Positions 1 through 53,399 of a stretch of DNA of 53,399 nucleotides are shown piece by piece. The translations under genes and the position numbers were made by a program. This DNA comes from an uncultured Clostridia bacterium (lineage in GTDB: Bacteria; Bacillota; Clostridia; UBA1381), in NCBI GenBank assembly GCA_947585795.1, contig CANPXG010000010.1:1-53399 (forward strand), written 5' to 3'. The notes under the pieces were generated by a model. The model ran no database searches and had not been told where the DNA came from. It worked only from the letters and a program-made list of their open reading frames with translations. The number at the start of each line of letters is the position of its first letter. The first letter of the stretch is position 1.

Positions 1-94
1 AGGCGTTCAATCCCCAAGAAATGAGCCTGTTCAACCAGTCCATACCAAGGACTTCATTCTGAAAGAAATCCCATGCGCGTTTTATAAAATCCAT
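1..94 (-). CDS. Probable permease, N-terminal fragment (cut by window edge)
   Basis: Only the first 31 codons are present; the gene runs off the left edge. The ATG at 94 follows a good ribosome site (GGGAGG, 8 nt upstream). The peptide begins MDFIKRAWDFFQNEVLGMDW and continues with LNRLISWG, which resembles the start of the DUF318/ArsP-type permeases that remove metals or organoarsenicals. That reading is from memory of the family and rests on a short stretch. The ArsR-type repressor lying just upstream on the same strand fits a repressor-permease operon for metal or metalloid resistance. Confidence 0.5.
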   Translation of the reverse strand, partial: MDFIKRAWDFFQNEVLGMDWLNRLISWGLNA

Positions 95-182
95 AAAGTA
101 TCCTCCCTGTTAGATTGTTAGATTGAAATATGTCTATGTATTGGGTTTTAAGATAGCCGGCCGGAAAAGCGAGTTGGTATTT

Positions 183-497
183 TCACTTCTCACAGCACGG
201 CTGATCTTTATCTATGCCGATTACTGTTGTAAGCTGCTGCAAGCATTTCACCGCTGCGGCGGCTCCCTCCGGCGAGATGGAATAGTACGTCCATTTTCCC
301 TCTTTGCGTCCCACAACGATTTCCGAATCGCAGAGTATTTTCATGTGGTGGGAAAGAGTGGGCTGGGTGATATGCAGATCGTCCAGCAGGACACAGGCAC
401 ATTTTTCACCGCCTTTGAGCAGTTGCAGGATTTTAATTCGGTTCTCGTCGCAAAGCGCCTTGAATACCCCCGCCATCTGCTTCTCTTTTGTCTGCAA
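183..497 (-). CDS. arsR: ArsR/SmtB-family metal-responsive repressor
   Basis: About 104 aa, the usual size for ArsR/SmtB winged-helix repressors. The helix-turn-helix core reads ITQPTLSHHMKIL, and the preceding KCACVLLDDL matches the ELCVCDL metal-binding helix with both cysteines kept. A second cysteine pair closes the protein (QPCCEK). Family members release DNA on binding As(III), Sb(III) or similar ions. The start chosen is TTG at 497, because GGGAGG lies about 10 nt upstream; a GTG at 506 overlaps that Shine-Dalgarno and an ATG at 476 lacks one. It probably controls itself and the permease whose start is at position 94. Confidence 0.9.
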   Translation of the reverse strand: MQTKEKQMAGVFKALCDENRIKILQLLKGGEKCACVLLDDLHITQPTLSHHMKILCDSEIVVGRKEGKWTYYSISPEGAAAAVKCLQQLTTVIGIDKDQPCCEK

Positions 498-508
498 GCT
501 CGTCACCT

Positions 509-564
509 CCCATAGACGATTTTCTATTTATCTATATTATACGCGACACATTGAAGTTTGTCAA
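509..564 (-). promoter_or_regulatory. arsR promoter and likely operator
   Basis: On the minus strand TTGACA (564-559), a 17-nt spacer and TATAAT (541-536) make a perfect sigma-A promoter. Between the -10 box and the start codon lies an AT-rich imperfect dyad (ATAGATAAATAG ... TCGTCTAT), placed where ArsR proteins usually bind. The operator is inference; the promoter boxes are seen directly. Confidence 0.75.
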
Positions 565-584
565 TGGGTGCGGCTGTAGTTTTA

Positions 585-614
585 CACAAAAAAATATCCG
601 GGCGTCCCCCGGAA
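585..614 (-). terminator. Short GC hairpin with U-tract
   Basis: Minus strand reads CCGGG-GGACG-CCCGG followed by ATATTTTTTT. It lies downstream of the small ORF at 662-895 and upstream of arsR, so it would separate the two. Confidence 0.6.
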
Positions 615-661
615 ACACATTTTACACCGCAAGCGGAAATTACACCGCAAAGGCGCACTTT

Positions 662-895
662 TCAATTATTCCTCGGCATTGTATCAAACTCTGCTATGTA
701 GTTGCCGTTTCGGTCGAGCGCCCAAACGGCGTACACCGACACGTCCGCCGGATCCTCGGCGTTGATCGTCACCTGTGTGACGATATTTGCGTCAGTCGGA
801 AGCGCATCGTAGTACGCGTTGCAGATGTAGTTTTTTCCGCCGCCGAAACCGGCAGCGCGATATTCATCATTGAAATCATATTGTGTGAAAATCAA
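662..895 (-). pseudogene. Small ORF of unknown function, possibly a gene remnant
   Basis: 77 codons from a TTG, without a recognisable ribosome site. The frame is open upstream only to a stop about eight codons earlier, with no better start. The end reads VSVYAVWALDRNGNYIAEFDTMP, like the C-terminus of a longer extracellular protein, and an intrinsic terminator follows at about 600. I do not recognise a family. The combination of missing 5' end and preserved terminator suggests the tail of a decayed gene, but a small real gene cannot be excluded. Confidence 0.3.
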
Positions 896-969
896 TAGTC
901 TTTTTGTATAGTTTTAACAAAGTTTTGTTGGGTTTTACGTTATTTTGTAGTGTGCTAAATTTTATATAC

Positions 970-1006
970 AAAAAGCGAAAAGATGATTTTCATCTTTTCG
1001 CTTTTT
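970..1006. terminator. Bidirectional terminator after pckG
   Basis: A 16-bp perfect stem (AAAAAGCGAAAAGATG with its complement) and a 5-nt loop, with A/T tracts on both sides. It lies 20 bp beyond the pckG stop codon. Confidence 0.9.
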
Positions 1007-1025
1007 AATGTTGATTTTACCGGAA

Positions 1026-2819
1026 TTACTTTGAAAGGTTAGCTTCGAGCTTATTAAGTTCGTCCGCCATTTCCTTCGGCAGTCTGTCGCCGAACTGCGC
1101 GAAGTACTGCTTGATACCCGTGTCGGGATCCTCAACGTCCTTAAGCCATTCAGCCTTATCTACCGTAAGGAGTGCCTTAACATCGTCAACGGTCATGTCA
1201 AGGTCGGTGATGTCGATGTCCTCGGGCTTGGGCAGGTAGCCTATCGGTGAGTCGACTGCATCAACCTTGCCCGCGCAGCGGTTGAGTATCCAAAGAAGTA
1301 CGCGCATATTGTCGCCGAAGCCGGGCCACATGAAGTTGCCGTCGTCGTCCTTTCTGAACCAGTTGACGTGGAAAATCTTCGGAGCTTTGTCACCAAGCTT
1401 CTTACCCATCTCGATCCAGTGACCCCAGTAGTCAGCCATGTTGTAACCGACAAACGGCTTCATAGCCATCGGGTCGCGGCGTACAACGCCTACAGCGCCC
1501 GCCGCAGCGGCTGTCGTTTCCGAAGCCATTGTAGCGCCCACGAACGTGCCGTGCTGCCAATCTCTTGACTGGTATACCAGCGGAGCGCACTTCGCGCGTC
1601 TGCCGCCGAATATGATAGCGTCAACGGGTACGCCCTGCGGGTTCTCAAATTCGGGTGAGATGCACGGGCAGTTTACAGCCGGAGCCGTAAATCTCGAGTT
1701 CGGGTGAGCGAGGTTGTTACCCTCGGCAATGTACTCGGGACCGTTCACCTTCGAGCCCTTCCACTCGGTCGCGTTTACCGGCGGGTTCTTGTCAAGACCT
1801 TCCCACCAAACGGTCATGTCGTCGTTGTTTATAGCAACGTTTGTGAATATCGTGTTCTTCTTTGTCGATTCGAGAGCGTTGAAGTTTGTCTTTACGCTTG
1901 TACCCGGCGCTACGCCGAAGAAGCCCGCTTCGGGGTTGATCGCGTAAAGTCTGCCGTCGGGTCCTATGTTGAGCCATGAAATGTCGTCGCCGACAGTCCA
2001 TACCTTGTAGCCCTGTTTCTTCAAATACTCGGGCGGTATGAGCATCGCGAGGTTCGTCTTGCCGCAAGCCGACGGGAACGCCGCGCAGATGTACTTGACC
2101 TCGCCCTGCGGGTTTTCAAGACCGAGGATAAGCATATGTTCAGCCATCCAGCCCTGATTCTTACCGAGGTACGACGCTATACGGAGCGCGAAGCACTTCT
2201 TACCGAGGAGCACGTTGCCGCCGTAAGCGGAGTTGATCGACCAAATCGTGTTGTCCTGCGGGAACTGTACGATGTATCTGTCGTCTGGGTTTACGTCCTT
2301 CTTCGCGTGCAGGCACTTTATAAATTCGGCGTCGGGATCGTTGCCGAGCTGATCGAGTACCTTCTGTCCGACTCTCGTCATGATTGCCATGTTGAGTACA
2401 ACGTAGATACTGTCCGAAAGCTCGATACCTATCTTCGAGAACGGTGAGCCGACGGGTCCCATCGAGTACGGTATCACGTACATCGTTCTGCCCTTCATTG
2501 AGCCGGTGTAGAGAGCCTTCAATTTAGCGTACATCTCGTCCGGAGCCATCCAGTTGTTGATCGGTCCCGCTTCTTCCTCGGTCGGCGTGCAGATAAATGT
2601 TCTGTCCTCTACTCTCGCAACGTCGTTGGGGGCTGTTCTGTGGTAAAGGCAACCCGGAAGCTTCTCATCGTTAAGTTTGATCATTTCGCCTGTCGCGACC
2701 GCTTCTGCTCTCAGCGCGTCAAGCTGTTCCTCGCTGCCGTCGATCCAAACGATCTCGTCCGGCTGACACATGGCTGTCATTTCGTCAAGCCATGCAAGAA
2801 CTGTCTTGTTTTCTGTCAT
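1026..2819 (-). CDS. pckG: Phosphoenolpyruvate carboxykinase (GTP)
   Basis: 597 aa, full length for the GTP-dependent class. It interconverts oxaloacetate and phosphoenolpyruvate with GTP/GDP. Visible motifs are the substrate loop RTMYVIPYSMGP (about 111-122), the kinase-1 P-loop FPSACGKTN (about 248-256) with the reactive cysteine of this class, and the kinase-2 metal site VGDDISWLN (about 276-284). In fermentative anaerobes it often runs in the PEP-carboxylating or oxaloacetate-forming direction, but the sequence does not show direction. The ATG follows GGGAGG. Single-gene unit with its own promoter and terminator. Confidence 0.97.
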   Translation of the reverse strand: MTENKTVLAWLDEMTAMCQPDEIVWIDGSEEQLDALRAEAVATGEMIKLNDEKLPGCLYHRTAPNDVARVEDRTFICTPTEEEAGPINNWMAPDEMYAKLKALYTGSMKGRTMYVIPYSMGPVGSPFSKIGIELSDSIYVVLNMAIMTRVGQKVLDQLGNDPDAEFIKCLHAKKDVNPDDRYIVQFPQDNTIWSINSAYGGNVLLGKKCFALRIASYLGKNQGWMAEHMLILGLENPQGEVKYICAAFPSACGKTNLAMLIPPEYLKKQGYKVWTVGDDISWLNIGPDGRLYAINPEAGFFGVAPGTSVKTNFNALESTKKNTIFTNVAINNDDMTVWWEGLDKNPPVNATEWKGSKVNGPEYIAEGNNLAHPNSRFTAPAVNCPCISPEFENPQGVPVDAIIFGGRRAKCAPLVYQSRDWQHGTFVGATMASETTAAAAGAVGVVRRDPMAMKPFVGYNMADYWGHWIEMGKKLGDKAPKIFHVNWFRKDDDGNFMWPGFGDNMRVLLWILNRCAGKVDAVDSPIGYLPKPEDIDITDLDMTVDDVKALLTVDKAEWLKDVEDPDTGIKQYFAQFGDRLPKEMADELNKLEANLSK

Positions 2820-2909
2820 GGTAAAATCCTCCCATTCGTTTTAATTTTATACAGTGTTATTTTATAACATTGCTTCCTTGTTTTTGCACGTTTTTTGCAA
2901 ACTAACGGT

Positions 2910-2918
2910 ATTATAGCA
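2910..2918 (-). promoter_or_regulatory. pckG promoter (extended -10)
   Basis: Minus strand carries TGC-TATAAT (TATAAT at 2915-2910), an extended -10 box, about 90 nt upstream of the start codon. No strong -35 is seen. The rest of 2820-3055 is AT-rich and shows no gene. Confidence 0.5.
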
Positions 2919-3054
2919 TATTTTTTGTTTATTTTAAAGAACTTATGATAAAAAAAATAATTTTTATTAATTTTAACCAAAAACGGCTATATTTTCTTCA
3001 TACTCTTAAACACCTTAATTACTTCGTCCGTTTAGCTTACGCGCTCTTGATTTT

Positions 3055-3085
3055 ATACAAAAGCGCGCCGAAAAAAGCGGCGCGC
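3055..3085 (-). terminator. Terminator after AIM24-family gene
   Basis: GC-rich 8-bp stem (GCGCGCCG at 3063-3070 with its complement at 3078-3085) followed on the minus strand by CTTTTGTAT. It lies 18 bp past the stop of the gene ending at 3103. Confidence 0.75.
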
Positions 3086-3102
3086 CATTGCGTTTTTTTG
3101 TT

Positions 3103-3792
3103 TTAAGAATTACTTGTCTGTGTCGGGATAAAGCGTCTTATGCGTGACGCAAGCTCGCTTATGCTCATCGTTTGCAGCCACACCGTACCCGGTCCCTCCA
3201 AAACCGTAAGGAACAAGCCTTCGCCGCCGAAAAGCATATTTTTGAATCCCTTAACCGTTTCAATGCTGTACGAAACGGATTTTTCAAAGAATGCGACGTT
3301 TCCGCTGTCAACCTTTATTTTCTCGCCCGGCGCGAGCGCTATTTCCTTTAGACTGCCGTCAAGCTCCAAAAACGCGGTTCCGCTGCCCGAAAGCTCCTGA
3401 AGCACAAATCCCTCGCCGCCGGCAAGTCCCGAGAAAAAGGATTTTGTAAACACGGATTTGAGGTGCACGCCCTCCTCGGCGCAAAGGAACGATCCCTTTT
3501 GAGCAATATATTCATGCTCGGAATCGATCATAAGCGGCTTTATCTCACCCGGTACGGACGAGGCGAACGTTATCTTTTCGTTGTCCTTATCCGCCTTGTA
3601 CGTCGCCATAAAAATCGAGTCACCGGAGAAAGAACGAGCAAGTCCCTTTAAAAATCCGCCCTTCGTGTTGGTTTCCATTGAAAAACCGTCCGTCATCCAC
3701 GTCATACCGCCCGACTGGGTGTACACGCTTTCGCCCTTGTCAAGCGTCAGCTCCACTGCGGGGAGCATATTCCCGAAAATATCGTATTTCAT
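3103..3792 (-). CDS. AIM24-family beta-barrel protein
   Basis: 229 aa. The sequence follows the AIM24/DUF124 pattern of bacterial cytosolic proteins: start MKYDIFGNMLPAVELTL, the SGGMTWM motif, a glycine-rich GGFLKGLARSFSGDSIF segment and the late GEGLFLTVL-GPGTVWLQT block. The fold is a double-stranded beta-helix-like barrel; its biochemical role in bacteria is not established. I chose ATG 3792 because relatives begin MKY(E/D)I; a TTG at 3807 extends the frame by five residues. No convincing Shine-Dalgarno precedes either start. It is divergent from the DUF6062 gene. Confidence 0.85.
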   Translation of the reverse strand: MKYDIFGNMLPAVELTLDKGESVYTQSGGMTWMTDGFSMETNTKGGFLKGLARSFSGDSIFMATYKADKDNEKITFASSVPGEIKPLMIDSEHEYIAQKGSFLCAEEGVHLKSVFTKSFFSGLAGGEGFVLQELSGSGTAFLELDGSLKEIALAPGEKIKVDSGNVAFFEKSVSYSIETVKGFKNMLFGGEGLFLTVLEGPGTVWLQTMSISELASRIRRFIPTQTSNS

Positions 3793-3868
3793 GTAAAATA
3801 TCGGCAAGGCTTACCGTGATCTGTGCGCGGCGGCTCCTTGCTCTCTCCTTTCCCTGTTTCTTATTTTG

Positions 3869-3896
3869 ATTATATCACACTCACGCGCTTTGTCAA
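3869..3896 (-). promoter_or_regulatory. Promoter of the AIM24-family gene
   Basis: Minus strand TTGACA (3896-3891), a 16-nt spacer, TATAAT (3874-3869). It faces away from the promoter at 3944-3972. Confidence 0.8.
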
Positions 3897-3943
3897 CCGA
3901 TTTTTACCAAAAAAGCGATATTTGCCGATTTATCGCCGCATCG

Positions 3944-3972
3944 TTGACAGGCGGAGTGAATTGATATATAAT
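3944..3972 (+). promoter_or_regulatory. Promoter of the DUF6062-type gene
   Basis: TTGACA (3944-3949), 17-nt spacer, TATAAT (3967-3972); a perfect sigma-A consensus 37 bp before the start codon. Confidence 0.85.
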
Positions 3973-4008
3973 TAGCGTATAAGATATTTTGCGGCGGAGG
4001 TGACAATT

Positions 4009-4761
4009 TTGAAGGAAAAGATATATACGATACCCGTGAACGAGGCGTATGACACGGACTGTGAGTGTCCGATGTGCTTTCTTGAGAAGAATTTGGAGCG
4101 TGAAACGCTTGACTACACGCTCGGCGCGGCTATGATGGAACCCGATTTTAGGGAAAACTCAAATAAAAAAGGTTTTTGTAACCATCATTTTTCAATGCTT
4201 TTTGATATGCAAAGCAAGCTGCCGCTTGCGCTTATTCTCGATACGCATTTGGAAGAGGTGCGAAAGGAGCTCGGTAAGCTCGCGAAGGACGCGAAAGCGC
4301 TCGGTGCGGCTAAAGGCGGTCTGTTCAAGAAAACGGGCGCGGATTCGTTCGCCGCTGCCGTCACGGAGCGTATCGGTGAGATCGAGCGTGGCTGCGTGGT
4401 GTGCGACAAAATCAATTACACGATGGAGCGTTACGCCGATGTGCTCTTGTATATGTGGGCGAACGACCGTGAGTTTAAGGAAAAATTTGATAAGTCCAAG
4501 GGCGTGTGTCTTAAGCATATGCGTATGCTTGCCGCTATGGCGGGAAAGTCACTTAAGGACGCGCAGGCGGCGCAGTTTTTGTCATCGCTGTTCGAGAAGG
4601 AAAACGCGGAGCTTTCACGCGTACAGGACGATATACATAAGTTCACGCTCAAGTTCGACTACCGTAACAAGGATATGGAGTGGGGCACGGCGCAGGACGC
4701 GCCGATACGCGTTATCGAAAAAATCACGGGTTATATCAAAAATGACGCGGAAGATAAGTAA
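4009..4761 (+). CDS. DUF6062-type cysteine-pair protein
   Basis: About 250 aa, cytosolic, no signal peptide. Two similar halves each carry a CxxC pair and a later C-x(2)-H or C-x-H: CECPMCFLEKN with FCNHHFSML in the N-half, and CVVCDKINYT with VCLKHMRMLA in the C-half. This arrangement is typical of the DUF6062 family in Clostridia and looks like a duplicated metal- or thiol-binding unit. Function unknown. I prefer the TTG at 4009 (GGAGG about 7 nt upstream) over the GTG at 4000, which overlaps the ribosome site. Monocistronic between its own promoter and a shared terminator. Confidence 0.75.
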   Translation: MKEKIYTIPVNEAYDTDCECPMCFLEKNLERETLDYTLGAAMMEPDFRENSNKKGFCNHHFSMLFDMQSKLPLALILDTHLEEVRKELGKLAKDAKALGAAKGGLFKKTGADSFAAAVTERIGEIERGCVVCDKINYTMERYADVLLYMWANDREFKEKFDKSKGVCLKHMRMLAAMAGKSLKDAQAAQFLSSLFEKENAELSRVQDDIHKFTLKFDYRNKDMEWGTAQDAPIRVIEKITGYIKNDAEDK

Positions 4762-4777
4762 AATTTAGTATAAACGC

Positions 4778-4808
4778 AAAAAAAGACAGCCGTGAGGCTG
4801 TCTTTTTT
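4778..4808. terminator. Bidirectional terminator
   Basis: Stem AAAAAGACAGCC / GGCTGTCTTTTT with a GTGA loop and A/T tracts on both sides; serves the plus-strand DUF6062 gene and the minus-strand aquaporin gene. Confidence 0.9.
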
Positions 4809-4821
4809 AATCATGTAAAAG

Positions 4822-5526
4822 TTATTTTTTCTCGGTTTCGAGGAACTTGTATACAAGTGCCGCGATCGCCGCGCCTACAAGCGGACCGATAATGAATACC
4901 CATATGCACGATATAGGCTCGGTATTACCGCAGATCGCCGCTACTATCGCGGGACCTATGCTTCTCGCGGGATTTACGGAAGTACCCGTAAGTCCTATAC
5001 CGAGAATGTGCACGAGCGTAAGCGTGAAGCCGATAACAACACCCGCGAACGAGCCGTGCTTTGCCTTCTTCGACGTTACTCCGAGGATCGTGAGCACGAA
5101 TATGAACGTGAGCACTATCTCAACGAGAAGTCCCGCCGCGAAGCTTCCGTTCACGCCCGAAAGTCCGTTTGAACCGAAGCCTCCGGTCATGTCGGTAACT
5201 GAGCCGAGTCCGAAGATTGCCGCGAGCACGCCGGCACCTGCGAGCGCACCGAAGCATTGCGCTATCACGTAACCGACAAATTCCGAAACGGTCATTCCGC
5301 CACTCATGAGAACGCCCAGCGAAACCGCGGGGTTAATGTGGCAGCCGGAAATGTTACCGACGCAGTACGCCATGCCGACGATCGTCAGTCCGAACGCAAG
5401 CGCGGTCAGTATGTAACCGCAGCCCGATTCCGCGCCGCAGCCGACAAGCATAGCCGTACCGCAGCCGAGAATTACAAGCGTCATTGTGCCGATAAATTCG
5501 GCTATAAGTTTTTTTGATAAAGTCAT
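4822..5526 (-). CDS. aqpZ: MIP-family aquaporin (AqpZ-like)
   Basis: 234 aa, six predicted membrane helices. Both pore half-helices carry the NPA motif, in SGCHINPAVSLG and GTSVNPARSIGPA. The arginine after the second NPA and the absence of the GlpF-type NPARD favour a water-selective AqpZ-like channel over a glycerol facilitator. The ATG at 5526 follows AAGGAGGGG; the frame is open further upstream (to 5607) but that extension overlaps the neighbouring gene. Expressed from its own promoter, whose -35 box overlaps the stop codon of the gene upstream. Confidence 0.9.
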   Translation of the reverse strand: MTLSKKLIAEFIGTMTLVILGCGTAMLVGCGAESGCGYILTALAFGLTIVGMAYCVGNISGCHINPAVSLGVLMSGGMTVSEFVGYVIAQCFGALAGAGVLAAIFGLGSVTDMTGGFGSNGLSGVNGSFAAGLLVEIVLTFIFVLTILGVTSKKAKHGSFAGVVIGFTLTLVHILGIGLTGTSVNPARSIGPAIVAAICGNTEPISCIWVFIIGPLVGAAIAALVYKFLETEKK

Positions 5527-5565
5527 GATGTTCCCCTCCTTGAATTTTATATTTTTTATACTTAC

Positions 5566-5594
5566 AGTATAACAGATTTTACCTAAAACGTCAA
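5566..5594 (-). promoter_or_regulatory. Aquaporin promoter overlapping upstream stop codon
   Basis: Minus strand TTGACG (5594-5589), 17-nt spacer, TATACT (5571-5566). The TGA in the -35 box is the stop codon of the 5591-7096 gene. Confidence 0.65.
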
Positions 5595-7096
5595 TATACC
5601 CATTCACCGACCGAACCGCCGGTAACAGCGCTTACGTTTCCGTCAAAATCGGACGAGTAAAGACGCTTGCTCGCGCGGTCGGTGAAAAATATTTTACTGT
5701 CCCTCACGGAAAGCCCGTCCGCGTCCCTGTCATATATTTCAGCCTCTCCGGAGCCGTCCTTGTTCGCTATGTAAACTCCGTTGTACGACGCGGCAAGCTT
5801 GTCCGCACCGAGCGCTATATTGTCGGCGTAACATACGTAACTGTCGCCGCTTCCGTCAAGGTTTACACGGTATACCTCCATACGCATTGGGTGCTTGTAG
5901 TATACCGTTTCACCGTCGCGTGCAACAATTTCTATATCGAGCCACGACGCGTCACCCTTGTGAACAAGGCGGTCGTCCGCGCCGTCAAGGTTTACACAGT
6001 AAATATCCTGTCCCGCGTCGGGTGATACATAGACTATTTTATCCGAAAATTCTTGGTCTTTAAACAAAATAGAGTTACGGTTGGTAAGCGTGCGAATATC
6101 CGTGCCGTCAAGGTTCACGCGCATAATATTGCCGTACCACATACCGTTTTCGATGAGTATGTAATCGCCAAAAAACACACAGTTGAACGGATAGAGCTTC
6201 GTGTAAGCGCTGTCGCCTATGTCTATGACGCTCAAGGAAGCGCCGTCAAGCGTGAGCGCGTATAATTTGTTGTCATTTTCAAGGTTAAAATACAATCTGC
6301 CACGGTAAAGACGCGGATACTGTACGGGATTGTCCGTAAGCCGCCGAACCTCGCGCGTTTTTGTGTCGATACGGTAAAGCACTTGGCTGTCCGTTTCGCG
6401 GTAGTAAACATAGCCGCCGTCCACGGCGACTTTATCGACGCTTTTATCCAAAATCAGCTCTTCCCCGTCCTCCACGCTCGCGCGATACAAAAATCCGCTG
6501 TCCTCGGCGACGTAGTAGACGTAACCCTCGCACATTTCAAGATTTTTCACCGGTGAAGAGGAAAGCTTTACCGTTTCACCCTTCGGTGTTGCGGCGTACA
6601 GCCGTCCGTAGTCGGAAACGGACGAATAGTACACAGGTTTATCTATATTTTTCGCGGTCACGACGGTCACGGAATTATCCGCGCCGTTCCAGTGCACGGA
6701 CGCGCCCAACGCTTCCGACACGGCGCGCACGGGCACGTATGTATAGTCATTTATTATTTTAGCGGGCACATCGAGAGTAATGCTGTCAACCTCTACAGCA
6801 GCCCCGTCCGAATTAAAAACTCCGGTACGCAGCAGCGGATCGTCTATCGTAAGCTCGGTAAAACCGTCCTCACGCTCAGCGTAGACCGAACGTGTTTCGC
6901 CGTCCCAGCGCACATCGGCTCCCAGTGCCTCAAAAACCGCGCGCATAGGTACGAGTACACGTCCGTCAACGTTAAGCGGCGGCACTCCCGCAAGCTTTTC
7001 TCCGTCAACGTAAACCTCTATATCGCCCTCGGCAAAGGCGCAAGTGCCAGCAATAAGCACGAACAGAAGCGCGAACGCGGTTATAAGCTTTTTCAT
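5591..7096 (-). CDS. Exported copper-amine-oxidase-N-like / DUF5050 protein
   Basis: 501 aa with a signal peptide (MKKLITAFALLFVLIAGTCA, cleavage near FAEG). Residues about 28-150 hold two halves of the copper amine oxidase N-terminal-like domain, seen in RVLVPMRAVFEALGADVRWD and YVPVRAVSEALGASVHWNG. Despite the name this domain carries no oxidase activity; it is common in Clostridia surface proteins. The rest is a series of about 40-residue beta blades (VYYVAEDSG, RLYFNLENDNKLY, IYCVNLDGAD), the DUF5050 propeller pattern. Last gene of the parE-led unit, starting 1 bp after tmk. Substrate unknown; a surface binding role is inference. Confidence 0.85.
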   Translation of the reverse strand: MKKLITAFALLFVLIAGTCAFAEGDIEVYVDGEKLAGVPPLNVDGRVLVPMRAVFEALGADVRWDGETRSVYAEREDGFTELTIDDPLLRTGVFNSDGAAVEVDSITLDVPAKIINDYTYVPVRAVSEALGASVHWNGADNSVTVVTAKNIDKPVYYSSVSDYGRLYAATPKGETVKLSSSPVKNLEMCEGYVYYVAEDSGFLYRASVEDGEELILDKSVDKVAVDGGYVYYRETDSQVLYRIDTKTREVRRLTDNPVQYPRLYRGRLYFNLENDNKLYALTLDGASLSVIDIGDSAYTKLYPFNCVFFGDYILIENGMWYGNIMRVNLDGTDIRTLTNRNSILFKDQEFSDKIVYVSPDAGQDIYCVNLDGADDRLVHKGDASWLDIEIVARDGETVYYKHPMRMEVYRVNLDGSGDSYVCYADNIALGADKLAASYNGVYIANKDGSGEAEIYDRDADGLSVRDSKIFFTDRASKRLYSSDFDGNVSAVTGGSVGEWVY

Positions 7097-7097
7097 T

Positions 7098-7769
7098 TTA
7101 TAAAAACTCCTTTACGACCGAGTAAATGTCCTCGTGTATGCTCTCAAGACTTCTTATCTTGTCGTTTTCCACACAGAAAATACGCTTCCAGCCGCACCTT
7201 TTTGCGACGTAAAGCGCGTTATCGTAGCTTTTTTTAAGGTACGCAAAATCGTTTTCGTGTATGTCCTTTTTTTCGCTGCCGTCAGCCTTGTTCGCCCTGT
7301 CCTTCATAAGCGCCGCGCCGTACTGCGGCGGCATATCGAGAAATATCGTCACGTCGGGACGCGGCAGTGAGTATATGTTGTGCTCCAAATCGTCAAGCCA
7401 GTCGATAAACAAGTCCTTTTCCTCGGGTAAATCTATTTTACTCGCCTGATGTATTAAATTTGAGGATACGTACCTGTCGGCAAGAATGATCGTACCTTTT
7501 TCGTAGTCACTTCCCCAGTCTGTTCTATACGTCGCAAAACGGTCTACGGCGTAAAAGGTGGACGTGGCGTAAGCGTTCACGTCCGACGGGTGCGCTCCGA
7601 AGTCGCCGCCGAGATACATTTTTACAAGCGTTGACGACGGTTTGTCGTATGCGGGAAATGAAATCATTCTGACGTCCCTGCCCTCGTTCCGAAGGCGCTT
7701 TAAGAGAAGATCGGACTGCGTTTGCTTACCGCTTGCGTCAACTCCGTCAATAACAATAAGTGTACCCAT
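7098..7769 (-). CDS. tmk: Thymidylate kinase
   Basis: 223 aa. Phosphorylates dTMP to dTDP in dTTP synthesis. The P-loop is GVDASGKQTQ (about 9-18), the dTMP-contact region reads ADRYVSSNLIHQ, and a lid-like region follows (KDRANKADGSEKKDIHEND). Spacing from the upstream glycosyltransferase gene is 8 bp and from the next gene 1 bp, so it is translated as part of the operon. Some Clostridia carry two thymidylate kinase-like genes; whether this is the essential copy cannot be told here. Confidence 0.92.
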   Translation of the reverse strand: MGTLIVIDGVDASGKQTQSDLLLKRLRNEGRDVRMISFPAYDKPSSTLVKMYLGGDFGAHPSDVNAYATSTFYAVDRFATYRTDWGSDYEKGTIILADRYVSSNLIHQASKIDLPEEKDLFIDWLDDLEHNIYSLPRPDVTIFLDMPPQYGAALMKDRANKADGSEKKDIHENDFAYLKKSYDNALYVAKRCGWKRIFCVENDKIRSLESIHEDIYSVVKEFL

Positions 7770-7777
7770 AGCCTCTC

Positions 7778-8515
7778 CTAATCCTGTTTATATTTTTTAC
7801 CTTTGGCGATCACCGTAGCCGCGAATTTCGGCAATTCCATCATTCTGCCTATGCGCCACGGTTCCTTGCAAAGCCTGTAAAACCACTCAAGTCCCGTCTT
7901 GCAGAAGAAGTCGGGCGCTCTTTCAACGCGTCCCGCGAACACGTCAAGGCTGCCGCCTATACCCATAGCGACACGTATATTAAGCGCGCTGCGGTTGCGG
8001 TCGATCCATTCCTCCTGCTTCGGCGCGCCGAGGCACACAAACAGCATATCCGCGCCCGACGCGTTTATCTCGTTTACGATCTCACTTTCCTCTTCAGGTT
8101 TAAAGTAACCGTTTCTCATACCGACAATGTTAAGATCGGGGTATTCTTTTAAGAGGTTCGCCTTTGCTTCCTCCGCCACTCCCGGTTTGCCGCCGAAAAG
8201 AAACAGCTTATGCTCCGAACCGTTCATTTTAGCGAGCACGAGCCGCGCTATATCGTAGCCGGCGGCACGTTCCTTTATCGGCTTTTTTAATATCTTCGAT
8301 GCGTAAACAACGCCTATACCGTCAGCCGTAAGAAGCTCGGCGCGGTTTAAAAGGTCCGCGAACGCGGCGTTTTTGTACGCGTGCATTATAATTTCAGAGT
8401 TAGGCGTGAAAACGGCGTGGAATTTGTCCTCGTTCATAAATTCCATGATTTTGTCCGCCGCCTGCTCTATATTAACCATATCGACGCGCACGCCGAGTAT
8501 ATTTACCTTATCCAT
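7778..8515 (-). CDS. tagA: WecG/TagA/CpsF-family glycosyltransferase
   Basis: 245 aa, GT26 family. Members transfer N-acetylmannosamine or a related sugar from a UDP donor to an undecaprenyl-diphosphate-linked sugar in teichoic acid, enterobacterial common antigen or polysaccharide synthesis. Motifs seen are FTPNSEIIMHAY, ADGIGVVYAS, LFLFGGKPGVAEEAK, GLGAPKQE-type VCLGAPKQEEWI and the C-terminal GLEWFYRL-EPWRIGRM typical of membrane-associated members. No other wall-polymer genes are next to it, so the polymer is unknown. ATG preceded by GGAG. Confidence 0.92.
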   Translation of the reverse strand: MDKVNILGVRVDMVNIEQAADKIMEFMNEDKFHAVFTPNSEIIMHAYKNAAFADLLNRAELLTADGIGVVYASKILKKPIKERAAGYDIARLVLAKMNGSEHKLFLFGGKPGVAEEAKANLLKEYPDLNIVGMRNGYFKPEEESEIVNEINASGADMLFVCLGAPKQEEWIDRNRSALNIRVAMGIGGSLDVFAGRVERAPDFFCKTGLEWFYRLCKEPWRIGRMMELPKFAATVIAKGKKYKQD

Positions 8516-8527
8516 ACGTTTCTCCTT

Positions 8528-9892
8528 TTAACGCTTATCTATTTCCACATACTTCTTGCTCTTGACCATCGACTTATACGCCGGACGTATTATCCTGTTG
8601 CAGCCTATAACCTCTTCAAGACGATGCGCACACCAGCCGACAATTCTCGAAACAGCGAACAGCGGCGTGTACATATCGCTCGGTATACCGAGCATTTTAT
8701 ATACAAAACCGGAGTACATGTCAACGTTGGCGCACATAACCTTTTCGTTGTTTTTGACCTTCGCAAAAACCTCGGGAGTAAGACGCTCAACTGCACAGTA
8801 GAGATTAAACTCTTTTTCAAAATCGGGATTTTGCTTCACGAGCGTCTGCGCCTTCTCTTTAAGAAGAATACATCTCGGGTCGCTGTACGTGTAAATTGCG
8901 TGTCCCATACCGTAAATAAGTCCCGAACTGTCAAACGCTTCCTTATTCAGTATCTTTGCGAGGTACGCTCTTACTTCGTCGTCGTCCTCCCAGTTTTTGA
9001 CGTTGGTCTTTATATCCTCCATCATACCCATGACCTTAGCGTTTGCGCCGCCGTGTTTGGGTCCCTTTAGGGAGCCTATCGCCGCCGCAATCGCCGAATA
9101 TGTATCGGTGTCGGACGAGGAAATAACTCTCGTCGTAAACGCCGAATTGTTACCGCCGCCGTGCTCCGCGTGTATCATTAAAAGCACGTCAAGCATTTCT
9201 GCTTCCTCACGCGTATATTTATTGTCGGGACGGAGCATGTAAAGCAAATTTTCCGCCGTAGAAAGGCGCGGCTGCGGCGCGTGCAGGTAAAGGCTGTTGC
9301 CGTCGTGGTAATGGCTCTTTGCCTGATAGCCGTACGCCGCCATTACCGGCAGACGCGCTATAAGCTCGATCGACTGACGTATTATATTGCCCGCCGTTAT
9401 TTCGTCGGGGTTGGGATCGTAGGAGTACGCGGCGAGCACGCTTCGCGCCATTTTATTCATTATGTTCGTGCTCGGCGCTTTTAAAATCATATCCTCCGTA
9501 AAACCTTCGGGAAGCGGACGCAGATTTCCGATAAGCCTTGAAAAGTCTGACAAGACTTTCGCGTTTGGCAAATGTCCGAACAAAAGCAGATACGCCACTT
9601 CCTCAAAGCCGAATCTGTTCTCCTTTTCACAGTTTCTCACTATGTCGGAAAGGTCATAGCCGCGGTAACGAAGGTGTCCTTCCATAGGTACCTTCTCGCC
9701 GTCGTCGATGTAATATCCGATTACCGCGCCGACCGATGTAAGTCCCGCCATTACGCCGGTGCCGTCCTCGTTTCTAAGTCCTCTTTTTACGTGATACGTC
9801 TTAAAAAGGTCCTTGGGAAACGGTTTGTACACTCCCATCGCTTTTTGCTGAAAAATTTCTTCAAGTCTTTCTCTCTCTTCTTTGCTAAGCAT
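8528..9892 (-). CDS. Citrate synthase
   Basis: 454 aa from the ATG at 9892 (AAGGAAG upstream); the open frame starts earlier but that extension overlaps the preceding gene. Condenses acetyl-CoA and oxaloacetate. Catalytic regions are visible: HGGGNNSAFTTRV, GSLKGPKHGGANAKVM, IYGMGHAIYTYSDPR and the late EEVIGCNRIIRP. The N-terminal 60 residues are longer than in E. coli GltA-type enzymes and match a Clostridia-type citrate/2-methylcitrate synthase; which substrate is used cannot be read. It sits in an operon with a type II topoisomerase pair, not with aconitase or isocitrate dehydrogenase. Confidence 0.93.
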   Translation of the reverse strand: MLSKEERERLEEIFQQKAMGVYKPFPKDLFKTYHVKRGLRNEDGTGVMAGLTSVGAVIGYYIDDGEKVPMEGHLRYRGYDLSDIVRNCEKENRFGFEEVAYLLLFGHLPNAKVLSDFSRLIGNLRPLPEGFTEDMILKAPSTNIMNKMARSVLAAYSYDPNPDEITAGNIIRQSIELIARLPVMAAYGYQAKSHYHDGNSLYLHAPQPRLSTAENLLYMLRPDNKYTREEAEMLDVLLMIHAEHGGGNNSAFTTRVISSSDTDTYSAIAAAIGSLKGPKHGGANAKVMGMMEDIKTNVKNWEDDDEVRAYLAKILNKEAFDSSGLIYGMGHAIYTYSDPRCILLKEKAQTLVKQNPDFEKEFNLYCAVERLTPEVFAKVKNNEKVMCANVDMYSGFVYKMLGIPSDMYTPLFAVSRIVGWCAHRLEEVIGCNRIIRPAYKSMVKSKKYVEIDKR

Positions 9893-9936
9893 AGTTGCCA
9901 CTTCCTTTCCGTCCGCGCAAAACGCGGTACACAATA

Positions 9937-12147
9937 TCAAATAAGGCTCAGCTGCGCGTCGCCCTCCTTTAAGAACGCTCCCGCCGCGGGGATATTCTTT
10001 GTCCTGTATCTGTCGGGCTCCTTAAGTCCGCTGTCGGAGGCAGCCGATACAAGCGCCACCTTCGCGCCTTTTTTCTTGAGCGTCATTGCCTGCACTCCCT
10101 GAGTGCTCTTTGTCGCTTTTAACGGTATTTTTTCGGTGTTAAGACACAGTACCCTGTTATTGTCCGACATGAGCACAATGTCAATGTCCTCTGATATAAG
10201 GCGTATATCAAGCACGGGCGACTTGTCGCTGTAAGCGCCGATAAGCTTTTTCCTGTTCGTTTTAGTAGCGTAGTTTTTAAGCTCCACCTTTGCCATTTTA
10301 CCGTTTTCAAAGGTGAAGAGCATGTTACCGCTGTAATCCGTCGTAACAACAGTATATAATATTTTTTCGTCTTCTTCAAGTCCCAATATTCCGGGAAGGT
10401 ACTCGCCCATCGTGCTGACCTTCGCGTCCGCGAGGTCATACGTGCGCATTTTGTAGGCGGCGCACTTGTTTGAGAAGAAAATCATTTCCGATTTGTTACT
10501 CGTTTCTATAGCCTGTAAAATCTCGTCGTTCTCCTTGAGCTTGTGCTCCGTGGTGCTTGAGCGCAGCGACACCGCCGAAATCTTTTTAATATAGTTCTCG
10601 CGCGTAAAGAAGATGGTGAGCGCGTAGTCGTCTATGCTTTCCTCCACTTTGTACTCCGTCACGTCCTCGTCGGATATAAGCGTTGTTTTTCTGTCCTGAC
10701 CGTACTTCGCGGCAATTTTCTTGAGTTGGTCGGATATGAGCTTTTTTACTTCCTTATCGTCACCCAAAATTCTGTTAAGCTCCTCAAGATCCTCCATAAG
10801 CTTTTCTATGTCTGCGGTACGGTTTAAAATATATTCGCGGTTTAAGTTGCGCAGCTTGATTTCCGCGACATATTCAGCCTGTATTTTGTCTATACCGAAG
10901 CCGTCCATGAGATTCGGCACAACGTCCGCCTCACGTTCGGTGTGGCGGATAATGGAGATCGCCTTGTCGATGTCGAGCAGTATTTTTTTAAGTCCCGTAA
11001 GTAGGTGAAGACGTTCACTCTTTTTCTCAATATCGTACTTTATGCCGTTTTTCACGCACTCCATACGGAATTTTATCCACTCGAGAAGTATATCTCTTAC
11101 ACCCAGCACCACCGGACGCGCTTTTATAAGCACGTTGAAGTTACAGCTGAATGTATCCTCAAGCGGAGTGAGCTTGTACAGCTTGGACATAAGCGCGTCG
11201 GGATCGGTGCCGCGTTTTAAGTCGATCGCTATTTTAAATCCGTCAAGTCCCGTTTCGTCGCGCGCGTCGCTTATTTCCTTAAGCTTGTTCGCCTTGACAA
11301 GCTCCATCAGCTTACCGATGATCGCCTCCACGGTGGTTGTGTACGGTATTTCGTTTATTTCTATACAATTGTTTGACTTGTCATACGTGTACTTGGCGCG
11401 CATTTTGAAGCTGCCGCGTCCCGTTTCGTATATCGAGCGCATTTCATTCTCGGAGTATATTATATCCGCACCCATTGAAAAGTCCGGCGCGGGCATGTAC
11501 TTTATAACGTCGGCTTTTTCGTTGTTAAGAAGCTCACGCGTCGCCTTACATACCTCGCCGAGGTTGAATGAGCATATGTTACTCGCCATACCCACCGCGA
11601 TACCTTGGTTTGGATTTACGAGTATATTCGGGAACGCCACCGGCAAAAGCGTCGGCTCACGCATTTCACCGTCGTAGCTGTCAACAAACTCCACGGTGTT
11701 TTTGTTTATATCACCAAAAAGCTCCTGACATATAGGCTCAAGTCTTACCTCGGTATAACGCGGCGCGGCATACGCCATATCGCGCGAATACTGCTTACCG
11801 AAATTACCCTGCGACTCTATAAGCGGGTGCAAAAGCGCCTCGTTTCCGCGCGTTAGACGCACCATCGTTTCATATATCGCCGCGTCGCCGTGGGGATTCA
11901 GTTTCATCGTCTGTCCGACGACGTTGGCGGACTTTGTGAGCTTACCTCCCAAAAGTCCCATTTTGTACATCGTGAACAAAAGCTTCCTGTGCGCCGGTTT
12001 AAGCCCGTCTATCTCCGGTATCGCTCTTGACACGATCACGCTCATCGCGTACGGCATATAGTTTTTTTCAAGCGTTTCGGTTATGGGCTGCTCGTCTATC
12101 GGAGCGTATACCATTTCTTCCGTTTCCGTTTTTTTCTTTCTTGCCAT
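9937..12147 (-). CDS. parC: Type II topoisomerase subunit A (ParC-like)
   Basis: 736 aa. The breakage-reunion domain includes YAMSVIVSRAIPEIDGLKPAHRK, the winged helix and the catalytic tyrosine Tyr131 in AAPRYTEVRL. The C-terminal region has beta-pinwheel blades (FSNKCAAYKMRTYDLAD, NMLFTFENGKMAKVELKNY), but the canonical GyrA box QRRGGKG is missing; the nearest stretch is TNRKKLIGAYS. That argues for a topoisomerase IV-like decatenase over gyrase. The partner gene lies 34 bp upstream. The organism presumably has a separate gyrase elsewhere. Confidence 0.88.
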   Translation of the reverse strand: MARKKKTETEEMVYAPIDEQPITETLEKNYMPYAMSVIVSRAIPEIDGLKPAHRKLLFTMYKMGLLGGKLTKSANVVGQTMKLNPHGDAAIYETMVRLTRGNEALLHPLIESQGNFGKQYSRDMAYAAPRYTEVRLEPICQELFGDINKNTVEFVDSYDGEMREPTLLPVAFPNILVNPNQGIAVGMASNICSFNLGEVCKATRELLNNEKADVIKYMPAPDFSMGADIIYSENEMRSIYETGRGSFKMRAKYTYDKSNNCIEINEIPYTTTVEAIIGKLMELVKANKLKEISDARDETGLDGFKIAIDLKRGTDPDALMSKLYKLTPLEDTFSCNFNVLIKARPVVLGVRDILLEWIKFRMECVKNGIKYDIEKKSERLHLLTGLKKILLDIDKAISIIRHTEREADVVPNLMDGFGIDKIQAEYVAEIKLRNLNREYILNRTADIEKLMEDLEELNRILGDDKEVKKLISDQLKKIAAKYGQDRKTTLISDEDVTEYKVEESIDDYALTIFFTRENYIKKISAVSLRSSTTEHKLKENDEILQAIETSNKSEMIFFSNKCAAYKMRTYDLADAKVSTMGEYLPGILGLEEDEKILYTVVTTDYSGNMLFTFENGKMAKVELKNYATKTNRKKLIGAYSDKSPVLDIRLISEDIDIVLMSDNNRVLCLNTEKIPLKATKSTQGVQAMTLKKKGAKVALVSAASDSGLKEPDRYRTKNIPAAGAFLKEGDAQLSLI

Positions 12148-12181
12148 CTATAAAAAATTCCTTTCATCCGTATTGCCGTCG

Positions 12182-14200
12182 TCACGACAGATCCAGCATC
12201 TCCATATAATCTCCGCCGTTTTCGGCGATATAGTCCTTTCTGTCCTGTATATTGTCACCGAGAAGCACGTCGAACATTCTCGCGGTACGCTCAGCGTTCT
12301 CGGGCGTTACGCGTATAAGGCGGCGCGTTGCGGGGTGCATCGTCGTAAGGCTCATCATCTCCGGCTGATTTTCACCGAGTCCCTTCGAGCGCTTTATGTC
12401 GTAATCGTCATTTTCCTTTGAAAGACCACTGTCGGTCAGGCGGCGAAGAATTTCCTCTTTTTCACCGTCGGTGTACGCAAAGTATTTTTCACCCTTACGC
12501 TTCGTCTTTGTAACCGATATTTCATACAGCGGCGACTCGGCGATATACACCTTGCCCTTCTCTATAAGCGTCGGCATAAGTCGGTAGATCATCGTAAGCA
12601 CGAGCGTCCTTATTTGGAAACCGTCAACGTCCGCGTCGGTGCAGATTATCACCTTGTCCCAACGAAGGTTGTCTAAGTTAAAGCTTTCTATACCGCGGTT
12701 GTTCGACGTTTTTATCTCCACACCGCATCCAAGCACTTTCACGAGGTCCGTTATAATATCGCTCTTGAAAATCCTCGGATAGTCGGCTTTAAGGCAATTC
12801 AATATTTTACCGCGTATGGGCATGATTGCCTGAAACATAGGATCACGGGCGAGCTTGCACGAGCCCAAGGCGCTGTCGCCCTCAACTATATACACTTCGC
12901 GCTTTGTAACGTCCTTTGTGCGGCAGTCAACAAACTTTTCCACCCTGTTTGTTATGTCCATATTGCCGGTGAGCTTTTTCTTTATGTCAATTCTCGCCTT
13001 TTCGGCGTTTTCACGGCTCTTTTTGTTTACCATGACCTGATTTGCTATTTTTTCCGCGTCGGTCTTGTTTTCGATAAAGTACACCTCGAGCTGCGCGCGC
13101 AAAAACTCGGTCATAGCTTCCTGTATAAATTTGTTGTTTATCGCCTTTTTTGTCTGGTTCTCGTAGCTCGTCTGCGTCGAGAACGAGTTTATCACAAGAA
13201 CGAGGCAGTCCGCGATGTCGGCAAACGTAATTTTGGTGTCGTTTTTGTTATACTTGTCGTTTTGCTTTAAATATCGGTCGATCGCGTACACAAACGCGTT
13301 TTTTACCGCCTTATCGGGCGAGCCGCCGTGTTCGAGGTAGCTGGAGTTATGGTAATATTCGAGCATATTTACCTTATTTGAAAAGCAGAACGCGACCTGC
13401 ATTTTCATTTTATAATCCTCTTTATCCTCTCTGTCGCGTCCCTCACGCTCCGTTTCCCATGTTTCGACGGTGGTAAAACCGTCGTCACCGACGGCTTCCT
13501 TTACATAGTCCACGATACCCTGCTCGTAGTAGTACTCAAACATTTCGATACCGGTTTCCGTTTCGTTGTAAAGCACGAATTTAAGTCCGGCGTTTACCAT
13601 CGCCTGCTTATTGAGCACGTCTTGGTAAAAATCGAGAGGAATGTCTATGTCGGTAAATACGTCGGTATCCGGTCGCCATTTCTGCGTCGTACCCGTTTGA
13701 ACGCTGCGTGTTTCCTGCTTTTTTAAGCCGCCTATATTCTCACCCTTTTCAAAATGAAGCGTGTAAAGCGTCTTGTCGCGCACAACGGAAACATCCATGT
13801 ACTCGCTCGAGTACTGCGTGGCGCACGCGCCCAAGCCGTTAAGACCGAGGCTGTACTCATACATACCGCCCTTGTTATTCTCGTACTTGCCGCCCGCGTA
13901 CAGCTCGCAATAGACGAGCTCCCAGTTGTAGCGTCCTTCTCCCTCGTTGTAATCGAGGGGTATTCCGCGACCGTGGTCCTTTACCTCTATCGAGCCGTCT
14001 ATGAAGCGCGTCACTTCTATTAAATTGCCGTAGCCCTCACGCGCCTCGTCTATCGAGTTTGATAATATTTCAAAAAATGAATGTTCACAGCCCTCAAGCC
14101 CGTCCGAGCCGAATATTACGGCGGGGCGCTTTCGCACTCTGTCCGCGCCTTTAAGGCTTGTTATGCTGTCATTTCCGTATTCCTGTTTCCTTTTTGGCAT
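12182..14200 (-). CDS. parE: Type II topoisomerase subunit B (ParE-like)
   Basis: 672 aa. GHKL ATPase motifs: EILSNSIDEAREG (Mg/ATP), VKDHGRGIPLD, GLNGLGACAT and the QTK loop in GTTQKW-type sequence. The TOPRIM domain starts REVYIVEGDSALGSCKLARD and continues QAIMPIRGKILN with the acidic pair CTDADVDGFQI. The usual EGDSAGGSA reads EGDSALGSC here. The ATG at 14200 was chosen because PKRKQEYGNDSITSLKGAD matches family starts; the frame is open to 14245. First gene of a six-gene unit with the promoter at 14273-14302. Confidence 0.9.
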   Translation of the reverse strand: MPKRKQEYGNDSITSLKGADRVRKRPAVIFGSDGLEGCEHSFFEILSNSIDEAREGYGNLIEVTRFIDGSIEVKDHGRGIPLDYNEGEGRYNWELVYCELYAGGKYENNKGGMYEYSLGLNGLGACATQYSSEYMDVSVVRDKTLYTLHFEKGENIGGLKKQETRSVQTGTTQKWRPDTDVFTDIDIPLDFYQDVLNKQAMVNAGLKFVLYNETETGIEMFEYYYEQGIVDYVKEAVGDDGFTTVETWETEREGRDREDKEDYKMKMQVAFCFSNKVNMLEYYHNSSYLEHGGSPDKAVKNAFVYAIDRYLKQNDKYNKNDTKITFADIADCLVLVINSFSTQTSYENQTKKAINNKFIQEAMTEFLRAQLEVYFIENKTDAEKIANQVMVNKKSRENAEKARIDIKKKLTGNMDITNRVEKFVDCRTKDVTKREVYIVEGDSALGSCKLARDPMFQAIMPIRGKILNCLKADYPRIFKSDIITDLVKVLGCGVEIKTSNNRGIESFNLDNLRWDKVIICTDADVDGFQIRTLVLTMIYRLMPTLIEKGKVYIAESPLYEISVTKTKRKGEKYFAYTDGEKEEILRRLTDSGLSKENDDYDIKRSKGLGENQPEMMSLTTMHPATRRLIRVTPENAERTARMFDVLLGDNIQDRKDYIAENGGDYMEMLDLS

Positions 14201-14272
14201 TAATGCCACCAATCCTTTCCGTTTTGTATGTCGATCTGTCAACATATAGAAGTTTTATTCTGTATTCTAATA

Positions 14273-14302
14273 ATTATACTACCATATGTGCTCTTTTGTC
14301 AA
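14273..14302 (-). promoter_or_regulatory. Promoter of the parE-led operon
   Basis: Minus strand TTGACA (14302-14297), 18-nt spacer, TATAAT (14278-14273), about 75 bp upstream of parE. Confidence 0.75.
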
Positions 14303-14375
14303 ACAACGGCATTTCTCTTTTATATTAAATGATTGTTACAATTGCGTTATACGGATAAAAAAATCGTTTTCCCTA

Positions 14376-14404
14376 TTGTTTTAATGAAAAAAAGGTGATA
14401 AAAT
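14376..14404 (+). promoter_or_regulatory. Candidate promoter for the CxxCxxCC gene
   Basis: TTGTTT (14376-14381), 17-nt spacer, TAAAAT (14399-14404); two mismatches in the -35 and one in the -10. About 67 bp before the start codon. Confidence 0.45.
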
Positions 14405-14470
14405 ATGATGGAAATGTACCGATATAAGTGACAATATAGGTGAAAAAACGTTTTATATGTGAGGTTTAGT

Positions 14471-14989
14471 ATGAATACCGCGTATGTTTATTTACAATTA
14501 TACAGGCTTTTTGACGATATTACGCCGGTTGCGGCTGACTGCGGTATGCTTTGTAAAAAAGCGTGCTGCAAGGGTGACGACAGCGGAATGTTCCTGTTCC
14601 CCGGTGAAAGGGAGGTCTTTAAGCTGCTCGATCCCGACTGGATAAGGATAGAAAAAACGGATTTTAACTATACGCACGATGGAAAAAAGTACAATGTCCC
14701 CATCGCATTTTGCAGCGGTCACTGCGACAGGTACCAAAGACCTCTCGCGTGCAGGATCTTCCCACTCACGCCGTATCTTAACGCGGACGGTAAGATAGAG
14801 ATCATCACGGATCCGAGAGGTAAAAGCATCTGTCCCTTGGCGAAGGCGTTTTTACTCGAGGATTTTGACGCTGCGTTTGTTAAAAACATCAAAAGGGCGT
14901 TTACACTTTTGGCGAAAAACAAACAGTTTTACGACTTCTTAAAGGAATATTCCAGCTATTTGGATGAGTTTCGGCGATTTTACGATTGA
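14471..14989 (+). CDS. YkgJ/CxxCxxCC-family cluster-binding protein
   Basis: 172 aa, no membrane segment. Cysteines fall in the pattern of the YkgJ (zinc- or iron-chelating) family: ADCGMLCKKACCKGD near residue 25, then CSGHCDRYQRPLACRIFPLTPY near 95 and KSICPLAK near 125. The motif RPLACRIFP is the family signature. Biochemical role unknown; family members are thought to hold an Fe-S cluster or zinc. The ATG at 14471 follows GTGAGG. Its stop lies 17 bp before the VanW-family gene, so the two are probably co-transcribed. Confidence 0.8.
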   Translation: MNTAYVYLQLYRLFDDITPVAADCGMLCKKACCKGDDSGMFLFPGEREVFKLLDPDWIRIEKTDFNYTHDGKKYNVPIAFCSGHCDRYQRPLACRIFPLTPYLNADGKIEIITDPRGKSICPLAKAFLLEDFDAAFVKNIKRAFTLLAKNKQFYDFLKEYSSYLDEFRRFYD

Positions 14990-15006
14990 GAGGAAGGGTA
15001 GTTTCT

Positions 15007-16848
15007 ATGCAGGAAAATAACAGCGTAGATGAAAATATAAATAGTAGTACGGAAAATAAGCAAGGTGAGCCGACAGTGCTCGAGAGCGACGCGAACGCGC
15101 CCGTAATCGAAAGCAATACGCAAAGCGCGTCGGACGAGGATGTAAGTGACGGTGAAGGCTCCGATATAGGTGGCAGCGCGGATGACGGGTTCTTTGACGG
15201 TGAGGAAAACGAGGACGCTGATTTTGAGGGTAGCTCCGATTTTGAAGATGACGTTGAAAACGACATCGACGAGGATGATTTCAGCAACGATACGCGTTTT
15301 GACGAGGTGTTTGACGAGTATTCGGGCACGGATGAGGATAAGCTGCGTAAGGAAGCGGATAAAAGACGCAGACAGGAGAACAGGCGTAATTTCCTCAGAA
15401 AAGCGAAAAAGCCGTTTTTTATAACGCTTGCCGCGATTTTGGCTGTATTTATAGGATTTTTCGTGTACTCGCTGACTACGATCTCACCCGACAGAATTAT
15501 GAAAAACGTTTACGTGGAAGAGCTTGACGTTGGCGGAATGACTTACGACGAGGCGCTTAACGCCATAAGCACGGCTTATCTTTTCGACAATACGGAAATC
15601 AGCGTTGTAAACGGTGAGCAAACGTTCACGATAAACGGTGCTGACATAGGGTTGAGCGCCATACCCGAGCAGACTGTCGAAAAAGCCATGAGCTACGGTA
15701 AGACGGGGAATTTCGTACAAAACGGCTTTGATGCGATGAAACTGATTTTTCAAAGCCACGTGATAATACCCGCGCCGCAGGTAGACACGGCGCTTTTGGA
15801 CGCTAAGCTCGGTGAATTCGGCAATATGGTGCTGGGTGAAAGAAAACAGCACTATGTGGAGCTCGGTGACGACAGTATGGCGACAATATACTCGGGACAG
15901 ACGGGCTACAACGGCGATCCCGAGGCGGCTCGTCAATCAGTAATAGACGCTATATCAAACGAGCAGTTTACCGCTATACCAGTTTCGTTCGAGTCGGCTC
16001 CGCCCGACGATATGACGCTCGAAGCGTTTGACGCGCTCGTGTACAAGGAACCGGTAGACGCGCGGTATGAAATAGACGGCAACAGCGTCAGCGTTGTCCC
16101 GGGCGATACGGGCAGGTACATAAATAAAGACGAAGCGGCTCCGCTGCTGCAAAACGTATACGAGGGCTGTGAGCCGGTGAAAATACCGTTTTACGTGTCA
16201 CAGCCGAAAAAAACATCGGCGGTTTTGCAAGCGAAGCTGTTTGAAAAGACGCTTGCAAGCTATTCCACATCTTACGGCTCGTCTACCGCGAACAGGTGCG
16301 CCAATATAGCGCGCGCCGCAAGCCTTATAAACGGTACCGTGGTAGCTCCCGGCGGTGTGTTCTCCTTTAATGACACAGTCGGCAGCCGCACATCGGCAAA
16401 CGGTTTTTACACGGCTACGGAGTATGTGGACGGTAAGAGCGTCGAGGGTATCGGCGGCGGCGTGTGCCAGGTGTCGAGCACGCTTTACAGCGCGGTGCTG
16501 TACGCGGATTTGTCGATCGTCGAGCGCCTTAACCACATGATGACGGTGGGATACATACCACTCGGTCAGGACGCTACCGTGTCGGACGGCGGCGTGGATT
16601 TTAGGTTCAAAAACACTACCGATTATCCCGTAAAAATATCCGCGTACACAAGCGGCGCGACGATTACCGTAAGTATAATAGGCGGAGCGTGGGAACCGTC
16701 AAGAGATGTTAAGATAGTGAATAACACGTCAACGGTCGGCGAAAATACCGTTGTGCACTCTACGCGCTACGTTTACTCGAACGGCGAGCTTATATCGACA
16801 GACACGCTCAATTCAAGCACGTATATGCCGCATAAACAAACGGAATAA
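15007..16848 (+). CDS. VanW-family membrane-anchored protein
   Basis: 613 aa. Residues about 1-125 are acidic, low-complexity and cytosolic (DEDVSDGEGSD, EDDVENDIDEDD), then a basic stretch and one membrane helix (FFITLAAILAVFIGFFVYSL, about 135-155). Outside come two YoaR-like putative peptidoglycan-binding segments (about 160-420) and a VanW domain with GGVFSFNDTVG and EGIGGGVCQVSSTLYSAV. Family function is unsettled; the name comes from a vancomycin-resistance cluster protein and does not imply resistance here. The ATG at 15007 follows GAGGAAGGG. The long acidic head is unusual for the family. Confidence 0.88.
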   Translation: MQENNSVDENINSSTENKQGEPTVLESDANAPVIESNTQSASDEDVSDGEGSDIGGSADDGFFDGEENEDADFEGSSDFEDDVENDIDEDDFSNDTRFDEVFDEYSGTDEDKLRKEADKRRRQENRRNFLRKAKKPFFITLAAILAVFIGFFVYSLTTISPDRIMKNVYVEELDVGGMTYDEALNAISTAYLFDNTEISVVNGEQTFTINGADIGLSAIPEQTVEKAMSYGKTGNFVQNGFDAMKLIFQSHVIIPAPQVDTALLDAKLGEFGNMVLGERKQHYVELGDDSMATIYSGQTGYNGDPEAARQSVIDAISNEQFTAIPVSFESAPPDDMTLEAFDALVYKEPVDARYEIDGNSVSVVPGDTGRYINKDEAAPLLQNVYEGCEPVKIPFYVSQPKKTSAVLQAKLFEKTLASYSTSYGSSTANRCANIARAASLINGTVVAPGGVFSFNDTVGSRTSANGFYTATEYVDGKSVEGIGGGVCQVSSTLYSAVLYADLSIVERLNHMMTVGYIPLGQDATVSDGGVDFRFKNTTDYPVKISAYTSGATITVSIIGGAWEPSRDVKIVNNTSTVGENTVVHSTRYVYSNGELISTDTLNSSTYMPHKQTE

Positions 16849-16877
16849 AAATAATTTGTAAAATTGTAATTTACCCC

Positions 16878-16906
16878 TTGCAAACATTTTGAAAGTGTGG
16901 TATATT
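16878..16906 (+). promoter_or_regulatory. Promoter of the gatCAB-aspS operon
   Basis: TTGCAA (16878-16883), 17-nt spacer, TATATT (16901-16906). Transcription would start near 16913, just before the large hairpin at 16915-16981. Confidence 0.6.
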
Positions 16907-16914
16907 ATATAAAG

Positions 16915-16981
16915 GTATACAGCAAAGACGTTGTATGTCAGAATTTATTTCTGTCATACCGCGTCTTTTTTCTGTTTATAC
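16915..16981 (+). promoter_or_regulatory. Long leader hairpin before gatC
   Basis: Nested stems: GGTATA-CAG with CTG-TT-TATACC outside, AAAGACG with CGTCTTT in the middle, and GTATGTCAGAA with TTCTGTCATAC (one mismatch) inside. A run of T follows the middle stem, so it can act as an intrinsic terminator for the VanW gene, or as an attenuator because it sits at the predicted start of the gat transcript. No T-box signature was found. Confidence 0.6.
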
Positions 16982-17014
16982 CTTAAAATTTATCGGAAAC
17001 GGAGATAAACGGAT

Positions 17015-17293
17015 ATGTTTAATTCAGAACTGACAAAGCATCTTGCGGAGCTTTCCAAGCTTGAGTTTACGGACGAGGAGCTTGACAAGATGACAGAGGA
17101 TATGACGGATATTATCGCGATTATGGATAAGGTCTGCGGTTTTGATACGTCAAAGCCGGCGTACGCCCTTGACGCGGTCGATTATAACGATTTGCGCGCC
17201 GACGCGCACACAAATTCCTATCCCACAGATAAAATTACCGCTAACGCGAAGAATGTTAAAAATAACAGCTTCGTCGTGCCGAAGGTAGTGTAA
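17015..17293 (+). CDS. gatC: Asp/Glu-tRNA amidotransferase subunit C
   Basis: 92 aa. GatC is the small subunit that wraps around and stabilises GatA in the GatCAB complex. The family pattern is seen in HLAELSKLEFTDEELDKM, a DITDIIAIMDKV-type helix and the central YALDAVDYNDLRADA (the P-x-xxxxxN-RxD region in degenerate form). 28 bp separate it from gatA. Confidence 0.93.
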   Translation: MFNSELTKHLAELSKLEFTDEELDKMTEDMTDIIAIMDKVCGFDTSKPAYALDAVDYNDLRADAHTNSYPTDKITANAKNVKNNSFVVPKVV

Positions 17294-17321
17294 AAATTAA
17301 GAAAGGAACGGTTTTTGTAAA

Positions 17322-18758
17322 ATGGCTTTGAAAAAACTTCGGGATATGCTCGACAAAAAGGAAATAAGCGCCGTTGAGCTTACCGAGCAGTATCTTGATA
17401 AAATCGAAAAGGCGGATAAAAGTATTAACAGCTATATAACAGTCTGCGCCGAAGGTGCTCTTGAGGACGCGAAAAAGGCACAGGAAAAGATAGACGCGGG
17501 CAGCGCGAACGCTTTTACCGGTATTCCCATATCGGTAAAGGACAACATATGCACCATGAACGTGAAAACCACCTGTGCGTCGAAAATGCTTGAGGATTTT
17601 GTACCGCCGTACGACGCGACGGTCATGGAAAAACTAAAAAAATCAAATATAGTAATGCTCGGCAAAACGAATATGGACGAGTTCGCGATGGGTGGCTCAT
17701 CGCAGACCTCGTACTTCGGCGGAGTTAAAAATCCGTACGACTTATCGCGCGTGACAGGCGGTTCGTCGGGCGGTGCTGCGGCAAGCGTAGCCGGCGGGCT
17801 TTGCGCCGCGGCACTCGGTTCCGACACAGGCGGCTCGGTACGTCAACCCGCGTCATTTTGCGGCGTTACGGGACTTAAACCGACTTACGGCGCCGTATCA
17901 CGGTGGGGACTTATCGCCTTCGCGTCGTCACTCGACCAAATAGGCGTTATAGCAAAATCGGCGGAGGATACAGGATATTTACTTAACGGTATATACGGTT
18001 ACGACGCAAACGACGCAACATCGAGCAAAAAATCCGAGGGCGGTTACACGTCGCTTATCGGAAGCGATATAAGCGGTATAAAAATCGGTGTACCCAAAGA
18101 GTTCTTTGGCGACGGACTTAACGACGAGGTCAAACAAGCGGTGCTAAGTGCTGCGGAGTATTACAAAAAACTCGGCTGCGAACTTGTTGAGGTATCACTG
18201 CCCTCACTCGAGTACGCTGTGTCGGCTTACTACCTCATCTCATCGGCTGAAGCCGCGAGTAACTTGTCGCGCTTCGACGGTATCAAGTACGGTACGCGCA
18301 GCGGTTTGGGCGACGATTACAACGATCTAATCAAAAATTCACGCCGTGAGGGCTTTGGTAACGAGGTCAAGCGGCGCATAATGCTCGGCAACTACGCGCT
18401 CTGCTCCGGCTACTACGACGCGTACTACAAAAACGCGACACGTATTCGCACGCAGATACGCAGCGAGTATAAGGAAATATTTGAAAAATGCTCACTCTTG
18501 CTCACCCCCACCGCGCCGACAACGGCGTACAAAATAGGCGAGCAGGAAAACGATCCCGTCAAGATGTATCTCGCGGATATATACACGGTGACGGTAAACA
18601 TAGCGGGACTTCCCGCGATTTCAACAACCTGCGGCTACGACAAAAACGGTATGCCTATAGGTATGAGCCTTATCGGTAAGCCGTTTGACGAGAAAACCGT
18701 GATTTCCGTATGCGACAGATTTGAACGTGATTTTGACAAAAGGGAGGCGGCGTTATGA
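17322..18758 (+). CDS. gatA: Asp/Glu-tRNA amidotransferase subunit A
   Basis: 478 aa. Amidase-signature glutaminase that releases ammonia from glutamine for the transamidation reaction. The Ser-cis-Ser-Lys triad is present at Lys73 (PISVKDNI), Ser148 (TGGSSGG) and Ser172 (DTGGSVRQPA), spaced as in characterised GatA proteins. Ribosome site GAAAGGAA upstream of the ATG. Its last codons overlap the gatB start by 4 bp (ATGA), a sign of translational coupling. Confidence 0.97.
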   Translation: MALKKLRDMLDKKEISAVELTEQYLDKIEKADKSINSYITVCAEGALEDAKKAQEKIDAGSANAFTGIPISVKDNICTMNVKTTCASKMLEDFVPPYDATVMEKLKKSNIVMLGKTNMDEFAMGGSSQTSYFGGVKNPYDLSRVTGGSSGGAAASVAGGLCAAALGSDTGGSVRQPASFCGVTGLKPTYGAVSRWGLIAFASSLDQIGVIAKSAEDTGYLLNGIYGYDANDATSSKKSEGGYTSLIGSDISGIKIGVPKEFFGDGLNDEVKQAVLSAAEYYKKLGCELVEVSLPSLEYAVSAYYLISSAEAASNLSRFDGIKYGTRSGLGDDYNDLIKNSRREGFGNEVKRRIMLGNYALCSGYYDAYYKNATRIRTQIRSEYKEIFEKCSLLLTPTAPTTAYKIGEQENDPVKMYLADIYTVTVNIAGLPAISTTCGYDKNGMPIGMSLIGKPFDEKTVISVCDRFERDFDKREAAL

Positions 18759-20173
18759 GATACCAACCGGTAATCGGTCTTGAAATACACGCGGAGCTTC
18801 TGACAGACTCAAAGGTGTTCTGCACATGTCAGAATGAGTTCGGCGGCAGCGAAAATACGCGCGTGTGCCCAAGGTGCAGCGGTCTGCCCGGCACTCTCCC
18901 CCTTCTTAATCAAGGCGCGGTGCGTCTTGCGGCAAAGGCGGGCTTCGCCACGGACTGCGTCGTCCACAACTACTCCGCGTTCGACAGAAAAAATTATTTC
19001 TACCCCGACCTCCCGAAAGCGTATCAGATCACTCAGTTTGAGCATCCGATATGCACCGACGGTCACATAACAGTCACGGGCGGCAAAGATATACGCATAA
19101 ACCGTATACACATCGAAGAGGACGCGGGTAAGCTCGTACACGACGACTATGAGGGTATTTCCATGGCAGACTACAACCGCTGCGGCGTGCCGCTTATAGA
19201 AATAGTGACGGAGCCCGATTTCCGTTCGGTCGAAGAGGTTCAGGACTTTGTCGAGCAGATCGCTCTGCGTCTTAAATACGCGGGCGTATGCGACGCGAGA
19301 ATGGAACAGGGCTCAATGCGTGTGGACGTAAATATATCCATAATGCCGGTAGGCTCGACGGAGTTCGGTACGCGCGCGGAGCTTAAAAACTTAAACTCAT
19401 TAAAAGCAATAGGACGCGCGATCGAGTACGAAATAAACCGCCAAGCGGAGATACTTGATAACGGCGGCACCGTCGTGCAGGAAACGCGCCGTTATAACGA
19501 TAACCACGGCGACACTAAGGCGCTGCGTTCAAAGGAGGAGGCTCACGACTACCGTTACTTCCCCGAGCCCGACATTCCGCCCGTGCTTTTAAGCGACGCG
19601 GATATGGCTGAAATTAAAGCGTCCATGCCGGAAATGCCTCAGACGCGTTTTGCGCGTTACACGAAGGAGTACGGTCTGCCGGAGGAGGATTCGAGGCTCA
19701 TAATATCGAACAAAGAGTTCTCCGACTTCTATGACGAGGCTGTAAAGGTAAATCCCGACTACAAGCAGATTTCAAATATCATGCTGGTGGAGCTTATGCG
19801 TCACCTGAACGAGTCGGAAAAGGCTGTAAGCGACCTCCTTTTCTCACCCGCCGACCTTGCGGAGCTTGTTAAAATGTCAACGGACAGCGTTGTTTCAAGG
19901 AACGCGGCAAAAGATATTTTAAAAATTATGTTTGACAGCGGCAAAAAGCCCATGGATATAGCGAAGGAAAACGGATTTATCATGGATAATGACGCGTCGG
20001 GCATGGACGACATCGTGAGCAAGGTGCTTTCGGAGAACGCCGACAGCATGGAAAGCTACAGAAACGGCAACGAAAAGGTTTTCGGCTTCCTTATGGGACA
20101 GGTGGTACGCGCCGCCGGAAAGGGTGCCAATCCGAAGCTGATAAAGGATCTGCTTACCGAAAAATTAAAGTAA
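18755..20173 (+). CDS. gatB: Asp/Glu-tRNA amidotransferase subunit B
   Basis: 472 aa. Phosphorylates the mischarged Asp- or Glu-tRNA and adds the ammonia delivered from GatA. Signatures: VIGLEIHAELLT at the start, the cysteine pairs CTCQNEFGG and CPRCSGLPGTLP (zinc site), and the tRNA-binding tail with the YqeY-like domain (about 325-472). Overlaps gatA by 4 bp; aspS follows after 15 bp. Confidence 0.97.
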   Translation: MRYQPVIGLEIHAELLTDSKVFCTCQNEFGGSENTRVCPRCSGLPGTLPLLNQGAVRLAAKAGFATDCVVHNYSAFDRKNYFYPDLPKAYQITQFEHPICTDGHITVTGGKDIRINRIHIEEDAGKLVHDDYEGISMADYNRCGVPLIEIVTEPDFRSVEEVQDFVEQIALRLKYAGVCDARMEQGSMRVDVNISIMPVGSTEFGTRAELKNLNSLKAIGRAIEYEINRQAEILDNGGTVVQETRRYNDNHGDTKALRSKEEAHDYRYFPEPDIPPVLLSDADMAEIKASMPEMPQTRFARYTKEYGLPEEDSRLIISNKEFSDFYDEAVKVNPDYKQISNIMLVELMRHLNESEKAVSDLLFSPADLAELVKMSTDSVVSRNAAKDILKIMFDSGKKPMDIAKENGFIMDNDASGMDDIVSKVLSENADSMESYRNGNEKVFGFLMGQVVRAAGKGANPKLIKDLLTEKLK

Positions 20174-20188
20174 TCGGAGGAATTAATT

Positions 20189-21496
20189 ATGCAAAAAATA
20201 GACGGTTCACAGCTTATAAGCGAGCTTACTCTCGCAGATTTGGAAAAGGCGGAGGGCGCGTCGCTTTCCTTCTGCGCCTGCGTTCACAAGCTGAGAAATA
20301 TGAGTGGGTTTTCGTTTGTAATTCTCCGCACCGCAAGATACGTGCTTCAGTCCGTTTACACGAAGGAGTGCGACGGCGACTTTGACGCGCTCACCGAGGG
20401 TGCTTACGTGCGCGTGACCGGCACAGTAAAAAAGGAAGAACGCGCAAATTACGGCTATGAGATAACGCTTACGTCGTTTGAGATTCTTTCGAAGCCGGCG
20501 GCGGAGTATCCGCTGCACGTTTCCTCGAAGCATCTCGGCTGCTCGATCGAAACGAGTATGGAATATAGAAGCGTGGCGCTGCGACATCCGGAGCAGCGTG
20601 CGGTATTCAAGGTCGCCGAAGGCGTGGTATCGGGTTTTAGGGAGTTTATGCTTTCCGAGAATTTTACGGAGATACACACGCCGAAAATAGTTGCGGCGGG
20701 CGCTGAGGGCGGCGCGAACATATTTAAGCTCAAATACTTTGACAAGGACGCGTACCTCGCGCAAAGTCCGCAATTTTACAAGCAGACGTGCGTCGCGTTC
20801 TTTGACCGCGTGTTTGAGATCGCGCCCGTATACAGGGCGGAAAAACACAACTCGACGCGTCACTTAAACGAGTATATCGGTCTTGACTTTGAAATGGCGT
20901 TTATAAACGACATGCACGACGTTATGGCTATGGAAACGGCTATGCTGAAACACGTTATGAAGTATCTTGGCGAAAACTACGCTCACGAGCTCGATATGCT
21001 CGGCGCGGTGCTGCCGGTAATAGACGATATACCGTCCGTAACATTCTTTGAGGCGCTTGATATCCTCGGCAAGTCGCACAATCAGTTTGACCTTGATCCC
21101 ACCGACGAGGTCAAGCTGTGCGAATGGGCGAAGGAAAATCACGGAAGCGAGTTTGTGTTCGTAGAGAAGTTTCCGGGACTTAAACGTCCGTTCTACGCTA
21201 TGGACTCCAAGGACGATCCAAAGCTCGCGGAAAGCTTTGATTTGCTGTTTAGGGGGCTTGAAATTACAACGGGCGGTCAGAGAATACATGATTACGACGA
21301 GCAAATAGCCAAATTGAAGCGTTACAACGTTGAGCCCGAGGAATTGGGCGCGTATCTTGACATACATCGCTACGGTATGCCTCCGCACGGCGGCTTGGGT
21401 ATCGGGCTGGAGCGTATTGTGATGAAGCTTTTAGGTCTTGCGAATATACGTGAAGCGAGTCTTTTCCCGAGAGATATACATCATCTCGATCCGTAA
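20189..21496 (+). CDS. aspS: Archaeal-type aspartyl-tRNA synthetase, probably non-discriminating
   Basis: 435 aa, the short archaeal-type AspRS, not the roughly 590-aa bacterial type with its inserted GAD domain. An OB-fold anticodon-binding domain covers about 1-110. The class II motifs follow: FREFMLSENFTEIHTPKI (motif 1), FEIAPVYRAEKHNSTRHLNEY (motif 2) and GGLGIGLERIVM (motif 3). Enzymes of this type often charge both tRNA(Asp) and tRNA(Asn). Co-transcription with gatCAB supports the pathway Asp-tRNA(Asn) to Asn-tRNA(Asn). Substrate range is inference. A GGAGG precedes the ATG. Confidence 0.93.
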   Translation: MQKIDGSQLISELTLADLEKAEGASLSFCACVHKLRNMSGFSFVILRTARYVLQSVYTKECDGDFDALTEGAYVRVTGTVKKEERANYGYEITLTSFEILSKPAAEYPLHVSSKHLGCSIETSMEYRSVALRHPEQRAVFKVAEGVVSGFREFMLSENFTEIHTPKIVAAGAEGGANIFKLKYFDKDAYLAQSPQFYKQTCVAFFDRVFEIAPVYRAEKHNSTRHLNEYIGLDFEMAFINDMHDVMAMETAMLKHVMKYLGENYAHELDMLGAVLPVIDDIPSVTFFEALDILGKSHNQFDLDPTDEVKLCEWAKENHGSEFVFVEKFPGLKRPFYAMDSKDDPKLAESFDLLFRGLEITTGGQRIHDYDEQIAKLKRYNVEPEELGAYLDIHRYGMPPHGGLGIGLERIVMKLLGLANIREASLFPRDIHHLDP

Positions 21497-21510
21497 TAAT
21501 AAAAAAAATT

Positions 21511-21540
21511 AAGAAGCGGCGCGTAAGCGCCGCTTCTTTA
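21511..21540 (+). terminator. Terminator of the gat-aspS operon
   Basis: 11-bp stem AGAAGCGGCGC / GCGCCGCTTCT with a GTAA tetraloop, 14 bp past the aspS stop, followed by a short T run. Confidence 0.85.
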
Positions 21541-21663
21541 GCAAATAAGGGGGTTATTAACCGATGACATCGGCTTTTGTAATGTATTTTGTGAGGTCAT
21601 TAATATTTATTTCCCCTTTTTTCGTTTTTATACAGATTTTTTAATATTTTACTTGAATGTCTG

Positions 21664-21978
21664 TCAATCGAGGTGGAAAAGTAGATCGAGGTCGGTCGAA
21701 ACGGGGCTGTTGTCGGGGTTTGTTTCCATTATGTCAGCCATGAAGTCCCACCATTTGCGGTTTATCGCGGTGTCCGCGCCCTTCGCCCAAAGCTCCTCGT
21801 CCTCTATCTCGATGTAACCGAAAAGCGTAAGCGTTTCTTTATCGAGGTAGATCGAGTAGTTTTTGCCGCCGTGCTCGTGGATCATGTCCTTCATTTCCTG
21901 CCACAGCTCGTTGTGACGCTTCTCGTACTCTTTTTCCTGTCCCGGGTACAGCTTCATTTTAAATCCCTTGTGTATCAT
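21664..21978 (-). CDS. rhaM: L-rhamnose mutarotase
   Basis: 104 aa, standard length. Interconverts alpha and beta L-rhamnopyranose so that the isomerase receives its preferred anomer. Family pattern: HKGFKMKLYPGQEKEYEKRH, an ISDYSIYLD-type NYSIYLDKETLTLFGYIE strand pair and the conserved RKWWDFMADIM with active-site Trp. ATG after AAGGAGG. No other rhamnose genes lie nearby, so it stands alone. Confidence 0.92.
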   Translation of the reverse strand: MIHKGFKMKLYPGQEKEYEKRHNELWQEMKDMIHEHGGKNYSIYLDKETLTLFGYIEIEDEELWAKGADTAINRKWWDFMADIMETNPDNSPVSTDLDLLFHLD

Positions 21979-22052
21979 ATTTATTCCTCCTTAAAATTTA
22001 TTTTTTGTGTTATTATGGTTTGATGGTGTATTTATGGCGGGCGATGCATCTC

Positions 22053-22175
22053 GTGAGGCCCCCTTGTCAAAGGGGGCTGTCACGCGGAGCGTGACTGGGG
22101 GATTCCTTTCTATTTAGACAATGAATCCCTCCACCGCCTTCGGCGGTCCCCCTCCCTTTAACAAGGGAGGCTTAC
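22053..22175. repeat. MITE-like imperfect inverted repeat
   Basis: Two arms of about 57 bp are near-complementary over their whole length, separated by a few A/T-rich bases. The outer ends read GTGAGGCCCCCTTGTCAAAG on the left and, as reverse complement, GTAAGCCTCCCTTGTTAAAG on the right. Each arm holds its own small hairpin (CACGC-GGA-GCGTG and CCGCC-TTC-GGCGG). No ORF. This looks like a REP/MITE-type dispersed element common in gut Clostridia. It lies between scfB and rhaM. Confidence 0.75.
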
Positions 22176-22196
22176 GCCGTTAAATCCCCATTTACC

Positions 22197-23567
22197 TCAT
22201 CCCAATTTCTTATGCGCCTCAACCGCTATTGCGCATTCAAGGCGTTTTTTCTGAAATTCACAGCCAAGCTCGTAAGGCTTATTTATATCGCCGTTAAAGT
22301 TGTACGCGTTGGCGGAGCAGCCGCCGCTGCAATAGAACTTTGAAAAACAATCCGCGCACTTTGGCTTTGTGTATACGTTGGAACGCTCAAAGCGTGTCAT
22401 TATGTCTTTGTCAAGAGTACCGTCGTTGACGCTGCCCATAAGAAATTCGGAATTTCCCACGAACTGGTGGCACGGATATATATCGCCGTTTGGCGCGACC
22501 GCAAGGTACTCGTGCCCCGCGCCGCAGCCCGACAGGCGCTTTATCGCGCACGGACCTTGGTCAAGGTCTACCATGAAGTGGAAGAAGTTAAAGCCCCTTC
22601 CCTCGTCGTAACGCTTTACATAATCCTCCGCGAGCTTATCGTACTCTGCGCATACAGTTTCTACATGTTCCTTTTTAAGCGCGTAATCCTCCGTTTCAGG
22701 CGCGACGACAGGCTCCACGCTCGTCTGCTTAAAACCGAGGTCGGCAAGATGTATAACATCCTTCGCAAAGTCCGCGTTATACGCGGTAAACGTCCCGCGG
22801 ACATAATAGTTATCCTGATTACGGCTTTCGGCAAGCTTTTTAAACTTCGGCACGATCGCGTCATACGAGCCGCTGCCGTCCACGCGGTAACGCACACGGT
22901 CGTTCGTTTCCTTCGTACCGTCAAGACTAAGCACGACATTCGACATATTTTCGTTTATGTAAGCCATTACATCATCGTCTAAGAGTATACCGTTTGTCGT
23001 GATCGTAAAACGGAAATTTTTATTATGCTTCTTACCCTCTTCCTTCGCGTACTCCGTTATCTCCTTTACAACGTCAAAGTTCATAAGCGGCTCACCGCCG
23101 AAGTAGTCGATTTCTATATTGTGACGATTTCCGCTGTTCGCGATCACAAAATCGATCGCCTTTTTACCTACCTCCGCGCTCATAAGACTTCTGCCGCCGT
23201 GAAACTCACCGGTATCTGCAAAACAGTACTTACACCGCAAATTACAGTCATGCGCCACGTGAAGGCACAGCGCCTTTACGACCGACTGTTTGTTCCAATT
23301 CTTCGCTATATCGGCGTAACAGTCCTCGGTAAATAGCTGACCGTTTTTTGCAAGCGCACATATTTCCGCGTAACTTTCACTTATTTCCTCATCGGAATAC
23401 TTGTCCCCAAGCGCCGCCTTTACATTCTCGGGACACGCGTCCTCCGCCGTAAACGGCTCGTTTATATGGTCGAGCATATCGAACATAACATCGTCCACAA
23501 CGTGCACCGCGCCCGAATATACGTCCATAACTATGTTAAGTCCCAACTGTTTATACTTATGTATCAC
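22197..23567 (-). CDS. scfB: SCIFF peptide radical-SAM maturase
   Basis: 456 aa. Forms thioether cross-links in the six-cysteine SCIFF peptide. The radical-SAM cluster motif is CNLRCKYC (Cys108, Cys112, Cys115), preceded by a peptide-recognition region (about 1-95). The C-terminal SPASM domain has cysteines in GPCAIKRLSGCGAGHEY, IYPCHQF, CADCFSKFYCSGGC and GCEFQ. Starts at GTG 23567 with GGGAG upstream; MIHKYKQ matches family starts. The substrate gene scfA lies 113 bp upstream on the same strand. Confidence 0.95.
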   Translation of the reverse strand: MIHKYKQLGLNIVMDVYSGAVHVVDDVMFDMLDHINEPFTAEDACPENVKAALGDKYSDEEISESYAEICALAKNGQLFTEDCYADIAKNWNKQSVVKALCLHVAHDCNLRCKYCFADTGEFHGGRSLMSAEVGKKAIDFVIANSGNRHNIEIDYFGGEPLMNFDVVKEITEYAKEEGKKHNKNFRFTITTNGILLDDDVMAYINENMSNVVLSLDGTKETNDRVRYRVDGSGSYDAIVPKFKKLAESRNQDNYYVRGTFTAYNADFAKDVIHLADLGFKQTSVEPVVAPETEDYALKKEHVETVCAEYDKLAEDYVKRYDEGRGFNFFHFMVDLDQGPCAIKRLSGCGAGHEYLAVAPNGDIYPCHQFVGNSEFLMGSVNDGTLDKDIMTRFERSNVYTKPKCADCFSKFYCSGGCSANAYNFNGDINKPYELGCEFQKKRLECAIAVEAHKKLG

Positions 23568-23615
23568 TTAAAAAAACTCCCTGGATCAATATTTTTTTCG
23601 GTATTTGACTTAAAT

Positions 23616-23649
23616 TAGAAGAAAATCACCGACTACAAAGCCGATGATT
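23616..23649 (-). terminator. Hairpin between scfA and scfB
   Basis: Minus strand AATCATCGGC / GTCGGTGATT (10 bp with G-U pairs) followed by TTTTCTTCT. A partial terminator here would give more peptide mRNA than maturase mRNA. Confidence 0.6.
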
Positions 23650-23680
23650 AACTCTAATGTTCATTTATCCGGCAAAACAA

Positions 23681-23824
23681 TCAGTTTGCTTGTTCGCATT
23701 TTTGGTTTGCAACCGTGCATGACGTCTTGCAAGCCGACTGACATGAAGTCTGGCACTCGCCGCAGCCGCCGTGCTTCGCTGAATTTTTTAAATTAGCGCT
23801 GTTAAGTGTCTGTACGTGCTTCAT
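23681..23824 (-). CDS. scfA: SCIFF ribosomally made peptide (six cysteines)
   Basis: 47 aa, below the usual gene-calling length. It begins MKHVQTLNSANLKNSAKHGG and continues with six cysteines in about 24 residues: CGECQTSCQSACKTSC, then KCEQAN at the end. This is the signature of the SCIFF family (six Cys in forty-five), a peptide conserved across Clostridia and modified by the neighbouring radical-SAM enzyme. An AAGGAGG lies 9 nt before the ATG. The physiological role of the mature peptide is unknown. Confidence 0.95.
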   Translation of the reverse strand: MKHVQTLNSANLKNSAKHGGCGECQTSCQSACKTSCTVANQKCEQAN

Positions 23825-23860
23825 TACTAAGTCCTCCTTGTACGTATTTCATCTTCTACC

Positions 23861-23889
23861 ATTGTATCACATTTTTTATTTCTTGTAAA
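23861..23889 (-). promoter_or_regulatory. Promoter of scfA-scfB
   Basis: Minus strand TTTACA (23889-23884), 17-nt spacer, TACAAT (23866-23861), 36 bp upstream of scfA. Confidence 0.7.
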
Positions 23890-23954
23890 TAGATTTTTTC
23901 CTTTTAGTTTATTATTTTGGATTTTTCGCATAAAACCGTGGTTTGTACGGCATT

Positions 23955-24017
23955 ATTTGAGATTTGACTGTACTTTATTCACTTAATTTTCTCAAATTCT
24001 ACCCTACTTTTACCCTA
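23955..24017. repeat. Possible integrase arm sites near left end
   Basis: An 8-bp inverted repeat (ATTTGAGA 23955-23962 and TCTCAAAT 23990-23997) is followed by the direct repeat TACCCTA at 24000-24006 and 24011-24017, spaced by one helical turn. The second copy overlaps the integrase stop codon. Such repeats beside the integrase gene are typical arm-type binding sites; this is inference. Confidence 0.35.
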
Positions 24018-25190
24018 ATTGTTGGCTTCACTAAACATAGCCATTACCGCATTAACTTTGTCGCTTTGAGATACATGGGCATAAACCTGTTCTATCATCT
24101 TATAGCTGTTGTGCCCCAATAATCGCTTTAATGTTTCCAGTGATACGTTACTACGCAACGCTCGGCTTGCAAACGTGTGTCTGAAATAATGCGGTGAAAA
24201 CATCTCTATCTCTATGTTATAACATCTCTTTAAATAATCTAAGACGTTTTTTATGGCGTTCCAATAGTACGCATGGTTATGAAGCTCGTTGAGCTTAAAA
24301 TCTATAAAGATAAAATCGTCATCGGATATTGTTTGATTTAGCGCAACCATAATCTCTTTATTCTCTTCATACTTCTTCCGTAATTCTTCGCTGACTCTCG
24401 GTATGATAGGTAAGGTGCGAACAGATGTCTTTGTCTTTGGTTTGCTAAATCCTTTCACAAGTCCTTGCTCTGATGAGTATTGAATATATGTTTTGTTTAT
24501 ACTCATACTCGAATAGTTGTCTGAAAGGTTGCACCACTGTAACCCTATAATCTCGCCACATCTCGCGCCTGTAGTTACCAACATCATGAAAAACAGTAAG
24601 TCTTGCGGTCTTTTCTCTTTCAAACCTCGGAAAAACCATTTTAGCTCATAGTCTGTCAGTTCTCGTCGTTCTTTGCTGTCTGTACCATTGACCTTGACAT
24701 TGTTTACCGGATTGTTACTTATGAGCTTATGCTCTACTGCCCTTTTTAACATGGTAGATAGCTCACCGCGTATGTTGGATATAGTATTGGTAGCATAGTG
24801 CAATGTTTGTAGCCGGTTTAGCAGTGTTTTCACATCCATATCTGTTATGTTCTGTACACGTTTACTGCCAAGCATTGGCTGTATATGTTTCGTATACATC
24901 TGTTGCTTAACGCTGATCGTTTGCGGTTTTAATACCCCTTCAACGTATAGGCTTAAGTACGTTTCTCGCCATTCGTCGAGCGTTATGTTGTTTTGCGATA
25001 CAAAATTGCCCGTGTCTTTCTTTACAGCAATCTGTGACAACATTTTTCGGACTTCCTCTTTAGTGTCCCCATACACACTTTTTTGCTTCTTTAGGTATGG
25101 ATCGTAATACCTCCCTTCCCACCTAATGTTACCTTTCTTCCCCGATACTCGTTTGCGTATCGTTCCTTCACCGTTGGCTCGTTTTGCCAT
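24015..25190 (-). CDS. int: Tyrosine integrase (Tn916 class)
   Basis: 391 aa. N-terminal AP2-like arm-binding domain (about 1-60, GTIRKR-GNIRWEGRYYDP), a SAM-like core-binding domain (about 68-165), and a catalytic domain with Arg210 (TTGARCGE), Lys near 253, His334/Arg337 (HYFRHTF), His360 (LLGHNS) and the nucleophile Tyr370 (YAHV). All catalytic residues are present, so it should be active. RBS AAGGAGG. It faces the presumed left attachment site, the usual arrangement for Tn916-type elements. Confidence 0.96.
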   Translation of the reverse strand: MAKRANGEGTIRKRVSGKKGNIRWEGRYYDPYLKKQKSVYGDTKEEVRKMLSQIAVKKDTGNFVSQNNITLDEWRETYLSLYVEGVLKPQTISVKQQMYTKHIQPMLGSKRVQNITDMDVKTLLNRLQTLHYATNTISNIRGELSTMLKRAVEHKLISNNPVNNVKVNGTDSKERRELTDYELKWFFRGLKEKRPQDLLFFMMLVTTGARCGEIIGLQWCNLSDNYSSMSINKTYIQYSSEQGLVKGFSKPKTKTSVRTLPIIPRVSEELRKKYEENKEIMVALNQTISDDDFIFIDFKLNELHNHAYYWNAIKNVLDYLKRCYNIEIEMFSPHYFRHTFASRALRSNVSLETLKRLLGHNSYKMIEQVYAHVSQSDKVNAVMAMFSEANN

Positions 25191-25253
25191 TTTAATTCCT
25201 CCTTCTGATTAAAAAGCAAAACCCGCCTATTATTGATTTTTTTGTTATCTTAT

Positions 25254-25282
25254 ATCTTATCATATACTACTCCTTCTGTCAA
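25254..25282 (-). promoter_or_regulatory. Integrase promoter
   Basis: Minus strand TTGACA (25282-25277), 17-nt spacer, TAAGAT (25259-25254), in the gap between the excisionase-like gene and int. Confidence 0.6.
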
Positions 25283-25314
25283 TAACGTCAGGTCTTGCCT
25301 TTTGTTATATAACC

Positions 25315-25512
25315 TTACTTACTTCCTCGTCGTTGTTCAAGGTATCTGTCCAGCGTGGGCTTATGCACCCGTACATTTCTGCCAATGTACTGTATACCGT
25401 CAAAATGCTTATCATGTATTAGCCTGTCCACGCTGCGTATGCTTATCTTTAAATATCCCGCTATTTCTTGGCGTGTCATATACTCGTCGCCGCTTATATC
25501 CTTGCCTGTCAT
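25315..25512 (-). CDS. xis: Excisionase-like HTH DNA-binding protein
   Basis: 65 aa from the ATG at 25512; the frame stays open to a TTG at 25539 (74 aa). The sequence YMTRQEIAGYLKISIRSVDR with LIHDKHFDGIQYIGRNVRV is the MerR-like winged HTH of the excisionase/HTH_17 family, which bends DNA at attachment sites or represses. Position between int and the accessory genes fits a recombination directionality factor. A good ribosome site (AAAGGAG) lies further upstream and serves a 15-codon ORF (25509-25556) that overlaps this ATG by 4 bp, suggesting coupled translation. Confidence 0.8.
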   Translation of the reverse strand: MTGKDISGDEYMTRQEIAGYLKISIRSVDRLIHDKHFDGIQYIGRNVRVHKPTLDRYLEQRRGSK

Positions 25513-25556
25513 AACCTTCGCCTTCTTAGCACTGCCCAAACTTCTTCTTTTAGCAT
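25509..25556 (-). CDS. 15-codon upstream ORF coupled to xis
   Basis: Reads MLKEEVWAVLRRRRL and stops in ATGA, overlapping the xis-like ATG at 25512. It has the AAAGGAG that the xis-like gene itself lacks. The arginine run near the end could slow ribosomes. It may be a leader cistron; or it may be chance and the true xis start a non-standard one. Confidence 0.35.
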   Translation of the reverse strand: MLKEEVWAVLRRRRL

Positions 25557-25571
25557 ATTTAACACACTCCT

Positions 25572-25853
25572 TTACCGTTTCTTTCGCCTTGATACGTTCT
25601 CTTGACGTAATCTCTCGATTATGAGCTTGCCGGGTATGTCCGTTAAGGCTTCAAACCAGCTCCCACCGAAAAAACGCTCACATTCCTTTAATACACCCAA
25701 ATTCTCTGTACGTTTCGCGCGACGGTAGTCCTTTACCGCCTGAATTATTATCGCGTACGCTAATCGCTCATAACTACCCATCGACTCTATCACAGATGTA
25801 TTGTCAAGGTTGAACGTGGGCGACGAGTATATACGCTTCTGTGTCGTAGTCAT
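25572..25853 (-). CDS. Conserved-type small element protein, unknown function
   Basis: 93 aa, no membrane segment or known motif. The core SYERLAYAIIIQAVKDYRRA and ERFFGGSWFEALTDIPGKLIIERLR resembles small proteins often found near integrases in Bacillota mobile elements. Ends with a basic tail (SRRKKR). Separated by 15 bp from the next ORF and 20 bp from the NA37-type gene, so it is in the same transcript. I cannot assign a function. Confidence 0.65.
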   Translation of the reverse strand: MTTTQKRIYSSPTFNLDNTSVIESMGSYERLAYAIIIQAVKDYRRAKRTENLGVLKECERFFGGSWFEALTDIPGKLIIERLRQENVSRRKKR

Positions 25854-25873
25854 GTCGCTCTCCTCCCCGTTCC

Positions 25874-26872
25874 CTACTTCACGTCCAGTGAGCTGATACC
25901 CTTTAGCACGATCCGTATTGCTCCGTCACTGTCGCGTTCCGTTTCGAAGCAGTCCGCATACAGACCGTGCGGGAATTTTATCTCAAACCCGTTATCCGTT
26001 ATTACCTTGACTTTCTCGTTCGCCTTTTTAACCGTATAGTCGTCAATGGGGAGCTTATCATCACCGTCCGTAACAAGTCCTGCGCCTATTGCCATGTCAA
26101 CAAACTCTTTCTTCTCGCCGTAGCTCTCAAAGATATTCGCGGATATTGTGTCAAGGCTATACGTCTTATCCTTACTCCCCGATTGCGCCGTTATTATGTT
26201 CTGCATGGTGTCTTTCAGCTTGACGTTACTCCTGAGCGCATCCGTAGATACCTTGCGTATCAGTTTCTTTATGCTCGTATCGGCTTGTTTGCTCGATACG
26301 CTCACATTCTCACATTCGAGAACCAGCTCCGACATGACATCTACTCGCTCGCCGTCTATCGGGTATGTCTTGCTCGCATACTCTATGCCGAAGTCGTCCT
26401 CGTTTATAACGGCAAACTCTTTCACGGTCTGATTATTCGGCAGTAACGCCGTATTGATTGATATGGTATTGCCGTTATCTATTACGTTATGCACATACCC
26501 TGTCTTGCGGTCGAGGTTCAGAATGACTATGTACTTACCGCCCTGTATCTCTACCTCGGCTATAACCACGTCCATACCGCCCGCTTTCTCGTACCCTGCC
26601 ATGCCGTCATATATCCGCTTCGCTATTTGACAGGACAACGCTATAAATCCGATTTCGCCCTTCTTGTAATCTGCCAGTGCGACCTTGCAGCCGCTGTTGC
26701 TCATGAACTCTGCGCGTTTCTTATTGGAACTGTTTATCACCTTTGTCACCTGTGCTGTGATGTATAGGTATATGTTCGTGTCGGTTATGTCCAGTTCCTT
26801 ATCAGACCATATCATTGTCCCCGCGTTCATCTCGCATATGTGCAATATCGCCCTTTCTACTCTTATCATCAT
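25874..26872 (-). CDS. NA37/YejK-type nucleoid-associated protein
   Basis: 332 aa, the normal length for the 37-kDa nucleoid-associated family. Family features: start VERAILHICEMNAGTMIWSDKELD, the middle GFIALSCQIAKRIYDG and FVDMAIGAGLV, and a C-terminal DNA-binding-type region. E. coli YejK binds DNA and topoisomerase IV; phage and plasmid members may protect or organise element DNA. RBS AAAGGAG. Lies 17 bp downstream of the zinc-ribbon gene. Confidence 0.75.
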   Translation of the reverse strand: MMIRVERAILHICEMNAGTMIWSDKELDITDTNIYLYITAQVTKVINSSNKKRAEFMSNSGCKVALADYKKGEIGFIALSCQIAKRIYDGMAGYEKAGGMDVVIAEVEIQGGKYIVILNLDRKTGYVHNVIDNGNTISINTALLPNNQTVKEFAVINEDDFGIEYASKTYPIDGERVDVMSELVLECENVSVSSKQADTSIKKLIRKVSTDALRSNVKLKDTMQNIITAQSGSKDKTYSLDTISANIFESYGEKKEFVDMAIGAGLVTDGDDKLPIDDYTVKKANEKVKVITDNGFEIKFPHGLYADCFETERDSDGAIRIVLKGISSLDVK

Positions 26873-26889
26873 CGTTCTCTCCTTTCTGT

Positions 26890-27117
26890 TTATATCATCT
26901 GTTCAACAAAAGCTTTCGGGAGTTTCACATCGCCCGATTTGCTCTTGCAATACTTACACTCGTGTACTTGCCCTCTCAGCATACGAACGTCTACGTCCTG
27001 CTCTCTGCCACAGCTCAAGCATACACACCTATACTTATGATGCCGATGCTTATCCGCACCTAAGTCTTTCTTTACCTCTAAACAACCAAACCGATTACCT
27101 ATCTCTACTTTACTCAT
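26890..27117 (-). CDS. Small zinc-ribbon protein
   Basis: 75 aa with two cysteine pairs, CVCLSCG and CKYC, separated by about 20 residues, forming a four-cysteine zinc ribbon. The KHRHHKYRC stretch is basic. Similar small ribbons in phages and mobile elements bind nucleic acid or act as adaptors. AAAGGGG precedes the ATG. Exact family not recognised. Confidence 0.65.
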   Translation of the reverse strand: MSKVEIGNRFGCLEVKKDLGADKHRHHKYRCVCLSCGREQDVDVRMLRGQVHECKYCKSKSGDVKLPKAFVEQMI

Positions 27118-27305
27118 CGTTTACTGTCCCCTTTCTGTCCGTGTTTTTACTGTCCCTATTCTGTACTGAACTGTCATCTACCGGCTTTGCTCTGTTCTGC
27201 TTATGCTTTGCTTCGCTCCGCACAGGTAGGGAAAATAAAATTTTTATTTTATTTATTTTATTTTTTATTTTTTTATTTCCCTATTTTAATTTTTTATTTC
27301 TTATT
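27118..27305. repeat. Direct repeats next to an extreme A/T tract
   Basis: TTTACTGTCCC occurs at 27120-27130 and 27146-27156, with a third CTGTCC at 27135. At 27232-27300 the plus strand is almost only T and A (runs of TTTTATTT). The tract sits between the winged-helix gene and the zinc-ribbon gene. It may be a promoter region or a DNA-unwinding/origin segment; nothing here decides. Confidence 0.4.
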
Positions 27306-28508
27306 TAATATATAATAACTCACTCTGTCCTTCGGCATGATACGCTCGTAATAGTCCTGTTGGTGTGGGTAGCAGATGATAACCACATTAACAGATTTTT
27401 GATAGCTTAGATTGCGATACAAATACTGGATACGGCACAAGTCCATGTCAGTGCCTATATACGCAGGTGTACCGTCATAGTCAAGCTCCGTGATAGGTGA
27501 GTATGTGCTCTGGAATGAACTGTCAAGGCTAAGTAGTTTGTCCCGTATCTTTATACGATAGTTATCCTCGTAGGTAAGTATCTCTTTAAGTATTGGTAGG
27601 TTTGCGGACTGGATGGGTACAGCGTACAGGTGCTTAAATATTCGCGCTAATCGTCTATCCATAAACTGTTCTTGGTCTTGCCCCATACGGTCTTTAAGAC
27701 TGTTAAATACTTTCCCAAACTCTCTGCCGTTCTTGCAAAATACTATACCGTTGCTTAGTTCGTTGCTTACGCCTATACCTTGCATACGCAGCATGGTACT
27801 GACTGATAACTGTGCTCTCTCTACTGCTTTTGCTTGGAATACTGTCCCGTTCGGATTGGACGCGTAGATGATATAAGGTATTGAACAGTTAAGCAATAGA
27901 CCGATGTGCGTTGAGAATTTGTACTGTGCTACCTCGTCTTGATTGAGTGTGAAGTTGTCGTGTATAGTTCTTGAGTGATAATATCGTGTTACTGTGTTGA
28001 GTGCATTTGCTATTTGGGTACTGTTTATGGGCTTATCTTGGGCTATACTGTACTGTCTTTTCGCCTTTTCTATCATGTCTATAAAGTACAGTGTGTCTGT
28101 TGCCTTTTTATTCTCTTGTTCTGCCGTTTCTATGCCGATTGACTTGAACATCAATGACGCTGATATGCTTTTAAGATATTTCTGTATTGTATCGTTATTG
28201 GTTATGTCCGTTATGCGAAATCTCGGCACAGGATTTGGTAAGAATGGAATGTAGCTATCGTTTGGATAGTTATCTATAAGCCACTGAACCCCTTGACGTG
28301 TGATTGATATGTATTGAATGGTGTATTTACGGTTGTTTGACCGTATAGGCAAGTCTTTACGTTTTATATATCCTTGACGTGTTAATATGGATATGTAATT
28401 ACCTACCTGTGAAGTGCCACCCAATACCGCTTTTATAGTTTGGGAAAGTGCTATACCGTTGTCCATAAGACACATTAAAATGTTGTATTTTATGTGTGAT
28501 TTAGACAT
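27294..28508 (-). CDS. Winged-helix protein of unknown function
   Basis: 404 aa from the ATG at 28508 (AAAGGAG 8 nt upstream); the frame is open to 28556. Residues about 1-75 (SHIKYNILMCLMDNGIALSQ, TRQGYIKRKDLP) form a winged helix, like those of plasmid replication-relaxation and transfer regulators. The rest (about 120-400) is mixed alpha/beta with a possible nucleotide-fold end (VNVVIICYPHQQDYYERI). A role in replication or relaxosome control of the element is a guess from position and domain. Confidence 0.6.
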   Translation of the reverse strand: MSKSHIKYNILMCLMDNGIALSQTIKAVLGGTSQVGNYISILTRQGYIKRKDLPIRSNNRKYTIQYISITRQGVQWLIDNYPNDSYIPFLPNPVPRFRITDITNNDTIQKYLKSISASLMFKSIGIETAEQENKKATDTLYFIDMIEKAKRQYSIAQDKPINSTQIANALNTVTRYYHSRTIHDNFTLNQDEVAQYKFSTHIGLLLNCSIPYIIYASNPNGTVFQAKAVERAQLSVSTMLRMQGIGVSNELSNGIVFCKNGREFGKVFNSLKDRMGQDQEQFMDRRLARIFKHLYAVPIQSANLPILKEILTYEDNYRIKIRDKLLSLDSSFQSTYSPITELDYDGTPAYIGTDMDLCRIQYLYRNLSYQKSVNVVIICYPHQQDYYERIMPKDRVSYYILNKK

Positions 28509-28638
28509 AATTTTTGCTCCTTTCTTTTTTGCTGTTGCGTGGTGTAAATCTATCAAGCTAATCTATCTTCAATAGATTTTCGGTCTTATGCGTTAAAAAT
28601 CCTTAGTAAAAACCTGTGTAAATCCGCTTCTTAACCTT

Positions 28639-28676
28639 GTGAAATTTATGTAGGTGAAAAATTACATAAATTTCAC
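28639..28676. promoter_or_regulatory. 14-bp perfect inverted repeat upstream of the winged-helix gene
   Basis: GTGAAATTTATGTA (28639-28652), a 10-nt centre, and its exact complement TACATAAATTTCAC (28663-28676). It lies about 130 bp upstream of the winged-helix gene and 20 bp past the stop of the next gene, with no U-tract. It may be an operator or an mRNA 3' stem. Confidence 0.5.
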
Positions 28677-28696
28677 GAGTTTTCAAAGGCTGAAAA

Positions 28697-29425
28697 TCAG
28701 AAATTTTGAAGGATTTCTAAGGTTTCGGAATCGGATTTTACTCCACTACTCTTAGGTGTGACTATAACATAGCTGCCGTCAGGTACATCGTCTGTCAGAA
28801 GCGTCGTCATGAACAGTGAACAGTGTACTCCGCTATCCCCATAGCCCGTATAGTCGGATATGACATCAATCAATCGTTTTATGTCATAATTGTCATTGTC
28901 GGGGACTCTAAGCTCACTCATCGCTGTGGGATATATATGGACGATGTGTATCAGCTTGTCACGGATAAGCGGCACATTGACGAGCGAAAGCTTATCGCGC
29001 AATAGGTCTTGGAACACCGAAGAGCGAATACGAGCTTTAACCGGCAGATGTGGTAGTTTCACAGCGAGCATATCATCTGTGGCAAATGCCGATATGAACG
29101 AACTGTCGCACTCAACCGTTACCGTATTCTTCAAATGTGCATCGTACACAGCGTAGAATATGTTGCTGTAATCGTTATATAACTGCTGATACAGCAGCAG
29201 AAACCGTATATAATCGCGAGTTATAAGCTTTTGTATATCTTTGGCGGTCTTATGCCGTTCCTTTGGCAGCATAAATCTGTATGTGCTCGCAAATACTTCA
29301 AGCGTAGGCAATGACTTGCTTATTTCGTTTTGTAGCTGTTCAGCTGTCTTGCCGGTTGCCTTATAGGTATTAACCATGTCGATTATATCCACATCAGCCA
29401 TATTCTGCACAAAATCCTTTGTCAT
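28697..29425 (-). CDS. Element protein of unknown function
   Basis: 242 aa, soluble, no motif I recognise. Helical N-half (DIIDMVNTYKATGKTAEQLQ, DYIRFLLLYQQLYNDYSN) and a beta-rich C-half with SDYTGYGDSGVHCSLFMTTLL. It begins 3 bp after the stop of the gene at 29429-29986, so the two are translated together and may act in one process. Confidence 0.6.
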   Translation of the reverse strand: MTKDFVQNMADVDIIDMVNTYKATGKTAEQLQNEISKSLPTLEVFASTYRFMLPKERHKTAKDIQKLITRDYIRFLLLYQQLYNDYSNIFYAVYDAHLKNTVTVECDSSFISAFATDDMLAVKLPHLPVKARIRSSVFQDLLRDKLSLVNVPLIRDKLIHIVHIYPTAMSELRVPDNDNYDIKRLIDVISDYTGYGDSGVHCSLFMTTLLTDDVPDGSYVIVTPKSSGVKSDSETLEILQNF

Positions 29426-29428
29426 GGC

Positions 29429-29986
29429 TTAGTCCTCCCACTCGTAGTATTTAGGCTTGCCATTCTCGTCGAGAATACAGTAATTATCGAACCCGAACGC
29501 CTTTACCTTGTTTGCCATTTCCTCATCGGGAAGCAGCGCGATATGTATAGTCATATCAACCTCACCCGGTGGGACGATCTGATTACGTTTAGGGATAATC
29601 GACATATTGATAGAATCGAGTGTTTGCCATGTATACACCGTCACATCATAGACGTTGTTGTCCTCGCCTATGATTAGTAGTTGGGACGGATAAGAAACGG
29701 GAAAGAAGTCCCGTACACGCGTTTCACCCATGTGCGCTAAAACCCATGTCGCTGTCGTCATTAGCTTCTGTCCGAAATCAGACTCGTTCACCCATTGTCG
29801 ACGTGTAATTATTCCGCGCTCCCTGTCCATATTGATTTGATTGGTTCGGCTAAGATGTCGTAAACACCAGTCAATGGTATCTACGTCGTGCGTCATACCG
29901 AACATCGTAAAAACCTGATTCTCTTCGACAACCCCAATACGGTTGACGAACTCAAGAATGTTGTTTACTAAAATCGTTGAAATCAT
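29429..29986 (-). CDS. DUF5697-like element protein
   Basis: 185 aa. The start ILVNNILEFVNRIGVVEENQVFTMF and DWCLRHLSRTNQINMDRERGIIT look like a winged-helix domain, followed by a beta-rich half ending GFDNYCILDENGKPKYYE. This resembles DUF5697 proteins of Bacillota conjugative elements; identification is from memory and tentative. It is the first gene after the ACGTT repeat cluster, so it likely heads the accessory operon running to int. Confidence 0.55.
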   Translation of the reverse strand: MISTILVNNILEFVNRIGVVEENQVFTMFGMTHDVDTIDWCLRHLSRTNQINMDRERGIITRRQWVNESDFGQKLMTTATWVLAHMGETRVRDFFPVSYPSQLLIIGEDNNVYDVTVYTWQTLDSINMSIIPKRNQIVPPGEVDMTIHIALLPDEEMANKVKAFGFDNYCILDENGKPKYYEWED

Positions 29987-30005
29987 AGCTATTTGTCCTT
30001 TCTTA

Positions 30006-30097
30006 ACGTATATAAAACGTTTAATAAACGCTTTGTATACGTTTTAATAAACGTTTTGATTACCGATAAACGTTTTTAACACGTTTAATGCACGTTC
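30006..30097. repeat. Phased ACGTT repeat cluster (iteron- or operator-like)
   Basis: ACGTA/ACGTT cores start at 30006, 30017, 30039, 30051, 30070, 30081 and 30092, mostly spaced by one or two helical turns. Two 22-bp units, ACGTTTAATAAACGCTTTGTAT split at 30017-30038 and the related copy at 30039-30060, are nearly the same. It fills the gap between the VirB4-like gene and the DUF5697-like gene. Confidence 0.65.
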
Positions 30098-30108
30098 ATA
30101 AATTATTT

Positions 30109-30144
30109 TTTCATCCCACCGCCATATGAAACGGTGGGATGAAA
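30109..30144. other. Stable hairpin beside the ACGTT cluster
   Basis: TTTCATCCCACCG (30109-30121), a 10-nt loop, and its complement CGGTGGGATGAAA (30132-30144). It lies 6 bp past the VirB4-like stop. On the minus strand it is followed by A residues, not U, so it is not a classical terminator; on the plus strand T residues precede it. mRNA 3' stem, origin or transfer-origin structure are all possible. Confidence 0.6.
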
Positions 30145-30149
30145 TGTTA

Positions 30150-32672
30150 TTAAGCCTGTCGTTCTTCGCGCTTGCGTGTTGCAATTTCGCGTAACTGGTT
30201 TGAATCGGTTGTAATCAATTCGTCTTCTGTCTTGGATGCTGTTACCTTTATCAGCACATGATTGTTGTTAGCATATAGCAGTCCTTCACCTTTTTGGAAC
30301 TGTACTACCTGTTGCCGTTCTGTGTCGGATAGGTTAAATTCGTTTTGTACAAACTCTGCTTCCTGCTGCTCAAGTTGCATGATAATTTTTATCTTTGCAC
30401 TGTTTACAACACCCTTACCGTATCGACCGTCGTCACGTGAGAAAAAGTCGTTCAGGTCTTGCGTTGAAGCCACCGCACTACCGCCATAGCTACGGATAAG
30501 TTTAAAGATTTCGAGTACAAACTCTGCCGTTTCCTCGGATCCTTTTGCACCGATCAACTCCCATACTTCGTCAATGAAAACAACCTTATGCTTTGTTCTG
30601 TCCTCTTTTATTTTATCCCATACATAGTCAAGAACAATAAACATACCTATAGGTATCATTTCCTTCGTCAGCTCCGATACGTCCAAGACAATATATTTAT
30701 TGTCCAAGTTGACGTTAGTCTGAGCATTGAAAGATGATGCTGAACCGGTAATATACCGTAGCAATATGCTGTATAGGCGGTTTGTTTTTTCACCCATTCG
30801 CTTTAACTCTTCGTGTAGGTCGCCCAGTATCGGCATTGGCTTATACCTCGTCGAATCGTCAGGGTCTATAAGAGATTTGTTGTCAGCCGTTATTCCAAAC
30901 TTTGCGTATGTGTTAACCAACGCTTCGTCCAACAACTGCTTTTCCTCATACGATATATCGGGTATTAACAGCGTAAAAAAGGTGTGAAGCTGTTGAATCT
31001 TACGCGACATGATAGACGCGCTGACAGCCTTTCTACCGTCCAGTATTTCCGACGTTTCAGTGTCCATTTTGCGTATTTCCATGATGTTAATATTTTGTTT
31101 TGAACCGGCACTGATATTGATATACTCACCGCCTATTTCTTCACAGGCTCGTATAAATTCATAGCCTTTATCGGGGGCGATGATAAATACCTGTTTCTGC
31201 TGTTGACGCATACGCATAGCCAAGCATTGCAGTGTATATGTCTTTCCCGCACCCGGTGTACCCATGATAGCCATGTTGGCGTTTTTATATTTTTTTGTAT
31301 CAAACGGATCGAGGAATACCAGCGAATTGTTATTGCGGTTGAGCCCAAGCATAATGCCGTTCTCATCGGTGATTTCGAATGATATGAACGGATATGCAGA
31401 CGCACAATCATGTGTTAAAACATTCCTGCGTGCGCGTCTATAGATAAAGTTGTCCATATAGCATAACGGCAGTGCCATTAAAAACGCTTCCTCTTGCCTA
31501 AACAGGCACGATTTCACACGTATGTCCTGTGTAATAAGGTACGCTTTTACCTCACGCATTTTCCATATAAGCTCTTCGTAGCTATCTGCCATAACCGTAA
31601 GTAAAATGGACATATAGCAAAAATCCTCGCCATTTGATATACCCTGTCGCAGATAATAGCCGGAAGATATGGCATCTCGTACATCGTCGTAGTCGGCAGA
31701 TGTATCATCCATAGTCCGTGCCTTTACCTTGTTAAACCTTAGCGCATATGCCAGTTTTTGTTGGGTAGCCGCTATGTTTTCCTTCTTTATATATAGGTCA
31801 ACATCTATGCCCTCGCCGAGGTTTATAAGATACGACAGCCAGCCCGCTACAGAGGTAGTGTTATACGACTTGGACGGAATGTACGCAAACGCGTAATATG
31901 TCCCGTCTACAACGATATATTTAGGCGATTGCCGCGTATCTATTGTCCTTGGCGACACGAAGTCGGTAAGCGGTATGTATGAGTCCTTTTCGGGGTTATA
32001 GTCCGAATCAGCTATGTAACGTGATATGGTCTCGTACATTTTTATATCAAAGGTCTTGTGCTCACTCTCGTTTTTGCACAGGATTTGGTAAAATATGTCA
32101 AGTATGTCCTTATCGTCTGTGAGTGGACGTACTTCGTTACCGCAGGGCAAAAGCATGTTCTGAATACGCATAGCATAAGTGTTTAGCGACGACTTGATTT
32201 CCGAGAACGTCGCGGACTTTTGCAAGCCGGTCGGTTCTTCATATTCAAAAATAATATAGAACCGACGTGATATGCCCTCTCTCGCGCCAACAGTGGAAAT
32301 AAGATTTATCTGTTCCTCTTGCAATTGCAAGCACTTGTCGTTTTCCTCTGTTTCCATATTGGTGTATATCTTATCGATATAGCTTGACACATCTGCTTTA
32401 CGGGATATAACCTTGAACTGTACCTTGATCGGCATTTGCTTCAACACTCCGGCAAATGACTGTACTATTGCGCTCTGTTCAGATGGCGACCTGAGCAGAA
32501 AATTTATAGGTGTTACCTCAAGGATTTTTATAAATCTCCTGTCGGTCGTTATAATAATCCCGTCAGATATATCACGAATAGGGAGAAATGCCTGTGTGCT
32601 TTGGATTTTCATCAAGCTTTTTTGTTTCTGCTTGATGCCGGCTTTCTTCGCCGTTTTTTCTTCTTTTGCCAT
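30150..32672 (-). CDS. virB4: VirB4/TraE-like conjugation ATPase
   Basis: 840 aa, cytosolic. An N-terminal VirB4 domain (about 30-430) is followed by the P-loop ATPase with Walker A GTPGAGKTYTL near residue 470 and Walker B KVVFIDEVWEL near 700. VirB4 proteins power type IV secretion during conjugation. It is downstream by 6 bp of the PrgI-like gene, the usual pairing in Gram-positive elements. This is the clearest transfer gene in the window. Confidence 0.93.
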   Translation of the reverse strand: MAKEEKTAKKAGIKQKQKSLMKIQSTQAFLPIRDISDGIIITTDRRFIKILEVTPINFLLRSPSEQSAIVQSFAGVLKQMPIKVQFKVISRKADVSSYIDKIYTNMETEENDKCLQLQEEQINLISTVGAREGISRRFYIIFEYEEPTGLQKSATFSEIKSSLNTYAMRIQNMLLPCGNEVRPLTDDKDILDIFYQILCKNESEHKTFDIKMYETISRYIADSDYNPEKDSYIPLTDFVSPRTIDTRQSPKYIVVDGTYYAFAYIPSKSYNTTSVAGWLSYLINLGEGIDVDLYIKKENIAATQQKLAYALRFNKVKARTMDDTSADYDDVRDAISSGYYLRQGISNGEDFCYMSILLTVMADSYEELIWKMREVKAYLITQDIRVKSCLFRQEEAFLMALPLCYMDNFIYRRARRNVLTHDCASAYPFISFEITDENGIMLGLNRNNNSLVFLDPFDTKKYKNANMAIMGTPGAGKTYTLQCLAMRMRQQQKQVFIIAPDKGYEFIRACEEIGGEYINISAGSKQNINIMEIRKMDTETSEILDGRKAVSASIMSRKIQQLHTFFTLLIPDISYEEKQLLDEALVNTYAKFGITADNKSLIDPDDSTRYKPMPILGDLHEELKRMGEKTNRLYSILLRYITGSASSFNAQTNVNLDNKYIVLDVSELTKEMIPIGMFIVLDYVWDKIKEDRTKHKVVFIDEVWELIGAKGSEETAEFVLEIFKLIRSYGGSAVASTQDLNDFFSRDDGRYGKGVVNSAKIKIIMQLEQQEAEFVQNEFNLSDTERQQVVQFQKGEGLLYANNNHVLIKVTASKTEDELITTDSNQLREIATRKREERQA

Positions 32673-32678
32673 TCTCTA

Positions 32679-33563
32679 TCACTCCCCTGTTATAATATCG
32701 AACACATCATCGGTTTCGTCCGTTACGGCTTCCACGTCGATAAACTCCTCGTCGAGCTCATCGTCTTGCTCTTTTACGTCGTTCTCAGCGGGTATTTTGC
32801 CTTCTTTCGCGCTGTTTTCTTCCACCTTATCACTTACCTCATGCGGCTCGTTTTCGGTTTCTGTAGCCTCTGTATCGGCTCCCTGCACTGTTTCTGCTTC
32901 GGTATCATTAGTTTCTTCCGTATCGGATGTGCTAACGGTTTCTTCAGCGGTTTCGGTGTTTTCGCCGCGCCCTTTGCCTTTTTTATTCTTACGTTTACGC
33001 TCTTTCTTAGGCTTCTTCTCTGCTGTTTCGTCAGATGACGTATCGTCCTGTGCTAATAGCTTGTTCTCAGCGGCGGCATAGGACGTATTGACCTCTTCTT
33101 CGTCAAATACAAAGTCCCTGCCCTCTATAAACGTTTCGCCCGTTGACTTATTACGTTTGTTCTCACGCCATGTATCAATGGTTTTTACGATTTTATCTTT
33201 AGGCAGCTCCTGCGACAACACAACCTCAACCGGTCTTACATCTCGTGATCGTGTGTTTGTGTTGTATATCATTATCCGCTTGTTCTTTTTCCACTTTACG
33301 AACTGTTGAAGAAATTCTAACAACGAGCTATCGTTTATGCCGATGATACCCATTATGAAAACAGGCAATACAACGGATATTAGGACGCTCAGTTTTACGG
33401 CAATTGAAGGGTACGGTATGAACCACAACGGGATTCCCACAGCTAATGCTAACGCGACAGCTTCAATGAAATTCCGTGTTTTGAACATACCATTTAATAT
33501 TCTTCCGCCTTCGATAAAATTCTCGGGAATAACATATATGTCCACACCCTCGTTTTTTGCCAT
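32679..33563 (-). CDS. PrgI-like transfer membrane protein with acidic tail
   Basis: 294 aa. Residues about 1-100 match the PrgI/VirB3-like plan: YVIPENFIEGGRIL, then two membrane helices (FIEAVALALAVGIPLWFI and KLSVLISVVLPVFIMGI) and a basic segment (VKWKKNKRIMIY). From about 180 it turns into a low-complexity stretch, first lysine-rich (KKPKKERKRKNKKGKG), then highly acidic with Thr/Glu repeats to the end. The long tail is not part of standard PrgI proteins and may bind partners in the cytosol. Confidence 0.8.
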   Translation of the reverse strand: MAKNEGVDIYVIPENFIEGGRILNGMFKTRNFIEAVALALAVGIPLWFIPYPSIAVKLSVLISVVLPVFIMGIIGINDSSLLEFLQQFVKWKKNKRIMIYNTNTRSRDVRPVEVVLSQELPKDKIVKTIDTWRENKRNKSTGETFIEGRDFVFDEEEVNTSYAAAENKLLAQDDTSSDETAEKKPKKERKRKNKKGKGRGENTETAEETVSTSDTEETNDTEAETVQGADTEATETENEPHEVSDKVEENSAKEGKIPAENDVKEQDDELDEEFIDVEAVTDETDDVFDIITGE

Positions 33564-33597
33564 CGTTCAAACCTCCTCGTATGAATTTTGATGTCAA

Positions 33598-34797
33598 TTA
33601 TGCCTTACGCAAAATCTGACCCATCACAAATCCCCTATCTGTTACCATGTAAGTCGAGAATACGACCCTGTCGCCTGTTTTGGGCGGTTCTGCCATGGTG
33701 TCTATCTTGACATATGATGCCATCGCCGGCATCTTGTACGCGTCGATAAACAGCGTTATTATCGTCTTGCCGGGTGTCTTCTTTGACGCTCTGACAGACG
33801 TAATAATACCCAAGGTTAGCGTGTTGGGCTTAATCTTATCAATGCGGGACTGATACCCTTCAATCTCGGCTTCCTTACCTGATACGACAATGTTTTTAAC
33901 ACTGCCATCGTCGTCAAACTCGATGCTTTTAATAACAACGTTAAATTTGTCCCCAAGCGTATACATATTCGTGGCATTATCCACATATCTATATGTAAGC
34001 TGGTATGTGGAGATTGAAGTGTCTACGCCGCCTACATTTGCAAATACGGCGTGCTGACCTACAGACACGACCGTGGCTTCTGCGACGCTACCCTCAGTTA
34101 TAGCAGGTGCACCATTACGGCTGTGACGTATGTAATTGCGTTCCTCTATACGTGCTAACGCCTGACGACGAGAACCTACTATCAGGTATCCATCTTCATC
34201 ACCTGACGGTGAGCCGTCAATGTTTGTTATAATGAACGGTATCTCGCCGCCCAACAGCTTAGACAGCATTTGACGTTCACGGTGTACGCGCTGTGCATCA
34301 TTAACGACCGTGGAATAGTCCAATGGCGGGTTTTTATACATTTCCTCAATGGGAACGATAACTCTGAACCCTGTCATGTCAACCACGGCAACGACGTGCT
34401 TGTTATCCAGCGTTTCGATCGAGAATATGCGCCCGGTTACAATTCTGCCGTCTTTGTGCGCGCCGCGTAACTGTTCCCAACTCATCAGCGTAGCCTCACG
34501 CTTATCGTTTCTTGCAGCTCGCGTTCTCTCATTCGCAACCATTTCGTTGATGACATCTTTACGCGTCCGTGCGGGTGTTGTGGTTTGCGTCGTTTCCTCT
34601 TCCATCATTATTTTTGTTTTCTTTCTCGTTTTGGGCTTAGGAGCCGCTTTATCCTTTGAATGTTCCGTTTCGGCTTGTTCAAGGATTTCCTCTTGCTCGC
34701 GGTCTTCCTGCGTCACTTCTTCTTGCATTACTTCTTCTTGAATTGTGTTATCCTTTACTGCTTCTTCAACAGCAGTGTTTTTCTTTGTTCTCGGCAT
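33598..34797 (-). CDS. S1-domain-like element protein
   Basis: 399 aa from the ATG at 34797 (AAAGGAG 8 nt upstream). Residues about 1-95 are low-complexity (EEVMQEEVTQEDREQEE, then KPKTRKKTK). The rest contains OB/S1-like beta units: GRIVTGRIFSIETLDNKHVVAVVD, EGSVAEATVVSVGQHAVFANVGG and a third near 340 (LTLGIITSVRASKKTPGKTIITLF). The arrangement is like ribosomal-protein-S1-type RNA-binding proteins. Found just upstream of the PrgI-like gene, so a role in transfer or in translation of the operon is open. Confidence 0.65.
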   Translation of the reverse strand: MPRTKKNTAVEEAVKDNTIQEEVMQEEVTQEDREQEEILEQAETEHSKDKAAPKPKTRKKTKIMMEEETTQTTTPARTRKDVINEMVANERTRAARNDKREATLMSWEQLRGAHKDGRIVTGRIFSIETLDNKHVVAVVDMTGFRVIVPIEEMYKNPPLDYSTVVNDAQRVHRERQMLSKLLGGEIPFIITNIDGSPSGDEDGYLIVGSRRQALARIEERNYIRHSRNGAPAITEGSVAEATVVSVGQHAVFANVGGVDTSISTYQLTYRYVDNATNMYTLGDKFNVVIKSIEFDDDGSVKNIVVSGKEAEIEGYQSRIDKIKPNTLTLGIITSVRASKKTPGKTIITLFIDAYKMPAMASYVKIDTMAEPPKTGDRVVFSTYMVTDRGFVMGQILRKA

Positions 34798-34806
34798 TAT
34801 AATCAC

Positions 34807-35127
34807 TCCTTTGTTTAATACCTTTTATCCCTGTCGCCCGCCTTCTGAAGGGAGCCCTACCGCTTTGTGCTGATAGTAAGAAAGGAACAAGTGGAAATTA
34901 CTTGAAAAAAATACCTATCAGTTTTATTACGACTCCCTTTAAAAGACCGGCGACGTTGTCTTCTTTTCTTTTACTCCGTTGACGTAAGAGCGACGAGATA
35001 ATAACCACCTGCTTTCAAAAGATTTAATTTTCTTCTTTGCCCCTCATATATCACATATCTAAAAATCGCAAAAAAGGCACTTTGGATATAAATTTTTTTA
35101 AAAAATTTATACTTTTTCGCTGATATG
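34807..35127. other. Leader region before the S1-like gene, no gene found
   Basis: About 320 bp without a supported gene. It holds a 25-bp AT palindrome at 35087-35111 (TATAAATTTTTT with its complement), and a second copy of the string AAGGGAGTCG that also occurs in the terminator stem at 35155-35170. A 79-codon frame crosses it but overlaps a real gene end and has no good ribosome site. Confidence 0.4.
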
Positions 35128-35165
35128 TAAAAAAGCCGCCGCAATCTACTTGAAATTGCAGCGAC
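35128..35165 (-). terminator. Terminator after the 143-aa membrane protein gene
   Basis: Minus strand GTCGCTGCAAT / ATTGCGGCGGC (11 bp with G-U pairs), then TTTTTTAC. 8 bp past the stop codon at 35173. Confidence 0.7.
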
Positions 35166-35172
35166 TCCCTTA

Positions 35173-35604
35173 TCATGATTGCTCATACGCAATAATAATC
35201 TTGCTTTCATTCTTACAGTAGATTGTATATTTTATATCTTCAATAAAATTATCTTTTTTATTTAACGTGTAAAACACATATCTGTTGTCTTCATCATCGG
35301 CGAATACGATCGCTAATCGGTTCGGTTGCGGTTTTATGTACAAACAGGTTAATGTGTACTCTGCTATTTTCCCGTTTGCATAGTCATACTTGATCGCAAC
35401 GACTAAATACAACAGGTACAAGCCTATAATCGCACCGACTAAGAATCCTACGTTTCGCGTCAATATCGCTGCCAGTATTGTTACAGCAAATACCATTATG
35501 GCAAACAATGACCGTTTAACTTGTATACTCCTTAGTGCCGGTGGGACCTGTGTTTCTTTTAACTGCTTCCGTATCTTTTTCAGCTTCGTTGATATATTCA
35601 TCAT
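35173..35604 (-). CDS. Small two-helix membrane protein
   Basis: 143 aa with two adjacent membrane segments (about 31-72: LFAIMVFAVTILAAIL and VGFLVGAIIGLYLLYLVVAI) and a beta-rich C-terminal domain (RLAIVFADDEDNRYVFYTL). The start overlaps the upstream stop codon by 4 bp (ATGA), so translation is coupled to the SAF-domain gene. Function unknown; small membrane partners of this kind are common in transfer operons. Confidence 0.65.
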   Translation of the reverse strand: MMNISTKLKKIRKQLKETQVPPALRSIQVKRSLFAIMVFAVTILAAILTRNVGFLVGAIIGLYLLYLVVAIKYDYANGKIAEYTLTCLYIKPQPNRLAIVFADDEDNRYVFYTLNKKDNFIEDIKYTIYCKNESKIIIAYEQS

Positions 35605-37052
35605 TCATCGTCCCCTTTCACTACACTAATACTGTCACTATCCGCAGCAAGATTGGCGAAACTCGTTTGCAATGCCCGTTCCCCGTCGTAGAACTGTTTC
35701 TTCTCCGTGGTTGATACATCAGCACCATCGCTCGAAGTAACTTGAATGTCCCCTTGACTTGCTGTCGCAGTCGAAAGCGCATCCGCATACTGTTTATCAA
35801 AATAAACACGTATCTTGACAGGTTTAACACTCTCTAAGTATTCAGGGTTATTATCGCACATATTTTTCAAGTAGTATTCCTGATTGCCTTCCGGTACGGA
35901 GAGCAACGCAGTATATATGTTAAATAAGCTCCTGTTATCGGCGGTGAACATATCAGCTATAACAGCATCATTAATGGTATAGGAGTTGATAGTTACAGTT
36001 TTCTGCCCCGATGAAATGTCCGTGTCGTCGGTGTTACTTACGCCCTGTTCGCTTACTTGAACCTCAAAATCCAGTTTAAGCTTGTCCCCTATCAATACAT
36101 TTGACGCGTCAAGTTCGGTAGACTGAATGGGTATGTCCGCATACGCTGTTTGTGTACTGTTTACTATCCATGGGTTTTCAGCATCACGAACAATTTTTGA
36201 AAGCGAATTGGTCGTAATATAATGACCTTGTGAAATATACTCCGTGGCATACATCCCTATGATATTTTCGCGCTGTTCCCAACGATACAGGTCATTGCCG
36301 TTAATCGCTATCTGATTATACATTTGCCCGTCTATGGTAGCCGGCTGAAGCATGTCCTCTGTTATTTCATCGCCTGCAATCACGTCGGTATTTATCTCTA
36401 TAACCAGCATTTCTCCGTCTGACGGTACTATCGTTTCTTGCGGTTCAGGGTTATCGCCCTCGTTAGGCGAAAACACAGAGTTCATAACACTTCGATAAGA
36501 CGCTATACCGATAATTACCGCTAAGATGACAGCAGCGATAATAATAACCTTTTTATACCGTTTAAGTGGCGAAGATAGTGTTTCGTCATCATCGACCTTA
36601 TTAAACCCGATTTTAAACTTTTTCTCTTTGACGTTCATCAGCGCATTGTTCCGTTCTGTGTCGGAGCCGTCTTCTGAAATGGGTGGCTTTTCGGGCGGTA
36701 AGGGTTTGTGCAATCTTCCGCACTTGCCCGTCAGTTTGCCGTTTTCGTCGATTAGATGAACTATTAGCCGTTCCTCGTCGTAATGTCCGTAAAACACGCG
36801 ATCGCCACTCTTTACTTTACGCATCGGCAAATCTAATATCTCTGCTTCGGACAACTCTTTTTCTGCCGGCTTGTCCGGATTATTTTCGGTCGTTTCAGGC
36901 TTTTCGCGGTCTTCCTGTTCAGGCATATCGGGCAATTTCTGCTCGCTGTCATGCGATTCCGGTGATATTGGCTCTTTTACATTTTCTATGTCATTCTGCA
37001 TCGGCTGATTTCGCTTTTTGCCGATTGGCATAGTGTCATCATATTTTGCCAT
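35601..37052 (-). CDS. SAF-domain membrane protein
   Basis: 483 aa from the ATG at 37052 (GAGGAG upstream). The cytosolic N-terminus is acidic and disordered (about 1-150), then one membrane helix (VIIIAAVILAVIIGIASYRS, about 165-185), then an extracytoplasmic SAF-like domain (VIAGDEITEDMLQPATIDG, about 225-290) like those of the CpaB/pilus-assembly and antifreeze-related families. A beta-rich C-terminal region follows. It may act at the cell envelope during transfer; this is inference from position. Confidence 0.65.
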   Translation of the reverse strand: MAKYDDTMPIGKKRNQPMQNDIENVKEPISPESHDSEQKLPDMPEQEDREKPETTENNPDKPAEKELSEAEILDLPMRKVKSGDRVFYGHYDEERLIVHLIDENGKLTGKCGRLHKPLPPEKPPISEDGSDTERNNALMNVKEKKFKIGFNKVDDDETLSSPLKRYKKVIIIAAVILAVIIGIASYRSVMNSVFSPNEGDNPEPQETIVPSDGEMLVIEINTDVIAGDEITEDMLQPATIDGQMYNQIAINGNDLYRWEQRENIIGMYATEYISQGHYITTNSLSKIVRDAENPWIVNSTQTAYADIPIQSTELDASNVLIGDKLKLDFEVQVSEQGVSNTDDTDISSGQKTVTINSYTINDAVIADMFTADNRSLFNIYTALLSVPEGNQEYYLKNMCDNNPEYLESVKPVKIRVYFDKQYADALSTATASQGDIQVTSSDGADVSTTEKKQFYDGERALQTSFANLAADSDSISVVKGDDE

Positions 37053-37239
37053 ATTATATTCACTCCTCACTTAAATTGATACTCAACATTATTCATATAT
37101 GTTCAATGCTTTATTACAAAGCGTTAATTTTAAATGGAATTGTGGGGGAATGAGAATAATTATTACATCTCATTCCCAAGTTTCCTTTCTTGTTCCATGT
37201 TCTTATGTTACATAAATCATGCTTCTCTGTTATCCTCAA

Positions 37240-37758
37240 CTAAGAGGTTATAACAATATAAATTTTGTCTTTGATTCTCTTTACCAACGCGCGCGCGGCA
37301 CGGTCTGAAATTCCGGTAGCTGCTGCAATCCTATGACAATCAAATCCCTGACGGAGATATGTAAAAACATCGCGTTGTCTTTCCGTAAGAATATGTTCAA
37401 CATCTAAGATTATTTCAGCTTCGGTAATGTCGTCGTCCGTAGATTCTATCTCGCTCACATCTAAATCTATTTGTCGTACGATTTTCAGTTTTAGATTGTT
37501 GTCATATGACATACCACTCAAAAACTCTTTTCTTAAGGATGTCCAGATTTTGAACCTCGCACTTTTTTCAAAGTATGCTTTAAACTTGCCTTTCGTTGCA
37601 TCGTACCGTGATGCACATTCGCATAACTGAAAAAAGGCTATATCTTCACATTCTTCGCGCGTGGATGGTTTTAAATGTAGGCGTTGGGAAATACTTTGTA
37701 CCAAATTCTTTGCGGTATCTATATTGTCCAGTATTAAATCTTCTTGAGTTTTTTCCAT
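37240..37758 (-). CDS. Sigma-70-like factor
   Basis: 172 aa from the ATG at 37758 (AAAGGAA upstream). A region-2-like part (REECEDIAFFQLCECASRYDATKGKFKAYFEKSARFKIWTSLRKE, broken here: about 45-90) is followed by a region-4 HTH: ILTERQRDVFTYLRQGFDCH then RIAAATGISDRAARALVKRI. The order and spacing fit a compact ECF or phage-type sigma factor. No anti-sigma gene is adjacent. It could drive the transfer genes downstream. Its own transcript comes from the promoter at 38076-38104, after two terminators. Confidence 0.75.
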   Translation of the reverse strand: MEKTQEDLILDNIDTAKNLVQSISQRLHLKPSTREECEDIAFFQLCECASRYDATKGKFKAYFEKSARFKIWTSLRKEFLSGMSYDNNLKLKIVRQIDLDVSEIESTDDDITEAEIILDVEHILTERQRDVFTYLRQGFDCHRIAAATGISDRAARALVKRIKDKIYIVITS

Positions 37759-37846
37759 AATCTCTATTCCTTTCTTTATAGGAACAAGAGGAAAAACACA
37801 CAACTCCTTGAGAACACACGATTACATAAACATCTTGAAAAAAAAG

Positions 37847-37888
37847 AAAAAGAGAACGAAAATATAATTATCTTCGTTCTCTTTTTTT
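37847..37888. terminator. Terminator in the sigma-gene leader
   Basis: AAAAAGAGAACGAA / TTCGTTCTCTTTTT stem. T-runs follow on both strands; on the minus strand CTTTTTCTTTTTTTTTC. Lies between the promoter at 38.1 kb and the sigma-like gene. Confidence 0.8.
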
Positions 37889-37947
37889 AACTTGATTTTT
37901 AAGTACCGTCCCGTTATTTTGTGCTATGCTAATGATGTAAAATAAAC

Positions 37948-37997
37948 AAAAAAAGGGATTTTTATACTACTTCCTAAAAAATGGTACAAAAATCCCG
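37948..37997 (-). terminator. First terminator in the sigma-gene leader
   Basis: Minus strand GGGATTTTTGTAC / GTATAAAAATCCC (one mismatch) followed by TTTTTTTG. The left arm overlaps the end of the 26-codon ORF. Confidence 0.75.
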
Positions 37998-38047
37998 CCA
38001 ACGGTCACTTTTAATAGTGTTGAAACAAAATCACATAGTGGCTCCAT
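37967..38047 (-). CDS. 26-aa hydrophobic peptide ORF (possible type I toxin or leader peptide)
   Basis: Begins MEPLCDFVSTLLKVTVGGIF and ends VPFFRK. Acidic start, one hydrophobic span, basic end: the plan of type I toxins of Clostridia, though I match no named family. It lies directly behind a perfect sigma-A promoter, and its last codons form the first arm of an intrinsic terminator, as in short toxin mRNAs. The ribosome site is weak (GAAG). A convergent antitoxin RNA was not identified with confidence. An alternative is an attenuator leader peptide of the sigma-like gene. Confidence 0.4.
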   Translation of the reverse strand: MEPLCDFVSTLLKVTVGGIFVPFFRK

Positions 38048-38075
38048 TCCATAATACTTCATATAACTTATCTGT

Positions 38076-38104
38076 ATTATACCATAGTGGAAATTCCATG
38101 TCAA
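38076..38104 (-). promoter_or_regulatory. Consensus promoter upstream of the 26-aa ORF and sigma-like gene
   Basis: Minus strand TTGACA (38104-38099), 17-nt spacer, TATAAT (38081-38076). The -35 context AAACGCTTGACATG is the same as at 53.15 kb, and TAATACTTCATA (plus strand, about 38051-38062) recurs there too. Confidence 0.85.
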
Positions 38105-38140
38105 GCGTTTAATTAAAAAATTTAATAAAAATTTTAGTAA

Positions 38141-38172
38141 GAAAAAAGAAGAAGGGCTAAAGCCCCTCTTCT
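38141..38172 (-). terminator. Terminator of the 2856-aa surface protein gene
   Basis: Minus strand AGAAGAGGGGC / GCCCTTCTTCT (one mismatch) with a TTTA loop, then TTTTTTC; 8 bp past the stop at 38180. Confidence 0.8.
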
Positions 38173-38179
38173 GCGTTAT

Positions 38180-41100
38180 TTACTGTATATCTGTCCAAAC
38201 CTCGTCGTTTGACGTATTGGAACAGGTATGCGTATCACTCGCTTCGATGATGTCGTAGTACGCCCAATGTGTAGTCGGTACATCAGGGAATTGTGCCACT
38301 GCTTCGATGTTGCTGCTTATATACTCCCTATCAGCGGAACGACCGAGTACCCTGTTAATAATAGCCACTACCTCGGAGCGCGTGATAAAGTTATCAGGTT
38401 TGAACGTGCCGTCTTCATAACCGCTTATCCAACCCATACCGACGGAGTCTGTTATGTACGCAACACCCCAATGTGTATTGGGAACGTCGGGGAATATATT
38501 CTCGTTAAATTCCTCAATGGTATCATAAAGCTCGTAATATTTCTTACACATGGTTACGAACTCGGTACGCGTAATAGGCGTTTCAGGATAGAATAAACCG
38601 TCTTCATAACCTGTTATGATGTCATAACCTTCAAGGTATGCGATATATTTATTATACCATGTGCCCGGCAAAACATCGGCAAACCGTGATTCGTTATCGG
38701 GAATATCCGTGTTAAGACGCTGCGACATATTCTGAGCGAATATAGTAGCCGCTTCAGCTCGTGTCATCATATTATCAGGTCTGAACAAGCCGTAATCATC
38801 GCCGTAAATGTATGCGCTATGCTCTATTGTGTCTGTCGACTCTGTCGGTTCTGCCGTCTTTTTAAACTTAAGAACAACCTTTCCGTCTTTATCGGTAATA
38901 CCTGATACTTCATTGCCGAATTTATCCTTTAGAGTAACCTTTACGCCCTCTTTCTTGCTCGGCAATGTAACGGTATATTCTTCGCCGTCTTCAAGGTTCT
39001 CAGACTCCGGCAAAGTAATGGTATAATCGCCAGTTTTTGACTTCTCTTCTTCAACGGTCAACTCTTGGTTGGTATCATCGGTTACTGTTGCAGACGGGGT
39101 TAGTACGCCACTTGACGAACCACCACCGCCGCCACCACCTGATGAACCACCGCCACCGCCGCCGTTTGAAGCTGACGATTTAGGCGGTAAGGTCACAGAA
39201 CCGGTGTTCGATGTCTTACCACTAAACGTTGACGGTGTTTCAGCTGTATCCGATACTGTTACTGTCAAATCAGCTACACCCTCGCCATTCTCGTCTTTAA
39301 CACTGACCGTTACTCTGTTAGACGCGCCTACGACCTTGCCGTCAGGCATTGTAACACTTAAATTACCGTCGCTTGTTAATGACAAAAATGCGTCTTTTAC
39401 AGGACCACTCTCATCGCTCACAGTAACCGTATATCTGCCCGTAACGTTGCCGTCGTCGTCTGTTATTATAATTTCACCTTGACCGTTTTTATCGGTCTTA
39501 TCGGTCTTTTGCGGCGGCACAGAAGCGTCACCTTGCTCATCGGTAGTGTCTTGCTCTACCGTACCGTTACTGTCTGTTACATGGACTGTAACGCCCTCTA
39601 CGGGGTTGCCGTCCATATCTGTTACGGTCACATGGACTCTGTCGTCGTAGTCGAATACCACACCGTCGGGCAGTGTTACATTGATATTGTTGTCATCTAC
39701 ATACTCTGTCTTTGCGCCGTCAATGTATCCGCCATTATTCGATACCGTTATGCGATATTTTTGTATTTCAAAATCCAAGGTTATTTCACCCGTATAGTTA
39801 CCCGTAAACGTCACATCTACACTCGCTGTGCCTACATTAACATTATTACGGTATTCAAGCGTATAGTCCTTATCTTCCTCGAGAAGGAAATCACCGTACC
39901 ATATGGTTGGTTTAGGAGTTACTTCATAGCCGGTATATGCCTGTGTGGGTATAGGTTCAGCTGTGATATTTTTCAACGTGATAAGTCGTTGTAATATATC
40001 AAATCCGGACGTAAGATTACCCGCAAAATTGCCTACACCGGTAATGATTGCGGTAGCAGTACCTACATTGATATTATTGATAAACGATGCCGTATAGTCT
40101 TTGTCTTGAATAAGTGTATTGTCACCGTATGTCAGTGTAAGATGTCCGTCCTGAGGATAGCCCGTAAATTCTACGTCCTCAATGGACATATCCGCGTTGG
40201 CTATCAGCTGCGAATTGATTGTGAATACCCTGTTGGTTGTGCCCGTATAGTTACCTATACCGCGTATGATTACCATAGCTGTACCCGCGTTAAGGTTATT
40301 GTCGTATTCCAGCACATAATCCTCGCCCATTGTAAGCTCGTTACCTTCATACGTCACTGTCGGTTCAGGGGTTATTTCCTCACCCGAATACGTTTCTGCC
40401 GGGATAGCGGTTACTTCAACGTTGGTGATAAGCACAGCTTCTATAACGAACGTTTCGGTCATTGTGCCCTCAAAGTTACCCATGCCGGTAATAGTGATTA
40501 TAACCTCACCCGCATCTACATTATTTGAGTAGTCCAACGTGTAATCGACATCCTTAACAAGTTCTATACCGTTGAACACAAGCGTCGGTTCAGGTGTATA
40601 CGGATCACCTGTGTATGTTTCATGCTTCGGTACCGATGATACCTTAGCAGAGCTTATTTGTGCGGGAGTTATGTCAAACTCTGTTTCCTTTGTTCCCTTA
40701 ACGCCCGCTTCGGGAATACCTGTAATGATTACCGTAGCCGTACCTACGTCCTTGTTATTCTCAAACTTAACCGTATAGTCCAAGCCCTTAACAAGCGTTC
40801 TGCCGTGGAACGTGATTGACAGCTCGGGCGTTATCTCATAACCGGTATATGTTTGTGACGGTATAGGCGCAATATCGACATAGTCAATATCCATTTCCGA
40901 TATTTCAAACGTCTTGTCCACTGTGCCCGTAAAATTACCGTTTCCTGCGATAGTAACGGTAGCAGTACCTACCTCAAGGTTATCTTCATACTTTAATGTG
41001 TAATCGCGTCCGAATATCAAATCCTGACCGTTATATGATATATGCGGATCCGGCGTTATATGATAGCCTGTATAGTCCTGTGCGGGTATATCGTCTATAT

Positions 41101-44100
41101 CCGTGTCCTCTATATCGCAAGGCATGATAGCAAATACCGTATGTCTTGTACCTGCAAAGTTACCTACGCCCGTTATAACCACTTCGGCTGTACCAACACG
41201 CGTATTATCATCATAGTCTACCGTATAGTCTTTGTCCTTGACAAGCGTCAAATCCTCTAACGTGACTTCCATTTCCGGTTGTATCGGTTCACCGGTATAG
41301 ACATGGTGCTCAGGCAGCTTAATTGCCGCGTCAGCAATCGGTTTGTGCGTTATATTGAACGAAACAGTCGTCGTTCCGTCAAATCCCGAACCTGCTATGC
41401 CCGTAATTTTAACCGTTGCACGTCCTACATTGATGTTATTCTCATAGTCCAAGGTGTAATCTTCGTCCTTTGTTAACGTTTTGCCACGATACGAAATAGT
41501 CGGTTCAGGAGTTATGGATTTACCCGTATATACTTGGTCGGGTATACCTAAAACTACTACACCTTCAACACCTGACGACTCGATTTTGAATGTCGTTGTT
41601 GCTATGTCTGTAAAGTTACCAACACCCCTTACCGTTACCGTAGCCGTACCTTCCCTTACGTTGTTCGCGTAAATCAATACATAATCGACGTTCTTGGTGA
41701 GTGGCTTGCCGCGATACGAGATAGTAGGTTCAGGTGTAAGAGCATCGCCCGTATAGTGCTGCGGCGGTATTTCCGTAATATCCGCTTCAAAGATGTTACG
41801 AGGTACGATTGTAAACACCGTATGCCGTGAACCCTCAAAATTATTGATACCCTCAATTATTATTTCTGCCATTCCGACATTGGTGTTGCTATCATATGAT
41901 ATGTTATAGTCCTTGCCTACTACAAGGCTCATACCCTCAAACTCAACCGTCAGGTGCGGTGTTATCGGGTCGCCCGTATATGTCTCATGCTTCGGCAAAG
42001 TAATAGCCGCGTCAGCGATAGGTCTCGGAACAATTTCAAACGTCTTGGTAGCCGTACCCACAAAGTCCGATTCCGCTACACTTGTTATCGTTACCGTAGC
42101 CGTGCCTACGTCCACGTTATTTTCATAACTTAGTGTATAGTCGTAGTCTTTAGCCAGCAGCCGCCCGTTAAACATAATTGTCGGGTCAGGTGTTATCTGC
42201 TTACCGGTATATAGCTGGTCGGGTATGTTAAGCACTATGACATCCTTAATATCGGACGCTATGATTTGGAACGTGGTAATTGTCACACCGGTAAAGTTAC
42301 CATTACCTGTTATTGTAATAGTAGCAGTACCAATATCCCTGTTTTCGGAATAGTACAGTGTATAGTCTACGCCCTGTACCAGTGTTTTACCGTTGAACGA
42401 GAGCGTCGGCTTGGGTGTGATTACCTCACCCGTATACATCTGCTCGTCTATTTCCGAAATATCAGCTTCGGAAATCTCACACGGATCTATACCAAAATTA
42501 GTGCTGCGTGTACCTGAGTAGTTACCTATACCGGTCACAATAATCTCTGCCATACCCGCATTTACGTTCTCGCTGTAACTCAAAGTGTAATCCACATTTT
42601 GCTTAAGCGTCATGCCGTTGTATGTAATAGTCAGACCGGGTGTGATTTCAGAGCCTGTATACGTCACATTATCGGGTGTTTCTATCGCCGCACGGGATAT
42701 AGGACACGCGATAATATTAAAATTGGCTTCTGTTGTGCCCGTAAAGCCCGAGTTTTCCACGCCTGTAATGGTAACAGTGGCAGTACCCACATCTACGTTA
42801 TTTGAGTAGTCTAACGTATAGTCGGTATCTTCCTCGAGCGTTCGTCCTTTGTACGTGATTGTCAAATCAGGCTCTTGCGGTTTGCCGTTATACTCTTGGT
42901 CGGGTATATGATGTACGGCTACCCCTTCAATTCCTGAAGGTTCAATCTCAAACGTCGTATTAACTGTGCCCTCGAAGTTACCGATACCTGTTATGGTAAT
43001 GGTTACCGTGCCTATATCCGTGGTATTATCCGAATAACTTAGCGTATAATCAGCGGACTGTAACAGCTTATGTCCGTTATACGTCAATGTCGGGTTGGGC
43101 GTAATGGGATTTCCCGTATAGTCCTGTGCGGGTATTTGTGTAACTCTCGCTTCGGTTATACTGCGCTTGTTAATAGTGAACGGTATTGACATCTCGCCTG
43201 AAAACCGGTTTATACCACGAACAATTACCTTTCCCGTACCCGCGTTCACGTTCGACTCCCATGAAAGAGTATAGTCTTCACCTTCGACAAGCTGACCGGG
43301 ACCGTCCTCAAAAAATTTGTACGTCAGTACCGGCTTTGGCTTGAACGGATCGCCCGTATACGTCACATCGGGCAACGGTTCATAGGTAGCTTTCGTTATG
43401 CTGTCAGGTATCAATTCAATCGTATCGACCGCATAACCGCCTACACTGCCCGGCACGCCACGAATTGTTACTTCCATTCGATTTTCTTCGTCCAGCTCAC
43501 CGTATTCAATCGTATAGTCCACATCCTCAACTAAGCTTTCGCCGTCGAGAGTTACTGTCGGCTTAGGCATCGCACCTGTATACTTATATAACGTTTCGGG
43601 ATAGTATCCGTCTACATACTCAACCGTGGCTCCTGCTGAGTTTGAGTCACCGTTTTCGATGATGTACGGCAATCTAAATCTGCGTACCCTTATCTTTTTA
43701 AGCGAGTCGCAATTATCAAACGCGTTTAGAGATACGTTTCGTATACTCCACGGCAACTCCACCTCTGTCAATCCTGTGTAACCAAAGGCACAGTTATTGA
43801 TATTCATAATACTTGGTGAAAACTTAACGTCCGTAAGATCAAAGCAACGCCAAAAACAATATGAAGTTATTTGCGTAATACTTGCCTTTGACATATCAAC
43901 CGTCTTTAGGTGTTTACAACCGCTAAATACTCTGCCATTTAATGTAACTATTCTGTTTCCGAAGTCTACCGACTCAAGCTTGCTTGAACCGTAAAAAGCA
44001 TCGTTGGAGTTGCTTGCAAAGCTATCACTTGTAACGTTCGTATATTGACTTTTCTCAAATACAATAGTTCTGTCAGCACTCGGATCTGTTTGGGATTCGA

Positions 44101-46750
44101 ACCGTAGCTTTGTTATTTTGCCGCAGCCACCTGTACCCATTTCAGAACCGGGGCAATACATGAAATCAAATGCTCTCTGCCCAAAAGATGTTACTGAGGC
44201 AGGAATTACAAGCTCATCGGTATTGTTGCTTCCAACTAATTCATGACATCTTGAAAACGCCTCAAATCCGATAGTTTTGAGCTTATCTGAGAAGTTTATG
44301 TTACGAAGTTTTGAACTTTCAAATGCATTATCATCAATCAACTCAACATTGTTTAAGGTTATACTTTCCAACTCGGTTCCTTTAAACGCCTTTTCGGCTA
44401 TTACAGTAACTTCATCGGGTATAGTATATTCTGTTGCTTCATTACGCCTCTTTTCCAAGTATGATATTAACGTATTCGTTTTTTTATTGATAAACGCAAC
44501 ACCGCACTCATCCATTTTAAATGTTTCGTTTTCAGGGCTGATAGTAATATCCTCCAACTTTGAAAACTCAAAAGCCCCCCACTCTATTACATTAAGTTTC
44601 TTGGGAATATTGATGCTCTTTATATTAGTATCGTTAAAAAACGCATACCACTCTATCTTTTCAAGTGAATTGGGAAATGATACGGTAGATAAATTCTTAC
44701 AACCGCTAAAAGCATATGTTGAAATTTTTTTTACGCCTTCCGGCACATTAAGGTCGGTAATACCTGAACCACCAAAGGAATCGCCTATAGTCGTAAGACC
44801 TGACGATAGTTTTAGTGTTGTTACATTTCCACAACTCCGGAAAGCATATCTGCCACAGTACGTTACTGTATCAGGCAGAACGATACTTGTTAAATTTTCA
44901 CAATCCCAAAATGCATTGCTCTCTATTCTCTTAAGCCCTTCATTGAAATTAACAGTCGTTAAACTGTCCAGCGTCCTAAAAGCGGAATCCTTTATGTCCG
45001 TTATAGTATCTGAAAAATTAACAGTTTGAAGATGTATCTCAGGCACATCATATCTTTTGTAGAAATCGGGGCTGTCTGTTTCTTTTGAGAACGCGCCCTT
45101 TTCAATCGTTTTTACGCCCTTCGGTATATCATACGTTTCATCTTCCTTGCCCCAAATAGGATAATAAATCAATGTGTCCAAGCCCTTTGTGAACAATACT
45201 CCGTCTTGACTTTCGTAATAGTTATTACCCAAAGCTATGTTTATAGCCTTAAGCTGTAAACAAAACACTGTAGGATTGCCCGATATTTCTTCTATCGTGT
45301 TAGGCAAATTAAGTTCTGTCAGATTAGTACAGTACGAAAATGCTTCAGTCCCAAGCTTTTTCAGTTTGTTCGGCATTTTTATCGAAGAAAGATTAGTGCA
45401 TCCTTTGAAAGCACTTGAACCTATTTCTTCCACAGTATCGGGAATAGTAATGTCAGTTAGTCCATCACATGAGTAAAAAGTACCGGTGTTGATTTTTGTT
45501 AAGCCGTCGCCTATCTCTACTTTACGCAATGTTGTATTTTTAAAAACGGAAGAACCCAACTCAACATCTCCTGACAGTTTAATGTTTTTCAAGGGTGCGT
45601 TCTCGAACGCATACCCGTCTATGAATTTGATTTTATCAGGAAACTCATATGGTTTTTCTTCGTCAAAATATCTTCCAAACGCCGTACTTGCGAAGGCTGC
45701 ATAGCCTATATGGTTTAACTCCTCAGGAAATACCACATCAGCTATATAGATGTCACCTGAAAAGGCATAAGTGCCCATATATATTAAGGAACTTGGCAAT
45801 TTCAATGTACACCTTACTTTTGCTTCGTCTTCGGGAGCGTCGTATCTTACATACAACAGATTTTTACAATTTTCAAAAGCATAGCTATCTATATATTTTA
45901 CACTATCAGGCAAATTAAGCTCTTGTATACTTGTGTTTTTAAAAGAACCAATTCCTATACCGAGCAGTGTGGTTTTGGGATATTCTACACTCTCTATTTT
46001 TTGCAAATTTGTAAAAGTATAATTACCAATGTATCTTATACCTTCTTCAATTACAATCTTCTTGACATAATAAGGCACGCGGTTTCCACTGCTCCAAGGT
46101 GCTGTAGCTTTTGTTGAATAGTTTGCTATACAGCCTTGACCTTTAAATGTCAATGTACCGTCACTATCAAGCCACCACTCCACCTTATCGCCTTCTTTAT
46201 AGCGCATATCGGGGTCAGACGTGTCTACACCATGACTGCTAAGAATTCCTGCCCCCTTACCGGTACACTCACCGTAGTACACAGTCGAATCGTCTATGCC
46301 ATCACCATCTTTGTCAATCATCATGCTGTTTACGTCTGTGCTCGTAAGCGATACATCAAAAAAGTCTTCCGCGCTGAAAAGGGAGATAGGCGCGTCTGAG
46401 CCTATAACATCGTCGCTCTCATCTGCATCAGGAACGTCTTCATCGTTTTTTTCGTATTCTTCAATTCCCGATTCATCAAAATATACCTCGTTTTCCATTT
46501 CACCGGTGTCATGGTTATAGTATTCCCTCTCAAAATAGCCGTCACCAATGTATGTAACTTTGCCGTTTTCATCCTCAGACACAACAATAGGCTTGAAGTC
46601 AATATCAGTAGCATCTGTATTGTCCTCAAGCGATGTTATGTATTCGGTCACTTCCTCTACGCCCGCAGCGAACGCGGATGCGGAGGATGAAATCAGCATA
46701 GACATAACGCAGGTTCCGGCTATAATGGATTTCAGTATTTTGTTCTTCAT
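38180..46750 (-). CDS. Giant SLH surface protein with LRR and 17 YTG repeats
   Basis: 2856 aa from ATG 46750 (AAAGGAG upstream). Signal peptide about 1-30 (SIIAGTCVMSMLISSSASAFA). Region about 190-1060 is BspA-type leucine-rich repeats (LRR_5), e.g. FTNLQKIESVEYPKTTL. Region about 1060-2330 holds 17 copies of a roughly 75-aa Ig-like repeat with the plan YTGxxITPxPT, DYTLSYxNNxxVGTATVTITG, GNFxGT. Region about 2330-2560 holds Cna/Big-like units (VTVTDMDGNPVEGVTVHV), then a Gly/Ser linker, one more unit, and three SLH domains (about 2645-2840; YGLFRPDNMMTRAEAA, DGLFYPETPITRTEF, DGTFKPDNFITRSEV) that bind pyruvylated wall polymer. Likely an adhesin; target unknown. Confidence 0.9.
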   Translation of the reverse strand: MKNKILKSIIAGTCVMSMLISSSASAFAAGVEEVTEYITSLEDNTDATDIDFKPIVVSEDENGKVTYIGDGYFEREYYNHDTGEMENEVYFDESGIEEYEKNDEDVPDADESDDVIGSDAPISLFSAEDFFDVSLTSTDVNSMMIDKDGDGIDDSTVYYGECTGKGAGILSSHGVDTSDPDMRYKEGDKVEWWLDSDGTLTFKGQGCIANYSTKATAPWSSGNRVPYYVKKIVIEEGIRYIGNYTFTNLQKIESVEYPKTTLLGIGIGSFKNTSIQELNLPDSVKYIDSYAFENCKNLLYVRYDAPEDEAKVRCTLKLPSSLIYMGTYAFSGDIYIADVVFPEELNHIGYAAFASTAFGRYFDEEKPYEFPDKIKFIDGYAFENAPLKNIKLSGDVELGSSVFKNTTLRKVEIGDGLTKINTGTFYSCDGLTDITIPDTVEEIGSSAFKGCTNLSSIKMPNKLKKLGTEAFSYCTNLTELNLPNTIEEISGNPTVFCLQLKAINIALGNNYYESQDGVLFTKGLDTLIYYPIWGKEDETYDIPKGVKTIEKGAFSKETDSPDFYKRYDVPEIHLQTVNFSDTITDIKDSAFRTLDSLTTVNFNEGLKRIESNAFWDCENLTSIVLPDTVTYCGRYAFRSCGNVTTLKLSSGLTTIGDSFGGSGITDLNVPEGVKKISTYAFSGCKNLSTVSFPNSLEKIEWYAFFNDTNIKSINIPKKLNVIEWGAFEFSKLEDITISPENETFKMDECGVAFINKKTNTLISYLEKRRNEATEYTIPDEVTVIAEKAFKGTELESITLNNVELIDDNAFESSKLRNINFSDKLKTIGFEAFSRCHELVGSNNTDELVIPASVTSFGQRAFDFMYCPGSEMGTGGCGKITKLRFESQTDPSADRTIVFEKSQYTNVTSDSFASNSNDAFYGSSKLESVDFGNRIVTLNGRVFSGCKHLKTVDMSKASITQITSYCFWRCFDLTDVKFSPSIMNINNCAFGYTGLTEVELPWSIRNVSLNAFDNCDSLKKIRVRRFRLPYIIENGDSNSAGATVEYVDGYYPETLYKYTGAMPKPTVTLDGESLVEDVDYTIEYGELDEENRMEVTIRGVPGSVGGYAVDTIELIPDSITKATYEPLPDVTYTGDPFKPKPVLTYKFFEDGPGQLVEGEDYTLSWESNVNAGTGKVIVRGINRFSGEMSIPFTINKRSITEARVTQIPAQDYTGNPITPNPTLTYNGHKLLQSADYTLSYSDNTTDIGTVTITITGIGNFEGTVNTTFEIEPSGIEGVAVHHIPDQEYNGKPQEPDLTITYKGRTLEEDTDYTLDYSNNVDVGTATVTITGVENSGFTGTTEANFNIIACPISRAAIETPDNVTYTGSEITPGLTITYNGMTLKQNVDYTLSYSENVNAGMAEIIVTGIGNYSGTRSTNFGIDPCEISEADISEIDEQMYTGEVITPKPTLSFNGKTLVQGVDYTLYYSENRDIGTATITITGNGNFTGVTITTFQIIASDIKDVIVLNIPDQLYTGKQITPDPTIMFNGRLLAKDYDYTLSYENNVDVGTATVTITSVAESDFVGTATKTFEIVPRPIADAAITLPKHETYTGDPITPHLTVEFEGMSLVVGKDYNISYDSNTNVGMAEIIIEGINNFEGSRHTVFTIVPRNIFEADITEIPPQHYTGDALTPEPTISYRGKPLTKNVDYVLIYANNVREGTATVTVRGVGNFTDIATTTFKIESSGVEGVVVLGIPDQVYTGKSITPEPTISYRGKTLTKDEDYTLDYENNINVGRATVKITGIAGSGFDGTTTVSFNITHKPIADAAIKLPEHHVYTGEPIQPEMEVTLEDLTLVKDKDYTVDYDDNTRVGTAEVVITGVGNFAGTRHTVFAIMPCDIEDTDIDDIPAQDYTGYHITPDPHISYNGQDLIFGRDYTLKYEDNLEVGTATVTIAGNGNFTGTVDKTFEISEMDIDYVDIAPIPSQTYTGYEITPELSITFHGRTLVKGLDYTVKFENNKDVGTATVIITGIPEAGVKGTKETEFDITPAQISSAKVSSVPKHETYTGDPYTPEPTLVFNGIELVKDVDYTLDYSNNVDAGEVIITITGMGNFEGTMTETFVIEAVLITNVEVTAIPAETYSGEEITPEPTVTYEGNELTMGEDYVLEYDNNLNAGTAMVIIRGIGNYTGTTNRVFTINSQLIANADMSIEDVEFTGYPQDGHLTLTYGDNTLIQDKDYTASFINNINVGTATAIITGVGNFAGNLTSGFDILQRLITLKNITAEPIPTQAYTGYEVTPKPTIWYGDFLLEEDKDYTLEYRNNVNVGTASVDVTFTGNYTGEITLDFEIQKYRITVSNNGGYIDGAKTEYVDDNNINVTLPDGVVFDYDDRVHVTVTDMDGNPVEGVTVHVTDSNGTVEQDTTDEQGDASVPPQKTDKTDKNGQGEIIITDDDGNVTGRYTVTVSDESGPVKDAFLSLTSDGNLSVTMPDGKVVGASNRVTVSVKDENGEGVADLTVTVSDTAETPSTFSGKTSNTGSVTLPPKSSASNGGGGGGSSGGGGGGGSSSGVLTPSATVTDDTNQELTVEEEKSKTGDYTITLPESENLEDGEEYTVTLPSKKEGVKVTLKDKFGNEVSGITDKDGKVVLKFKKTAEPTESTDTIEHSAYIYGDDYGLFRPDNMMTRAEAATIFAQNMSQRLNTDIPDNESRFADVLPGTWYNKYIAYLEGYDIITGYEDGLFYPETPITRTEFVTMCKKYYELYDTIEEFNENIFPDVPNTHWGVAYITDSVGMGWISGYEDGTFKPDNFITRSEVVAIINRVLGRSADREYISSNIEAVAQFPDVPTTHWAYYDIIEASDTHTCSNTSNDEVWTDIQ
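39090..39170. repeat. Gly/Ser-coding linker repeat
   Basis: GGT/GGC/TCA codon runs coding a GGGGGGSSGGGGGGGSSS linker before the last Cna-like unit of the 2856-aa protein. The same kind of linker occurs at 47893-47962 in the other giant gene. Confidence 0.8.
39766..43600. repeat. 17 tandem YTG-type coding repeats with three-unit period
   Basis: About 225 bp per unit. Linker types rotate in a period of three from the fourth unit on: units preceded by GIEGVAVHHIPDQ-like, by PIADAAI-like and by ISEADISEI-like segments recur in order. Units 4, 7, 10 and 13 share a small insertion (ENSGF, AESDF, AGSGF, PEAGV). Confidence 0.8.
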
Positions 46751-46822
46751 ATTACTGTCTCCTTTCCTCAATGTTTACATACACATTTTATTTTACTCAA
46801 ATTTCTTGTATCGTACTTCTTT

Positions 46823-46848
46823 AAAAAACCTGCTCGTGGCAGGTATAT
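46823..46848 (-). terminator. Hairpin with U-tract between the two giant genes
   Basis: Minus strand ACCTGC-CACGA-GCAGGT then TTTTTTAAAG, about 75 bp before the 2856-aa gene. Read-through or a weak promoter downstream would be needed to express that gene. Confidence 0.65.
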
Positions 46849-46892
46849 CTATATAGCTTGTCTATCTAAACCCCATACATATCGCCCAAACT

Positions 46893-46924
46893 CCCGGCGC
46901 AAGTTTATTGGCTTGCGCCGGGGA
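46893..46924 (-). terminator. Strong hairpin after the 1849-aa gene
   Basis: Minus strand CCCGGCGCAAG-CCAATAAA-CTTGCGCCGGG, an 11-bp GC-rich stem, about 65 bp past the stop at 46987. No long U-run follows. Confidence 0.6.
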
Positions 46925-46986
46925 ATTGGCGTAAATGTGTATGGCATTCATGAAAGAACAAATACCCTTATGTATTAGCGTATATA

Positions 46987-49900
46987 TCAGTCTACCCATT
47001 CTTCGGCATTCTTGACCTCAACAATGTCATGGTCGTTAGCCGCTTCGATTACGTCGTAGAAGCCCCAATATACGCTGTCGTTCATATCCGTAAACGGATT
47101 CAGCTGCTTCATGTGGTTATTTACATAGTCCCTATCCGCAACTCTGCCGGTCATACGGTTCACGATCGCAACAACCTCTGCGCGCTTGATATTCGTGTCA
47201 GGTCTGAACGTCTTGTCGGAATAACCCGCTATCCAGTTCATGTTCGCCGCGACATTGATATATTCGTATGCCCAGTGTGTCTTGCTTACATCGGTAAATG
47301 TGTTCTTGGCAGTCGTGGTCTTGCTAAACAGCTCATAGAACTTAGTACACATAGCTACAAATTCAGCGCGTGTAATCTGTTCTTCAGGCTTAAATGTGCC
47401 ATCTTCATAGCCAGATATAACGTCATACTTTTCAAGGTATGCTATCGGATCATTGTACCACAGCTTATTATCTACATCCTTAAACGACGACTTGCGTGAA
47501 GGTATAGTTTCATCGTTCTTCTCGGCTATAATTCTTGCGAATATCGCCGCAGCTTCTGAACGTGTCATGTTACCCTCAGGCTTAAATTCACCGTCCGTAT
47601 AGCCGTAGATATACGCGCTGTGCGTATGTGTCGGCAAGATAACCTGTCCTTTACTGTTAGTTTTGCCGCTTACCGTGTTGCCTTTGCTGTCCTTTAAAAT
47701 AATGTTCATGCCCGACTTAGCATTACCCTTGCTGTCCGTAACCGTAACCGTGTAATAGTTACCGTCCTCAAGCGTGTTTGCCTTAGGCAGTGTCAAAGTA
47801 ATATCGTTATCCTTTACCGATTTTGTAGCCGATACCGTCTTACCGTCCTTATCGACGACTTTGACAGTTATTGCCGGTACGGAAACAGCGGAGCCACCGC
47901 CGCCACCACCACCTGACGAACCGCCACCACCGCCGCCACCGGAGCCACCGCCACCGGATGTGGGCTTCTTGGGAACGGTAATCTTACCGTCAGTATTGGT
48001 CGTAGCCGTTGCTGTGCCGTTCTGTGTATCGTTTACGGTAATAGCCAGTCCCGAAACGGGATTGTTGTCCTTATCCGTAACCGTGACCGTAGTCTGATTA
48101 TCGGCATCAAGCTTCTGTGTCGTCGGCAAAGTGATTGTCAGTTTGCCCTCACTCAGGACAATATGCGCCTTTTCAATCTTACCCTTTGTGTTCTCAACAA
48201 CAACGTTATAGTACGTTTCTTTACCCTCGGCATCTGTTTCTGTTACATTGCCGAATCCCTGCTTATCCGTATAGTCTTCATTACCCGCAGGAACCTTGGC
48301 AAGACCTTCACTGTCCGTGATGTCCTTTGCCGAATTGCCGGTTTTGTCGTGTACCGTTACAGGTACGTCCTTTACAGGATTGCCCTCGGAATCGGTCACT
48401 TCAACGACTACGCGGTTGCTCGGATCAAGTGTTGTGCCGTCAGGCAGCGTTACATCGACGTTGCCGTTCTCATCGACGGACACAATAGCGTCCTTTATAG
48501 GACCGTGCTCGTCCTGAACCTCTACCTTATAGTCGCGCTGTTTCTGTTCTGCGCTCGGATCGCTTGGATCGAGTTCGTCCTTGTTCGTAATATCACCCTT
48601 GCCCTCATCGTCCGTCTTATCCTCACGAATAGGCGGGGCTATAACTTGACCGTCCGCGTTTGTAATGTCGTTGCTTGTAGCTCCCGTGTTATCAGCTATG
48701 GTAACATCAACACCCTGCATGGGTACGTTATCTTTATCTGATACGGTCACGGTCGTTCTGTTGAAGTAGTCGATTACTTTACCGTCCGGCAGAACTACTG
48801 AAATCTTGCCTTCCGATATAGCTACCTGTGCGCCTTCAATCGCACCAAGCTCATCGTCCACAACAACGTTATACAGTACACCGTCCTCTGTAACCTGTGC
48901 GAAACCGTTTCTGTCGGTCACGTCACTGGATATAGGCGGCACTTTTGCCTTACCCTCATAGTTAGTCACATCGGAAGCGGACAGTCCTTCGTTCGTAACT
49001 ACCGTACAGAGTACGCCATTTACGGGCTTGCCCGTCTTCTTGTCAATAACGGTAACAATTACTCTGTTATTGGTAGTTATACCGATACCCTGCGGCAGTT
49101 TAACCGTAACATCGCCCGTTTCTCTGTCAACGCTTACGATAGCGTTAAGTATAGCACCCTCGTTATTCTCGACCTTAATGTTATAGAGAAAATCCTCATC
49201 GGGATTGGGTGTCACATACGGCGGGTCTGTAGGCTCGGGTGAGCTGCCGGGTTCAGGCGAACCTTCAGGCGTAGGTGAGCCCTCAGGCTCAGGAGTCGGT
49301 GAAGGTGCGGGTGTTTCTCCACTGTTTACGTCACCACCGTCTTCGCCCGTTTTGTCCTCATTCAACGGCGGGTATGTTACCTGTCCGTGGATATTGCTCG
49401 ATTGATCGTCACGCTTAACACCTGTCGTGTCCTGCATCTCAACAACGGAGCCTGAAACGGGATTGCCGTTCGTATCTGTAATAGTAACAGTGGTTCTGTT
49501 ACCGTAGTCGTTTACAATCTTTCCGTTGGGCAGTAACACCGTAAACCTCGAACCGTTACCGTCAACCGTTACATACGCTTCATATATAGGTGCGGTTTCG
49601 TCCGTTACCTTAACGATGTAGCCGTTCACGTTTACGATTCCGTTTTTGTCCGTATAACCTCTGTTGGCATCCGGAACGGTAATCTGCCCGTTTACGTTCG
49701 TTACGCCCTTTTCAACATAGTCGCTATCGCCGTATACAACGATATTAACACCCTGCTGCGGGAGTCCGTATTCGTTAGTTACTGTTACGGTAATGCGATT
49801 ATCGGCGTTCATAGTTGTGCCCTCGGGCAGCTTAACAACAATGTCATTATCCTGTCCGAAAGATATATCACAGTTGCCGATTATATCATTCTTCTTATCC

Positions 49901-52536
49901 GTTACAGTTACGACGTAAGTAGGCATTTTGCCCTCTTCGTCTGCCGTGTCACCGCCGATAGTACCGTTATTATTGCCTGTAGAAGACTGGTTATTTGGTA
50001 CTATGAGCTGACCGTTAATGTCTGTTACGCCCGTTGCAGCGTTATCGGAACTGTCGGAAATGAAAATGTGCAGTCCCTCTGCCGGAAGCTGTGTTTCAGT
50101 GTTAAACACCGTTATGGTCGTCTTATCATCAGCACTTAACAGCCTACCCATCGGCAAGCGGATTGTAATGTTATCACTCTCATCAATAGATATTGCACTG
50201 TTGAATATAGGCGTGCCTAAATGGTCGGTAATCAGGATAGAATAGTCGCCTACCTGCGATTTACCGTCTTCGTCGCTGTTATCGTCCGCAACAAGCTGCG
50301 GTATCTCTGCTGTCTGAAGCGTAATGCCGCAAACTTCACACTTGGTATGCTTCAAACCTTTACTCAGAATTGTCGCCGGAGTGTCGATTATCCAATCGGA
50401 CTCCTTATGACCGTTAGCGTCAACATAGTCATCGGTGTATGAAAAATCACAGTTCTTACAATTATGTGTTGTGTAGCCATGCTCTGTACAGTTCGGCTCG
50501 GTAACAACGTCCTCAAACTCATGGTCTTTCTTTTCTGTGTAGTCGGATATATACGTCGAATCGCCGTAAACACAGCTGTGTGTCGTAAATCCGCTTGATG
50601 TACACGTCGGCTCCGTTACTGTTTCCTCGTACTGATGTCCCTTTGCCGGCGCAAGGATAGCCCCGCATACGGTACACGTTTGAGGTTGTGTACAGGTCGC
50701 TTCATCGCCCGGTGTGTGTCCGGTAGCTGATATGGCTTCATACTTCTTCGTTCCGCAATATTCACAAGTGTACTCGGTCAAACCGTCTACCGCACACTGC
50801 GCTTCCGATACAACTTTGCCGGTTTCGTTCCACTTATGCTCAAGCTTGTCAGTGTTATCGTCATACTTAGTCAAAAGACAGTTCTGACACTGATATACTG
50901 TGTAGCCGCCCTCGAAGCAAGACGGTGATATGGTGCTTATCTCTTTCCAATCATGTCCAAGCGGTTCTTCAAAGCGTTTGAACTCACGCTTACCGCAAGC
51001 AGTACATTCGTCGTAGATAATACCCTGCTTTTCGCAAGTAGCTGCGGGATCGGCAACTTCTATCATACGTGCATGGTTAGACTTATCAACTGCTTGTGTT
51101 TCAACCAACGTATCGCCGCAATTATCGCACTTATATATAGTCCATCCCTCTTGAGTACAGGTCGCTTTGAACTCAGCATCTTTCTCGTAGTTGTGCTTGG
51201 TCTGCGATTTGAAGTTCCTGCGTTCTATCTCACCGCACTTTGAGCATTGCCATACTTCAAAGCCGTCCGTGGAACAGGTCGGATCAACTGTCCAGCGATA
51301 TTCAAAGTCATGAGCATCGCATTCGCCGCTGGAGCCGCCATTTTTACCTGCGTCGAGGAGAATGACCTGCGCGGTTCCTTTCTCAACCATGGCGATGCCG
51401 TCCGCTTCCCACTCGTCCCACTTGGTTTCAGGAGTGTTAATGGAAACGCCCTCATTGACGCCACCGGTGCCGGTGTAGGCATATCTGATTTCGTACTCGA
51501 CATCATAATCGCCCGGTTCAGTATAGCTGGGCGGCGTGTCCGACTCATACTTTGCACTGCGCGGATCAAGCTTGTATGCTACCACTTTTGTGACATTCGC
51601 GCCAAGACGTTCTGTGCCGACAGAAACGGAATGTTCATTGCCGTCAGCAAAACCTATAAAACCGCTGATGACGGTTTTGGCGGGGATTCGTGTCACTGTT
51701 GTAACGCCGCACCCTTTTTCAGATTTAGAGGTCGCGTTCGGATCACAATATTTTTCAACACGAAATTGCGAATTTCCAAGCTCGCCGTTGATAGATTTTA
51801 CGCGAAAATGATGCGCAACATCAATCCAGCCATTTGCACCCAAGCCTTTAGTTCCGTAGCAGAACTGACAAAACTTCACGCCTGCCATGACACGTTCTTG
51901 GTGACTCTCGTAGTATTTCGAATCGCCAATTGCGTAAGGAAGAACTTGGTTCTCGCCTTCAGGAAGCACGTCGAGGAAGTAGTCCGGGTTACATTCGTTT
52001 AAGCCAAAAAAATCACGATTGTAACCTGCTTCTTTGCTGCCGGAATTCGTATTCCATGAATTACATGACTGGCAATAAGTCTTGGTATAATGATGACCGG
52101 TATAGATACCGCCTTTGTTTGGCGAAACAATTGAAACGTCAATGGGCGTGCCAAGACTTTCGTCGTTTATGGCGAAGCCCCTCTTATCGCTCGTTCTCAC
52201 CCATGTAACATTTTTGTTCATGTTTGTCGCACCATCAATTGTATATTCGGGGACGCGGAACACGGTAAAAATGACCTGTTTACCTTCTCCGTCTCCACCA
52301 TTTTTAGGATCTTTACACTGATCGCTATGGCACACGCCCGACTCCTCGGTAACAATTGAGTTTCGTGTCAGTTCGTCAGTGTTGCCAAGGGTATCGAGCC
52401 AATTTTCGGCGGGATCATAGTACCCCATCGACGCGTCCTGACTCGATGCGAATGCTGTGAAATTAACCACCGGCAAAGCCGATGCTATCATTGTAGTTGC
52501 CATCAAAGATGCAACTACGTTTTTAAATTTAAACAT
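46987..52536 (-). CDS. Giant SLH surface protein with cysteine repeats and Cna-like repeats
   Basis: 1849 aa from ATG 52536 (AAGGAG upstream; a GTG at 52548 overlaps the ribosome site). Signal peptide about 1-32 (ASLMATTMIASALPVVNFTAFA). Residues about 32-400 form a domain of unknown type with CxxC pairs (YCQSCNSW, FCQFCYG). About 400-750: nine repeats of the plan GH, PTCTxxGxxxYxC, xxCG. About 755-1530: seven Cna/Big-like repeats, one followed by a Pro/Ser/Glu linker (SPTPEPEGSPTPEGSPEP). Then a Gly/Ser linker, an eighth unit and three SLH domains (about 1640-1835). No sortase motif. Wall-bound adhesin is the likely role. Confidence 0.9.
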   Translation of the reverse strand: MFKFKNVVASLMATTMIASALPVVNFTAFASSQDASMGYYDPAENWLDTLGNTDELTRNSIVTEESGVCHSDQCKDPKNGGDGEGKQVIFTVFRVPEYTIDGATNMNKNVTWVRTSDKRGFAINDESLGTPIDVSIVSPNKGGIYTGHHYTKTYCQSCNSWNTNSGSKEAGYNRDFFGLNECNPDYFLDVLPEGENQVLPYAIGDSKYYESHQERVMAGVKFCQFCYGTKGLGANGWIDVAHHFRVKSINGELGNSQFRVEKYCDPNATSKSEKGCGVTTVTRIPAKTVISGFIGFADGNEHSVSVGTERLGANVTKVVAYKLDPRSAKYESDTPPSYTEPGDYDVEYEIRYAYTGTGGVNEGVSINTPETKWDEWEADGIAMVEKGTAQVILLDAGKNGGSSGECDAHDFEYRWTVDPTCSTDGFEVWQCSKCGEIERRNFKSQTKHNYEKDAEFKATCTQEGWTIYKCDNCGDTLVETQAVDKSNHARMIEVADPAATCEKQGIIYDECTACGKREFKRFEEPLGHDWKEISTISPSCFEGGYTVYQCQNCLLTKYDDNTDKLEHKWNETGKVVSEAQCAVDGLTEYTCEYCGTKKYEAISATGHTPGDEATCTQPQTCTVCGAILAPAKGHQYEETVTEPTCTSSGFTTHSCVYGDSTYISDYTEKKDHEFEDVVTEPNCTEHGYTTHNCKNCDFSYTDDYVDANGHKESDWIIDTPATILSKGLKHTKCEVCGITLQTAEIPQLVADDNSDEDGKSQVGDYSILITDHLGTPIFNSAISIDESDNITIRLPMGRLLSADDKTTITVFNTETQLPAEGLHIFISDSSDNAATGVTDINGQLIVPNNQSSTGNNNGTIGGDTADEEGKMPTYVVTVTDKKNDIIGNCDISFGQDNDIVVKLPEGTTMNADNRITVTVTNEYGLPQQGVNIVVYGDSDYVEKGVTNVNGQITVPDANRGYTDKNGIVNVNGYIVKVTDETAPIYEAYVTVDGNGSRFTVLLPNGKIVNDYGNRTTVTITDTNGNPVSGSVVEMQDTTGVKRDDQSSNIHGQVTYPPLNEDKTGEDGGDVNSGETPAPSPTPEPEGSPTPEGSPEPGSSPEPTDPPYVTPNPDEDFLYNIKVENNEGAILNAIVSVDRETGDVTVKLPQGIGITTNNRVIVTVIDKKTGKPVNGVLCTVVTNEGLSASDVTNYEGKAKVPPISSDVTDRNGFAQVTEDGVLYNVVVDDELGAIEGAQVAISEGKISVVLPDGKVIDYFNRTTVTVSDKDNVPMQGVDVTIADNTGATSNDITNADGQVIAPPIREDKTDDEGKGDITNKDELDPSDPSAEQKQRDYKVEVQDEHGPIKDAIVSVDENGNVDVTLPDGTTLDPSNRVVVEVTDSEGNPVKDVPVTVHDKTGNSAKDITDSEGLAKVPAGNEDYTDKQGFGNVTETDAEGKETYYNVVVENTKGKIEKAHIVLSEGKLTITLPTTQKLDADNQTTVTVTDKDNNPVSGLAITVNDTQNGTATATTNTDGKITVPKKPTSGGGGSGGGGGGGSSGGGGGGGSAVSVPAITVKVVDKDGKTVSATKSVKDNDITLTLPKANTLEDGNYYTVTVTDSKGNAKSGMNIILKDSKGNTVSGKTNSKGQVILPTHTHSAYIYGYTDGEFKPEGNMTRSEAAAIFARIIAEKNDETIPSRKSSFKDVDNKLWYNDPIAYLEKYDVISGYEDGTFKPEEQITRAEFVAMCTKFYELFSKTTTAKNTFTDVSKTHWAYEYINVAANMNWIAGYSDKTFRPDTNIKRAEVVAIVNRMTGRVADRDYVNNHMKQLNPFTDMNDSVYWGFYDVIEAANDHDIVEVKNAEEWVD

Positions 52537-52571
52537 GATCTTTATCACTCCTTAGATATTTTTCTTGTATC

Positions 52572-52672
52572 TCCTGCCCTTTCAGCGGCGAATACGCCGC
52601 CGGGACAAATCCACTAACTAAAATTATAAATGTAAAGGAGTTTTGCAGCTACACGCTGCTGAAAGAGCAGGA
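52572..52672 (-). ncRNA. Candidate structured RNA (three-way junction) before the ribosome site
   Basis: Closing stem TCCTGCTCTTTCA / TGAAAGGGCAGGA (13 bp, one G-U), inside it GCAGC-GTGTA-GCTGC and GCGGCG-TATT-CGCCGC joined by a 40-nt AT-rich strand. It ends about 18 nt before AAGGAG of the surface protein gene, where riboswitches usually sit. I recognise no known riboswitch class. Confidence 0.45.
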
Positions 52673-52721
52673 AATTTTTATAATTGTAATTAGCAAATTG
52701 CTTGCCCAACGGAACGGACCA

Positions 52722-52807
52722 AGAAAAAAGGCAGCGATTGATAAAATTTTTAATTATTTTTTTTATCTTCCCGATCCGTTCTGCAAGGCAAGCAAATCGC
52801 TGCCTTT
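52722..52807 (-). terminator. Third hairpin of the surface-protein leader
   Basis: Minus strand AAGGCAGCGATT / AATCGCTGCCTT (12 bp) then TTTTTTCTT. A second inverted repeat overlaps it: GATCCGTTCTGC-AAGGCAAGC (52773-52794 region) pairs with GCTTGCCC-ACGGAACGGACC (52700-52720 region), so the two pairings exclude each other. Confidence 0.7.
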
Positions 52808-53051
52808 AAGTGCCGCTTTTTGTACCGCCAAAAGCGTAAAGACTCGTGGAAATCATACACATCTCTCCTTCCATATATTTGGAAGAAAGTTCAAACAAAA
52901 AAACAAAAAAGGTGCGAACAAACTTTACTTCGTTCGCACCATGATTTAACACGAGAACCAAAAAAAGAAGTTCTGCTAAATCATCTTGCTTGATTGCTAC
53001 AGGGTTTTTCGCAAAATGGGCACAAAATCCCCTGTGTAGAACTTCCTTCAT
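52806..53051 (-). CDS. 81-codon ORF inside the surface-protein leader
   Basis: Starts MKEVLHRGFCAHFAKNPVAI and runs through two terminator hairpins, whose T-tracts code Leu/Phe runs (LLFLVLVL, FFVFLFEL). A GAGGGG that could be its ribosome site lies in the AGAGGG/CCCTCT stem just upstream. No domain recognised. It may be a regulatory leader ORF or simply a frame left open by chance; the start motif HRGFCAHFAKNP looks familiar from other small ORFs but I cannot name it. Confidence 0.35.
   Translation of the reverse strand: MKEVLHRGFCAHFAKNPVAIKQDDLAELLFLVLVLNHGANEVKFVRTFFVFLFELSSKYMEGEMCMISTSLYAFGGTKSGT
52897..52940 (-). terminator. Second hairpin of the surface-protein leader
   Basis: Minus strand GGTGCGAAC / GTTCGCACC (9 bp) followed by TTTTTTGTTTTTTTG, a strong intrinsic terminator in form. 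Confidence 0.8.
52960..53046 (-). terminator. First hairpin of the surface-protein leader
   Basis: Minus strand GAAGTTCT / AGAACTTC closes an 80-nt structure with an inner CAGGG/CCCTG stem, then TTTTTTTGG. The inner GGGGATTTTGTGCCCATTTT resembles GGGATTTTTGTACCATTTTT in the sigma-gene leader. Confidence 0.6.
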
Positions 53052-53122
53052 TGTAGAGGGTACACTATTCCCCTCTTTAATACTTCATACACTTAGTCAA
53101 GAAAAAATCTTAACTTACCTTA

Positions 53123-53151
53123 ATTATACAACACTAAAAAACTCATGTCAA
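53123..53151 (-). promoter_or_regulatory. Consensus promoter of the 1849-aa surface protein gene
   Basis: Minus strand TTGACA (53151-53146), 17-nt spacer, TATAAT (53128-53123). Shares AAACGCTTGACATG or a near copy with the promoter at 38.1 kb. Confidence 0.85.
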
Positions 53152-53210
53152 GCGTTTTTTGAGAAATTTTTGTGAAAAAATTTTTGAATGAGAATCCTTT
53201 CCCCACCCTG

Positions 53211-53238
53211 TTGACAATCCACCCGAAAATGGTATAAT
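53211..53238 (+). promoter_or_regulatory. Promoter of the plus-strand gene at the right edge
   Basis: TTGACA (53211-53216), 16-nt spacer, TATAAT (53233-53238), 33 bp before the GTG at 53272. It is back to back with the surface-protein promoter. Confidence 0.8.
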
Positions 53239-53271
53239 TAAGACAAAGAATGTCGAAACGGCGGTAAAAAT

Positions 53272-53399
53272 GTGAATTATGTAGGAAAAATCGATAGGGA
53301 AATATATAAGTGCGTTACAAACGATATAGTCACAGACGAGGTCATAATCACAGATGAACGCATAGCACATATAAAAGAACATCATCCGGGGGACTATGA
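53272..53399 (+). CDS. PBECR-type nuclease-fold protein, N-terminal part (cut by window edge)
   Basis: The first 42 codons are present, starting at GTG: VNYVGKIDREIYKCVTNDIV then TDEVIITDERIAHIKEHHPG. The string DEVIITDERIxHIKExHP is typical of small phage/element proteins assigned to the PBECR (phage-barnase-EndoU-colicin-RelE) nuclease fold. The ribosome site is weak (GGCGG). It is the only plus-strand gene right of 21.5 kb, so it may mark an element boundary, a cargo gene or a toxin-type module. Length and the rest of the protein are unknown. Confidence 0.6.
   Translation, partial: MNYVGKIDREIYKCVTNDIVTDEVIITDERIAHIKEHHPGDY

Follow-up and report, generated by a model that had tools for sequence, protein, structure and literature searches.

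The window analysed here, an entire contig of 53,399 nt (C10 of its genome), contains part of what is, judged from its genes and its ends, a large integrative and conjugative element encoding two giant SLH-anchored surface proteins of 1,853 and 2,863 aa. The element has moved between related gut bacteria, probably spreading by cell-to-cell transfer. Since relatives of the giants often directly adjoin DNA-transfer genes, at least one of the two probably serves as a sticky arm which holds mating cells together, and is not random cargo. The 1,853-aa protein apparently belongs to an SLH-anchored family without prior description, and its sequence is best read as that of a mating-pair adhesin, known in kind from PrgB and the TIE adhesin of pLS20, with a new anchor and a new head.

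Extent, ends and mobility of the element

The element is at least 102.9 kb long, with 29.5 kb in the window and a right arm of 73.4 kb on contig C5 of the same genome, the two being separated by an unassembled gap. The copy used for comparison, in another species of the same genus (G015), occupies a different chromosomal site; three blocks of 91-94% identity cover 27.2 of the 29.5 kb (90.7% at 23917-25487, 91.4% at 25581-43686 and 94.4% at 45828-53399). The empty sites are reciprocal: the genome of the window has no insertion at the site used in G015, and G015 has none at the site used here. The chromosomal left flank encodes a radical SAM/SPASM protein (22197..23567, minus strand, Pfam), and the same locus is uninterrupted in G015. 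At about 23680-23830 the flank also has a short Cys-rich ORF, which we take to resemble the SCIFF peptide.

Short direct repeats bound the element. On the left (attL side) the junction repeat is TATCACA at 23865..23871; its second copy in the same genome is at C5:2873-2867, and the stretch common to both element copies starts at about 23917-23927. Right ends were located for both copies, at C5:2874 and at about G015:C4 14701. The original prediction was of an integrated element of the transfer type that carries giant SLH proteins, for which an attR copy, transfer genes to the right and an empty site in other genomes were to be expected. The data agree with it: the element is integrated at two sites, both sites also exist in empty form, both ends are known for each copy, C5 holds the matching right end (C5:2874), and VirD4 is among the genes of C5. 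The two refuting outcomes, a synteny shared by all relatives with no empty site and a lack of transfer genes on the right, are ruled out. The assignment as an integrative and conjugative element is based on the integrase, the defined ends with direct repeats, the second site together with the empty site, and the T4SS ATPase VirB4 with the coupling protein VirD4, the channel proteins being weaker. A fixed genomic island which has lost its mobility and carries the surface genes by chance would agree with the lack of a recognised relaxase, and with the VirD4 part having no match in the G015 bin (a search that had no positive control). It is contradicted by the two sites in two species, the two empty sites and the finding of both ends, and we regard it as extremely improbable.

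Genes of the window and the right arm

The following genes, from the integrase to the sigma factor, are all on the minus strand. The tyrosine integrase (24015..25190; PF00589, 2e-19) is 88% identical to the G015 copy. The small protein beside it (25572..25853) may be the excisionase-like protein predicted earlier, being xis-like by position only and matching no Pfam family. An NA37 nucleoid-associated protein (25874..26872; PF04245, 2.6e-19) follows, and further on a DUF6100 protein (28697..29425) and a DUF5697 protein (29429..29986), both assigned by Pfam. The predicted VirB4 ATPase (30150..32672; PF19044, 2.7e-20) and PrgI-like protein (32679..33563) were found together with the integrase; VirB4 is 95% identical to that of G015 and 46.8% to that of Vescimonas pMM35_02, while the PrgI domain (PF12666, 3e-5, 24.9 bits) is just below the Pfam cut-off of 27, and we take this protein to be of the VirB3 type. 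The S1 RNA-binding domain protein (33598..34806) has relatives in related T4SS loci. A membrane protein (35601..37070) is SAF/CpaB-like by eye only and without Pfam match, and in the sigma-70-like factor (37240..37803; PF04542/GerE) Sigma70_r2 is just below the Pfam cut-off and sigma70-ECF, at 2e-8, below its own. On the plus strand, the start of a small gene is cut by the contig end (53273..53399); contig C37 repeatedly shows similar sequence within its first 1.3 kb, and the gene presumably encodes a PBECR-type nuclease domain.

Besides VirD4 (C5:73338-75350), the right arm on C5 encodes a lytic protein of the CHAP type and pilin-like proteins. Both pilin matches are weak and just below the Pfam cut-offs (VirB2/TrbC at 27.8 bits, with a cut-off of 27.9; T4SS_pilin at 21.3, with a cut-off of 26.6). 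The coupling protein, reported earlier as not visible, lies in this rightward extension of the element. For VirB6 the candidate is a large 833-aa protein which resembles a protein of the genome G023 and which we take to be VirB6-like.

The earlier observation that no relaxase is visible still holds after the extension: no relaxase family was found by Pfam in 20 window proteins and 20 of the 83 C5 proteins, nor in relaxed scans of candidates, and the matches of a whole-genome PF03432 search were confined to other elements, on C11 and C44. A 420-aa protein (27294..28556, minus strand) with a weak winged-helix-like N-terminus and of no known family is a relaxase candidate by position only; its relatives adjoin VirB4, DUF5697 and DUF6100 in related elements of G027 and G025 (BLAST) and of G023 (position and alignment only). 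The order MobC-relaxase-PcfB, present in relatives that carry a giant of the 1,853-aa family, was not seen in the window or the scanned C5 proteins, the gap to C5 being unread, and the element is not filed as Tn1549-type (MobC, MOBP-type relaxase, PcfB, VirD4). As predicted, no antibiotic or metal resistance gene was recognised by the Pfam scan among the 20 window proteins and 20 of the 83 C5 ORFs; the metallo-beta-lactamase fold of one C5 protein does not by itself mean resistance.

The giant surface proteins and their possible roles

Both SLH-anchored giants of the original prediction were confirmed, together 14.15 kb, with SLH domains exceeding the Pfam cut-off and with a C-terminal chassis common to the two. 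The 1,853-aa protein (46987..52548, minus strand; SLH 7e-35, Pfam) consists of a Cys-rich head, CxxC repeats, Ig-like domains, a Gly-rich linker and three SLH domains. It is a large secreted wall-anchored protein which, by gene position in its relatives, is encoded with transfer genes, as in the class of conjugation adhesins, its signal peptide being seen by eye only. The 2,863-aa protein (38180..46771, minus strand; PF13306 2e-130, SLH 1e-25) has BspA-type LRR stretches, Ig-like domains, a Gly-rich linker and SLH domains.

Matches to the family of the 1,853-aa giant, some covering only part of the protein, were obtained in 33 of 95 genomes of the order, and the family is also carried in the records of cultured hosts such as Monoglobus pectinilyticus and Ructibacterium gallinarum DSM 107454, the latter having a giant between PcfB and VirD4 at two loci. 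In 28 contigs, i.e. a chosen part of the places matched in this survey and the window itself, VirD4 was in the fetched stretch for 12, many of the others ending at the giant. The neighbourhood count comprised 64 distinct giant ORFs; as it partly overlaps the 28-contig survey, it is not independent evidence. VirD4 was found within 4 kb in 15 of the 31 ORFs with at least 4 kb downstream, and a relaxase, PcfB or MobC within 5 kb in 16 of the 50 with at least 4 kb upstream; where at least 4 kb was available on both sides, VirD4, VirB4, relaxase, PcfB or MobC occurred within about 12 kb in 18 of 25. PcfB ends at most 110 bp from the giant in 15 of the 64. As background to these counts, the genome of the window has 81 SLH matches on 27 contigs, most of them short, and eight of these matches are on the VirB4 contigs C10 and C11. 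The fullest gene order is MobC-relaxase-PcfB-giant-VirD4-VirB4; M. pectinilyticus NZ_OY725736 has MobC-relaxase-PcfB-hypothetical-giant-toxin/antitoxin-VirD4, and in G023 the giant follows VirD4-S1, in the slot of SpaA/SpaH pilins and sortases in the related Vescimonas T4SS.

Because members of the family are frequently part of conjugation operons, the 1,853-aa giant is better read as transfer machinery than as cargo. Of the earlier claim that both giants are cargo of a distinct class, only the part on the LRR giant may still stand, and surface proteins on conjugative elements are already known in kind from published accounts of LPXTG proteins on C. difficile CTns, PrgB and TIE.

That the giants are accessory cargo without any role in conjugation, altering the binding of the host cell to mucus, plant fibre or host tissue, is in our view unlikely. 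In its favour, the LRR giant has BspA-type repeats, and among the proteins examined its near-full-length twin was seen only in the G015 copy of the element, with a 68%-identical relative on G000:C98. SLH proteins are plentiful in the genome of the window, with 81 matches. Published work describes the LPXTG proteins of the C. difficile CTns as accessory or colonisation factors (PMC3158075, PMC6814731). Against this reading, cargo would rarely lie so close to PcfB and VirD4 in several genera (at most 110 bp in 15 of 64 and 4 kb in 15 of 31, respectively), an argument which applies to the 1,853-aa family and not to the LRR giant.

In the LRR giant the leucine-rich head (about 1,000 residues, aa ~100-1100) is only 41-71% identical between the two element copies, compared with 89-100% elsewhere. 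Such divergence would fit recognition or escape, as in surface exclusion, where a coat made after entry keeps out phages or a second element, and large surface proteins of conjugative elements can exclude. No exclusion-type family was found by Pfam among the scanned window and C5 proteins, and contact with the recipient is the better fit to the conserved head and to a location next to transfer genes; this shielding role is considered quite improbable.

Proposed mechanism

We consider it reasonably probable that the element is an integrative and conjugative one whose 1,853-aa giant is a mating adhesin of the donor surface, with the LRR giant as a second adhesin. The 1,853-aa protein would be displayed on the donor cell, with the SLH domains attaching it non-covalently to the wall; its conserved Cys-rich head on the Ig-like stalk would hold on to recipient cells, a role like that of PrgB or the TIE adhesin of pLS20. 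The head of the LRR-SLH neighbour, exchangeable as its divergence between the two copies suggests, would set what the cell binds. A broader proposal is put forward more tentatively: SLH giants with a conserved Cys-rich head might form a widespread, undescribed group of conjugation adhesins of gut Clostridia, in the operon slot held elsewhere by sortase pilins, with the recombination-swapped head of the companion LRR giant setting the partner cells and with 11 full copies of one promoter-terminator leader driving much of the right arm of the element.

The hold on the mating partner in Gram-positive bacteria is understood for few adhesins only, of LPXTG or thioester type. A conserved SLH-anchored family in gut-Clostridia conjugation operons, if true, would add another anchoring route and give a testable handle on DNA exchange among gut bacteria, and an exchangeable LRR head would let the surface control of conjugation host range be tested directly.

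Comparison with known systems

The TIE adhesin of the B. subtilis plasmid pLS20 is a protein of 778 residues whose head is of the class II thioester type (PMC8092201). Like TIE, the 1,853-aa family combines an Ig-like stalk and an N-terminal head in a probable surface adhesin of the conjugation operon that has no sortase anchor; unlike TIE, it has a Cys-rich head, CxxC repeats, up to about 2,100 aa and an SLH anchor. PrgB, the aggregation substance of pCF10, is likewise a large surface protein of a conjugation module on a Gram-positive element, but its LPXTG anchor and polymer adhesin domain were not found in the giants. Pfam and PDB sequence searches gave no thioester or polymer adhesin domain match in them, and a fold comparison was weak, covering residues 255-367 only. 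The Cna-B LPXTG proteins CD0386 and CD3392 of C. difficile CTn1/CTn7, sortase-anchored and described as accessory (PMC3158075), are similar in their Ig-like B repeats and their location on an integrated conjugative element, whereas the giants are SLH-anchored and larger, with relatives often beside relaxase, PcfB or VirD4.

The VirB4 of the element is 46-47% identical to those of Vescimonas fastidiosa pMM35_02 and the 247-kb Subdoligranulum variabile plasmid OY725878, and both have relatives of VirD4 and of the S1 protein. Vescimonas also matches in the order DUF5697-DUF6100-hypothetical-VirD4-S1, in having RecD-like and exonuclease genes, and in a related ParM-like protein; the Vescimonas hypothetical protein in the position of the 420-aa protein had no BLAST match to it. 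Instead of SLH giants, Vescimonas has sortase pilins and Subdoligranulum a protein of 1,423 aa whose end looks LPXTG-like by eye. Finally, the LRR giant has the LRR_5 repeats (PF13306) of BspA-type LRR surface proteins, but unlike these it lies on a mobile element and has its SLH chassis in common with the conjugation-linked giant.

The element at two chromosomal sites

The integrase, the VirB4, the PrgI-like protein and the two giant SLH proteins of the original prediction were all confirmed in their places by Pfam, the match of the PrgI-like protein lying just below the cut-off. The same segment of the window (contig C10 in full, 53,399 bp, of the 2.54 Mb source genome G000, 130 contigs) also encodes NA37, DUF6100, DUF5697, an S1-domain protein and a sigma-like factor.

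By DNA alignment, positions 23917-53399 were found in the same gene order in G015, a second species of the genus, with identities of 90.7% (23917-25487), 91.4% (25581-43686) and 94.4% (45828-53399), while 43687-45827 gave no DNA-level alignment. To its left, the G015 element adjoins a block of genes that includes an hrcA-like one (the genes of the block are presumably hrcA, grpE and dnaK, judging from their sequences), as opposed to the radical-SAM locus in the window. Empty sites were found reciprocally: the radical-SAM site is intact in G015 and the hrcA site is intact in G000.

Searches with the sequence on the far side of each empty site located the matching right ends. On contig C5 of G000 the chromosome occupies 1-2873 and the element starts at 2874; on contig C4 of G015 the element stops at about 14701. 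The right arms share 92-97% identity across five main blocks. The junction target repeat is TATCACA in G000 and TTAATAAATT in G015, each present as a single copy in the empty site, in the latter case with one base different. A spacer, its length derived from the junction comparison output, separates the repeat from the common sequence; it measures 55 bp in G000 but 32 bp in G015 and differs in sequence between the copies. We conclude that the element exists and that it has moved. Window 23872-53399 and C5 2874-76276, contigs separated by a gap, amount to 102,931 bp.

A small gene at 53273-53399, which we take to be a PBECR-like nuclease gene, has relatives repeated at the start of another G000 contig (C37, 1-1337); the assembly break at the window's end may stem from these repeats.

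Transfer genes and the repeated leader

Among the 83 ORFs of at least 80 aa on C5, 20 were scanned with Pfam. VirD4 (PF02534, 4e-53), a CHAP protein, ParB, an actin-like partition protein, a topoisomerase, RecD2 and a YqaJ exonuclease were detected, together with two pilin-like proteins scoring below their cut-offs, one of them TrbC/VirB2-like (27.8 bits against 27.9) and the other at 21.3 bits against 26.6. An 833-aa protein, which we take to be VirB6-like, has 29.7% identity over 343 aa to the protein in the same place in a relative, G023. Of the genes to be looked for on the right, VirD4 and a presumed VirB6-like protein are there; no relaxase was recognised among the 20 scanned ORFs or in further candidate-protein scans. 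The PF03432 matches of G000 are on C11 and C44 only, both in other elements, and the record of the related Vescimonas T4SS has no relaxase annotation in its 129 listed features, a table that can be incomplete.

Eleven full copies of an operon leader lie upstream of genes on one strand of C5 (L102-L105; 8661, 12454, 16697, 19761, 25000, 30812, 38267, 39895, 43328, 48186 and 61428), with partial copies at 3206 and 65488; G015 has three copies on C4 and one on C1. The 5' part comprises a TTGACA-17-TATAAT promoter, an ATGAAG box and a 14-bp terminator-like hairpin with a T-run, followed in most copies by a TTTACCAAGTT box; the 3' part has a second stretch, hairpin-like by eye and divergent in sequence, and then AAGGAGGA. 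In the first hairpin 0 of 14 pairs covary. The copies suggest a common control, which would act through attenuation.

The giant surface proteins

From a Cys-rich head, the 1,853-aa giant (46987..52548, minus strand) runs through repeated CxxC units, Ig-like domains and a Gly-rich linker to three SLH domains and a conserved tail; over the full length it is 98.4% identical to its G015 counterpart. Since the last ~500 residues of the 2,863-aa LRR giant (38180..46771, minus strand) are 42% identical to its own, the two have a common chassis. Between G000 and G015 the LRR giant shows 89-100% identity per 100 residues outside residues 101-1100 and 41-71% inside; DNA identity per 150 bases drops to 48-71%, against 85-96% elsewhere, and the boundaries of the drop lie close to residues 150-200 and 1050-1100. 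The divergent DNA is at 43532-46264. The simplest reading is that this head has been replaced or is changing very fast. A second LRR relative (68% identity) is on the 6.3-kb G000 contig C98 (L275).

Sequence search found matches to the 1,853-aa giant in 33 of the 95 genomes of the order, including relatives of ~1,740-2,100 aa, the others being fragments or partial matches; wider scans gave 78 loci in a named collection, where Monoglobus, Ornithomonoglobus and Ructibacterium are among the relatives, and 4 in viral contigs. G000 itself carries a second element on C11 (L157, L158, L265) with a relaxase, a 2,093-aa giant, VirD4 and VirB4. In two relatives (G014:C16, L049; G013:C11, L051) VirB4 is split in two ORFs, and giant surface-protein ORFs lie between its N- and C-terminal parts.

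Giants beside conjugation genes

Stretches around a chosen part of the 33-genome matches were pooled with the window and earlier stretches. VirD4 was present in 12 of 28 giant-bearing contigs, many others ending at or near the giant. The wider scans gave 64 distinct giant ORFs (E <=1e-60, 4 exact duplicates removed); counts on these and the count on the 28 contigs are not independent of each other, since several loci come from genomes that contribute to both. Among the 64 are both giants of the G015 element, and L225 contributes two ORFs. A conjugation marker lay within ~12 kb in 18 of the 25 ORFs with at least 4 kb on both sides (in one, MobC alone, at 9.5 kb). VirD4 was within 4 kb in 15/31 with at least 4 kb downstream; 16/50 with at least 4 kb upstream had a relaxase, PcfB or MobC no more than 5 kb away; and in 15/64 the end of PcfB was within 110 bp of the giant. 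The full set of five markers, arranged as MobC-relaxase-PcfB-giant-VirD4-VirB4, occurs in L190, L208, L213, L226 and L228; in L194, L201 and L250 VirD4 is upstream of the giant instead. In M. pectinilyticus (NZ_OY725736.1) MobC, relaxase, PcfB and a hypothetical protein come before the giant, which is split over two ORFs; a toxin-antitoxin pair and then VirD4 follow.

The seven marker-less loci were L183 (the G015 copy), L187, L235, L238, L242, L249 and L264. By Pfam L187 has ArdA and Tad-pilus-type proteins; L249 has an N6-methylase/SNF2 protein, and L263, whose giant is identical to that of L264, a Toprim/DUF3991 protein and an actin-like protein. One L238 protein was without a Pfam match. 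Tad/Flp-pilus-type genes (RcpC/CpaB, T2SSE-type ATPase) also occur near a giant or T4SS in L270 and G025:C40 (L044), in these two by eye. As background, 8 of the 81 SLH matches of G000 (27 contigs) are on VirB4-bearing contigs, a weak control since most contigs are short and it is limited to this genome.

Cargo or mating adhesin

The order in G023 is VirD4, S1-domain protein, small ORF and then the giant. In Vescimonas pMM35_02, whose VirB4 shares 46.8% identity with that of the window, a hypothetical gene, SpaA-/SpaH-type pilins and two class C sortases come after the S1 protein, in the place where G023 has the giant. We read these two loci as one functional slot that would accommodate different surface structures.

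The giants were originally regarded as a distinct class of cargo. That they are carried by a mobile element holds, but for the 1,853-aa giant the gene order favours an adhesin. Because of this order and of precedent, we infer that it is probably an adhesin for mating, of a new kind anchored by SLH domains, a better explanation than cargo. TIE of pLS20 (PMC8092201) and PrgB (PMC6540685) are tested or reviewed conjugation adhesins. No paper on SLH proteins in conjugation operons was found by title and abstract start, in a search mostly covering literature outside subscription. A 2025 T4SS review treats LPXTG adhesins, and its single mention of 'S-layer' concerns archaea (PMC12857230); LPXTG Cna-B proteins are present on C. 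difficile CTns (PMC3158075, PMC6814731). The 1,853-aa giant is SLH-anchored, in contrast to the adhesins described in that review and to the Cna-B proteins of these CTns, which are of the LPXTG type.
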